Assembly: GCA_031763025.1 (NCBI GenBank)
Contig: JASSKH010000001.1
Span: forward strand, 17,337,142 to 17,401,141
Length of the DNA stretch: 64,000 nt
Origin: Macrocystis pyrifera
Lineage: Eukaryota > Sar > Phaeophyceae > Laminariales > Laminariaceae
Reading direction: 5' to 3'
Position numbers and translations under genes: made by a program. The notes beneath the pieces are model-generated. The model searched no databases and was not told the origin of the DNA. It saw only the letters and a program-made list of their open reading frames with translations. Shown one piece after another: positions 1 through 64,000 of this stretch (position 1 is its first letter; every line of letters begins with the position of its first letter).

Positions 1-356
1 TGGAGTTCCAGACCGGTCTACGGCGGCGTGTTCGTGGTGGAAGGGAAGCGGCGCAATCAGGGCAGGCCACCTGCCGGAGATCGTCCTGCGGCTGCAAGCA
101 CCGCCTGCACCGACACAGGAATCCCCTTGACAGCCACAGGTGTCTCCGGCGAACGGCAGTCCCCATCGCCTCCATCTCGGAGGGTAGGTAGCTGAGGGTT
201 AGCTCTTCTCCCGCCGGGACAGGTTTGAGGGTGACGAAGGATCGCTCTGCGTCGCCGGGGAGGAGGACGCGGGTGCAGTTCGGGGAGCAGCTGTGGTTGA
301 AGCGGGAACCCCGACGGTGGAGGGCCCCGTCGAGACCGAAGGTGTTGGCCCAGTAC
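1..356 (-). CDS. SMYD-like SET-domain methyltransferase, C-terminal exon (partial)
   Basis: Read on the minus strand from 356 towards 1, the frame stays open to the window edge and encodes the second half of a SET domain. It has NHSCSPNC (S-adenosylmethionine and knot region), then PAGEELTLSY (the GEEL..SY motif), then a cysteine-rich post-SET segment FLCRCRRC followed by CPDC. This order and spacing are typical of SMYD-type protein lysine methyltransferases. The exon opens after an AG acceptor at 358-357 with one base that completes an Arg codon, giving R-YWANTFGLDGAL directly upstream of NHSC, where SMYD proteins usually have a NAFG-like stretch. Its partner exons are at 4,354-4,903. The remaining C-terminus lies outside the window. 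A longer ORF in another frame here is a shadow. The family call is firm; the substrate is unknown. Confidence 0.85.
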
Positions 357-1394
357 CTGTTGCTTTGGAGGCGCGCACAGCAGATTAAGACAGGACGCGG
401 ACGCGAAAAACAAAGCAGATGGGAAAATTGAAAAAAAACCCGTCAATAGCTGGTTGATTTGTCGCTGTGACACGGTGATGCACATAAGGATATAGGCAAC
501 ATCAACAACAACGGACAGTGTTGAGGTTGACCCCTTTTGTGTTGCACAAATTTGTCCCACTCTAATTCCAAGTAGTTTGCCTCGGAAACGGGGTGCAGTT
601 CTAAAACGGCTACCTTGTGCCTTGTACAGTCAGTACACTTACACTAAATAGGGAAAAAAAACAAAACGAGGATGTACGACTGAAAACAGGTACGACTATA
701 TACCGTACCTGTGGACTGTGGACGTACCGTTTGGAGCCAAAAAGAGGTACACGCTGAGACAGAACGGAAAACAAACGCCTCGAGCCCCGTGAACTGCCAA
801 AAAGCAAATTGCAGTCTTGCCTGTTCATGCCAGATAATACCCCAGACACACCTGGTTATGCTGTATGTCTACGCAAATGCACGCTCTGGCTTTCAAACGA
901 GAGGCGGGGAAACTACGTACGTGCGAGGCCCTTCAGATGAGGCACGAAAATTCAGTACGGTGGCATGTATAGCAGGGGATGACGAAGATATGTATGGCCT
1001 ACATGGTACCAAATGGGATCAGCGTGCCAGGTGCCGCTCCGGCAGCTCCTGCGAAGGGCTGACTAAATTTCTGCACTAATAAGTGGGAGCAGGGTACCAA
1101 ATGGATGGGCCCACTTCGGGGCCGAAGCACCAAAGGGGAACAGGGTGTCGGGTGGTATAAAAAATACGTGCAAATCTGAGGACCTTCCACATTAGTGGAA
1201 CTTTCTCCGCTGGTGCTTTCAAGCGGCTGCCAGACAAAGGCGGGGGCGGAGCGCATCTGCACTTTAGGGTGACCTCGGCGAGTATCACACACGCGAACAT
1301 ACCTTTTTTTAGGATGGTGCTGTACTGCTGTGTGTACTGTATGAACAATAACCCCCCACCAGTTCCGGTATTCGTACAGTGTAATACAGTAGTA

Positions 1395-1499
1395 TTACGG
1401 GGGGCCATAGTAAATAGGACCAAATATTGTTAGTAAAATTATGGAAATATGTGGGTGTTTATGTGCGCCGTAGGTCCTATTAACTATGGTCCCCCGTAA
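1395..1499 (+). mobile_element. 105-bp TTACGGGGG MITE, copy 1
   Basis: The element has inverted ends of about 27 bp beginning TTACGGGG, an AT-rich core with CCAAATATTGTTAGTAAAA, and TA on both sides (1,393-1,394 and 1,500-1,501). It has no coding capacity. The orientation convention used here is that + carries CCAAATATTG. Confidence 0.9.
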
Positions 1500-1722
1500 T
1501 ACCTGTTCCGTTGATATCAGATCTTGCCTGCTCTTGCCTTGTCTTGGTTTTTTCAGTGCACATGCTTTGTATCATATCCTGTACATACTACCCGTAAACT
1601 CGTATTACAGCAGTAGCACATTAGCACCTTCTATTACTGCAGGTACTGTCTAATATGTGATACCATGCTCCTCCCCATCCCATTCTTTGTCTTCGCCCTT
1701 TGTTCTCCTGATCCCTCCCAAT

Positions 1723-1833
1723 TTACGGGGGACCATAGTATATAGGACCAAATATTGTTAGTAAAAATAGGTAAATATATAGGTTTTTGTGTGTACCGTA
1801 GGACCTACTAGTATTTACTATGGTCCCCCGTAA
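1723..1833 (+). mobile_element. TTACGGGGG MITE, copy 2
   Basis: Both inverted ends and the core are present. The right flank is TA and the left flank has drifted. Confidence 0.88.
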
Positions 1834-2180
1834 TAGTCGTAACTCAGACCCGGGGGTCGCATAGCAGGCTCCCCCCCCCTATATTATAGTATATATAAAG
1901 GTTGGGTTGACGTCGGCTGGCGACGACGCTGTAAAACACGCCTCTCACCGCGTGAGCTAGACAAGCAGGGTACTGTATTTTTTTATTTTTTTTTTTGCGG
2001 TCACCACGGCTGTCGGTCGAGCTGTAGATCATTTTTGTGCGGGGAGAACCCTAACTCCGCACAAGGGGGATGATAGTATCCCGTAGTATATACCTGGTAT
2101 ATGGGAAGGCACCCACGAGGCAGTTACATAGTAAACCAATTGCTGTCTCTGGAAGTGGCCACACCAGAAAATAAATCAAT

Positions 2181-2447
2181 TCGTTGACGCTGTCATCCAT
2201 ATGCAAGAAAATCCGCCTAACAAGCGGTTCTTATTATTAATAGTAGGATGCAGCTCACCCTTCATGCGTCTCGCTCAACACCTCACGCACGGCGCTTCGC
2301 GCTTGGTGCAAGCAACGTCTGCCTGGTCGATGAAATTCCGACGTGCTCCGTCCCGGCATCATAGGGATGCGAGGGTCTATGGTCATACGACTACGACCAT
2401 GGATGATAATGAGTACCAGCATAATGCGTACACCCCACCCACCACAA
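2181..2447 (+). repeat. Family-B dispersed repeat, copy 1
   Basis: It shares GACGCTGTCATC, GCGCTTCGCGCTTGGTGCAA and GGGATGCGAGGGTCTATGGT with copies at 21.6, 34.8 and 46.5 kb. Length is about 240 bp. No coding capacity or clear ends are seen; its class is unknown. Confidence 0.75.
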
Positions 2448-2454
2448 TACGGTA

Positions 2455-2559
2455 GTACGGAGGACCATAGTAAATGGGACAAAATTTTGTTAGTAAAAAT
2501 ACGGAAATATATAGGTTTTAGTGCGCACCGTAGGTGTTATTTACTATGGTCTTCCGTAA
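2455..2559 (+). mobile_element. TTACGGGGG MITE, copy 3
   Basis: It is a full-length copy with substitutions in both ends (GTACGGAGG and CTTCCGTAA), flanked by TA on each side. Confidence 0.88.
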
Positions 2560-4353
2560 TAGCCGTCTTTCCTGTTTCTGGCGAGAAGGGTTCAGCACTT
2601 CCTTCCCTCGTCGGCTCATCGCGTCTAATTCTAAGTGTGTTTGCTGTACGTATGATACGAGTATTAGTCAGTAGCAGGCGCTTTCGGCAGTTGGTGCCCT
2701 TCGAGAATTAAACAAGTTGACGGCGGAGAATCTATAACCCTCGACATGACAACGTATTCGAGGTCGCCCACTATCGACAGATCACTATTCATGGACAGAG
2801 TACGTAGATCACGGGGGGCCACCGGCGATACGAAACTACCGCCCAATTCCCAAACCCCGCGTCCTTGACGGTGCTGCTGTTGCCGCTATATTCTGCTGCT
2901 GTGCTGTTGCCGAGCTGTGCTGTTACAAGAGGCAGCACGCAGGTGCGCGTTTGCAAGAGGCAGCAGGCAGGTGGGCGTTGGTTTGTGCTGTTGCGTCAAC
3001 ACCGGGTTGTCCAGCAGGGAAGCCATACGCAGGCTGTAGCGCTGCACATCACTATACAACATAAATACGGGATACATATGAACATCACATGATGATGTGA
3101 AATGTGGACAGCTAAAAACTGCCGGGTGCTGGGTGGGTATGATGACCTTGTATGAAATATGGCATGACGTGCGTCGATCGGGGCGGGTCCGCCGGTGGTG
3201 GCGCGTTCAAGCATATACAAAGAGCAGTATCAGTATATGAAGTACCCGTAGCAGTGCTGATAGGCACAACAGCAACAAGGAACAAGGCGCAAGAGCTCGT
3301 GGGACCCTACGCGAGTCGTATGGGGAGCATTCAATTTTATGAACGAATGTCCCGCCAAAACTACCCGTGTTTATGGCGGGAATTGCGCATCGATCGGTGG
3401 TGTACAGCAGTAGCAGAAGAGAGTTGAGCGTCCACAGTTAGTCCACAACGAACGGAGTATCATTTACGTACTCGTACTATATATAGACTTCGAATACTTT
3501 GCCGTCGACGAACTGCGAATACCTTCCCACGAGGAAAGAACGACACTTTCTGGGACATCCGACCAACATTGAACCTACCGCTGCTGTAGTCTATGTACCA
3601 CATGGCATATTTCCCCCGGTAGTTACGAGTGCAAGCGGCCGACGTGGACCGGTATGGAATACATAGGTCCAGAGCTGCTCTTACGTACTGGTACGCTGCT
3701 GCGTGCGAGAGCGAGTACCAGTATAGTCCATACAACCGGGTTGCGCGTCATCGGTATGCAAGCTTGCTCTGCACCTCTGGGGAGCCTACTGCTCTACATA
3801 CGTACGTTATGCACTGCTGTAAGAATGTACCTGCTGGTAGCCCTCTGCGTAATCAAAGTGGTATTTTTATGTTTTGTACTGAATAAGGACGGTAAGGCAT
3901 GGTCTACGAGGTATACTGGAGCAGGACAATTATTATGTACACCATGCATTCTATACGTACGTACGTTACAGCAGTAGTTCAAGCGAACGCGAAGCTTGCC
4001 CTGGGGTACTTTGAACAAAACGACTCACACGGGTATGTATCATACGTACGGCATGCGGATGATCAAGCACTACATATGAAGCAGTCAGGGGCTACTAACT
4101 CGTACCTTTAGGTTGCTTCCGCGACCCGCGACGCCTTTGCCAGCGGCAAGATCTACGTATACCTGGGCTCGTACTGCTGCTGTGTAGCTATCTATGCCCC
4201 TGGGTGCGACCGAAGGTACAAGTTGTCCCTGAAGATAGACGCTCGTTGGCGACTCCAAAACATGAGCAACAAAAGCACGAGTTCGTGTAACATATATGTA
4301 GTCCCAGTGACGGCTCATCGAACAATGCGCTTTAAGATATCGAAACGACTTGC

Positions 4354-4903
4354 CTCTGAATGGCGCTCTCCAGCTCATCGGTGGGTATCGACAGGAGGTT
4401 CGGATCGAATTGCCTCAAGACATGGCTTTCGGCTCGAACGACTTCAAAGACTGCGTGGCTTTCGCCCCCCCCGAAGGTATCAAGCTCCAGCACGGCCGCT
4501 CGAGTAGCAGTCGAAGACGCCGCATACGCCCTGGCAAACCAGTAGGTATCCTCGCTACCGCTTAGAGTGCCCCCCGTGTCCGTCGGCGCGAGCCTAACGC
4601 TGGGAGGGCAGTGCTTGTGCTGGATTGAGATCGCAGACACAAGCCTGCGCAAATCTGCTTGCGCAAGGCATCGTAAGACACTGCTGTTGGGGCGTCATCC
4701 GCGGGTGTTGGAGAACGAGGGATGCTACAGTCAAGTCTTCGGCGATTGGCTTTGCGAGACACGAGGAAAGCAGCCTCGCGGAAGAGCTCTTCCCCCGCGC
4801 CGATATCTCTAGTGGCGAACGTCCCTCGACCAGCGATGTCGGACGCTCTGACGTCGCAGCTGTAGCAGGTCTTCTTGTTGTTCATGCTCTTGCTGGCCGA
4901 CAT
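4354..4903 (-). CDS. SMYD-like SET-domain methyltransferase, N-terminal exons
   Basis: The minus strand encodes MSASKSMNNKKTCYSC, then VRASDIAGRGTFATRDIGAG and EELFREAAFLVS, the GRG.FA...I..GE..F.E start of a SET domain. I chose the ATG at 4,903; in-frame ATGs at 4,924 and 4,966 are alternatives. A second frame continues with WFARAYAASSTATRAAVLEL and ends DELESAIQ-AG at 4,354. The two frames are offset. One reading is a 62-nt intron (4,681-4,620, GTGTCT...CCAG), which restores phase; a single-base error is equally possible. The exon ends at AG|GCAAGT, the textbook context of a GC donor, and its two leftover bases plus the first base of the exon at 356 make AGG. No MYND zinc finger is visible between the SET halves. 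Exon boundaries are inferred from phase, not transcripts. Confidence 0.7.
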
Positions 4904-5505
4904 TTTCGTTAATTTTTTTTTCATTCGGGAGTTCCACAGTATTGAGGCGTCAATGTAAAGCACCACAAGAGTTGGTTGCGTGGAAAGGAGGTTATTATCC
5001 TAGCATAGGTAGTTGTCGAAGTTTTGTCCCCGAGGCTTGAAGGAGAACCGGGGTGGCGCTACTCTCCCGTTCGGAAGGGAGTAGATCTCGCGCTTAGGTG
5101 CTTAACGGGTTCCACTTGAGTTAGCTCTCCCCCGCCGCTTCAGGTTTCCGATTTCTTCCCGTCTTCAAAAATCCTGCCTGTCTTGTAGCGCCCGCCCCTC
5201 CTGGCCGTGCAGCAGTAAAACCCTCTCTCGCGAAGGCGTCGTGCACGCGTTCGGAGGCACGCGACTGTTCTCGAGACGGAGGAAAAAACTCGCTGTCCGA
5301 GAGGAACTGCTCTAGTTTTTGCGAGCATTCGTCCATCCACCTCACCATTCGACTTTTTTGTTGTCCGAGATCGATCGTACCCGAGCGAGGAGGGACCTGG
5401 GAAGGAGGGGCGTGTTCCTCCCTCTCGAGCGGACGGACCGGAAGCCTATAACGCGGAGCTCTGGGCGCGCCGGAAGAGGACTGCGGTATAGCCGGCTACA
5501 CCAAG
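4904..5505. promoter_or_regulatory. Divergent intergenic region between SMYD-like and PH-domain genes
   Basis: The two start codons face away from each other about 600 bp apart, so this segment should hold both promoters and both 5' UTRs. It is GC-rich on the PH side and has a poly-T/A stretch beside the SMYD start. I see no clear TATA or initiator. This is a position-based inference. Confidence 0.4.
5121..5348 (-). CDS. Possible small ORF or 5' exon, 75 aa, unknown
   Basis: This minus-strand ORF starts MVRWMDECSQKLEQFLSDSE and stays hydrophilic and charged, unlike the Cys/Leu-rich random ORFs around it. It lies between the divergent SMYD-like and PH genes. It could be an upstream exon or uORF of the SMYD-like transcript, or chance. 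I do not recognise a domain, and no convincing donor joins it to 4,903. Confidence 0.25.
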   Translation of the reverse strand: MVRWMDECSQKLEQFLSDSEFFPPSREQSRASERVHDAFAREGFTAARPGGAGATRQAGFLKTGRNRKPEAAGES

Positions 5506-5530
5506 ATGGAGGGCTTCTTGGAGAAGAAAG
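5506..5530 (+). CDS. PH-domain protein, exon 1
   Basis: The ATG at 5,506 is the first in this frame after a stop at 5,449-5,451 and encodes MEGFLEKK plus one base, followed by the donor GTGAGG. M.G.L.KKG is the first beta strand of a pleckstrin-homology domain, a fold that binds phosphoinositides or proteins at membranes. Exon 2 at 36,971 begins with GC after a pyrimidine-rich acceptor, so the join gives GGC and reads MEGFLEKKGVSGWTERWFVL. The inferred product is 105 aa: one complete PH domain with almost nothing else. No other first-strand candidate lies near exon 2, which is why I accept a 31.4-kb intron. A closer, unrecognised 5' exon remains possible. Confidence 0.65.
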
Positions 5531-8500
5531 GTGAGGGTGATGTCGTTCCCCGTTTTCAGCGGGCCCGGGGAGGCAATGCGGGTAGGGTTCTCCTTCGGCC
5601 TATTTACGCGGCACGATGATGGCTAAAGCGATGGTCAACGGGATGTGAAGTACCTGGTATATATTCAATTCTCTACTCTGTCGGGTGGCGCGAGTGCTTC
5701 GGGGCAGCTTTTGTCGAGCCCCGAACCTACCCAGCAGAGAGTCGCCAGCGTATGCTGTCTCCTCCCGAGAAAGAGAGCTGTTGTGCACACTGAAGAGGCT
5801 GGAAGCTTGTGCGTCAGTTGCTTCCCCCCCCCGTCCAGGTGGTTCTGATCGAGATGATACTCATCTCATCACGGCTGGAGCAACCAAAAATACAAACACA
5901 GACCCTCACGATTTGAAGCACCCATCTCGCTCTTGCTCGTTTCCCCTGTTGTCTCTAGTTGTTGTATTGCTGCCACTGCTCTGTTTGTTCGCCTGATTCG
6001 AATCAGTCTATTATTAGTTCTATTAAAATACCAAAAATAGTTAATGAACTTCGTGGTTCTCTTCGTTGTTCGTTAAGCAGCACACAACCCGACGCCCCTC
6101 CCCCCTCCCCCTCTATATCCTCTTTGAGACACTTGCCCACTACACCCCCCCGCCGCCACAGCTCCCCGTGATACCTTGTAGATCGGCCTTGCTTGGGGCC
6201 TGGCCCCCTGCCCCAGGTTCGGTCTCATGCCCCTATACCCCCCCTTGGGGCGTGGGTGGTGATTCGCGAGAACTTTCGCTGCCCCGAACACGCCCGAAAT
6301 ACCTGCGACGAAATATTACCAAAACACTCCAAAAGGATAAAAACTCCCAACGAAATTTTCTGAATTTTGGCTTTTGTTCGGTCCGTCCGTCTCCTTTCAC
6401 TTCACGTCGTGCCTTGTGTATGTTGAGAGTTTTAATATCAAGAGTTAATTTTGTTCGTTGTGTTCTTGTCTTGGCCCTCCCCTCTTTGCTGTCGTATCAT
6501 ATTTTTTTTGCTGGTACAGGTTGTGTACCAGATATTTATATATACGAGTTCGAGGTGACTTCGTATCATAGTAATTCTGCTACCCTGTGTTGTACTGGTT
6601 GGTCTCTTTTTGTCTTTCTCGACGTCTTCATTCATGTACCAGGGTAGTAGTCGTTGTTGCTGGTTCTGCTTGTGGGATCAGTCGATCATTCGGCGAAGAT
6701 TTCCCTACACATTTTTTTAGTATTTTGAGACATTTTCTTTTGAAAACCAGTGTGGAAAATTTGGGCTGTTTATTTTGTTTGTTGGCGAGGCAATCGTATC
6801 AAGTCGAAAACGAAGGCCCGTCCGTGCGATACTTTGGGCTTGTTATATACCAGGTACCTCGTAGGCGTGTCGAGATGTGCTACGTACGAGTATTGATAAT
6901 AACACAAGAACAGGGCAGGGAGGGGGTGGGCAACGACTACCAGGTGTGATGGGAAAAAAACGAAGACATGACACATGATGGGGATCACAAGCTCCACAGG
7001 TATCAGGTACGAGTACTCGTACCTTTTTAACCCCGGTTACCCGTATGTGTGTGTGTGTGTGTTCCTCACATTAAACCGTTCTTCTTCTCGTCGACATCGG
7101 TTACCCGTATGTACCTGGTACCTGACTCGTACCTTGTACATAGCATTTGCATTTGCTGGTATATTCATAGCGTATAGCATCAAAAAGCAGCAGATGCCGA
7201 AACAGAAATAGAAACGGAAACAGAAACACGAGCTGCGGCAACAGCAACAGACACGTATCATATGATGGCAAGCACGAGGTAGTGTGTGACGTGAAAGTTT
7301 TAAACTGGTGTAAAAAATCGAACCGAAACGAATTGCTCATTAATTGAGTTTTCCTATTGTGAACACGCCACGCTTACGAGTACGAGTGCGCGGAGTATGT
7401 TGGCCACAGGAAAAAACAGAGCACGGACGGACGCGTGAGTGAGCGGTTTCGTGTTTTTTTTTCTCTCTTCCTGTTGGTGCGATTTGGTGCCTCGTTATGT
7501 TCACTTTCATCTCTTCACTCGCCATTCAATTTTCATCTCTTCACCGCACGATTTCGTAAGGGTGCGGCTTTTTGTGGCAGCCATCTGGCGGCCATCTAAA
7601 CAGCTCGGCTTGTGGAGGGTGGAGGGCGTGTTTGGGATTTAACCGGGGGTCTGCCGCCGACAAAGATTCTGCCCAGTGCATGCGGACACACATGAACAGG
7701 CTTGATAATTTTTTCATAATAATTATGACTTTTTGATTGTGTGCTCGTACTCTTGAAGCAAGATATAGTTCATGTACGTAGCTGTCGCTATTAATAGGGC
7801 CTCGCACATGTATCGTCAACTTGTCTGTGCTTTGGGTGGTGACCAAAAACGAAAAACAAAATCAACTAAAAAATGTAACGAACGTACGAAAAGCAGGACG
7901 TGCAACAACTGCTGTACTTACGAGTACCCGAATGCCGATCACACCCACCCTACTGGCCACGGTTGAACTGCCCGCCGCCTCACCAGGCGATCACCCTTAC
8001 GTAGTCCCGCGCTTCGGCGAACAGCCGTACTGTCCTCGACTCGCTACACCTCCCAAAACCTCCTCCGCTGTACGTATACTGGTACAGGGGTAGGAACTGT
8101 TGAATACCCAACCAAGTGTAAAGTTTGTTCGGGGGTTAGAGGTTTTTTGTAGGAGGCGTTCGCTCGTCGTATTACGAGTGATCTCTGGCCAGTTGAGATT
8201 GTCTGCACTTGCGACCTGAACTCCGACCTCTAAAAGTGCAAAAAAGTGATGTGTTGATGTACCCCATGGACTCTTTTGGCACATGGGCCACGATTTTCTC
8301 TTCCGACCGCGGGTCTGTTCTCGCGCTCTCGGCCGCGGGGCGCGCAGGGGCCCCACGTGTATGGTGCAAGTGTGGATCCCGGCCGGGCTCCGTGATGAGT
8401 GCTTTGGGCGTTCAAATTCGCGAATATCTCGCAGAGTAATCGCGGGGAGGCGTTCCGCCCAGCCACAGCCAGGCAGGACAATGGAAAACCGACACGAAAA

Positions 8501-8872
8501 TGTACAGCATAAGGCTTTCGCATGTTCTCCGTTGGGCATATGAGCTCATGCCTCGCCTGGCCGCCTGGCCACCTCACATCTCACACGTCGAGCGTGGCCG
8601 CCTGGCCACCTGACCACCTCGCACCTCGGCCCTCCTCGCGTGCAACAGCAGTCACGCTCCGAGCTCATTTCGTTGTGCCACGGCGGTGGTTTTGTGTGTG
8701 TACGAGGTTGTCCAAAGGAAAAATCTCGCAAACAACGGTGCTATCGGTCACACTGCGGGATTCCTGCCGTAGATCCTTTTACTGCAGGTTCGTCTGTTGA
8801 TCTGGGAATTTTCGTGTTTGGTTTAGCTGCCACCTCGAGCCACATCGCATACCCTTGTACAAGGTAGGCATC

Positions 8873-8873
<1 letters not shown>

Positions 8874-8912
<39 letters not shown>

Positions 8913-8977
8913 CAACAGCAGCAGCAGCAACAGCAGCAGCGGCAGCAGAAAGCAGCAGCAGCAGCAGCAGCAGCAGC
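8874..8977 (+). repeat. CAG/CAA trinucleotide repeat
   Basis: About 100 bp of CAG with CAA and CGG interruptions. Poly-Ala, poly-Ser and poly-Leu ORFs across it are artefacts. Confidence 0.9.
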
Positions 8978-9419
8978 ACCTCATCCCATGAACACTTGCT
9001 TTGGATTTCACAAGCACCCGCCCATAATACAGTCTAACAGCAGCAGCGCACCTACTGCTACCTCACAGACGCTCATACGTATGTGCACGGGAAGAATGAC
9101 TGGTGTGTTCTGTGTGTGTTAGCCCGTTTCAACCTTGGGACGGCCCCCGTGATTTCAAGTCAGCCACATCCATCCCGAAGGGGACCTTTTGTACTACTGC
9201 TGTTCGAAATGGTTTCGACGTTTCGTTGCATATTATATTCATATTCATTATTGCGTAACACGGTGCTCTGTTCCATAATCCCGTCTCCCTTTTGAGCTGC
9301 CCCAAGCCCCGAAACGCGTTTGATATCTCGACATTTTCATGTACGATTTTTCGATATTGATCGAGATGTTCCGATTACTCATCGTTGTGGTTCGGATACA
9401 TAAGACTGCAATATTAATA

Positions 9420-9532
9420 TTACGGGGGGCCATAGTAAAACAGGACCAAATATTGTTAGTAAAAATACATAAATATATACCAGGTAGGTTTTTATGTATG
9501 CCATAGGTCCTGTTAACTATAGACCCCCGTAG
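9420..9532 (+). mobile_element. TTACGGGGG MITE, copy 4, with an internal 7-bp scar
   Basis: It is full length and directly followed, after a single TA, by copy 5. Compared with copy 5, its core has an extra CCAGGTA after ATATATA, which creates TACCAGGTA. Confidence 0.9.
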
Positions 9533-9534
9533 TA

Positions 9535-9639
9535 TTACGGGGGTCCATAGTTAACGGGACCAAAATTTGGTAGTAAAAATAGGCAAATATATAGGTTTTT
9601 ATGTACGCCATAGGTCCTGTTAACTATGGACCCCCGTAA
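9535..9639 (+). mobile_element. TTACGGGGG MITE, copy 5 (back to back with copy 4)
   Basis: It is full length in the same orientation as copy 4, with TA at 9,533-9,534 shared and TA at 9,640-9,641. Confidence 0.9.
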
Positions 9640-9702
9640 TAGTGTCAATAGATACATTGTGAAATACATACCGGGTGCCTGGTATCGTACTACAGCAGCA
9701 GT

Positions 9703-9914
9703 TTTACGGGGGACCATAGTACACAGGGCTCGTATCTTTCTAAGGTGAAGAATCAGCACGGACACTGGGCTTGCTGGATGTGTCGACGAGTAGAAGAACG
9801 GTTTATTGTGAAGAACACACACACAGTAAGTAGGATCAATATTTTTAGTAGAAACAGGTAAATATATAGGTTTTTGTGTGTACCGTAGGTGTTATTTACT
9901 ATGGTCCCCCTTAA
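9703..9914 (+). mobile_element. TTACGGGGG MITE, copy 6, split by a family-D repeat
   Basis: The left end (TTACGGGGGACCATAG) and the rest of the element, from GGATCAATATTTTTAG to its right end, are separated by about 105 bp that match family D in reverse. Confidence 0.75.
9729..9832 (-). repeat. Family-D dispersed repeat, copy 1, inside a MITE
   Basis: GAAGAATCAGCACGGACACT, GCTGGATGTGTCGACGAGTA and GTGAAGAACACACACA are the reverse of the copy at 19.8 kb. Confidence 0.65.
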
Positions 9915-10039
9915 TAATACATTTATTCGTATTTAACACTACAGGAGGAGTGCGTACGATACTCACTGCTGTATATCGATATCGATATATACCGGTACGT
10001 TTTCACTTGCACGCGTGTTACAATTTAGCCTTTGTTTTT

Positions 10040-10308
10040 GGGCTGGGCAAGGGCACATTATGTGCTATAATAGCAGTATCAATCTACCAATTGACCGATT
10101 GACCAAGCCAGTACGTTCGCCTGTGGTTTTCATCTTACGCCTGTCCAAGAAACACGCCTTATTATAGTACGGAAACTACAAAATGCCTTTCGGGAGGAGA
10201 GAGGAGAGACAGCAGTATGCTGCTGCAATACAGCAGTAAGCTGATTGGTTTTGACGACAGCAGCAGTATCATCGCTACTGGCTGCGTCAACCAGTGTCTA
10301 CCCCTATT
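10040..10308. mobile_element. hAT-like TGGGCTGGGC element, copy 1
   Basis: It shares an internal block with copies at 25.7 and 32.9 kb (CGGGAGGAGAGAGGAGAGAC) and has imperfect inverted ends of the (T)AGGGCTGGGC type seen in hAT elements. It is non-autonomous and carries no transposase. Confidence 0.65.
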
Positions 10309-11121
10309 TTTTTCCCTTGGAAATCCAGAAAAAAGAACGACTCGGGCGTCTCGCTCGCGCTCCTGATTATAAAGTAAAACACCAAGTCGTATTGTACGAG
10401 TCACGACGATCGTGATGCAGATATATGACAAACGTACGAGTAGTGTACGAGGACCTCGGATGTTTGTATGTATATGCACCAGGTATCGCTAAGAAGAGGA
10501 ATCGTCTTCGTACATAAACGAAGCACGCAACAACAGCAGCAGCAGAAATTCTGCCTTGTTTTTCCGCCCCCGAGGTCTCATTTTGGATTTTATGGCCAGT
10601 TACGAAGTCGCTGTTATTATTTATCTCCATCGCGAAAGGGAGATGCTATTTTTCTCACTTTGTGAGACGTGAGACTAACTACTGCTGTATTATGGGATTG
10701 TTTTCAGCTTTTGTTCCCGCGATCTCCGATGCCTGTTAATAACAATCAGAGCCATCTAACAATAATGTGGCACTGGAAATCATCCATGTTTTTGGTTTCA
10801 GTTCCCAGAGGGGGAAAAAAATCAGTGAATCCTCTCAGAACTTGAGCCCAGTTCTGAGCGGTTTTGGTGCCTCCAGGAAGTGAGAGTTACTTGATCAACT
10901 ACAGCAGCGGCACTACTGCTGCCCATGTGCCGGGTATATATGTCCGTCATCAACGCGAAAACATCACACCTACGGCGAGCGTTGCCTACCGTCTGCGGCG
11001 CTCGTGCAAGAGACGGCTTCTCCCTCACATGGAAACGATGGCACCAGCAGCAGCAGCAGCAGTAGCAGTAGCAGCAATGGCGGTTGGACGTCACCGGCGA
11101 AAATCAACCCGGACTTGGGCC

Positions 11122-11314
11122 TTTTAGGACTGCAGTCCCGTTTGGAGACAATCCACTCGAATTCTATTACGGGGCACCATAGTAAATAGGACCTACGGTA
11201 CACACAAAAACCTATATATTTACTTATTTTTACTAACAATATTTGGTCCTATTTACTGTGACCCCCCGTTATAAGTAGTTTGTCCCCGAAACTGGACTGA
11301 CTGCAGTCCTAAAA
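11122..11314. mobile_element. CTGCAGTCC-ended MITE, copy 1 (interrupted)
   Basis: The ends TTTTAGGACTGCAGTCCCG and CTGCAGTCCTAAAA are inverted, with GTTTGTCCCCGAAAC inside. The family is about 80 bp without its insert; here a TTACGGGGG MITE is nested. Confidence 0.8.
11167..11271 (-). mobile_element. TTACGGGGG MITE, copy 7, nested in a CTGCAGTCC element
   Basis: It is a full-length reverse copy between TA dinucleotides, inside the element at 11,122-11,314. Confidence 0.88.
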
Positions 11315-11857
11315 ATCGAGACCACGCTCGCGTTGGCGCGGCGGCCGTTGACCTTGTTAGTATTAATAGTATTAATAGTTGCTCTGACATAAACAAGGCC
11401 AACCAATGAATGCATATATTTTATTTGTACCAGTTTCCTAAATCGGAATCCATTGATTATAGATGGTCCTCACGCATGTCTCGAGCACATATTTGTGGAG
11501 CCTTAAAACTAGAAGAATGATCGCCAGAAATCACGGCTCAAACGCTTCCCATAATAGTTGGTCTAAGTCAGGGAACAGAAAAGCGTTCACCGATAATATG
11601 CGGCGGTATTATTCAACACTCGTACGTACGATATGTATGTCTTTCCGGTCAGTCTTGGAAGACTCTTTGGTGTTCTTTTTTTTTTCCGGCGTCAACACCC
11701 AGCACCCGGAGTAGTATTATTCAATAGTAGATATCATACACTTTTTTCTTTGGTGGAGGGGGAATATTCCTGGTATCAGTACAAGAAGGGGGGTGCTTGG
11801 TGCCTGTTTAGTGACTGCACCGCAGCAGAAATTATTTGGCATCCTTGTTGTTGCATA

Positions 11858-11936
11858 CCGGTCTGTCCGAAAATATAAGAACCTTTTGGTTTAACAATTA
11901 GTTTAAAAACGGTTCTTATATAGTGGGACAGAGTGG
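11858..11936. mobile_element. 79-bp CCA...TGG-ended MITE, copy 1
   Basis: The inverted ends are CCGGTCTGTCC...GGACAGAGTGG with inner AATATAAGAACC/GGTTCTTATAT, flanked by TA on both sides. The right TA is immediately followed by CCTGGTA, so a scar word abuts the element. Confidence 0.8.
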
Positions 11937-14024
11937 TACCTGGTATGTTGTTGTGGACAGAAGGCAGTGTATATATGAAAATGGTCAATCAAGGCTGCTG
12001 ATGCATTGAATAGATTTGGTTGATTTGATCCTGATAGTTGGCCGTTCGTTCGATCCCCTCGTCTCTCCTACGTAACTACTGCTGGTGTTGTACGTACTGC
12101 TTCAACATATTACTCCATTCTATTTTTACTTGTACAGCCAGCCCTATTAATAGTTTACGTACGTACTGCTGCTGTAGTACAGCAGTACGTAGTGGTCCAG
12201 TCCTTCTATCGTGCCGGTTGCCTGGTACGGTATACAGCAGTAGTAGTTCCTGTGGAAGCGCTTGGCACGAATGGGATTGACCAGAGTGTGGTGGTGTGCG
12301 AAGTAGGGTCGGTTGCCACTATTAATATTAATAGAGCGCCCGTATTGTTCACTGGCGCATAACGGTACTAGAGGAACCGCTATTAATAGTACCTTGTACC
12401 GCAGCGTTACGTTCACCAGCGAATGCAAGTTTATATTTCTGGCGTCGCCAAAAAATAAGGACAAAACTAAGGACCCCGCTCAAGATGGCGTAAGCCTTTT
12501 TTTTCTTGGTTCACAAGCTGGTTTTTCACGCGGCGTTCGTACATCACATTTTTCACGGAAATCACATTCATTCTCTGAGGCGGAGCCTCGAACACGCATA
12601 CCAGGTATATATCACTCCGTCCTCTACACCTTTTGTGATGCACTTGTACTAACTGTGCACGCATCTAAATTTGTCTCTATTTGCAAGTGATTTGTCCACA
12701 CCACGGGAGTACGGTCCTTGATACATGATGTGTTGAGGCAAGACCGCTCACTTGGCGGGGGGGGGGGGGAGGGGGCGGCTGTTCAACGGTGGCCAGTGGG
12801 GTGGTGTGTGATTCGCCCTCGAGTACTTGGACAAGAATCAGCAGCAGCAATTAATGTACTCAAAAGGAAAGTTTTTGCATGTTCTACGTAACTTTTCGTA
12901 TCAGTGCTGTATTCGTACGTTTCGTGCGTTTGTCGCCTTTGTTTTTTCATGTTCATTCCACGGCAACGCACACAAGTTGACGACACAGCAGCACTTGTTT
13001 TACATGCCCTGCTGCGCTAGTTCCTAGCGACAGCAACTCTCCGGGGTACGGCTGGTTTGATACGACCGCGTTTGTCTTCACCATGCCGTTGACTCGGACG
13101 ACAAACGACAAACCACGCCAGCAAGCAGCGAGCAGCTCTCTACGTTTTTTTCTGTCGTTTACTGCCGCTGTACTACCGTTTTTTTTTTCTTCTGGAAAGT
13201 GTTCCGGACCTTCTTAGAACAAGCAAACGTAACGTAACAGGTACACAGCAGTAACAGGTATCGTGTTGCAACTTTTTTCTTGGAATTACACCTTTTTTGA
13301 CACCACCTCTATGCGTGGTGTCTAGTGTCTAGTCAGCCAATTTGATGAGCACGAACGGAAAGGAAAGGGAAAAGGCTCGATTGGGGCCTGCGGGGCGGCC
13401 CAAACCCCGCCTGTCCACGTCTCTCTGTTTTGTTTTTGGTTTAGTGCGCCGTCTGTGCGCAGAACGCACATGCTATTTTATTTTGTTTGTGTACATTGCT
13501 TGCGGCACCGATTGTTCGATCGAACATCGAGCGCATCCCGATAGGAAATCGATGACGATCTACGAAAACCTCTGTGAAACATCGCATCCATCTGACAGCT
13601 GAGAGTTGAGAGCAGCTTGTCCAAATCTGTTTCTCTCTTTTTTTTTTTTTTTTTTTGTCGCGTTCCCCTGATGATATATACGTGGTAAAAACACCGATAA
13701 TGGATGACGGATAATCCGATACGGTTGCACGGTGCGTTTGTTTGAGAGTTGACGGTTCGTATCCCTCGCCCTGAAGAGCTCCGAAGTGATGACCAAACTT
13801 CATAGCTTCACGTATTCCAGCAGGTACAGACAGCAGCATAAAGCACCGTATAACAAACACCCAACCAAGATAACACGCACCTCCTGGAAGACGAATTCAG
13901 ACCCTGTTTCCTCGAAAGCACTGGGCACTGGGCACACACAACGAAATAGTGGCTTTGGAATGACTGCTGTATGGTTGAGAAGGTTGCATGGACTCGCTCG
14001 GCGTATGTTGTATGTTTGTTCTTC

Positions 14025-14920
14025 GCATCAATCCGTTGTTTCTACCCGTCGACATCCAGCACACTGCCCAGCGTTGTCGGTGCCGAGTCCTCATCCCTAC
14101 GGAGACACGACCTCTGCTGCTCTGCTGCGGTCACTAAAACGGCACGGCAGAGATACTACTACCTCTGCTGTACATTGTTCTGCAGTAAGCGGAGTAGACA
14201 TTGCTATGAATATTCCATGTCATCATATTGGATACGACAGGCACGACATACACGTTCTATGAAAGAGAGAAAACAAAATATAAGAAAGAAAAAAAGTAAA
14301 CCAATTGAAAGAGGACGAGGAAGAGGAAAAGAAAAAAAAACTGTCGTGCCCCCCCCCCCCCCCGAGGGGATGTGGCAGGAGTGCCAGGAGTGGCTATTTT
14401 TTTTTTTTTTCGTCATCACTTTTACTTTCCAGCCCACTCGTAGGAGGTTTTACCCTCGACGATCTTCTGGACAAGCCGTGGTCACAGGTGTCGTCCCTTC
14501 TCCCCCCCGGTACGTGCCTTCAGTTTTTATCGCGCATAGGGTTCAGCATTCCCACTGCTCGTCGATTTTCATCGGAGGTACAGCTAACTCACGCTCTCGC
14601 GCTTCCCGCAAATCAATTTTATGCAAGAAAAAGTCCCTACGAGCATGCACTCGGTGAGACTCGAACTCACGAAATTGATCTTGATAGGCTCGCGGACCAC
14701 CTACCAAGCCACCGGGGACTATAAGAACAAGCGAAAGAAACAGTACTGCCACATATTAACAGAGTAAGACTAAGAACCAAGGGAAACAAGAGGCAAACCG
14801 AAGCACAGCAAAAGATAACATCCTCCAGGTAGCCTCAACGGTTTGTGATGCGAGTCACTAGGATATGATAGCTATGATAGCCAGGTTCTACCTACTATTT
14901 ATAGTTGGTCTGGTACCTTG
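14025..14920 (+). repeat. Duplicated segment, copy 1
   Basis: This segment and 17,635-18,260 share, in order, the family-D block, GACAGGCACGACATAC, TTCTATGAAAGAGAGAAAAC, CTGTCGTGCC, GGGGATGTG and AGGCAAACCGAAGCAC. Copy 1 has an extra 325 bp (candidate SINE) and no MITE. Confidence 0.75.
14396..14722 (-). mobile_element. Candidate tRNA-derived SINE
   Basis: On the minus strand it starts with a tRNA-like head. A box A-like TGGCTTGGTAGG is followed by a perfect T-arm, GTGAG-TTCGAGT-CTCAC, containing the box B core GTTCGAGTC. The acceptor pairs at only 5 of 7 positions and no anticodon arm folds, so it is not a functional tRNA. About 230 bp of unrelated body ends in a 14-bp poly-A. The sister segment at 17.9-18.05 kb lacks all of this. 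No second copy is seen in the window. Confidence 0.5.
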
Positions 14921-15462
14921 CTGCCCTGTCTGCCGTCTCCGTCTTGCTTTCGTCAATTATGCCCCACACCCAGAGAGGATACGTCAGACAATAGTAAGCA
15001 ACAAGCAAAGCAGGCTCGTCATCCACCCACGCCACAAGGCTCCTGTCATGAGGCCAAGCAGGAAGAAAAATGAAAAAATATAAAAACAATCCCGGAGGAT
15101 CAAAGCGCCAAAAGAAAACGAAAACAATGGAAGACCACGCTCTAACTAGTTGCAGCAGTTGGCGGCACGAGTAGCACTACTGTAGTCGGCCCGGTGCCTT
15201 GCTACCTTGTCTACCGAGGCCTCCCTGCGTCCGTCCACCGCAGTATCCCTTCTACTCCTCCTGTTGCCCCCCCTTCCCCCATTCCCTTGGGCAGCACCCG
15301 CGGCGAATGCGCGGTGCTTGCCTACTTAGCTGTGCCGCATTCTCGTGCCACCTAGCCATGAACCGTTCGGCTTCTTCAAGGACCCGTCGGTACCACTTCC
15401 CCGCCTTTTTTCCTGAAGTGGACCACAGCGCGGTCTCAACTTCAAACGCCAAGTGGGCGAAA

Positions 15463-15545
15463 TATTTGGTATTTACCTATTTTTACCAACAAAATTTGGT
15501 CCCATACCAACAAAATTTGGTCCCATTAACTATGGTCCCCCGTAA
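15463..15545 (-). mobile_element. TTACGGGGG MITE, copy 8, truncated
   Basis: Only the core and one end remain, with a 20-bp internal duplication around AACAAAATTTGGTCCCAT. Confidence 0.75.
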
Positions 15546-15589
15546 TAGTGTAACCCATGGGTGTGTGTCGCTTGAAAGGCAAATATGCA

Positions 15590-16775
15590 AACAGTCGTGG
15601 TCCCACTTGACTATGGTGCGGTCCACGTTAGTGCGGTATCCCACTTGAGCGCGGTCATAATCGCTTGTCACGACTTCGTCCCACTTTAGGGCGGGGGGCC
15701 GCATTAAAGTGGGATCGACATTCCTCTAGTGCGGTCGCTGGGCTACAGCGGGATCGTCACGCCTCCACGCCTCGACGTCACTACATACAGGACGAACAGC
15801 AGAAGCTCAGATACAGGGCAGGGCACACATCGACAAGGCCGCAGTGTTGTACTGGCAGTATATCCACCTCTCGGGTAGTACCAGCACGCACGGTGTCACG
15901 TGCGGCAGGGGAGCAGTGCCTGATTCCAGACAGCACATCAAATGCACCCTGACGGCCACAAATGTCTCGGAAGGTGTGGTGGCCGTGTTCACTTTTCACG
16001 GCATTTGTGGTGATTTGGAGGACCCCGACAGTGATGATCCACTCCACCGCATCTGAACGACGTGCCTTACCGCCTTGCCAGCTGTAGCTGCCTACGATGC
16101 GTCCATCGCGAGGGCGGGGAAGCACAAAGTGGAGGGCACGCCCGGCCGCGAGGCGAGACGGTGGAAAGGCTCCAATCCTCCCGCTAGAAGCAAATCCCGC
16201 AAGCGACTGAATTCTGCAGCGCATGATTAGTTTAGCCATCCAGCTGTAGTTATTAATATTATAGTACTTCGTTCAGTGTGATGGGAGTTGATGGGAGTAG
16301 TATCCATACTTGTAGTACACTAATGAACACGTGGATATTACATGTGAGTAAATACAGAGTACTAGTCATTGCGTCTCATACGATGCTGCTGCTGTGCAGC
16401 AGTGTGACGTGCAGGGGCCCTGATGGCCCTGGTCTTAATTTGTCATTTTCATCATTTCGGGTTCAGGACCCACGTCAACTCGGTCCCCGCACTATGCAGG
16501 GTAGCCTCAAATATATGTTTCCCCAAGTATCCCACTTCAGTGCGGTGCCGCACGAACGTGGGTATCCCACGGCAGTATGCAGGGTAGCCTCGACCTTGTG
16601 TTTTCCCGTTGGTATACCGTACCATACCGGTTGTTTGTCCTTATGCCGCACCCGACAAGTACTACTGCTGTAGGTATACCCCGCTTCAGTGCGGTACCGC
16701 ACTCAATCGGTTTAGGGCGGGGGCCCACTTTAGTGCGGCCGGGCGACTGACCGCACTAAAGTGGGACCACGACTG
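15590..16775. repeat. GTGCGGT/CCCACTT repeat-flanked segment
   Basis: TCCCACTTTAGTGCGGT-like words in both orientations crowd 15,600-15,760 and 16,530-16,770. Between them lies a GC-richer 450-bp stretch with an ORF on each strand (152 aa minus, 70 aa plus), neither recognised. It may be a non-autonomous element with subterminal repeats. Confidence 0.4.
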
Positions 16776-17261
16776 TGTTGAAAACGACAAGTTGCTCCAT
16801 CTGCTTTGGCCGTCCTGCCGTCATGAGCTGCTGGTGATGAGGGTTATCACCCTAACTCTGTGTATGTACGACGTATAGTATCCACCAGTAGGCGTGAAGC
16901 ATGATAACATGATAAGCTACGCTATCCTAGCCTATTCATGAATTTTAGGATTTTATTAGGCTTCGCAGCTTGGGAGGGACTTGCAGTGGGGGGACTGGGA
17001 TGGCTGGCTGTTGTTTGTACACGTCTTTTTACATTTTGTATACGTACCAAGTAATTATAGGTATTAATAGCAGTATATTTTCATTTTTTTGTTTGTTTGC
17101 TCTCTATTTTTTTTGTTTCCTCTCTTTTATAGAATGTGTATGGCGTGAGTATGGACATGGCCATGGCATTGTCTATTCTGCTTACTGCATAACGAGATAG
17201 CGATGTACTGCTGCTGTTGTGTATCTCTGTGGCGTAGTTTTGTGACCACAGAACGTTTATC

Positions 17262-17360
17262 TCTCTACTCGTAGGATCGAAGAATCGGCACGGACACTAG
17301 TTGAGCTGGATGTCGACGGTTAGAAAGAACGGTTAACTGTGAAGGAACACACGCACAAGG
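17262..17360 (-). repeat. Family-D dispersed repeat, copy 2
   Basis: It is a reverse copy with AGAATCGGCACGGACACTAG and GAGCTGGATGTCGACGG, facing a forward copy at 17,650, so the two form a wide inverted pair. Confidence 0.65.
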
Positions 17361-17634
17361 AGCCCACCTGGGACCTCGGACCCAGCTATAATGTATCCAC
17401 TGAAGAAGAGACAAACGCAGAATTCGCGAACCCAAAACCTTGTACTCATGCGCAGACCGTGCAGCCGAGAATAGCCCACAAATATTGTACCTGGTATATG
17501 TGTCATTTTGGTGGGCGCTTGTCGTGCCTCGCCTTTCGGACGAAGCGCTTTGGAGACATCCATGTACAGTCAGCAGTAGCACGTATTGTATGTATGCACC
17601 CTACCCCAGCAGCCCTGCCTGCTTCGCGTGACCA

Positions 17635-18260
17635 AGCTGTGTGTATTCGTTGTTTTTACCCGTCGACATCCAGCACAACCAGTGTCCGTGCCGGTTCTTC
17701 ATTCCCAGAGAGAAACAAGTTCTGTTGTCACAAAAGTATACCAGGTACGCCACAGGGATACTACTTGCACATTGTTACCGGTACCCGTATGCAGTAAGCA
17801 CAGCAGTACTTGTAGACAATGCAATATGCCATATCGTACGTACTCCTCGGTATGTATGACAGGCACGACATACGTATTCTATGAAAGAGAGAAAACAAAG
17901 AAAAAAAAAAGAAAACGAACCGAAAGAGAAAAAGGAACAAAGAAAGGATGAAAAAAACTGCTGTCGTGCCTCCCCGCAGGGGATGTGACGGGCACTTGAA
18001 AATGCGTGCTGAAGAAAAGAAAACACCACTCCACTTACAAACAGAGTTAGAGCAACTACTACGGGGGACCATAGTTAATAGGACCAAATATTGTCAGTAA
18101 AAATTGGGAAATATATAGGTTTTTGTCTTTACCGTAGGTCCTACTTACTATGGACCCCGGTAATAAGAACCGAGGGAAAATGACAGGCAAACCGAAGCAC
18201 GAAGCCGCAGCAGTGTGTGGTACGAGTAGCGAGTAGCGTAACCAGGTTCTCCCTGTACGT
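17635..18260 (+). repeat. Duplicated segment, copy 2
   Basis: It is homologous to 14,025-14,920. It lacks the SINE candidate, carries the TTACGGGGG MITE at 18,059, and has extra TACCAGGTA (17,739) and ACAGCAGTA (about 17,802) at points where copy 1 has gaps. Confidence 0.75.
18059..18163 (+). mobile_element. TTACGGGGG MITE, copy 9, with a paralogous empty site
   Basis: It sits between TA at 18,057-18,058 and TA at 18,164-18,165 within a duplicated segment. The sister segment at 14,761-14,790 reads GACTAAGAACC with a single TA and no insert, which proves a TA target duplication. Confidence 0.93.
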
Positions 18261-18388
18261 ACGCATATATTCATTTTATTTACGACACTTTTATTATCCT
18301 GTTCGAAGAAGGGCCCAGACTTCCCAAAGGGGGCATACTCTTATCTACCAGTATTCAATATATTCATGTAATATATGCACATATAATA

Positions 18389-18538
18389 TACATACTCTGG
18401 GCGTAAATATAAGGACTGCTTACCCACTGATATGAAGACCAAGCGGTCCCCTATATTCATGCGTCAATATAGGGACTGTTTACGTACTAATATGAAGACC
18501 AAGCGGTCCCTATGATCACGCTCAGAGTATATATATAT
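18389..18538. repeat. Two-unit tandem repeat with inverted ends
   Basis: ATATGAAGACCAAGCGGTCC occurs twice, 62 bp apart. The pair is bounded by ATACTCTGGGCGT and its inverse ACGCTCAGAGTAT, so it may be a small transposon. Confidence 0.55.
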
Positions 18539-19428
18539 ATACAGGTACGAGTGAAAAAATGATCTCGTTCGAAAATTTCTTCCGAGACACTTACCCCCGG
18601 GACCGCCGCCGCCGTGGTGGGCGCAGGCAGTAGTTCTGTTGTGCTGGTATTCTCTCAAATAGATAATTGGAGGGAGGTTTGTCGGCGGCGCACGCATCCT
18701 TTGCTGACGCGATTTCGTGTTTCGTGCGCGGTTAGATTTCGAGAGCTCCTGTTTAATGGTCGGTTTGCCTGTGAGGTGTGAGGCATGGAATGCCACCTGA
18801 CTAACCTGAGCTAAGGGCGTGTCCGGCGCGTGCCTACACTGACCCTCCTGCAGCCTAACGTGAATAACAAACACACCTCGGCAGCCCTGGTGGACTGGTG
18901 CTGGTAGTGAGGATGACGGTGTATTTTGGTAGGGGTGGTAGTTGGGGTGGGGAGGGGTCACACCTGCTCTTCTTTGTCTTCCGTCCCAACCATTAGTCTT
19001 TTCTGTTTGATTTGATGGTTCTTTCGTCATAACGTCCTACATTAATTGTAGATGTTCTTATTGATAGCGTCGATCGGTGATTTTGGATTTTTGGATTTTG
19101 TTTTTTTTTTTTTTTTTTTGTTTAGACCGGATGAAGTTGTGAAGCCGCACCTCGGCCCCCCCCAACCCCGTATGTATGTGGTTTGGGTATGGTTGTCGTG
19201 GCAGGGTACCGTGAAAGTGTTCTTGTATTATTGTCTTGGTTATTGTATGGAATTTATCTCCGAGCGGGTGAAACGACTGCCGAGATGGTTGCGCTTTTTG
19301 TAAGTACCCCTCTGCCCCTTCAATAGACGTAATAAACGTTTGCACCCTATATACTGCTGTTGTATGATTCAACCACGTGGATTCAACCCAAACGGTCCTT
19401 ATTTATAGGTAGAGAGTGAAGAGTGGTA

Positions 19429-19700
19429 TTAATACCAAATATTCTGGGTGTGTCGGGCGGCTTATACCGGGTGTGTTTGGTGGCGTACCGAACTTTCACT
19501 GAAGAGTCGGGTACCGAGTTCTTGCCGAACCTTATCGGAGTCTTCGGTAGGGTATTGAGGCCGTACCGAAAGTTACCGAAGACTTCCGTACGGTATTTTC
19601 TGAGCAAATACCCCCGGTATACTGTGGTACGTACCTTGTACGTATCTACCTACTTCTTACCGAACACACCCGTAAAATATATACGACCCTGGTATTAATA
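19429..19700. mobile_element. Inverted-repeat element with TATTAATACCA ends
   Basis: The left end TATTAATACCAAATATTCTG and right end CGACCCTGGTATTAATAG are inverted, with GGGTGTGT/ACACACCC inside. It is a non-coding MITE-like element with CCA...TGG next to TA. Confidence 0.55.
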
Positions 19701-19819
19701 GTAGTATTTGCACCGAATCTCGCTGAACCCGGATTTTGGAATTTGGCACTCGAGACGCCATAAAATGTGCACGTACCATATTTGTAGTTATCTGTACCAC
19801 AGCAGTGGTTTACGTACCT

Positions 19820-19935
19820 GGTACGTGCGCGTGTTCTTCACAATAAAACCGTTCTTTCTACCCGTCGACATCCAGCACAACCAGTGTCCGTGCCGATTCT
19901 TCAATCCTGTTAATAGAGAGATACAGGTTCTGCGA
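19820..19935 (+). repeat. Family-D dispersed repeat, copy 4
   Basis: It contains TTCTTCACAATAAAACCG, ACCCGTCGACATCCAGCACA and CAGTGTCCGTGCCGATTC. Other copies are at 14,040 and 17,650 (within the duplicated segment) and a diverged one at 50,450-50,535. No ORF or end structure is visible. Confidence 0.65.
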
Positions 19936-20119
19936 TTCACCCCGAGTCTACAACACAAAATTATTGCACGCATCATTAATACATGTCCTTTTTATTATAT
20001 GTTTTATGTACCTGTACGCAATACTACGACGCATATACATAAACTCTTGTCTAAATATTGTTATGTATACCAGGTATTAGGTATTACGGGTGTACAGCAG
20101 TCAACATGTTGAGTTTTCT

Positions 20120-20290
20120 CTCAGTTCTCTCTGTTTTTCACTCACAATCAAGTTTTGCGTACGTACAAGTACGCAGTGCTCGTAGAATAGAAGAGCTCCT
20201 GATTTTTTTTTCAAGATGCTCTCTGTTTTTCTCCCACAATCAAGTTCTTCGTACGCAGTGCTCGTGGAATGGAAGAGCTGCTGGCATTTG
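20120..20290 (+). repeat. Two-unit tandem repeat with a 10-bp indel
   Basis: CTCTCTGTTTTTC...CACAATCAAGTT...CAGTGCTCGT.GAAT.GAAGAGCT is repeated twice. The first unit has ten extra bases, TACGTACAAG, before TACGCAG. Confidence 0.75.
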
Positions 20291-20752
20291 GTCGAAAAAA
20301 AATGTTGATTTTCTCTGACCTCTCACGAAATGTATGTCTTTTCACCTTTCACTCAAATTATTGTGCTCACGGCACAAAAGAGAAGCCAATCTTCATTTAA
20401 ACATTTATTCTTTGCTTGCAATGAAGATGAGTTTCGCCTGCTGCTGTATTAATTCCTGGTACTATTATTATTAATATATAAATTATCGTCACACCTGAGA
20501 GATGTCCTGTTAAATCACAACAAAAAACTATTGGGAATTCTGAGTATGCATCATACTTCAATTTTCCTCCAGTAAATGCTGCCTGCGATTGAAATGCTGT
20601 TTTTTTTTTATGTCGGGGTTGCTTCAATATTTCAATGAATCATATTTGATTCGCAGCTACGCGCTACTGCTGCTGCAGCTCCGACTGCTGTGCCATCTGT
20701 TTTCGGTTGCGTCTGTCGCTGTAAAAGATTTCTATTATAGGTTCACCGTCTA

Positions 20753-20968
20753 TTTACGTGGGACTATAGTAAATAGAACCAAATATTACTTTTACGGGGG
20801 ACCGTAGTTAACAGGTCTTATGGTACACACAAAAACCTATATATTTACCTATTTTTACTAACAATATGTGGTCCTGTTTACTATGGACCCCCGTAATAGT
20901 AAAAGTTGATAAATATCTAGTTTTTTGTCTGTACCGTGGGGTCCTATTTTCACTATGGTCCCCGGTAA
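20753..20968 (+). mobile_element. TTACGGGGG MITE, copies 10 and 11, one nested in the other
   Basis: A diverged outer copy (+) is interrupted by a younger reverse copy at 20,792-20,896. The outer core resumes at GTAAAAGTTGATAAATATC. Confidence 0.8.
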
Positions 20969-21300
20969 GATAGTCTAGACTTAAGGCGGAGAGGGGTAAA
21001 ACAATATCATACTGGTAATATCATACCATATCAACATGCTATGTTTGGATATCGTATCGAACGTCTATGGAATGTGTTTTGCCCTCCACCCTCTGATCTC
21101 TGATACGCAGAATGTTCTCGAAAGAACGAGAGAATGTGAGTTTTGTACCTGGTGTAGGTACCTAAGAAGTTTAGCCTATTAGATAAATGCAGCGATACAT
21201 GATGGTATGAATCATCGTGGCCCTTCGTACACACACCTTGTCCGGTAGCGCAGTGGAGCAGAGGCAGAGCTACAGGTCCAAGGTGTGATATAAACCAGTT

Positions 21301-21663
21301 TTGATGTCCGATGACAGCAAGTCGCCTGAGGGTGAGGCCATCGCGGCTACTGCTGCGCGAGATGCTCATGCTGCTTTGATTGCCACGCAAGCACAAGCGG
21401 AGGAAAGTGCTCACGTTGCTGTAGCTGCTGTGCAAGCGGACGTCGACGCACGCCGTCCCGAGGCTGCTGCTGCTGGGCGAGCGGAGACCCGGGCTCGCCA
21501 GGCCACAGCTGCTGGTGCTGCTGCTGCTGCTGTGCTGCTGCTGCTGCTACCGCTCGCCAGACCAACGCCTCTGCTACTGCTGCGGCCGGTGTTTCTCCAT
21601 CTCTACCAGCCGCCGCGGGAGGGAGAGGTGTACTCGATCTCATGCATGGCCGTAGTCATATGA
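21301..21663 (+). CDS. Alanine-rich ORF, 120 aa, unknown
   Basis: The first 70 residues are a regular Ala/Gln/Glu helix-like stretch (TQAQAEESAHVAVAAVQADV); then a GCT/CTG repeat changes the apparent frame. It is followed by a family-B repeat. It could be a gene fragment or a repeat-borne ORF. I do not assign a function. Confidence 0.25.
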   Translation: MMSDDSKSPEGEAIAATAARDAHAALIATQAQAEESAHVAVAAVQADVDARRPEAAAAGRAETRARQATAAGAAAAAVLLLLLPLARPTPLLLLRPVFLHLYQPPREGEVYSISCMAVVI

Positions 21664-21765
21664 CCATAGACCCTCGCATCCCTACAATGCCGGGCCGGAG
21701 CATGTCCGGTTTTCACCGACCAGGCAGACATTGCTTGCTTGCACCAAGCGCGAAGCGCCGGGAGA
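21622..21765 (-). repeat. Family-B dispersed repeat, copy 2 (partial)
   Basis: It is a reverse copy with CATGCATGGCCGTAGTCATA, ACCATAGACCCTCGCATCCC and GCACCAAGCGCGAAGCGCC. Confidence 0.75.
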
Positions 21766-21773
21766 GGGGTGGC

Positions 21774-21984
21774 AACACCGGCTGCAGAGCTGCACTGGCA
21801 GAATCAGGTCGCCACAGAATTCTCCCGCGTCGACGAAGAGGTGCTCAAGCGTCAAATCCACGCTGGACAACGTTGTTCTCGGTCGACGTTGTCCAGCGTG
21901 GATTTGTCGGTGGACATCTCTCTGTCGATGCGGGAGAATTCTGTGGCGACCTGGTTCTGCCAGTGCAGCTCTGCAGCCGGTGTT
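21774..21984. repeat. 100-bp inverted repeat with a 9-bp loop
   Basis: AACACCGGCTGCAGAGCTGC at the left is mirrored at the right, and the arms share CAGGTCGCCACAGAATTCTC and AAATCCACGCTGGACAACG. Each arm can be read as ELHWQNQVATEFSR.D, so the arms look like an inverted duplication of one coding-like piece. A poly-C run follows. Confidence 0.85.
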
Positions 21985-22051
21985 ACCCCCCCCCCCCCCC
22001 CCGCTCCACGAGGCGGCCGGTAGAGATGAAGAAACAGCGGCCGCAGAATTG

Positions 22052-22156
22052 TTACGGGGGACCATAGTAAATAGGACCAGATGTTGTTAGCAAAAGTACG
22101 GAAATATGTAGGTTTTTGTCTGTACCGTAGGTCCTGATTACTGTGGCCTCCCGTAG
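22052..22156 (+). mobile_element. TTACGGGGG MITE, copy 12
   Basis: It is full length, with a right TA at 22,157-22,158. It follows the hairpin region at 21.77-21.98 kb. Confidence 0.87.
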
Positions 22157-25100
22157 TAGTAGCAGCGGCAGCAGAAAGTTATCGAAAAATTGGATGTATT
22201 GTGCCGAACGTGTTTTGCCCTCCATTCCCGTTGGCATCTGGTGGTGTCCCTGCCTTTTCATGCAGATACTGAACGAAAGATATTCGATGTATAAAATCGT
22301 ACCGGTGTATCGAAATCGTATACCTGGTATTGATAGTTTTTTCGTGATGAGTATCGTATCGATCTCGATTCCGATATCGATTTGTTCATCAATATATATA
22401 TATATATATGTATAAGGTATATATCAATATGTATACCAGGTATAGATTGTTTCATACCAGGTAGTACATACTCGTGCATACCTAAGAGGTGCCAGGTATA
22501 GAGCAGTAGTACGATGTGTAGGTAGGTGTACCACAGAGTGTGAGGGTTTTCTTTTTTTCTCGCCCGAGTGGTCATACGACTACTACGGCCATGCATGAAA
22601 ACGAGTACACCCCCCCCCGCCTTGTTTTTATTTTCATCTTTTGCACGCGTTGTCTCTTTCATTTTTTCTTCTGTTTTCTCATCATACGGTACACGGTACA
22701 GCAGCTGCAGCAGTAAGTGGTGGTGCTTTTTTCTGTTTTTTTTTTGTTTCTGGTTCTATTCTTCTTTGGAACTGGCGGCTGCGTTTTCCGGCGAGGGCGT
22801 CGATATTCTTCCTCCGCTTCTTGCCTCCACCCGGCCCGTACAAACGACACGTCTCGGGGAATCCTTGTGTACATTCATACAAACCAGGGTATGTACATAT
22901 TAATATTATATATATTTGCGTGATGAATATATCCCTGGTGTATCGGGATGTCTCCTGTCAAAGCCTTCTGGGGCGAGCGTTTTTTTTCCCCAATAAAACG
23001 TTGTCCGCAGGGAGAACAAAGAGGTAGGGGTACCAGGTACTTAGTAAAAAAAACGCCCCGGGTAGAAAACGCCCCCAGGGGTTCGTTTCTTCGAAAATAC
23101 AAGCAGTGTTGTCGGCACAGCCGTCGCAGGCTCGTGTGTAGCTCGCTTCCCCGCCGCCACGTACCTTGTTTTACCTACGGGCAGCAGCAGTAGTAGTTGA
23201 GGCTTCCTGTGCCATATTTGAAGTTGTGTACCTTTCAGAACAACCGTGGATTTTATAGCCGGTGGAGGGGAGCGGTTATATCATGGGGCGACGAAGGACG
23301 AGCATCAATAACGGATGCGCACTGGTCATTCATTGCGTACCGGGCCTCAGTGGTGCGGAATGGAATACCGCGAGTATACGTAGTTAGTTACGTTTTCCCC
23401 TCTCGAAGTGACGTCGTTTTTTGGTGTTGTCTCCCGGGGGAGGGCGACTTATTTTGGACGACAGAAGTTGCCCCCCAGGGATACCAAAGAGGTAGAGGGG
23501 GGAAATCGTCAATATATATATATGAAATATAAGCTAATTCCCCGCAGATGACAACATATTTTTACCTTTTTTTCCACTTTTTCGGCTAATTGCGAGCGGG
23601 GGCGGGGGACTATATATATATACACAAGGGCGAGGGCGTTGACAGAGGATATTACGGTATACCTGGTACGTGATACCTTCGGGTAAATATTTTGTTTTGC
23701 TTCGGGAAACCACTGGAGCATGTGTGATATACCAGGTGACCAGGTACCAGATATACGAGGTACCAGGTGCTGGTGTGACTTACTCTGTTGAGGTTTGTGA
23801 TTCGACTGTCTGCGTGTTGCTGTTGTCGTGCGTGCGCCTACTTCTCGCCGTCGATGGTGTGTTGCTGCTGTTTCCGGGTAATATTTTCACCTTTTGACGA
23901 TGTTGTTGCTGTGTGCTCTTGCGAAATATTTTTACGTTCATTCATGTTAAAACCAGGGAGTATGTCTCGTGGTTCCGTTCTGATGCATACATTGTAAGTG
24001 AGTGTGGTGCCGCGCGGTGCGTGAGAGAAGCGTTGGTGTTCTTCTGCTCTGGGCGTGCTGGTCTCTCTTTCTTGACATATTGCGCGGACACGTCGGCAGT
24101 GGCGGAGGAAGCGTTTTCGTGCTTCATCACCCCTTCAGGCCTTGAGGACCGCACTCGCGATTTGGAGACACTTTAATTGAATTGTGACTCAGAGATTTGT
24201 TGCTGTACAGCAGTGTTGCAGTGGTACGAGGATTACTAACAGCGGCCTGCCTTCCTGGTGGGGGCATCTCCACAGACTGGCAGTCTCGCACGGCTGGACC
24301 AACGCGCGCATGCTTGCGTTTCCCAGCTTGGGGCAGGCTGGGTATGAGCCCCCCATGTCGTGTTGGGATATCGATTTCGGAATCGAGTTCGATACGATTC
24401 CGATAGCAAACAAAAAACTATCGTGTTCGGTACGATTTCGATATTTGATGCTTGAAGTCTTTCGCTCAGTGTCCACGTAAAACACATGGGGATGCCAGCG
24501 GACGAGAGGGGAAAACACGTTCGATGTCTACGATGTATCGAGAGCTTCGAGACGATCCAACACCAGTCCCATGCCCCCCCCCCCCCCCGCTGCCGCCGGT
24601 CGTACGTACGGCTATGGCCATGCATGGTATCGGGTACACCCCCCCCCGCGCCCCCTCCCTGCCGCCTGGGACACCAGTAGGATTCTCGCGAGATGGTGTC
24701 GATCTTTCTCCGACCCGGTCTCCGCGATCTCGTAAGGTAGCATTGTTGTCGATGAACGATGTCGGCTTACGGCCTAAACAGCTCGTGCGTATGCTATTAC
24801 CATATGCCTGGTATACGGTATCATCGGGGTGGAAATATAACACACCCCCTCCGACGAGAAGCTGGTTTTTAGTGACTACGGGGAGAATTTAAGTGCGGAG
24901 GAACGCGCCTGTCTGTAGATCCCAACTAAAGTATTTTGAAATTCTCCGTTTTCTTCGTGTCTGGTCCCCTTAAGGCGTGTTTGGGGAGAATCACGGCTCG
25001 GAAATTTAGACTTGGGTGTCTGTTTGGGGTGGTCAGGCAAGGGGTCAAACCGCGTTCACCTACGAGTACGAATGATACGAATGTTAGGAGAGTTCGTTTT

Positions 25101-25508
25101 GTTTTTAATTTGGTATCAATATACAGAGGAGGCGTTCTGTCACAATTTGTGGATTTTGACAGCAGGTGAATTTTGACAGAGGTTAAAATATCAGGAAAGG
25201 CTTCGCTGTCACATAACCAGGGTGTACCTGGTATTTTACGTATTTGGAAGAAAAAAACATGTGTAGTGAATGTCTGGCAAGTCGAAAATTATTGCGCGCA
25301 AAAACGTTCGGAAAGTCTGGGAATTTCAGGACGAAATGAAAGGCCCTTCGACAATATCGGCCCTGCAACCCGCATGAATCTGGAGGCTGATTTTCTCCGC
25401 ACGGGGAGATTGCACATGCCGAGCATTTTTGTCGCATGATATGGAAACGTCTCCACGAGTTCCGTCCAAAGCCACCATTTTGGTTGTAGTGTGCCTCCTC
25501 GTGATCTC

Positions 25509-25590
25509 TTTTAGGGCTGCAGTCCCGTTTCGGGGACAAACTACTTGGAATTTGAGTGGTTCATCACCAAAAACGGACTGCAGTCTTGAA
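25509..25590. mobile_element. CTGCAGTCC-ended MITE, copy 2
   Basis: It is an uninterrupted copy of about 82 bp with core CGGGGACAAACTACTTGG. Confidence 0.8.
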
Positions 25591-25722
25591 AGGGTTACTC
25601 GGCCGAAAATTCATTCCGCAGGGTGTGTCGCATACACCTATCCTATAAGACAAGGACATATTGTATATCATTTTTTGGTCGAAACGGACCTTCTATTAGT
25701 GTAGGAACGGAGTGATATTTTG

Positions 25723-25972
25723 TAGGGCTAGGCGCGGGCGCAGTATGTACTTGCAGTAGTAATCTACAGATTGACCCAGCCAGTGTGTTCGCCAGTACTT
25801 TTTCTTTCGTACGTACGCTCAAGAAACACGCCGTGTTATATAGTACGGAAACCCACCGATTGTGTTTCGGGAGGAGAGAGGAGAGACAGCGGTATACTGC
25901 CGCAAGGCGATGTACTGATTGATTATGACGACAGTATAATCGCAACTGGCTGCGTCAGCCAGTGCCCCACCT
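25723..25972. mobile_element. hAT-like TAGGGCTGGGC element, copy 2
   Basis: It starts TAGGGCTAGGCGCGGGCGCA, shares the GGAGGAGAGAGGAGAGACAG block, and ends near GTCAGCCAGTGCCCC. The right end is decayed. Confidence 0.65.
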
Positions 25973-27155
25973 TTGTGTTTTCGTCCCCAAAGTGGGAAGC
26001 TACAAACCCTCTTTAGGAGTATGACTTCAGAGAAGAACCTTGACGATAAGAAGCGGCGATCACAGCGACGACCGAGGGTGATACAGATTGGTGTGCAAGT
26101 CACAACAATGCAAGGAGGAGTCGGACGGGACGGGCGCAATGCAACATGATCCTACCGGTACTGCTTCAGAGGGCGCTTGCGCTGCTCGTTGAGGGTTGGT
26201 TGATATGACACTAACGTTCTGATTTTTTTCTTCTCTATGGTATGTTGAACGCCCGAAGAGGTTATTGGTGTTGTTCGTATATCGTACACAGCAACTCTAT
26301 CGCAGGCGTATGCGAATCTGTTGCCGGCTTTTGCCCAACCGGGATGATATGGATACGCGAAGACCTATCTCATCAATTGTAGACAATGGGCGGTTGTTTT
26401 GATAATTTGATGATATTTCGATTATTAATAAGCCTAATCTCAGCGGAGTTATCTCAAGTTTACGAAGAGAGTAAAAGAAGAGGGCAATATATATATATAT
26501 ATTATAAAAAATATGTGCCCTGCTCATACGTGACGGGATTGCTCCCTTAATTGTTCGTTTCCCCGCCACCGTCTCTGAAGCGAGAAGGGAGTGGAGAGGG
26601 CGTTATATACCCTATATACGCCCCTACTACCCGTAAACTGGTCCAATCGCTTCAGTTGACACGTTGATGTTTCTGCTGCACTCGTGCTCCCCCTTGCTGG
26701 AGTATACGGTACAGGTGCGGTACGAGTATACTGCTGTAGAAACAGAGGCAGGACCAGTTAGCGCTCTCACAGAAGTGTTGAGCTGCAGCAGAACATACTC
26801 GTAGGAAATCAGTAGAACCCACAGGAGGTACGAGTATTAATTGACACCAGCTATTGACAACTTCAAGCGGTATTTTTATTTTTTTGCAATAATAATGGTC
26901 GTACCTATTAATAGCACGTACATGTGCCATACGTACTCTAAAATATCAATATAAAGTAGTTCCCAAGTATGTATCAATAGACGTTAAGTAGATACCAGGT
27001 ATACCTTACTACCTGTGACTTATATACTTATATATGTGACTTACTTGCATGTTGCCGTTACCGTTGAGAAAGGCATGGGCGACAATGGTTGAATATTTGA
27101 GATGTTTTCGGTTCCGATGCCAGATACGTATGATTTACAGCTTGACCTATTTATG

Positions 27156-27236
27156 ATAGTACTGCAGTCCCGTTTCGGTGAAAAATTACTCATATTTTGA
27201 CTGGTTTGTTTCCCAACTGGGCCTGCAGTACTATGA
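27156..27236. mobile_element. CTGCAGTCC-ended MITE, copy 3
   Basis: It has AGTACTGCAGTCCCGTTTCG at the left and GCCTGCAGTACT at the right, with TTTTGACTGGTTTGTTTCCC in the core. Confidence 0.75.
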
Positions 27237-28348
27237 AAACAGGATTGAGGGTTGAAAGAGGCGTGGGGGGCAATGGTTGAATGGTTGGGGTATCTTCTTG
27301 TACTTCCGGTCTCGGGTCTATTTGCCCGGCTATGTCCACACTTCGACGTACGCTTTTGTAGTATCGTACAACACCTACTGCTGCTGCTGCTGTGTAGCAC
27401 ACCAAGCTTTCAAAGATGAGTTGCAAGGTAATGGAGTAATTTTTCAATTTTTCGATCTCTTCGTATTTTTTTTTTTTCTTTATGTATGTAAGTACCAGGC
27501 AGGTGCCTGGTTGGTTGTACCAGGTATTTTACGTGAAAAAACACAATAACCCGAAGCTGTAGATCATAAATTTACTCAAAAGTCGTGTTTTGCAAGCTTA
27601 GTGTGTGATGTGACGCATCGACGCAGCACACTTGACGTCCCTCGGGCGCACGAAACACATCAGATAAAAAACACCCAAAATAAAAAATTCTACCGTGGAC
27701 CTGGTACGATTTTTGAGGTGGGTCGCACATGGTTGTTTTCATCAGGTCATGCCAAATGCGCGTCAAAGGCGCGCCCGGATGCCGCGCTTTCGGGTCGTAG
27801 GCCTTGGCCCTCCATGAGCTTGCCGCAGGTGTGGGTCGGGTCGACGCCCTTCGTCCTTTTACCGAAAAAAATCCACCCTACGAAACGGATAATCTGCATA
27901 ACATGAGATCGAGGATTTCGTTATATAATCCGTTTGGGTGTTAAGATAGCGACCGAAACGATGACAAGTTTAACTTTGCTGTTATTTTACAGTAGGGTCA
28001 TTCTTATGGGATAGCTTTTTTTCCATAATTTTGACAAATTCCATATTTTTTTTTCTCGCTACTATTCAATGTTTCCAGATTTTCCTTGTTTTTTTTTTCC
28101 AAACATGTGAAGTCTAACTTCCGTGTTTTTTTTTGCTTGCGAAGCATTCCGCAAGTTGTGACACAACGCCTCCGTATCTTAACATATATTTCCAATTATT
28201 TCCAAACTTGATAATCTTTTGTAAAAAAAGCTCTCCGATAAGAACCGGCCTTATTAGCCGGCTAGGAGCAGAGTGAGCGCCGAGCGGTACGGGTAGGATG
28301 AAGCCTTGCCGGTGCCCTATGGTACCACCCCTATGAATATGTTGCATT

Positions 28349-28652
28349 GACTCGACCTACAGTAGTATGTGCAGCTGCATCCTGCACAAAAATCTGTTCA
28401 GGATGCGAGTCTTCTTGATGAAGGAGGGTCTTTCGGCCGCTCAGCGTTTGTTTTGGAAAAACGCCACCGAAACACGCGGCGGAGCCGCGTGACTCCCCTG
28501 CCACCCAAAGGGTTGGGGTTCGGGTTAGGGTTGGGGTCAGGCCTGGGGTCGGGTTGGCCTGGGTCCACGTCCAAGGTTGAAATTGACGACACAGGTCCTG
28601 CACAAAGTTTTGTGCAGGGTTCAGGATGCAGCTCCTGCACATAGCGCACGCC
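28349..28652. mobile_element. Inverted-repeat element with 11-bp direct repeats
   Basis: ATGTTGCATTG occurs at 28,339-28,349 and 28,653-28,663. Between them, GTGCAGCTGCATCCTGCACA at the left and GGATGCAGCTCCTGCAC at the right form imperfect inverted ends. An 11-bp duplication would suit a Mutator-like element; this is tentative. The interior includes degenerate telomere-like GGGTTAGGGTTGGGG. Confidence 0.5.
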
Positions 28653-29864
28653 ATGTTGCATTGTAGCTCGGAGACCAACCATTGTATGACCCCCTATGTA
28701 GGGCCGAGTGTTTCACACTACAACCCAGTGGTTTGGTTTCAGGCAAGCGAGGCGTGTGAAAGGCAAAGTTGCTGTCTGTCAAGGGTCGAAAGCGCTGTCT
28801 CCTGGCATCTCTGGTGGCGGTAGGTGTAGTCGTCGTTTGTTTTATCTTGAGTTCACTCCTCGATCCTATGTTGAATGTAATTAATAGGCAAGTCCCCTTT
28901 TAGTAGAGGGTTTAAGTATAGGAGGGAGAAAATTCTTCCAGACTCGACAGCGGTGCTCGTATATCAGCACGCACGTGTAGACACACACACACCTTGAATT
29001 CTGCAGCTTCAGACTTTGTCTTCCTCATATGCAGCATGTATCTCCTGATGTGACCATAGAAAACCCGTAGTGCGTGTGATCGAAGTACGACACACAGCTT
29101 GCATAGGTAGATCAGTTCCGACGATGTCCTCGGTCTCACAGATTTAGTTTCAATTTTATCAGTGAAAAAAATGAGATTCGACGAGACCCTCGCCCTCACA
29201 GCTGATCGAGCCTACTTGTCAATATCGTGTGCCCCCCCCCCCCCCCCCCCTCCCTCCATTTGCATTGATGTATTTTTTTTGGCGAAAATAATTGAATGTC
29301 TCAAACTAATCCTGACCTGGTACGTTTTGTCCGCCTGGCTTGTAAGTAAAATCCGCAGTACGCACGGTCTTATTATCACACGGCTTGGAAGTATTAGCTC
29401 CGACAAATTCCTCGATTTCACAAGTTGTATTGTTCATCAATATTGTCCGCTTTTTGCCGAAAATTTTATGCGCATCATTAGTTCTAAGCCGCAAATTAAT
29501 TAATAATTCGTAGTTACATGTCTCCACCTGCCTCGTGAGTGGAATTTGGTCCTGGCACGCCCCATTTAATTTTCTTATAAAATATAGACATACCTGGTAT
29601 CCTTATTCTTTGATGCTGCTCGGCAGGAGTGATGGTGGTATCCAAATATATATTTTAAACAGTAATACCAATACCAGGTATAAAATATACACGTGGAAAA
29701 TATAGACACGCCTACTCTGAGAAAAACCTCTTTTTATTCCCCGAATATAGACACGCCTGCTCCTTGAATTCTGCAGCTTCAGATTGTGTCTTCCTCATAT
29801 ACGGACAGTAGTTCCTGCATGAGGCCGTATAAAACCCGAAGTACGCACGATCGAACTATCACTA

Positions 29865-29972
29865 GTACGGAGGAGGACCATGGTAAATATGACCAAATAT
29901 TGTTGGTAAAAGTAGGAAAATGTAAAGGTTTTTATGTGTACCGTAGGTCCTATTCACTGTGGTCCCCCGCAA
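29865..29972 (+). mobile_element. TTACGGGGG MITE, copy 13, inside a family-E unit
   Basis: It is full length and flanked by TA. Family-E sister units at 29.08 and 30.98 kb lack it. Confidence 0.88.
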
Positions 29973-30521
29973 TAGTGTGACACACAGCTTGCCAAGATGA
30001 GGTTCGGCGATATCCTCGATTTCACAGCTGTTTTTTTAATTGTATTAGTGCATCAAGCGCTCAGAGACGGCCCCACGCGGTAGCCTGAGTGACCCGATAG
30101 ATGTGGATTGTGGATGACGGCTTACGTTAGTAGCCCGTTTTAACACGTCAACTCCTCGGAGCCTTCGGCCGACATCCGTGTACGATGGGTATGGCTTTAC
30201 TATAATATTCGAAATTGTCGGACGTACTTTTCAAAAGCGTTTGGTGTTCGGTGACTTGTTGCATTGTCCCAAAAATTGGTCCATATGTTACGGTATTTAG
30301 TTGGAGAACCGGAAGAAAACCGATTTGCCTGTTAATAAATAATACGTTATAGTAATTGTTTGCAAGTATATCTTTCACGTCAAGGTGTGTGATGTAATGA
30401 GTGAAGAGAGTTTTGAGGAAACTAGGACCTGTTAACTTGCTCATGTACATCAACACATGGCACGTATGACTTTGTGTTTTGGGATATCTATTGGCACGAT
30501 TGGAAGTTTTCATGGAAACTA

Positions 30522-30630
30522 TTTGCGGGGGGGGGCCATAGTAAATATGACCTACGGTACACACAAAAACCTTTATATTTCACTATTTTTACTTCCAATA
30601 TTTGGTCGTATTTACTATGGTCCCCCGTAA
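30522..30630 (-). mobile_element. TTACGGGGG MITE, copy 14
   Basis: It is full length and reversed, with an expanded G run in its left end and TA on both sides. Confidence 0.87.
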
Positions 30631-31477
30631 TAGGATCTGTTGAAATACCTTAACACGTCACAGGTATGATGAGTTTTAGGAAAAATAACTGACGTATTAT
30701 CCAATGCTGCTCGGTAGTAATGATGGTAGCCAAATATTTTTTTACAAAACAGCAATAACAGGTACGGTATGAACTACATAACAGAAAAATTCCCCACTCG
30801 CGACAAGCTACGCGCAACCTCGCAAAAATGTTTTTATTGTTTTCCCAAATATAGACATACCCACCCCTTGAGTTCTACAGGTTGTCAAGCAGACTTTACC
30901 TTCCTCATGTACGGACTGCATTTCCTGCATGGGACCATATCAAACCCGCAGTACGCGCGATCGAAGTATCAGTAGGATCAGTAGTATGACGCACAGCGTG
31001 CAAAGATGAGTTGGTCTCTCGACGAAATCCTCGATCTCGCAGCTGTTGTTTTAAAAAAAAGTTCAAATAAATTTATAAAAATGTACGGATAGTATAACCT
31101 TTCTCCCCGGCTCCACCATGTGACCGGCTCCACCGTGTGGTCCCGGGTCTCTCTCGCCCCCGTGCTCCTGTCGTGTATCATACGTAGACCTACGGGCCGG
31201 CGCGTTGCAGATTCACACAGCTCGCCCGTTCAAGTCTCGCCAACAGCAACTGGAATCAACTACAGAGTACACGACACCCAGATGAACGTTTATTGGACGG
31301 GAACTCTTGAACTTTTATTTCAGCGGTTTTTGCCTTTTTTTTACTTTTGTTGTTGAATTTTTTGCTTTATTTCGGCAACCAAGACAACACATAATGTAAC
31401 CGAAACAGAGTTTTTACCACCTCACGGCCGGATCATGAGCCAAAAATCTTCTTGGTATGCCTCCTCCAGGGACGGTA

Positions 31478-31765
31478 ATCGTCAACCTTCGGACATTCGG
31501 TACCCGTCAACCTTTCGACCTTCGGTAACCGTCCACCTTTCGATCTCCCATTGTCAACCTTTCGATCTTCAGTGTCCGTCAACCTTTCGATCTTTGTTAA
31601 CGGTCATGCTTTCGATTATCGAGCAACCTTCAACCTTTCAACCTTCGGTATCCGTCCATCTTTCGATCTTCCGTAGCCGTTAACCTTTCGATCTTCAGTA
31701 ACCGTCATTCTTTGGATTTTCGGTAACTGTCAATCTTTCTATCTTCGGCAACCGTCAATCTTTTC
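31478..31765 (+). repeat. Minisatellite, CTTCGGTAACCGTCAACCTTTCGAT-type
   Basis: About eleven diverged units of 25-27 bp, recognisable by CGTCAACCTTTCGATCTTC. Confidence 0.8.
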
Positions 31766-32895
31766 TGGCGGCATTCGACCAAGGCGGGAGAAGGGCTACA
31801 CGTTGCGCATACATGGCCATGCGCTAGCATTTCGGCAATGCGGGAAAATGGGGACCTGGTAAAGTAGAAAGGAACCCCCCCCAGAATAGAAACCCCTGCT
31901 CGGGCGTTTCAGTCGAACCCCTACAGCAGCACCGTGTAACATACCTCGTACGAGATAACAACACGCCCTGGGATTCTTTTTCTAGCCGATTTTCGCTGCG
32001 AAACCAAGGGGGGTCTGTATGTATGAGCGAGAACGGTGGCTTTGGATGTATCTCGTGGAGGCTTTTGTGTAGGCGCGTCGCTTGGCGTTTTTTGCTCTCT
32101 CCCCGTTGTCAGGAAAAAGAATCAGTTACAGTAAGTAGTAGGAAATTCGCCCAAAAGAGGGGGTGTTATATTGCTTTATACGGTATACATTGATGCCTGT
32201 TACTCTTTATAATGCCGGTTCAGTAGTGCCGGTTGCCAGCTACAGTATAATGCGTGTGGAATCGCTTGGCAACAGATGGGAATAACCGGCGTGGCAGTGT
32301 GCGGAGTAATTAGTGCCGGTTGCGGTTGCCGCTATGTTGCCGGTATTGTTGGCTGGTGCATATCATACCGGCATTATGGAGGGACCGTTACTGCTGTACC
32401 ACGGTATATGTAAAACTTGCGTTCGTTGGCGAGGAGCTAATGCAAACGTAGGGCGTTCTTCGGCTGACTCCACCGCGGACGAGGCCAACCTGGATGAGGG
32501 TTTGCCAACGGGCGCGGCGGCAATGGGAAGGGTGCCTACGTAGCTTGCCACTAATTCACCAATTTTTCAGATCGCGATATAGATGATCTAAATCATCTAG
32601 TTCCTAACCTGCCGTTTTGAGGTGATGTGCAGGATCTGTATCGTACAGATCCAAGCCAATAAAGATCTCCTAGACCGTGCAGATTGTACGGCTCCCACCC
32701 GGCAACATGGGCTAGATCATATAGATCAGGAATACATGATCTATCTGCCCCGATAGATAGATGAGATGTACATAATCACGTGTGAATGCTATGTGCATGA
32801 TCTGCCCGAGGCGTGCACTAATTCGACAACTTTGGTTGATGGGCTCTACATATGAGACCAAGCGGACCTACCCTCACCGTAACCAAGTTAGTATC

Positions 32896-33163
32896 TAGGG
32901 CTGGGCGCTGGCACAGTATGTACTGCCAGCAGTAATCTGCTGATCGACCTGCTGATCGACCTGGCCAGTGGCCAGTATATTCGCCTGCTTTTTAACCTTG
33001 CGTACGCCCAAGAAAGACGCCATATTATATTGCGGAAACCCACTTCATGCGTCTCGGGAGGAGAGAGGAGAGACAGTATTCTGCTGCAATCCAGCATACT
33101 CATTGCTGTCGACATTATGGTCGCTGCTGACTGAGTCAGCCAGTGCTCAGCCCTACAACTATC
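32896..33163. mobile_element. hAT-like TAGGGCTGGGC element, copy 3 (best ends)
   Basis: The ends TAGGGCTGGGCGCTGGC and GCCAGTGCTCAGCCCTA are inverted. The 8 bp outside, TTAGTATC and CAACTATC, agree at 5 of 8 positions, as an old hAT target duplication might. Confidence 0.7.
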
Positions 33164-33199
33164 ACTTGTTGGCCAATGAACCACCAGTAGGGGGTGGGG

Positions 33200-33522
33200 A
33201 TGGTGATACCCATATATATACCCGTGCTTACCTAGAGCAGGAACTCGCGTTGGTGCAGCCAGAGGGAGACTGTCTGCCTGCGGAGCTGCTGCCCCGATAT
33301 CGGCGAGCTTTGGAGACTATGGCAGTGAGAAACTTGAAAACGCCTCCACTGCTGGCCCTACTGGCGCTTGGTTCCGCGCAGGACGTAGGCGAAGGACCCC
33401 AGCAAGCAAAAAGCCTTCCCTGGCAAACGGTACCATCATACGTTGCCATTTTTTTGCATGGGTACATATTCCGTCCCAAGTATTCCTGTCCGCCTCCATT
33501 GTGGGCGCAGCGCAACAGGTAG
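33200..33522 (+). CDS. Coding-like ORF segment inside the PH intron, unknown
   Basis: YLEQELALVQPEGDCLPAEL followed by LPRYRRALETMAVRNLKTPP has the composition of a real protein, unlike its surroundings, and continues open to 33,522. It has no credible start and I recognise no domain. It could be a gene fragment carried by a repeat. Confidence 0.2.
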
Positions 33523-34764
33523 TCAGTCAGGCAGTCTCCCGCCGCCAGCAGCACAAAGCGCGTTGCCCGCTCTGGGCGAAGGCTGTCACGTGTCCCAAGC
33601 CCCCGCCCCCGCCGCCGCTCTATGGAACGCCATTAGGACCAGCGTGCAATTGGGTCGATCTCTTATCTGAACCGTCCACCGTCCACAGCGCGATTCGGAA
33701 ACAAGCTGAGCTTGGAGCGAGGTAGATGCAATTGGCTCGAGTGGTATATACATACCTGTATCACCAGGCTGGTGGAGGCGTTATTCCGGTATTCCATGGA
33801 ATGGACAAAGTCGTTCATGGTCGGGGTTCGGGAATTAGCGATGACGTAGTGATGGAACAAGGAATACATCATGCTGTACTACTGTGCTCCAGAATTACGA
33901 TGAGCAAGGAAAGGCCGTGTTGATAATGGGCGTGCCTGTTGTGACCCGCAGGCTGGCAAGTATTTATTTGCAAACCATACGAGCTGGGCCGGCCGTAAAA
34001 AGGTTTAAACGTCGGATTGGCCATGCCCCCGTCATTTTTTTCGAAATTGGGACTTTTGACTTTTTTATGCGGTGTAGTTCATGCATGTAGTCAACGCATT
34101 GCGTGTCGCCCTTCGTAGAAGATTTTGCTTTTTTTCGAGAGATGTGACCGATCCGACGACCGGAAAAAATACGAAAGGGACAAAAGTTGAAAAAAAAACG
34201 AAACCAAACGATGAGGCCGATAATCAATCCCTTTGAACGTACGGTTCAAATACAGGTTTTAAAAATCAGTGTCAAATGCCTAAAATCGGGCGGGCATCGC
34301 AGAAATGCCATTTTTTTCGATATGACTTGCTTTTATAATATATATGGAATCGATCTTTGGTAAGGTCTCTTGATGAGAGGCGAATAGGGCAACGAGACTT
34401 TCATTGACCCTTCGAAGTATTCTCCTTGTGTTTTCAGCGCTGTTTCCACCAAGTTTTGTCTTGATCGAAAACGATTTTTTTACACGAAAATAGTGTCAAG
34501 AAGTTGGTGTTTTTTGAGTCGAGAAAAAAAAAATGTAGTTTTTTTGCCCAAGCAGTGGTGTGTGTCAGGGTTACGGCTTCCAAGTTTTGTAGCCGAAGTT
34601 GCGGTGGCTGCTTTACGAGATTCGGACGTGAGGAAGCATTCTCCGTCTTTAGGCTGGCCCAGCTCGTAGCTGAAAGGGGCGGGAGACCGTCCTACCCGTA
34701 ACCCTACACCCGGTGCACTTCCTATACACGTACACGTACCCTAACCGAACCCCCAATCAATTTA

Positions 34765-35005
34765 ATCGACGCTGTCATCTGTATACAAGAAGGTCCGCCT
34801 CCCGTGCGGTGTTTATTAATAGTAGGATGCAACATCCCTCCCTTGATACGACTTGCCGAACACCTGCCGGCGCTTCGCGCTTGGTGCAAGCAATGTCTGC
34901 CTGGCAGATGAAAACCCGACGTGCTCTGTCCAGGCGTTGTATATAGGGATGCGATGGTCTTTGGTCATAGATAGCACTACGGCCAGGCATGACACACCCC
35001 GTATG
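34765..35005 (+). repeat. Family-B dispersed repeat, copy 3
   Basis: It aligns with copy 1 along its full length. Both carry a TATTAATAGTA word at the same place, but copy 1 has five extra bases there. Confidence 0.75.
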
Positions 35006-35330
35006 ACCCCCAATTATGCCATGATATAGCTGACATTCTGACAAAACCCGCTTGCGGCTAGCACCACAGGAAAAAAGTGGACAACCTAGATGACGCATGC
35101 TGATTAAACCCGTTTGCGGCTGTCTCCAAAGGGAAAAAGTGTGTCCTGACATAGATGCCGGATTTCAAGAACGGCCACTCCGAGTAGCCCGGGCTGTTGG
35201 GCTCGTGAAGTTCCCCCGCTAAAGCACAAGGAAAGTTGTGCGACTCGTGCGAAAAGCAGCAACTGATGTTTCTCGTATACCGTGTCTCGTTCTGCTGCGC
35301 GCTGTCACGGGGACAAGCAGCTCATAGAAC

Positions 35331-35580
35331 CAGGGCTGTACACGGGTCGGGTCAAAACTCGCGGGTCAGGTCAAAACTCGCTGGTGGGATCAAAACTCGC
35401 AGGTCGGATCAGAATTCGCGGGTAGGGACAAAATTCGCGGGTCGGGTCAAAACTCGCGGGGCGGGTCGGATTGGGTCACCCAACCCGACCCGACTCGGCC
35501 CGACTCGTGAGATATCGAATAACTCCTGACCCGATGATCCGACCTGACCCGTGAGTGTTTCGATACCCCCTGACACGACC
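35331..35580. mobile_element. GGGTC-rich hAT-like relative, short
   Basis: It begins CAGGGCTGTACACGGGTCGG and has direct CGGGTCAAAACTCG units followed by inverted GACCC units. No clear right end is seen. Confidence 0.5.
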
Positions 35581-36011
35581 GGCGGTGTGGGGTCGTTACC
35601 TGTGGGCAACCCTGGATAATACCGGATTTATCATTGTTTTCATCTGGTGCTTTACTACTACTACTGACACACGGGCGCTTTTGTCGAAGTCGGTGTCTGT
35701 GCTTGCTCCGTGTCCTACTCCTGTCCAATCCAAGATCACTCTCACTTTTTGTCGTTCCTCTGGCACGGCCACTGGCCTTATTTTTATGTTATTCACAGCA
35801 GTGAAAAAGCTGCCCTGTTGGAACGGCTGTTAACGAGTCTACTTCCCAGGTAGTAGTTAGTCACCACGTCACGTCACCACTCTCCTCTGTCCTCCATGCG
35901 TCTCTTGTGTGCTCTCTGGAGTGCCGGTGGTCGCGTGCCCAGCACATCGAACTCTGGCGTTGTTCTTTGCTTCCATTCGAGTTATACCTACACCGTACTA
36001 CTTCGTAGATA

Positions 36012-36090
36012 CCACTCTGTCCCATTATATAAGAACCGGTTCTACACTAATTGATAAACAAAAATGTGTTTATATTTCGGGACAGAGTGG
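36012..36090. mobile_element. 79-bp CCA...TGG-ended MITE, copy 2
   Basis: It has the same length as copy 1, with ends CCACTCTGTCC...GGACAGAGTGG between two TA dinucleotides. It lies 880 bp before PH exon 2. Confidence 0.85.
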
Positions 36091-36970
36091 TACATCCGGT
36101 AGATGTACCGATGCCTCTCGGTTTTTTTTAAGGGCTGATTAGATTTCCAAATTTCGACGGCTGGTGGGTCTTTCGTTTTTTTTGCAGCTGCACAAAACGT
36201 CACTGGGTTTTGCCTTGCGTCCCCCCTCACGTCCGATTGCTTGCGTACGTGAAAACCGTGTACGAGACTGGTGTACCGGTATCTGGCACACGTACTCGTA
36301 TCGTTTTTTTTTTTTTTTTTTTTTCGAAGCATGCACACCTCGGCGAGATCATTCCCTCTTGATGGCGTCATAGATGACGTCATCAGGTACTGTAGATATT
36401 TCAAGCCAGATAGATATATTAATGATCTGTATGATCTGTATGATGTGTATGATCTAGCTCATGTTGCCGGGTGGGAGCCATGTAGTATGCGTGCTCTCGT
36501 GGCACATGTTTCCTGGTTTTGATCTGTTTTGTACGGATCCCGAAGGATTTGTCGAAATTGGAACGTGGAAGTGTGGTGAGCTTGAGCTTTTATTTTTACC
36601 AATCCGCCGGATGATGAAAAAAAAAAACAGAAAAAAAAAAAAAAAGAGAAGGATTTGTACCCTTCAGATCCTGGACAATCTCTCTAAAAACGGTGGGTGC
36701 GGAAACTAGATGGTGATTTGAGTCCTGTGAATTGTAAAGCCGCTTCGTCAAGACGTGAATATTTCTCGGCGTAACACGTGTACGGTAACTTGGTGCGACG
36801 TACCGTGTGTATTGTCATGACCGCACCTTATGTAGGCGTGTAGATGATTCGTAGCTCTCCACATACACCTGCAGTACAGTGTCGTATGTGGTGCAGCAGC
36901 ATCATTCTTTTTCTGTTTTTTTTTTGTTCAAAACTCAATGCTTGTCCCTTTTTTGTCTATTTTTTGGCAG

Positions 36971-37140
36971 GCGTTTCGGGATGGACCGAGCGATGGTTTG
37001 TGCTAGACGGGAAGCGGGTAATGTACTACAACCACAAGGGGGAGAGGCATCCCCGAGGTACACTCGAGCTCAACGCGAAGAGTAAGCTGAAGAAAATTCT
37101 TACCAAGGACCACGCTTTTCATGTCGTGTCCGAAAAACAG
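36971..37140 (+). CDS. PH-domain protein, exon 2 (core of the domain)
   Basis: The exon follows TTTTTGGCAG and ends in CAG before GTGGGTGGG. It encodes WTERWFVLDGKRVMYY, then HPRGTLELN and HAFHVVSEKQ. These correspond to PH beta strands 2-6; the W..RWFVL.....YY pattern is the most diagnostic part of the family. The basic residues of strand 2 and the first loop (K7, K8, R16) could contact phosphoinositides, but specificity cannot be read from the sequence. The exon is 170 nt, phase 1 to phase 0. Confidence 0.85.
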
Positions 37141-40100
37141 GTGGGTGGGCCGTCCGTGCCTTTTCGTTTATTTTCATATAGGTCTTGATTTGAACAAGCA
37201 ACACTGCCTGTTTATTATTATAGTTTGTATCAGTTGGTCGCTCTGGTGTATTGTAGCGACGGCCTCCTGGGCTTGAAACATCAACGCCTGCTAGGTTCCC
37301 CGTGCTGCTGTGGTATTTTGACCTGGTACGTAGTGCCTATTAACGCAAAATGTATCGGTCTTGATTTGAGCCAGCACAAACGCCTGTTTCGTAGTTTATC
37401 GGTTGGCCGATTTGGTGTTTCTTGGCGAACGCCTCCCAGGCTTGAAGGGAAAACGCCTGCCGGGTACACACCTATAGCTGTGATATATATATATATATAC
37501 CTGGTATTTTTTTTTTCTACGCTGGGCATATATGTATACAAGGACCGCTTCGTCTTCATCTTTCTGTTGGGGATGGGAATGGATTCGTTTTAGTACCGGA
37601 ACAAAAACAAATGATGTCGCATGGTCAAGATCTAGGAAAAAAAAAACTGTAGGAAAGTAACCAATCCGTGATTGGAAAAAAAAAAAAAAAAAAAACTTTC
37701 GCCGCCAAAAATTGAGTTCGATGATGCTGCCTCTCAAAATTGAAATAAAAACCAGTGCCGGCATCGACGTGGCGGCGTTGAGCTATGTACGAGCTGAAAA
37801 AATGTCAGCCTTGGTTATTGCACTACACGTGCTGCAGGACAGCGCACAACCAGGCCCCCAGACCTTAGAGCAGCAGCGTAGGCACGGACGCGCGAGCGTG
37901 AATGTATCGCACGTTCCTGGTGGCCCCTTGGGATTGGCGGCCGGCAGCACGGGAATGCTGCCCCCCCCTGTGAAACACATTCTTGTACAGATCAAGTCGC
38001 AGGCTATGTGGTACTGGTTTACTGCTGTTGGGCACGTGTAAACAAGAACTTATCCACACACAGCATCGACAGTCGGCTTCGTGTTGCTATACTACACTTC
38101 GCCGAGACCGAGATTTCGACGGCGCTGCCTTTACCTACCTCCGTGGAAGCGCGCCCCACCTGTATCTCACGGGCAAGCTGTTGCTGTGCGTGCAGCTAGG
38201 CTGGAGCCTTGCGGCCAAGGAAGGCTGCATTCATCACGCGCCTCAAGTTCTGCATGGTGCTGCTGTATGTACTCGTACGTACGTATTACCACTATCCGGA
38301 AATGTAAAGAACCGCTTATCTTCGTATTTATGCTTGAACCATTCCTATATTTCCGGACAGAGACAGAGGGGTACGGTAGAGTATTTTTACTCGATCGTTT
38401 TCTCACGTGAGACAGCAGCGATGCGTTCGCATCTGAACGCTTGGGGTGACTCGCTTCCCGCTGCATCAAGGCCCGGTCACGGATGGTCTCCGCTGCGGCG
38501 ATGGCACCGGGTGTGATGGCAATCGCTCGGTGTGCGGCCGCGTTCATGTCTGGCACCGTTGTGGCCCGATACACTGAAGGCTGGACGTCCTTTTTTTTTT
38601 TTCGTCTCGAATATTTTTTGTCGAATTTCCCATGAATTATTGACTATTCAAAAGAGGATCAACTGCTGGAGAAAAGTTATTTACTTGTCGGATTCAATGG
38701 CGGGTCGCGTTGCTGTAAGCGCAAATTCCCGGCGGAGGGGCTGACCCGTATATATTTTTTTTAGTACTGTCAAATAGTTCTTCTATAGAGAGAACAATAC
38801 GAATACAACCTGAACAATCGAGTTTTCCGGCATACCTCCACTGAAGTAGACGGGGAAAAAATCTGCAGATCAAATGACAACCAATCACAGCCTCTTTCTC
38901 TATTGATTGGATATGTTTGTCGAACGCTATTATCCAATTCGTTTCCTGTGTCGAGCGATCAGGTATTTTGGTGCAACCGTGGATATATACAGTCTAAAAC
39001 CAAGTAAATAGGGTGGCGGCAGACTGTTTTCAAAATTATGTCTTTTTGATTTTTTACGAAAACGGTTTTTCGAGTAGACTGGATATTTTGTTACGCCTAG
39101 AACGAATCCATTCCCACCCCCAACTGTTTAGACACGCCCTCCTTTCGTTTCCGCCCTGAGTGGTACCTGGTACATGGTCTCTATTAGCGCATAATTTTTT
39201 GTTTCGTCGAAATAGAAACAAATGAGAAAAAGTTTGCCAGGTGTAGCTCTTATTAGTGCTGCTGCTGTTTCAGGGCGGTTTGTTTTTCACTCTGCGTGAT
39301 GCTTTCTCAACAGCTGTTTTTTTTCGTTTTTGTCTGCAGAAGAACGGCAGAAAAGGTTTCAAGACTTGACTCAGCTAATGTGTGTGTTTTTTTGACAGCC
39401 CACTTTTTTTGTTGTTGCCATGACTATTTTGGTCGTTGTGCAGGTCGCCCGTTTCGAGGTGGTCGTCCTTTCTCTTCGACCACCCCATTTTGTCCTCCTT
39501 CACGTCCCCGCCTCGCGTTTTCCAGCCTCCTCGTGTTAAGTGTCTTGTCTTGTCTTGTATGTTCTTGTCTCGCCTTGCCTTGTTTTATCTTGTCTTGTCC
39601 TGCCCTGTTTCATCGCTGTCTCATACATACGAAGCATTGTCCCATGTTGCCTCGTGGTGGTCTCGCCACATTGCATTGCATTTCGCGGTCGTAGGACAGG
39701 CTCCAATAACTCTGGAGTGAAAGGAAACCTCGGTAGAAATAAAAAACAAAGAATAATACACATGATAACCCTATTAATAGCACATGTACACCTCGGCCGA
39801 AAATAAAAAGTGAGGTCCACGCTCGTGCGTATCAGGTACATGCGGTACGCTGTACAAGTCGCCACAGAAACCGAGAAGACCGCATACTAGGCAGGAAAAA
39901 ATAGACAGGTTGAAAAAAAAAACTCGGACGTCGAAAAATCGAAAAACGAAGTCGAAAATCACAAATCAAAAATCAAAAAGGGAAGAAAAAGGTCTTCTAC
40001 TGTCGCGTCTTATCTCATGTTGTCTCATATTGCCTCATCGTTGTCTCCTCTGTGTTGTGGATGTCTCCTCGCATGTGTCTCATCGTTGTCTCCTCCTTGC

Positions 40101-40160
40101 CGCGTGCTGTCTCGTCCTGTCTGGCGTGCTGTTCGTGGTGGGTGGGCGGGGTTTTGACAG
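37141..40160 (+). other. PH gene intron 2
   Basis: This 3.0-kb intron contains a poly-A run near 37,680, one member of the CCA...TGG-ended MITE family (38,289-38,371) and CTTGT-rich simple sequence (39,536-39,605). GC-rich coding-like patches on both strands at 37,730-38,580 could be a decayed gene fragment, but no domain is recognisable. Confidence 0.45.
38289..38371. mobile_element. CCA...TGG-family MITE, diverged copy 3
   Basis: The ends contain CCGGAAATGTAAAGAACC and its imperfect inverse CATTCCTATATTTCCGG followed by ACAGAG, with TA outside. The outer right end has drifted. It lies in PH intron 2. Confidence 0.6.
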
Positions 40161-40283
40161 GCGTTGACAGTAAACGCGCTTAACGGGGACGATCGTGAGC
40201 GCTGGATGACAGCTATCGCCGACAAGGTGCAGGAGCTGAAAGCCGCCCTCGTCGTATTACCGAAGCGAAAAGGGACGAGGTAA
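40161..40283 (+). CDS. PH-domain protein, exon 3 (C-terminal helix)
   Basis: After the acceptor GTTTTGACAG the frame reads ALTVNALNGDDRERWMTAIA and then DKVQEL. This is the last strand and the C-terminal alpha helix of a PH domain with its invariant Trp. Exon 2 ends in phase 0 and this exon opens in phase 0, so the domain is completed exactly. The frame ends at TAA (40,281-40,283). The stop overlaps a possible donor, GAG|GTAAAG at 40,279, so the protein could instead continue into an unseen exon. I see no further matching exon before the MAP kinase gene. Confidence 0.75.
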   Translation, partial: ALTVNALNGDDRERWMTAIADKVQELKAALVVLPKRKGTR

Positions 40284-40686
40284 AGCGCCGCATTCTGCCG
40301 ATGCAGCCCCTACTGTCAGGGCTGTTGAGTTGTCTGGCTCACTGCCGACTAGTCTACACCGCCGACTGGTTTAACAGCCGCCGAATAGCCTAAGCCGCCG
40401 ACTGGTTGTGAGTTGGCTGGGGTATTTTGTGCTGTGAGTTGCGGAGCAAAAGCTGTCAATAAGACCTCGAGTTGTCTGCTTTTACCGTAGCGCACGTTTT
40501 GAGTAGGCACAGGGGTGGGTGGTACCAGGTATCGCTTTTTCGACGCTCGTTTTTCTACAGAAGGCTAAGGTTGCTAATGCCGACCGAAACCCGTTTTCCG
40601 AAAGGGATTATGGTCGAGAGCCTTCCGAAAATAGTGACGTTCGACCTTTTGCCACCCTCACTTGTTGTTGAGAAATCGAGCGCTTG

Positions 40687-40762
40687 GAACCCCAGTTCCG
40701 TTTTGGTGACAAACTACTTGGAGTTTGACTGGTTTGTATCCTAAACGGGACTGCAGTCCTGT
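40687..40762. mobile_element. CTGCAGTCC-ended MITE, copy 4
   Basis: The left end has decayed (CCCCAGTTCCG), while the core and right end (GGGACTGCAGTCCT) are well kept. It lies 400 bp after the PH stop codon. Confidence 0.75.
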
Positions 40763-41724
40763 TGGAAGGGTTAGAAACGGTCACACACCCCTGTACCAAG
40801 CTCAAAATTACAGTAATCGGTATTAGCAGGAGATACAGCGCGACAGCAGTGCCATCGTCGTGTAGCTATTCAGTAGTGCTATTAGTAATTATATGATCAG
40901 TGGTACGTGCTCGCAGCCGTGGCCACGCAGATCCTACTCACACGCCGTGCACCTCCCTCCGCCTCCAGTATCCTTTTGCTTGTTTTCAAACCACCACCGG
41001 TGATATTATACCCCGGTGATATTATACCTTGGCACCTACGTACGTACTTGGAAGCATTAAAAAACGCAAGAAAATCTAGCACCCTGGGTGGAAATATCAG
41101 GAACGTTTAGACAGGAATTTGAAGGCCAAGCTGTCCTCGTCTTTCAGCCCCGAGTGGTGGTGGTTTGTCTTCGATTTTTCGATGTTTGAGGTGGCCCGGC
41201 CCGCACACTTTGTATTTTGTCGGAAAGGCAAAACGTGCGGTGAAGGCGCGTCCGGATCGTGCCTCGGGGTTGGGGTCTCCATCGATTGTGGTTGTAGGGT
41301 TAAGGTTGGGTTGGGTCCAGACTTGCCACCAAACATAAACATCCCAAGAGCACAAGAAACAGGGTCAATTTGTTTTTGTCCGTTTTCTTTCTGGTGTGTT
41401 CCATCAATGGTTTGATATGGCACATGTACAGGTACAACAGTGCCTAGATCGTCGGAGAGGGGAGACGGGGGTGTGTGTGCGGAAATTGCGGTGGCTGCCC
41501 GCGAGGCGCAAGTCGCTAGCTGCGTCTTGATCTTGCGAAAGAAGCACTAGAAACGAGCCTCCCAATACTGCTGTGCATGTATGGTTTCCCCCCCAGCGTG
41601 CGCCCATCTTTCACCCGCTCAACCTGTTTGTTTCCTGCTGCTTTTGGCGCTGCTTCTGCTACGGTTTGCTTGTGCGATTTGCTTGTGCTGGTGCTTCTTC
41701 TGTTTCTTTCTGCTGCTGCTCCTG

Positions 41725-41731
41725 CTGTTGG

Positions 41732-41762
<31 letters not shown>
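41725..41762 (+). repeat. CTG repeat in the MAP kinase 5' UTR
   Basis: Interrupted CTG units end 14 bp before the start codon. Length variation here could affect translation, and it creates a false upstream ORF. Confidence 0.8.
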
Positions 41763-41775
41763 GGTCGTCGATAGA

Positions 41776-47735
<5,960 letters not shown>

Positions 47736-47783
47736 GGTGGGTTCGTCGGTAGACCGGTCGCGTTTGGGGGGGCGAGGCGCGCG

Positions 47784-47790
<7 letters not shown>

Positions 47791-47843
<53 letters not shown>
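47791..47843 (+). repeat. Poly-G run 55 bp after the MAP kinase stop
   Basis: An uninterrupted run of about 53 G. Further G runs are at 47,992-48,030, 49,620-49,640, 49,979-50,012 and 59,257-59,283. Confidence 0.9.
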
Positions 47844-48159
47844 CGTTCTTAGTGGCCGACTCGAAGGGAGCGGGCTATAGGGGAGGGGCTTTGTTGCGGG
47901 GGGCGGTGGAGTGTTTACTGGGTGGTAGCGAGGGTAAGGGGACCGCGGTGTGGTGTTTGTTTTTTTGGCGATGCGATTGGGGGGGTGGGAGGGGGGGGGG
48001 GGGGGGGGGGGGAGGGGGGAGGGGGGGGGGGTCGAGTTCGAATGTCGTGTGCTTTCGTTTCTCTGCGGGTGCTTTTTGCGACTGTCTTTTTTTCTCCCGG
48101 GCTTTGGTCACGCCTCGTTGGCTTGTGCGCCCTAGTGTCTGAATTGCAGATGGTGTGCT

Positions 48160-48320
48160 AATATGAGTCCGGATGCAAGTCCAAGTGCAAATGCTGGTGG
48201 AAATGCGAAGTGCAAATGCAATTGATGGTGAGAGTGCACCAGGTGCAAAGGAGAGGGCGAGTGCAACGAGAATTCTGATGCATATGCAAGTGCAGATGTA
48301 GATGCGAATGCTAACGCAGC
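48160..48320 (+). repeat. Minisatellite, AAGTGCAAATGC-type
   Basis: Imperfect 6-12 bp units of the AAGTGCAAATGC kind run for about 160 bp downstream of the MAP kinase gene. Confidence 0.6.
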
Positions 48321-48754
48321 GGCCTGTTGTGCAGTACACCTTTCTGTATTTTGGGTTCGAGTTCGAGCTGATGTCTGTATGGTATTGCCTATTGCCCGAG
48401 TACGTAGGGCGGTTGGAGGGGGGAGGGGGGGGGGGGGCAAGGCTGGTCGCAGGGAAGAGAGTAGAGAAGAAGAGGAAGGAAGAGAGGGAAGGGGGTTAAG
48501 GAAGTGAAGCCATGGCCTCGCGACGATCGACAGGGTGGGGAGGGACAGGGGCAGGGGTAGGGGGGGGTGCGTCGGGTGCGAGGGCGTACGAGCCCTTAAC
48601 TTTTGTTTTTGTTTGTTGCGCGAGGAGGACCAAGAGGGGAGGGGGGGGCGAAACAAAGAGGAGAAAATGAAAAGAGGGCCAAATATATATATTTTCCGGC
48701 CGATGAAGCAAATGGCTGTTGTTGTCGAATCCCTGGTAATATACATAACGACCG

Positions 48755-49345
48755 CGGGTTATCGACGGAATTCTACCGAATTCTACCGACGGGAGTGTTT
48801 TCGGGCATGTTTTCGGGCATGAATCTGCCGTCGGAATTATCCCGACAGCAGTATATTACAGGAGCTATGTACCCGTGGAAGGTGATCGGCCGCATCCTGG
48901 TGTATGACTTCTTTCCCGAAGGAGTACCGACGGAAATGTTCTACCGACCGAAATCTACCGGAAGATTGCTGCTGACAGCAGTCTATTCTACCGGAGAAAA
49001 ATCTACAGACGGTAGAAGGTAGTAGAAGGAATTACCGCCACGAGTATACCGTAGAAACTATCAAGGACGAGGACAGTTTACGGCGGGGATATACCTAGAG
49101 CAAGGACTACCGACGGACGCATACAGCAGGAACTACCGACGATGGGGACAGTTCACCGGAGGGAGTCTATCGAAGGACAAGACTACCGACGGAAGTATGC
49201 CGAAGGAACTACCGACGGAAAACTATCGAAGGCAATCTACCAAATGGAGTGTGTCCCGACGGAAGTCCACGGACAGAATTCCACGGAGGGGTGTGCCGAC
49301 GGATTTATATCGATGGAACTGTACGCAAGGGTTGGTCCCGACCGC
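48755..49345 (+). repeat. Minisatellite, CTACCGACGGAA-type
   Basis: ACCGACGGAA-like words recur roughly every 15-35 bp for 590 bp, heavily diverged, with no fixed period. Confidence 0.7.
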
Positions 49346-49977
49346 AGTATTAGCGAAACGGCCCATATTCCAAGTAGTTCCAAGCAGTAGCTCTTTTTTT
49401 CCGACAGGGACTGTAACGACGAGATGGCGGTCGAGTGGGTGTTCCTTGTTTCCGCAGGCGGTGGGTAGCTTTCTTGCAAGCACCCACCCCCACCCCTTTT
49501 CCTCCGTCCACTGTTTGCTGCGGCGGCACAAAAAAAACTGACGCCATTCCGTGTTGTGGACGTGCGTGAGTTTTCCTGCGGGATCGGCGGCGTTTTTTTG
49601 TCTGCGGGTGGTGGTGGTGGGGGGGGGGGGGGGGGGGGGGCTTGTTTACCTGCAGAGGGGGTGGCGTTTTTTTTTTTTTTTTTTTTTTTCCCTCTGGGCG
49701 TATTTGTTGTTGCGGCTGCTGTTCCCCTGTATGATGGGTGTGCCGCGCCTCTTGTGGCGTGCCCGAAATGATTTTGGGCTGTGACAAGCGTTGTTACATG
49801 CAGCCCCCCCCCCCCCCCCCCCCCCCCCAGCCGGCGGTGCTAAACGGACGGCTTTGACGATGGCGGCGCTCGATATGACGGTGCCTGTCTCATGTTTGCT
49901 TCTTGTAGGCTGCCTGCCAGCGTTCGCTGAGAGAGTGGACGCTGCTGGCGCAGGCTAATTCATGCTGGAGAGGGGGT

Positions 49978-50014
<37 letters not shown>

Positions 50015-50096
50015 GTAGGGGTTGCTATCATAATTTTCCCGCGCGCTTGCTTCTCTCCGTCTCGAGAGACGCGTTTTTGTGTTCTTGTGTTCTTGT

Positions 50097-50196
50097 NNNN
50101 NNNNNNNNNNNNNNNNNNNNNNNNNNNNNNNNNNNNNNNNNNNNNNNNNNNNNNNNNNNNNNNNNNNNNNNNNNNNNNNNNNNNNNNNNNNNNNNN
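50097..50196. other. Assembly gap
   Basis: Exactly 100 N, the usual placeholder for a gap of unknown size. It lies between a G run and a TGTTCTTG repeat, where assembly would be expected to fail. Confidence 1.
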
Positions 50197-50564
50197 GGGA
50201 GGTGTCTGATCTGTACGTAGCAAGCACATATTATCCGGTACATATTTCCTGGATTGGGTTCGATCTGTCCACTGCAGCTCCTGCACAGTTAGCTGAACGT
50301 ATCACATCACGAATCCAGGGAATATTTATATATACCAGGTACGTCTGTACGTACCTGGTGCGCGAGCTCTCTGGAGTGGCCAAACCACAGACCAAAAACG
50401 AAAATAATAGTAGTAGTAGGTAGTAATTGCGGATTGTACGTGAGTTCTCTTTACATACATCAAGCCGTTCGAACTTTCTTTCTACCCAATTACACCAGTG
50501 TGTTACACCCAGTGTCCGTCCTGACTCCTTATTTTATTACCAGGTATATCCTAGAGAGATACTA

Positions 50565-50669
50565 CTACGGGGGTCCATAGTTAACGGGACCAAATTTTGT
50601 TAGTAAAAATAGGTAAACATATAGGTTTTTATGTATACCATAGGTCCTATTAACTATGGACTCCCGTAA
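50565..50669 (+). mobile_element. TTACGGGGG MITE, copy 18
   Basis: It is full length, begins CTACGGGGG, is flanked by TA, and is inserted next to a diverged family-D repeat. Confidence 0.88.
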
Positions 50670-51025
50670 TAGTGCTGTGGCCACAGACTGCTGTGAGACA
50701 AGAGGAAAGACAAAACAAAAATATAATCGCAAATAAATGAATGGTTAAAAAGCAAGTGAAATACCAACGTATGTATGTATAAGGTATGAATACTATTAAT
50801 TAATACTGCTAATTAATTATATTCATACCAACCAGGTACCTGTACGTACGTGGTACTAGTAGAAAACACAACACAATTATTGTCATTATTATAATTGTCA
50901 AGGCTGAACAGAAAACGAAAAAAAAGAAAGAAAAGAAGAAACAAAAAAAGAAATTGTCAAATGAAGCATAATAATACAAGTAAGTGACGCAAAAATATCA
51001 GAAATACTGCTATTTATTCATACTA

Positions 51026-51133
51026 TCACGGGGGGGGTCCATAGTTAACAAGACCTATGGTGAACATAAAAACCTATATATTTGCCTATTTTTACTAACA
51101 AAATTTGGTCCCGTTAACTATGGACCCCCGTAA
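51026..51133 (-). mobile_element. TTACGGGGG MITE, copy 19
   Basis: It is full length and reversed, with a lengthened G run, and is flanked by TA. Confidence 0.88.
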
Positions 51134-53845
51134 TAAAAAGAAAAGGATATACATGCTCAGGGGAACAGATCATAACTGCTGCATGCAGGAGACAAAACAC
51201 GAAGGAGAGGAAGATACCGGCATAAGGACGGCGGCGGTGGGGGGAAGAAACAAAAGCGGGGAACAAGGCATAAAGCAAGTCTTGGAAGAAACAGAGCAGA
51301 GAGAAAATCGTAATATAATAATACAAACAAGGCGGTGATGGTAATACTATCATGGGCTCCCTCCGCCTATAATAGGCCACAAAACCGACTCGGAGACCTT
51401 GCCACACCCCCTCTCTCTGCCGTCTCGTTCCTACTCTCGCCAATAGCGCCAATGCTGCCTGCCGCTGTCCGTTGCGCTTGCTCCACCATTGAACAAATCA
51501 AACAAAAAAAACAAACAAGAAACTACTTGAATTCAAGGCCTAGTCGGTATAAAATTAAAGATCTTTATTTAATGACGGCGGTGGACACTTCATAACTGAC
51601 GTAGAACTTTCTCAACTTTTTTTTTTCGCCTGGTTTTGGTGCAAGATACTCTCGAGAATTTTACCACCTGGTTTTAGTGGGGTCGAAAAAAGATATAACG
51701 GCAGTTTACTTCATGATCCATGATGAGCAAAGACGTCCGGACGGACAGCACTTTCACCCCTTGACAGACGGCAACTTCGCCTCGACATGCCTTGACTGAC
51801 ACCCACACCACTAGGTTTTAGTGCGGAACACTCGGCCCTACACCCTTGACAGCGCACGTTTTGCGTTGCTTGACATGTCTCCTGACATTTTTGACTCATC
51901 ATTGATTGGGTAATATTATAACCTGTACGAGTACCTGTACCAGGAATCGATCTGCACCCGCCCCCGACGGCACACAGCAGCAGCAGCAGCAGCAGCACAA
52001 CCTCTGCCTTCCTTCCACGCGGGCACAGAGCTTTCGCTCAGAACAGGCAGAAAAGGTGAGCTTCATGGCAAGCAAGTAGCGCGCGCGACGAGGGTATAGC
52101 GAGATGAAGATTCTTCGTTACTTCTGTACGGCTGGGTTGGACAGACTTCGTACCACCGGTAGAAATAGTCGTACATTTCCCTGTTTATCTCCCCCACTCC
52201 CTTGTTCGATGCAAATCGACGAGCATGGGGATGCCGAACCCTCAGCGCGATAAAAAAAGAGAAGGCACGTTATTACGGGGGAGGGAGGTACGTGCCGGAG
52301 GGGAGAGGGGCTTCGCCTGTGACCGCAGGGCTTGCCCGGAAGGCGGCTTTGGGTAAAACCTCGTATATACGAGTTCAGCTACTGCTGTGGCAAGTAAAGT
52401 GATGATGCAAAAAAAAACTGAACACAGCTGCTGCAGCAGCGGCAGCAGCAAGCAGCGGTATCATAACTTCCAACGCCTCCAGCATCATCTACCGGCATCT
52501 CCCTCTCCCTCCCCCAGACAGAGACAGCAGAGTAAAACCGTCATCCCCAACGGCAAGATATAGAGCGAAAAAACAGCAAACTTGCACGGGAGCACAGAGA
52601 AAGATACCTGTTTGTGCGTATACTGCTGTTGTTGTCGATTGATGGAGTTGCCTCCAGCGCACGTAGCATCTGCGCTGCTGATGGTGGCGGTCTTTGGGCA
52701 GAGCAATGCCTCGGATTGTCTCGAGTCTCCAGGACATGCATTCCGCCACGCAAGCACGCAGAAAAATATACCGATATCATCCCTGGATCACCCACACGTC
52801 GCTTTCAGCACTTTTTATGTGCACGGTGATAGTTTGGCCTGGCGGTGGTGGTGGTTGGTTGGGGGGAACAAAAAACCAGCCCCTTGAGCGTCTTCAGGAC
52901 CACGCAGAAGCAACGCCCCTCAAAATAACATAACGGACGTCATGAGACAGTTGGAGGCGGGTAGAGACTACCGACCGTCCTGTTGGCGTCGGCTATTCTA
53001 TCTTGAGGGGCCTTGGACAGTCAGTGAGACAACAGACAAAATACGGAGGGAGCGACGACTACATTACTGTTGTAATTCGAAATCAAATCGAGCGCCAAAT
53101 CGACTTCTCTGTGACGGCGGCGGGTGGGTGCTAATCATAGCACAATAAAAACAGGACCGACCGTGTTGTGGCCTGCTGCTTGAAGGCCACGCGACGAACG
53201 CCTGCTTTGCCCTGTAGTTACGGATGGATGCACATGCAGTAGTATACTCATTGCCTGCGATAATAGATGTCGCCTTTCGTTGCCAAGAGCGTCGCGCGCC
53301 ATGGTCGTGTCGCCTCATGCTCACGGAAATAGGCAGAGCCCTGTAGCCCTGTAATCTGCCGTTGAAAGATGTGCAGTGCAACAGCAGTGCAGGTACAGCA
53401 ATAGTAGTACGTCTAACGCTTGGAACGTCCTAGTATTTGATACCCTTTCCCTTCGTGGTTGTATTATACCGGGTGCGTACGTGTGCCTATTGAATGATTG
53501 CTTTCCTTATTTTTTTTCAGTTTAAGAAACAGGATAGATACTGCGGTACAGCACAGTGCAGGACTCCTACTACTACTACTTTGTACTATCATGCTGCAAG
53601 CATGAAACGAGCAATAATAAGAAAGGCAGGCTGGGATTGACAGGAAAAAATAAGAAACTCGGGGGTCGTTATAGAGTGGAAGTTTTTGGTGTAAGAACGC
53701 ACCCACTCTTAAATAATAACTCCGCCCTGAAACGCCTTTCCTGCTTCTTACCACAGCAGTACAGTAGGTGTCCGGTACTCCTATACTGGTACGCCCGGTC
53801 AACTTGGCGTCCAGGCGTCCAGCTCAATGTCTTTAGTGTTTTTCA

Positions 53846-55690
53846 GGGCTTTTCGCGGGTCAGGTCAATCCTCACGGGTTGGGTCGGGTCGGATCAGCTG
53901 ACCCGACCCGACCGCGATACCCGACCGCGATATTTTGAAAGCCTCTTGACACGGTCCGACCCAACCCGGCCCGCGAGATTTAAAAAACTGTTGACTCGAC
54001 CCGACCCGACCCGTGAGATTTGAAAACCTCCTGACCCGACCCGACCCGACCCGTGACATTTGAAAATCTCCTGACCCGATCCGACCCGCGAGATTTCGAA
54101 ACCTCCCGACCCGACCCAACCCGACCCGCAACCTTCTGATTGACCCGTGAGACACGGGTTTCATGCGGGTCGGGTCACCTTGACCCGCGAGACCAGTGAT
54201 CTTGACACGCAGGTTCGAACTGCGGATCCGGCCAGTGGGTCGACATTTAAAAAACAAATTAATAAGATTTTTTCAGGGCTTTCGCGAGTCACGGGGTGTT
54301 TAGAATGTCACGGGTCGGGTCGGGTCGGGTCAGGAAGTGCTCAAAATCTCACGGGTCGGGTCGGGTCAAGAGGTTTTCAAATCTCACGGGTCGGGTCGGA
54401 TCGGGTCAAGAGTTTTTCAAATCTCAAGGGTCGGGTCGGGTCGGGTCGGGTCAAGAAGTGATGAAAAGCTCACGGGTCGGGTCAGGTCATGACCTGCGAG
54501 AAACGGGTCACTCGCGGGTCGGGCCAGCGTGACCCGTGAGTTCTTTTCTGCTGACCCGCGGGCCGGACCCGCGCATCCGGCCCGCGGATCCGACACTCAA
54601 TACACTTCCCGCTCTCCCAAAGGCTTTTCTCGTACAAATACTCAATAATACTCCTTTGGTATATTATTCAAACATTATTACACTGCCAAATCCATATACG
54701 CATGCCCGCATCCGTTTATACCCATTACAGCCAGGCCACATGTCGCTTGTGGGCACAAAAATGAAAATTAAATTGTTCTTGAAGTGTCGACCCACGGGCC
54801 GGACCCGCAGGTCGGACCTGCGGGTCAAGATAAATAGTCTCGCGGGTCAAGGTGACCCGACCCGCATGAAACCCGTGTCTCACGGGTCAATCGGAAGGTT
54901 GCGGGTCGGGTCGGGTCAGGAGGTTTTGAAATCTCGCGGGTCGGGTCAGGTCGGGTCAGGATATTTTCAAATATCACGGGTTGGGTCGGGTTGGGTCAAC
55001 AACTTTTTAAATCTCGCGGGTCGGGTCGGGTCGGGTCAAGAGGCTTTCAAAATCTCGCGGGTCGGGTCGGGTCAGCTGACCCGACTCGACTCGACCCGAA
55101 CCGTGAGATTTGACCTGACCTGCGAAAAGCCCTGGACTTTTTGTGCTAGCAGCGATATGTGGCCTGGCTGTAGTGGGTATGGATGGATGCGGGCATGCGC
55201 ATATGAATTTTGCGGTGTTTTAATGTTTGGATATGATACCAAAGGAGTACTATCGAGTATTGGTAGAGGCCTTTGGGCAAGACAGCGGGAAGTGTTTTTA
55301 GTGTCGAATCCACGGGCCGGATGCGCGGGTCCGACCCGCGGGTCAGCAGAAAACAACTCGCGGGTCCTGCTGGCCCGACCCGCGAGTTACCCGTTTCTCG
55401 CGGGTCATGACCTGACCCGACCTGTGATCACCTCTTGACCTGACCTGACCTGACCCGTGAGATTCGACGAAATCTTGACCCGACCCGACCCGACCCGTGA
55501 GATTTGAAAAAGATTTTTGACCCGACTTGACCCAACCCGCGAAATTTGAAAACCTCTTGATCCGACCCGACCCTACCCGCGAGATTTTCAGCACTTCCTG
55601 ACCCGACCCCACCCGACCCGACCCGATCCATGACATTTTGAACACCACGTGACCCGACCCGCGGGTTGGGTCATGACCCGCAAAAAGCCC
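53846..55690 (-). mobile_element. GGGTC-rich hAT-like element, outer copy
   Basis: It has inverted ends CAGGGCTTTTCGCGGGTC...GACCCGCAAAAAGCCCTG and subterminal GGGTC arrays on both arms around a non-repetitive spacer. The spacer half at 55,145-55,300 is the reverse complement of the inner copy's spacer at 54,596-54,760, so the outer copy runs in the opposite orientation. The inner copy interrupts it. CAGGG ends and terminal GGGTC arrays resemble non-autonomous hAT elements known from plants. Confidence 0.7.
54283..55131 (+). mobile_element. GGGTC-rich hAT-like element, inner copy with 8-bp duplication
   Basis: It starts CAGGGCTTTCGCGAG and ends TGCGAAAAGCCCTG. The 8 bp outside are GATTTTTT (left) and GACTTTTT (right), one mismatch, matching hAT target duplication length. 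Its unit is a variable GGGTC run followed by AAGAGGTTTTCAAATCTC. Confidence 0.75.
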
Positions 55691-56014
55691 TGTTTTTTTC
55701 CGACCTTGATATTGTATAGGATTTAGAGTTGGTCCCACCGTTGAGCTGTGTTTCTTAACCCAATTTTCTTGTTGTTTGTGCCGATCTTGAGCCCACTTTT
55801 CTCAACGTAGTGTTTTTTAACTGGAGGCGCCCACTGTACACAACCGAACATTCTATGCATCGGACAGATCACCTGCTCATCATCACATTCCCGCGGGTAG
55901 AGAGATACTATACTGTACTCTACATGCGTTCTTCCTGATATGTACGTGGGAGCCCAAATCATCTGCGTGGTTTATTTACGTACTACTGCTGTGCTGCTGT
56001 ATGGATCTTAACCG

Positions 56015-56214
56015 TTTCAGGACTACAGTCCCGTTTTGGGGACGAACCAGTCAAAAGCTACATTTTACAGTAGTCCATAGTTAATAGGACCTACGGTACA
56101 CACAAAACCCTATATATTTCCCTATTTTTACAAACAATATTTGGTCCTGTTAACTATGGTCCCCCGTAATACAAGCAGTTTATCCCCACAATCGGGGCTG
56201 CGCCGGTCCTAAAA
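56015..56214. mobile_element. CTGCAGTCC-ended MITE, copy 5 (interrupted)
   Basis: The left end is CAGGACTACAGTCCCG and the right end, CTGCGCCGGTCCTAAAA, has drifted. A TTACGGGGG MITE is nested at 56,065. Confidence 0.75.
56065..56169 (-). mobile_element. TTACGGGGG MITE, copy 20, nested in a CTGCAGTCC element
   Basis: It is reversed; the left end has decayed to TTACAGTAGTCC and the right end is intact before TA. It interrupts the element at 56,015-56,214. Confidence 0.85.
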
Positions 56215-56339
56215 GCTCGCTCGTACACAGTGCACAGGCCTTACACAACAAGCATCTACTGCTCTGCCTATCTCATAGCGGGTCTCATACCGGCAGGGTG
56301 GAGTCTACTGCAGTGTAGTGTAGGTGATTTTATGTCGTG

Positions 56340-57265
56340 ACCTATCTGATCTATCTGATCTACCAGGTATCTGATCTGTCTGATCTTTCCGAAGAAGACT
56401 ACAAAAAGTTTGAATAAAATATCTGAGAGGATTCCATACCTCGATTTGAGTATCTAGATCTTTTTGGATAGATAGATCCTTGATCTAGATGGTCTGGGGG
56501 ATCTAGATCATGTTTTCCGGTTGAGATCTGTACGATCTAGATGTTTCACACATGTTTGCCTTGGTAAGATCTGTATGATCTATTACGGGGGTCCATAGTT
56601 AACGGGACCAATTTTTGTTAGTAAAAATAGGCAAATATATAGATTTTTATGTACACCATAGGTCCTGTTAACTATGGACCCCCGTAATAGCTAGCCCTTA
56701 CACAAACGTTTGTCTGGGTGCGAAGTATGATACAGATGTTTCGCACATGTTTGCGCCTGGGTGGGATCTTGTATGATCTATATCTTTCACACATGTTTGT
56801 GTGGGATCTGTATGATCCGCGGGATCTAGATAACATTTCACCGATGGATCTGTATGATCTGCAGGATCTAGATCATACTTGACTGATGGGATATGTATTT
56901 TTCTAAACATTTCACACAGGTTTGTCCGGGTAGGATCCGTAGTTTCTGGATACTTCACACATGTTCGCCTGGGTTGGATCTGTGTGATCTGTATCTTTCA
57001 CACATGTTTGCCTGGGTGGGATCTGTATGATTTGTATGATATGCACGTGTTTACCTTTCTGGGATCTGTATGACCTGCATAATTGATCTGCACATGTTTA
57101 CATGATTGATCTGCACATGTTTACCTTTCTGGACCTGCATGATCTGCATGATTGATCTGCACAGGTTTCGCGGGGAAGGATATGTACGTATACAGATCTT
57201 ATGCAAAACTTTTCCGTAGCGGACGAAAAGGATCTATCGTAGATGCTCTAGATCATGATCTGTCC
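56340..57265 (+). repeat. GATCTGTATGATCT / CACATGTTTGCCTGG minisatellite
   Basis: Variable units mix GGGATCTGTATGATCT and CACATGTTTGCCTGGGTGG. A TTACGGGGG MITE interrupts it. Related GATCT-rich patches are at 32,565-32,815 and 36,420-36,465. Confidence 0.75.
56583..56687 (+). mobile_element. TTACGGGGG MITE, copy 21, in the GATCTG minisatellite
   Basis: It is full length, flanked by TA, and inserted within the 56.3-57.3 kb repeat array. Confidence 0.9.
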
Positions 57266-57779
57266 GAGTTATGGAGGATTCGCGATGGCCGGGAATACAA
57301 TATGCGTTTAGACTATGATGTAAGCACCAAAAGGTGATTATATCCCGGCCAGAGTTGTATACGATACAGACTGGTTCAAGCTGAATCCAATCAATTTAGT
57401 CCGAGTCGGAACCTCACGCCGTTTGCGGAAGATGTCTTCTGAATTTTGCACACGTATATACATGTTCTGTGAGCCGCTGTCGACCGGTTAACGGATGGTG
57501 TTTGTTGTTTTCGTATTTTTTTTTTTTTTTCGTCATATGTTTGTTTTGGGTCTTGTTTTTGGATTTTGGGACCTTAAGAAATGCCAAATTCCCGAGAACT
57601 CACGCAGCGAGAGGCGTGTTGCACAGTGTCGTCGCCAACCAACGCCAGCCCAACCTACAGTATGTATATACGGAACATAATAGGCATACGAATACGTTCC
57701 ATCCCCAAGCCCGAAGCCCATTGGCCAAGCCCCCACCCCCCCCCCCCCCGCCCGCCCGCCCTCGGTCTACAGGGGGTCG

Positions 57780-59060
57780 CGTCGCGCGCGGAGGGGAACT
57801 CCCCAGTCGCGGGTACGATAGGGCTCCATCCCCGGTTCAAAAATCCCTCCGTATCTCTTCAACTCTATCCGCGCGAGGTCGAAATATATCATCCCCGGGT
57901 CGATAACTCCCCGCACGGTGAGGAAACCCCAGCCCACCGGCCGATCGCTGATTGGCTGGGGCTCGAAAATAGAGCCAGCGCCACCCGGGGAGATAATATC
58001 CCATCCCCGTATCGGAAATCCCTCCATACGTTTTCAACTCCGACAACCGGGGGACAAAAAACGAGTTTCCCCGGTTAGACACCGCCCGCACGGTGTGGAA
58101 ACCCCAGCCCCACCGGCCGGTCGCTAATTGGCTGGGTCTCGAATATGAAGCCAGCGCCACCCGGGAATAGTAGGCCCCATGCCTGGATTGGAAATCCCTC
58201 CATATATCTAGAACTCCAACAACCCGGGAATGAAAACCGAGTTCCCAGATCGATACCTCCCCGCACGGTAAGGAAACCCCAGCCCACCGGCCGATCGCTG
58301 ATTGGCTGGGCCTCGAAAATAGAGCCCGCACCACCCGAGGACGATAGGGCCCCACCCCGGGGTAAATCATTCCATACTTCTACAACTCCAACAACACGGG
58401 GGCGAAAACCGAGTTCCCCCAGGTCGATCCCGCCCCGCACGGTGTGGAAACCCCCACCCCACTGGCTCCATCACTGATTGGCTGGGGTTCGAGCTGCGGC
58501 GCGCGCGGCGAGAGTTGACATTCCGGGGGGCACCCCGATCCCGCCGCACCCAAGGACGGTAGGTCCCCATCCCCGGTTCGGAAATCCCTCCGCAACTCCG
58601 ACAGCCTAGAGACGAAAAAAATTGTACCCCGGGGCGATACCGCCCGCATGGTGCTGAAACTCCAGTCCCACTGGCCGATCGCTGATTCGCTGGGTTCCGT
58701 GGAGCCAGCGCCCGCGGGGGAGGATAAAATCCCATCCCCGCATTAGAAATTCTTCCATACATCTAAAATTCCGACAAATTGGGGACGAAACGGGTGATCC
58801 CCAGGATCGAAAACCGCCCCGCACGGTGTAGGCGCCCCACCTCCACAGGTTATATATTACTGATTGCCTGAGTTTCTTGGAGCCAGCGCCACCCACGAAG
58901 GGTAGGGTGCTATCCCCGCATATTTAGCCCTTCCATACACTTACAAAACCGGCAAGCCGGGAACAAAAACGGTGGTACCCGGGGTCGATACCGCCCCGCA
59001 AGGTATGGAAACCCCAATTCCGGTTGCGCCCTTTGTGGGCTGAAACGTAAAGCCGGCGGT
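57780..59060 (+). repeat. Satellite with a period near 175 bp, about seven units
   Basis: CCGCACGGTG.GGAAACCCC marks unit starts at about 57,907, 58,084, 58,258, 58,432, 58,640, 58,815 and 58,991 (spacings of 174-177 except one of 208). Each unit has GCTGATTGGCTGGG, AGCCAGCGCCACCCG and GGAAATCCCTCCATA. Long ORFs across it are by-products of the period being near a multiple of three. Confidence 0.85.
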
Positions 59061-59255
59061 TCACACCAACAATGGTGGGAGCAGAAATGTTTAGCAAGTT
59101 CGTTAAACCCGATACAATGTACCCGATATTATTGTGAAGTGGGTGTATATTCCGCACGGATCACCATATACAACCTTCGCTGGGCGCAGCCCAAATACAA
59201 AAAAAATAAGGCGCCTCAAGCGCGCCGATTTTCGCGCTTGTAACATGATATATAT

Positions 59256-62200
59256 GGGGGGGGGGGGGGGGGGGGGGGGGGGGCGTACTCATTTGTTGCT
59301 TGCCTTCGTCATTTGACGATTGACCACGCATCCCTTTCGACACGGAGCACCGTTCCTACTCCTAATAGAGACACCTTCAACAATTGGGCGCTCATTACGT
59401 TGTTTCCATATATTACATAGAATTTTTTGCCAATATTATCCCCTTCCTGTTTGGCCGCCTGTGGCCACCATCTATCTCCTAGGATAGCGATCGTTTTCTC
59501 GCTGCTATTCAGTGCATCAAACTCCTCCATGTCACATTCGTCTGTTACCCTCATCTCCTCTTCTAACACATCCCGTTCCTCCTTGTATATTTCACATTCT
59601 CCTACTATGTGAGTTCTACTCTCTATAGCTTTGCCACACGGGCACATCTGTGCGTCTACTTCCTCCTCCTCCCGGCCACAGGTATACCTCTTTCTTCTTT
59701 CTGGCAAGTCCAGGTCACCTACACGAAATCGCAGTTTCAGCGTTTTCGCGAAGTCCATTGGGCCATTGGGCCATGCAAATACGTTTTCATTCCTATTCCT
59801 TCCCTCAATCCCCCGTATAGCTCTAAGTGTTTTTCCGATTCCACCTTGTTTCTTAGCGCTAGCCTTTCTCTTCTTTCTATACTTTCTTCTACTTCTGCCT
59901 TGTACCCCCCAAACTTCCCGGCAGACATCATCTCTTCTTAGTCTCCCCCTATATCCCTCCATACTTCCTCAACTACGCTATCCCACCTTATTCCAAATCG
60001 CCCTTTTGTTACTTTCTCCCATACGTCTCTATCAACTATGGCTGGCAACCTCTTTTTTGGCATGTTCCTTACTTTATATTGCCAGTTCAACTTTCTCATG
60101 TCTCTATTTGTCTTGAGTGGGCGCATTCCCAGTTCTGCTCTTAATACTGTATCACTAGTCGTACTTGAGCATCTTAGGATTTTTTTAGCTGCTGTCATTT
60201 TGTGTTGTTTCCAACTGTTTTACGAGTTTCGTGTTCCCTTCCCATACTTCTCCTGCATATTCTAGCTTTGGTACTAGCACATTCATTAAGATGCATCTCT
60301 TAATCCTAGTGTCAAGGTTCGAGTCTGTTAGGATCGCATCCATCTTGCCTACTTGTGCCTTACCCTTTCCTATCACTTTTTCTATATGTGTGTCCCAAGA
60401 GCAGTCTTTGGAGATATCTACGCCAAGGTATGTATACTGGTCTACGATCGGTAATTCATCTTCTCCCCACTTCCAACTGAAATTTACCGGGTTTACCTTA
60501 TCTTCGTTGCCAACTACTACTGCGCATTTCTTGACGTTCGCCGTCACCCTTCATTTCCTGGTGTATTCTAGCGCCTTCTCTATTTGTATCTGCAATCCTT
60601 CGGGTGTTTCTGATATCCCCACGAAGTCATCAGCAAACATCAATCCCGACACCGTATCTTCCCCTACCGTGACTCCCTGCCTTGCTGCCTCGACTGCTAC
60701 TATCAGGTCGTTAATATATATCTTGAATAAGTTAGGTGACAACGTACATTCCTGTGCAACTCCTAGTAAAATATCAACATACTTCGATATTTCCCCGTCC
60801 AGCATCACAGCACTTCTCGCACATTCCGTCATCTTTTTAATCATTCTCCACATCTTTCCTCTCGTTCCTGTTTCCCACAACTTTTTCCACAATCCATTTC
60901 TCCTTACGGTGTCGTGGGCTTTCTGCACATCTAGAAAGAAACAGTACGTTGTTAGTCCCGCGTGTTTCCTACCTTGAATAATCTTACTAAGGTGTACACA
61001 TGGTCTACGCAGCTACGGTTTGGCCTAAACCCTGCTTGCCCTTCGCTTATTTCGTCTTCCTTCTCCATCAAAGTTCCCATTCTATCGTTCAAAATCTTAC
61101 AAAATGTTTTGCCTACTGTGTTTAGTAGCGTTATCCCTCCATAGTTCCCCCGGTCAGCCTTATCTCCTTTCTTGAATAAGTCTACTACTACTCCTTCTCT
61201 CCACCTCCTAGGTGCGTACTCGTTTTTTTCCATATTCAGTTATACAACATAACCATCATGGTAAGCACTCCTTCCCCCCCGTACTTCATAAATTCATTCA
61301 CTATTTGGTCTGCCCCTGCTGCCTTTCTATGCTTAAGTTTAGCTACACACTTCTCTACTTCTTCCCTTGTGAACTCTCCCTGTAACCCTCCCGAACCACT
61401 GCCTTCCCTTTCTGATGTATCTACGTTCGCCTCTGCCCACGCGTTGATTTCCTTCTCGAATTCTGCGTCGAACGTTTCGCTGGCTGTGGGTGTTCCTAGC
61501 TTTCGGTACTGCTCTACTAGTACTTCCCTTTTCCCCTTCGAACTACTAATAACCATTTTTACCGTTTTGTGCTCTTAGGGTAGCTATTCCCGTGTCTGCC
61601 TCTCCTGCTTGTTTGCCAAGTATCCCTTTTATCCCTACCCACATCTGCTTCACCCCGCCCTCAAAGTCTTCATTCGTTTTCGTCACTACGTCTACCATCT
61701 CTTTTACTTTCTTTCTAGCTATAGCATATTCCTCCCACCCTGTCGAAGTTTTACTCGACGTATACCTTGCGTGTGCCTTTCTCCTTGCTCTTATAGCCTC
61801 TTTCACTTCTTCATCCCACCATTTTACCGCTCTGTTGCATACTATCAACGTATTCCCTATTACTTTACTTGCTGTGTTGACCAACTGCTCCCATCCTTCT
61901 ATTGTCCTAGCTCTTGCATCATCCCTCTCTATATATCGTTCCTTGTTGTGCCTATTCTTTCTAACAGCTCGGAAAATTTCTCTGCATTTTTGGCCATCTC
62001 TTCTTGGAACTCTTCCCGTTTCTCTTTTACTTCTAGCAGTAGTATATCTATTCTCCATCGATACAATTTCCTACCTCTTCTATGTTTTGATAACTCTCGT
62101 CTGTTGACTGTCTGTCCATATTAGACAGTGATCCGTAGTTCCTATGTCCGCTGCGCATACATGTAGTTCCGTTTCCTTACCACTTCCATTTTCTACTACT

Positions 62201-63420
62201 ATAAAGTCAAGGATGGAGCTTTCTCCCTTTTGTATGCACTGTCTAGTCCATTCCGGTTCTGCCTTTTTCTACTCTGTCGTTCAACGTTTTCATCTCGTTG
62301 TGCTTGGGGAACTTCAACATCTCTTCCCCATTCTTATTATTTGTTTACTCCCCCATATTGTCCAATGTTCTCGTTCAGCTTGCTTGCCTTCCCAATTCTT
62401 GAGTTAAAATCTCCCACTAGTACTACTTCTCCTTGCCTCTTATACTTCTGTACATCTACTGCTGCTTCTCCGAACTTCCTCTGTATATCTTTTATCGTAT
62501 TCTTCGACTCTGGGGGCATATATATGTTTCCTAAGAAGTAATATTTCGCTCCCCGCTCCCCTGGTATCCTAATCCATGTGCTTTCGTCGAATTTAGTGTC
62601 TTTGATCACCTCTATTAGGTCACACTGGTATTCTTTGACTAGGAACCCCACACCCCCCGCCCCCCTATTCTTGCTGTTCTGTCCCTTCCACTTTTTCCCT
62701 GTCCATGCGTACTCTCCAACTCTGCATCCTATCTCCCCTCCTTCTTTCTCCCACAACTCTTGAATTCCCACTGTGTCTAGGTCGGGCTTACTTACTTGTT
62801 CGGCAATTTCGAATTTTTTGCGCTCCTCCGTGGCGAAGCCACATACGTTCCATGATCCTATTCTCAGCCTCCTTTTCGTTTCACTATCCGCTCTAGTATT
62901 ACCTGTTCTTTCTCCGTTGTCGCCACGAGTATTTCTGTTATCTCTTCTTTGAGCATTCTTTTCGTTTCCGTTCTTTTTCTTGTCTGCTTGTTCTGCGCCC
63001 CTATGTTTCTCCCCCATTCCCTTTGAGCCACTTGCTGTTTCCTGCCTCCCCCTACCTTCGTTCACCCTAGGACTACGTCTTAGTTTCGTTATTCCATTAG
63101 CTATACATACTCTCCATCCTGGTCTTCTAACCCATGCCGACACTTTTTCTGTCTCTATCCTCTGCCACTCCATGCTCGCTTAGCTTCAGAGTGACTCGAA
63201 AGTGTTCTCCCTCTCGTTCTACGTTTCCTATTGCAAAGCAATACAGTCCTACTTCGTCGCACTTCCTCTTGAACTCGATCCTTGTCATGTCGCTAGGAAC
63301 TCCAAATATCAGCACTACTAGTATTTTACCCTGCCAATCTTTCTTTTCTCCACCCACCCTTCCTCACCGTCTTTCTCCTAAACTCTTCCGAGAATATCTC
63401 CAGCTTGTTTGTGTTCATAG
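59256..63420 (-). mobile_element. APE-type LINE (non-LTR retrotransposon), decayed
   Basis: Minus-strand order: an ORF1 start (MNTNKLEIFSEEF at 63,420), then an RRM-like stretch ILVVLIFGVPSDMTRIEFKR (about 63,320). An apurinic endonuclease domain with RIGSWNVCGF, GIQELWEK, GGVGFLVK and LVGDFNSRIG follows (62,890-62,390). The linker has KWWDEEVKEAIRARRKAHAR. Reverse transcriptase follows with FKKGDKADRGNYGGITLL, EGQAGFRPNRSC, a GVAQECTLSPNLF motif and FADDFVGIS at about 60,637. The C-terminal region carries CPCGKA...H...C (about 59,600). The coding sequence is split over at least six frame changes or stops, so it cannot be active. The RT motif reads AQEC where most have RQGC. The 3' end abuts poly-G on the + strand, that is, a poly-C tail. 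Its clade is not assigned. Confidence 0.88.
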
Positions 63421-64000
63421 TGGTAGTGGGAAGTGTTCGAGTTACTGGGACTTCCCAATCCTAGTACTCGTTGAGGGTCTGGTGTCTTTCAGTTCTTTTG
63501 CCGGCGCACCACACTAAATAGTGTCTCCAACACGGGCTCGTAGCCTGGAGCCAAGTTCAGCACCCTTAACACAAGTACCCCCCCCGCGTTTGTGTCAGGC
63601 GATCTGCATGGTAACCATCTTAGCGTCCCACAATCGTATCTTCTATCTTCTTGCCCCGCTGCTGTACTGGTTATTTTCCTCCAGGGAGGTCATTTTTACC
63701 GTGCAAGGTTCAAGGACGGCTTGCATAACACAAAGTCTTACTCACACATCAGGATGCCCCGTACGTCGCTTTCTCCGTCATGTGTACGTTGCACCATGGG
63801 TAACTACCCCACCAATGCTCCCGAGTAGACCTTCACTGCCGAAAGCTTGGCCAACAATCCCCCCACATTTTGTACCGACTTCTATCCTTCAAGATATCAA
63901 GGTATCTACGTACCGCTTGGTGCTCCTTCTCTTAGGTCATGCGGTCGATCAAGTGCAAGGTGTTTGTTTCATGAGTATGATAGGTCTTGACTTAATGTCA
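63421..64000. other. Sequence upstream of the LINE
   Basis: The first 100-150 bp may be LINE 5' UTR. Beyond that I see no gene; a 78-codon plus ORF at 63,592 has no recognisable features. Confidence 0.4.

Follow-up and report, generated by a model that had tools for sequence, protein, structure and literature searches.

Transposons of the Tc1/mariner type leave short footprints on excision, usually 2–4 bp in length (PMC7913693), and those of Passer measure 0–4 bp. For Sleeping Beauty and Frog Prince, Table 1 of PMC3878927 gives the footprint C(A/T)GTA, i.e. TA-C(A/T)G-TA, and the excerpted text of PMC2756404 reports ANNTANNT as the Sleeping Beauty target. Non-canonical footprints are described for Hsmar2 in the excerpt of PMC3770610, and the excerpted account of Stowaway/Osmar5 in grasses (PMC1925063) has MITE loss leaving TA-flanked short fragments of the terminal repeat. 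In rice, comparison of two genomes gave 8 perfect excisions among 94 putative ones, most being irregular (PMC4423477), so a single dominant excision product would be unusual. Footprints in this literature come from assays (PMC7913693, PMC9976928), from single loci (PMC1925063, as excerpted) or from a two-genome comparison (PMC4423477), and our literature search found no paper joining excision footprints, a transposon and a brown alga. Among the papers listed for the two 9-mers, a wasp monograph and a leukaemia gene-expression paper contain them.

Here we analyse a 64-kb stretch of Macrocystis pyrifera DNA (the window), in which the original prediction had reported 27 copies of TACC(A/T)GGTA (hereafter TACCWGGTA) and read them as transposon excision scars. 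An exact word search returned all 27 at the same coordinates. They are given below with no strand assigned; lines without a remark rest on the word search.

2091..2099, putative scar TACCTGGTA
5651..5659, putative scar TACCTGGTA
6848..6856, putative scar TACCAGGTA
7112..7120, putative scar TACCTGGTA
9478..9486, putative scar TACCAGGTA, clean 7-bp insertion at TA within MITE1 copy 9418-9534
11937..11945, putative scar TACCTGGTA, adjoins MITE2 copy 11856-11938, TA common to both
12599..12607, putative scar TACCAGGTA
17488..17496, putative scar TACCTGGTA
17739..17747, putative scar TACCAGGTA, in dispersed repeat
19815..19823, putative scar TACCTGGTA
20068..20076, putative scar TACCAGGTA
22321..22329, putative scar TACCTGGTA, word search; paralogue comparison not clean
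22434..22442, putative scar TACCAGGTA
22455..22463, putative scar TACCAGGTA
23031..23039, putative scar TACCAGGTA
23660..23668, putative scar TACCTGGTA
25225..25233, putative scar TACCTGGTA
26993..27001, putative scar TACCAGGTA
27518..27526, putative scar TACCAGGTA
29591..29599, putative scar TACCTGGTA
29672..29680, putative scar TACCAGGTA
37498..37506, putative scar TACCTGGTA
39164..39172, putative scar TACCTGGTA
40523..40531, putative scar TACCAGGTA
50333..50341, putative scar TACCAGGTA
50538..50546, putative scar TACCAGGTA
56361..56369, putative scar TACCAGGTA, interrupts a short tandem array of about four units, 9-bp unit TATCTGATC

The chance expectation had been put at about 0.5, and 100 dinucleotide-preserving shuffles agree, averaging 0.53 with a maximum of 2 and reaching 27 or more in 0/100; an order-3 Markov model expects 0.8 against the 27 observed. 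When TA-N5-TA words in the window were counted against background, as had been proposed for the whole genome, TACCWGGTA ranked first of 512, the runner-up reaching 9. On the + strand the centre is A in 15 sites and T in 12. The count of TACCNGGTA is also 27, so that a C or G centre occurs 0 times and the centre is strictly A/T in the window. Enrichment climbs towards the TA borders, from CCAGG (147 versus 122 expected) through ACCAGGT (48 versus 9.9) to TACCAGGTA (27 versus 0.8), and other symmetric outer borders are rare: G..C 0 (0.6 expected), C..G 2 (0.7) and A..T 1 (0.4). Words with one mismatch to TACCWGGTA number 47 where 16.0 are expected, TACAAGGTA by itself providing 6 of the 47. The excess is seen at 7/9 word positions, position 2 having none (2 versus 1.6), and is of the kind that decaying scars would give. 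None of the 27 sites lies inside the following Pfam-matching stretches, the exon check being limited to these four.

2-442, Pfam-matching stretch
4565-4999, Pfam-matching stretch, match below Pfam's curated cut-off
60554-61012, Pfam-matching stretch
62340-63179, Pfam-matching stretch

The proposal that the word coincides with 7-bp insertions could be followed at five comparable sites, where it was borne out in part: two are clean (9478 and 56361), one is off by 2 bp (17739) and two have no clear outcome (22321 and 29672). Site 9478 lies in a copy of MITE1, a repeat with ends TTACGGGGG (also given as TTACGGGG) and a TA target. Our MITE1 set comprises 17 near-full-length copies, six fragmentary ones of 23 hits being left out, and one of the 17 contains TACCAGG as a precise insertion of 7 bp at TA, whereas the word is absent from the remaining 16, including the unscarred copies at 56065 and 56581.

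9418-9534, + strand, MITE1 copy hosting the 9478 word, from repeat alignment
44056-44164, + strand, full MITE1 copy without the word, 98% identical to the working consensus

The word is the sole insertion of at least 3 bp in the 9418-9534 copy, and subtracting 7 bp yields an alignment that is gap-free in the stretch shown, scoring 176 bits versus 159 with the word intact. At 56361, removal of 7 bp regains the 9-bp tandem unit. In both cases (2/27 sites) a TA stands on either side of the 5-bp insert, and unscarred MITE1 copies and tandem units have a single TA.

The remaining comparisons were less regular. An inverted paralogue of 17739, within 17201-17360, lacks the word at a TA, with a length difference of 9 bp, not 7. 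At 22321 the intact word aligns better than the 7-bp-deleted version (46.4 bits versus no hit); under other settings the deleted version aligns too, gapped next to the junction. At E 1e-3, 2/27 word sites had a paralogue spanning them, versus 61/285 other TA-N5-TA sites. Among these 61 controls 5 score better after a 7-bp deletion, four of the five not being 7-bp gains. Control site 37221 (TAGTTTGTA) has a net 7-bp difference from its paralogue and, once 7 bp are removed, aligns gap-free over the stretch shown, several mismatches remaining at the junction. The bit-score deletion test took only hits reaching at least 15 bp past the junction on both sides, and the paralogue tests left out self-overlapping hits, so the tandem case at 56361 could not count. 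The relaxed BLAST paralogues are among the matches listed, with the 9478 hits left out, and other sites may have more.

The sequence outside the word is also biased. Reading outwards, a pyrimidine occupies +1 in 50/54 flanks (about 34 expected, p=1.5e-5) and T occupies +3 in 29/54 (about 16 expected, p=5e-4), in both cases against all TA dinucleotides of the window and with p values uncorrected across the six positions tested. The flanks thus show a palindromic AT-type target preference, Y at +1 and T at +3 fitting ANNTANNT.

A parallel is provided by MITE1 itself. The word TATTAATA occurs at 19 sites in the window, with 1.0 expected, and is a proposed scar of this repeat; one of the 19 serves as an example.

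12145-12152, no strand assigned, TATTAATA site, proposed MITE1 scar

Outward GTA is common to both, at 17, 14 and 15 of 28 flanks of MITE1 insertions and at 18, 19 and 20 of 38 flanks of TATTAATA, where the boundaries of the 17 MITE1 copies were set by hand, 28/34 flanks (those ending in an intact TA) were used and some flanks overlap each other, so that not all are independent. Of four 4-bp joins of MITE1 ends tested, only TTAA is enriched (19 versus 2.0 expected); TTAC/GTAA, one word on two strands, occurs 0 times versus 2.8 and GTAC once versus 1.7. In the clearest TATTAATA paralogous pair, 2235 and 34814, both copies carry the word. Overall, MITE1 and TATTAATA probably form a second pair of element and scar in the window. 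A further candidate, TAGGWCCTA (7 versus 0.28 expected), was rejected and looks like an internal MITE1 stretch (TAGGTCCTA). The exact MITE1 pattern had 0 matches in viral contigs and 0 in prokaryotic genome contigs.

From these results we favour, at a probability of roughly 75%, the reading of TACCWGGTA as what a cut-and-paste DNA transposon or MITE family, inserting at TA and duplicating it, leaves behind on excision. Sites 9478 and 56361, the flanks, the near-relatives and the MITE1/TATTAATA parallel all speak for this central part of the original prediction; its parent fared less well, as nothing in the window that ends in CCA..TGG or CCWGG could be tied to the scars, and its picture of a littered genome was assessed within these 64 kb. 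The mechanism that we envisage would begin with a parent starting CC(A/T)GG at both ends, whose transposase would cut the 3′ strands at the element edge and the 5′ strands 5 nt further in. Each flank would then be left with TA and a 5-nt 3′ overhang, CCAGG (or CCTGG), and the two overhangs could pair C:G, C:G, G:C and G:C with a single A:A (or T:T) mismatch in the middle. After ligation and mismatch repair the product would be TA-CC(A/T)GG-TA, a net gain of 7 bp. Such cohesive annealing would explain both the one dominant product and the centre that is always A/T.

A parent was sought in the window. None of 373 TACCNGG-ended inverted pairs scored, 40 bp to 8 kb apart, was convincing, the best having 12/20 following bases in common in AT-rich sequence. 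Inverted repeats ending in CCWGG between TAs gave no pair in the 64-kb window, and the parent element is therefore hypothetical. Ten ORFs scanned against Pfam yielded no transposase match. Inverted repeats flanked by TA numbered 15 among those listed, and a control with AT flanks gave 26, so the list of TA-flanked pairs proves nothing by itself. From the two sets of inverted pairs, the first two of the following lines were taken up together with MITE2.

27157-27233, TA-flanked inverted-repeat element, 73 bp
33978-34668, TA-flanked inverted-repeat element, 687 bp, CGAGCTGGGCC ends
52380-53761, inverted-repeat pair also listed
54649-55249, inverted-repeat pair also listed
54726-55172, inverted-repeat pair also listed

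One candidate parent, MITE2, has two copies in the window among the matches listed.

36010-36092, no strand assigned, MITE2 full copy, candidate parent, 79 bp between TAs, TIR CCACTCTGTCCC
11856-11938, no strand assigned, second MITE2 copy, its end coinciding with the left TA of the word at 11937

It is conceivable, if rather unlikely, that the parent was MITE2-like with ends CCACTCTGTCCC, and that 3-nt CCA overhangs met at their last A (A:A), fill-in then producing CC(A/T)GG. This corresponds to the CCA...TGG version of the original prediction and departs from the mechanism above only in parent and stagger. Both copies are flanked by TA, and overhangs of 2–3 nt are the superfamily norm in the excerpt of PMC3878927. 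The outward flanks of the 36010 copy, TCT and CAT, have Y at +1 and T at +3 like the scars; the left flank of the 11856 copy, TGC, has Y but no T at +3. One word adjoins this second copy, and those at 39164 and 40523 come after GTGG, the four bases that close MITE2. Against such a parent, CCA overhangs lack a complementary base, so that nothing favours a 1-nt overlap, CCATGG, the no-overlap join, occurs 0 times, CCA/TGG alone between TAs is at 9 versus 10.5 expected, and the window yielded just these two copies. For the favoured mechanism it speaks that, among possible joins of CCA, CCT, CCAGG or CCTGG ends, none of 21 other inserts tested between TAs (some being reverse complements of one another) is comparably enriched, with CCATGG, CCTAGG and CCAGCTGG at 0 each; against it, minor joins are mildly over expectation (CCGG 4 versus 0.94, CCAG 6 versus 3.0, CCTG 6 versus 2.9).

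An improbable alternative is that TACCWGGTA serves as a palindromic site for protein binding, in regulation or in chromatin, and was selected and spread through noncoding DNA. The odd palindrome, its W centre, the symmetric R..Y preference at +1 and the absence of sites from the four Pfam-matching stretches would suit such a motif. It would not explain why one MITE copy and a tandem array each show a gain of exactly 7 bp with the TA duplicated; both TA borders are needed for the excess, and the one-mismatch words are distributed as decay would give. We give still less credence to the 7-bp gains being micro-insertions of other origin, such as double-strand-break filler or target-primed additions, palindromic by chance. 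The lack of a parent in the window and the net 7-bp gain of different sequence at control 37221 are in line with this, but a constant 5 nt between duplicated TAs in a transposase-like target context is unexpected of filler DNA. That the word was copied within longer dispersed repeats is barely credible: 9478, 17739, 11937 and 50538 do lie in or beside repeats, but the longer conserved context that the original prediction had named as counter-evidence is absent from the window, the best flank-to-flank score being 57, inside the range of 35–134 obtained when 27 TA-N5-TA sites were drawn at random 20 times, and 16 of the 17 copies of the 9478 repeat are without the word.

On the excision reading, the scars may bear witness to former activity of a mobile element that was not found in the window. 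If so, with one scar about every 2.4 kb, past excisions could be counted from their fossils, independently of the copies that survive. Sequence alone would allow one to infer which targets a lost transposase preferred and what overhangs it made, and end joining in the host would be unusually accurate. A word of caution also follows, since short over-represented noncoding palindromes may be transposon scars and not regulatory motifs. Very tentatively, and with the odds somewhat against it, we suggest that each of several TA-targeting families here leaves behind a single, almost constant scar that anneals to itself (CCWGG, TTAA, perhaps CGAG and CAGCAG). Repair after excision would in that case be cohesive and regular instead of messy, past and even vanished families would be readable from short words with family target flanks, and the CCWGG transposase would have a stagger of 5 nt, exceeding the 2–3 nt given for Tc1/mariner.

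Mariner elements such as Mos1 have ends that read CCAGGTG... A Mos1-type terminus starting CCAGG would supply the footprint sequence, and no such element was found in the window. The insert of 5 bp exceeds the 0–4 bp of Passer and falls outside the usual 2–4 bp of Tc1/mariner footprints, a length that is not strictly defining. As far as the excerpt on Stowaway/Osmar5 goes, that system shares the TA-flanked short remnants, but its remnants vary at one locus (fragments of 1–4 bp), whereas in the window a single word is repeated at 27 loci within 64 kb. Compared with Sleeping Beauty and Frog Prince, as these are presented in the excerpted sources, the putative scars have 5 bp rather than 3 between the TAs and are known as genomic fossils, not from an assay. 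They share with them a duplicated TA target, an odd palindrome, an A/T centre, which we attribute here to a mismatched overhang, and a ANNTANNT-like target.

The word TACCWGGTA (W = A or T) had been counted 27 times and proposed to be a Tc1/mariner-type excision scar. All 27 sites are present in the window, to which all counts here refer, compared with 0.53 expected and a maximum of 2 in 100 dinucleotide-preserving shuffles of the 64 kb. Among 512 distinct TA-N5-TA words it ranks first, the runner-up occurring nine times. Its two forms are, as proposed, reverse complements, 15 sites having a central A and 12 a central T on the plus strand; C or G occupies the centre in 0 of 27. The excess hinges on the TA borders: the CCAGG core occurs 147 times against 122 expected, ACCAGGT 48 times against 9.9 and TACCAGGTA 27 times against 0.8. 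Successive 8-kb bins contain 4, 3, 9, 5, 2, 1, 2 and 1 scars. A longer shared repeat context around the word was considered and rejected, as the flanks of the 27 sites showed no relatedness beyond the level of random TA-N5-TA sites in the window.

In order to see whether the word is an insertion, repeat copies with and without it were compared. The principal family, MITE1, is a high-copy TA-flanked repeat with about 105 bp between the TAs and ends TTACGGGGG...CCCCCGTAA; six further fragments were left out of the sample.

1393-56689 (for example 9533-9641, 44056-44164 and 56581-56689): 17 near-full-length MITE1 copies, 78-98% identical to the working consensus

At the scar at 9478, the MITE1 copy 9418-9534 reads AAATATATACCAGGTAGG, whereas at the same place nine of the other 16 near-full-length copies read exactly AAATATATAGG, seven have nearby substitutions and none has the word. 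The scarred copy has thus acquired 7 bp at a TA, with both TAs retained; this is the sole insertion of at least 3 bp in that copy. The scar at 56361 breaks a short tandem array (about four units) of TATCTGATC, and removal of 7 bp gives a perfect unit again. The scar at 17739 sits within a dispersed repeat (site CAAAAGTATACCAGGTACGCC, paralogue CAAAACTACGCC), where the indel is correctly placed yet is 9 bp rather than 7. At 22321 the paralogue carries different bases and the intact word aligns better in the spanning-paralogue test, while another alignment places a gap beside the junction of the word-deleted version; the paralogue of 29672 has diverged too far for comparison. The expected 7-bp gain is therefore clean at two sites, nearly so at one and not clean at two; for the other 22 scars the matches listed offered no usable paralogue.

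As controls, a spanning paralogue was present for 61 of the 285 other TA-N5-TA sites. The intact word aligned better by at least 5 bits in 50, the deleted version in five and neither in six. Among the five favouring deletion, four do not amount to gains of 7 bp; the exception, 37221-37229 (TAGTTTGTA), has a net 7-bp difference from its paralogue at 37353-37460 and after deletion aligns gap-free in the stretch shown, with several junction mismatches. Chance or unrelated 7-bp gains are thus possible, if rare, and 9478 by itself would not carry the case.

The flanks resemble a transposon target. Of 54 scar flanks read outward, 50 have T or C directly next to the TA, where about 34 would be expected (p = 1.5e-5), and 29 have T at the third position, against about 16 (p = 5e-4); the expectations are taken from all TA in the window, and p is uncorrected for the six positions tested. 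The resulting context, A-N-R-TA-Y-N-T, agrees with the Sleeping Beauty consensus ANNTANNT given in PMC2756404. Relatives of the word with one mismatch number 47 (16.0 expected), six of them TACAAGGTA; the excess is seen at seven of nine positions and is absent at position 2 (2 versus 1.6) and the centre (0 versus 1.1). If this excess represents decayed scars, 31 of them beside 27 intact ones would correspond to roughly 11% divergence per site, similar to the mean of about 13% between the 17 MITE1 copies and their working consensus. Judged from these counts, scars and resident MITEs seem to be of similar age.

With 7-bp gains at TA and target-like flanks, the excision-scar interpretation is well supported in kind; it stops short of the parent element, since no pair of CCWGG ends was found in the 64-kb window. 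If the overhangs were 5 nt long, CCAGG or CCTGG, two of them would anneal to each other through four G:C pairs, with one A:A or T:T mismatch in the middle. Such annealing would account for the invariant CC and GG, the A/T-only centre, the similar numbers of both forms and the lack of any other join of comparable frequency; minor joins are mildly above expectation (CCGG 4 versus 0.94, CCAG 6 versus 3.0, CCTG 6 versus 2.9). A 3-nt variant has some support: a parent ending in CCA, as does MITE2 (CCACTCTGTCCC), a TA-flanked element with copies at 36010-36092 and 11856-11938, would yield identical letters. The two MITE2 copies have four outward flanks between them; counting the scar at 11937, which adjoins one copy, as one of these, three show Y at +1 together with T at +3. 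However, CCA overhangs would offer no base pairing to steer the join.

MITE1 itself targets TA, with a preferred flank of TAC-TA-GTA, and we read TATTAATA as the MITE1 scar. It occurs at 19 sites against 1.0 expected, about 19-fold over shuffle. Its outward flanks are G, T and A in 18, 19 and 20 of 38, the same GTA found at MITE1 insertions (17, 14 and 15 of 28); these flanks are not all independent, because some sites adjoin or overlap. Some lie back to back (11361/11370, 12320/12326), as if the target were reused, and the site at 9412 stops at the left TA of one MITE1 copy. On excision, TTA overhangs might anneal via TA, or each end might leave two bases, giving TATTAATA. When four 4-bp joins were tried for the TTA... 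ends, TTAA alone was markedly enriched (19 versus 2.0); TTAC and its reverse complement GTAA gave 0 versus 2.8 and GTAC 1 versus 1.7. Shorter inserts also exceed expectation (T 216 versus 155, TT 51 versus 33, TA 96 versus 43), for which AT-rich simple sequence could be the source. No clean empty-site pair for TATTAATA was found in the window, and in the clearest pair of paralogues (2235 and 34814) both members carry the word. In the MITE1 copy 1723-1835, additional bases at 1806-1813 form TACTAGTA, aligned as a 4-bp insertion and possibly another small TA-flanked gain.

Two other words are further scar candidates. TACGAGTA/TACTCGTA occurs 17 times (2.7 expected), and C is the first outward base in 19 of its 34 flanks. 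TACAGCAGTA occurs 11 times (0.5 expected), with outward GTA as in MITE1 (9 of 22 at each base); it is the weakest candidate because microsatellite-like CAG sequence is common in the window, and it could be either CAG-repeat sequence or a further scar. The window also contains the following elements.

33978-34668: TA-flanked inverted repeat, 687 bp, beginning CGAGCTGGGCC (CGAG)
60554-63179, minus strand: LINE-like element with Pfam matches to endonuclease and reverse transcriptase

Pfam scanning of 10 ORFs also gave SET-domain pieces, one below the Pfam cut-off; taken with the LINE-type matches, these suggest that the DNA is probably eukaryotic. Arrays of approximately 40-bp units rich in GGGTC/GACCC form large inverted repeats at 53898-55660, and very long homopolymers of C or G lie at 44619-44671 (53 bases), 47785-47843 (59) and 49979-50012 (34).

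The scar works like a Tc1/mariner-type footprint, a likeness in action that makes it a candidate rather than an established member of that class. According to PMC3878927, Tc1/mariner elements leave 3' overhangs of 2-3 nt when they excise, and the footprint given there for Sleeping Beauty and Frog Prince is C(A/T)GTA. The 5-bp residue is longer than the 2-4 bp given for Tc1/mariner footprints in PMC7913693 and the 0-4 bp observed for Passer in PMC9976928. Stowaway footprints in grasses are described in PMC1925063 as short and varied, with re-insertion beside an old footprint; by analogy, the scar at 11937 next to MITE2 may be such an event. In rice, eight of 94 putative excisions were perfect according to PMC4423477, and against such mostly imperfect excision a single dominant scar product is noteworthy.
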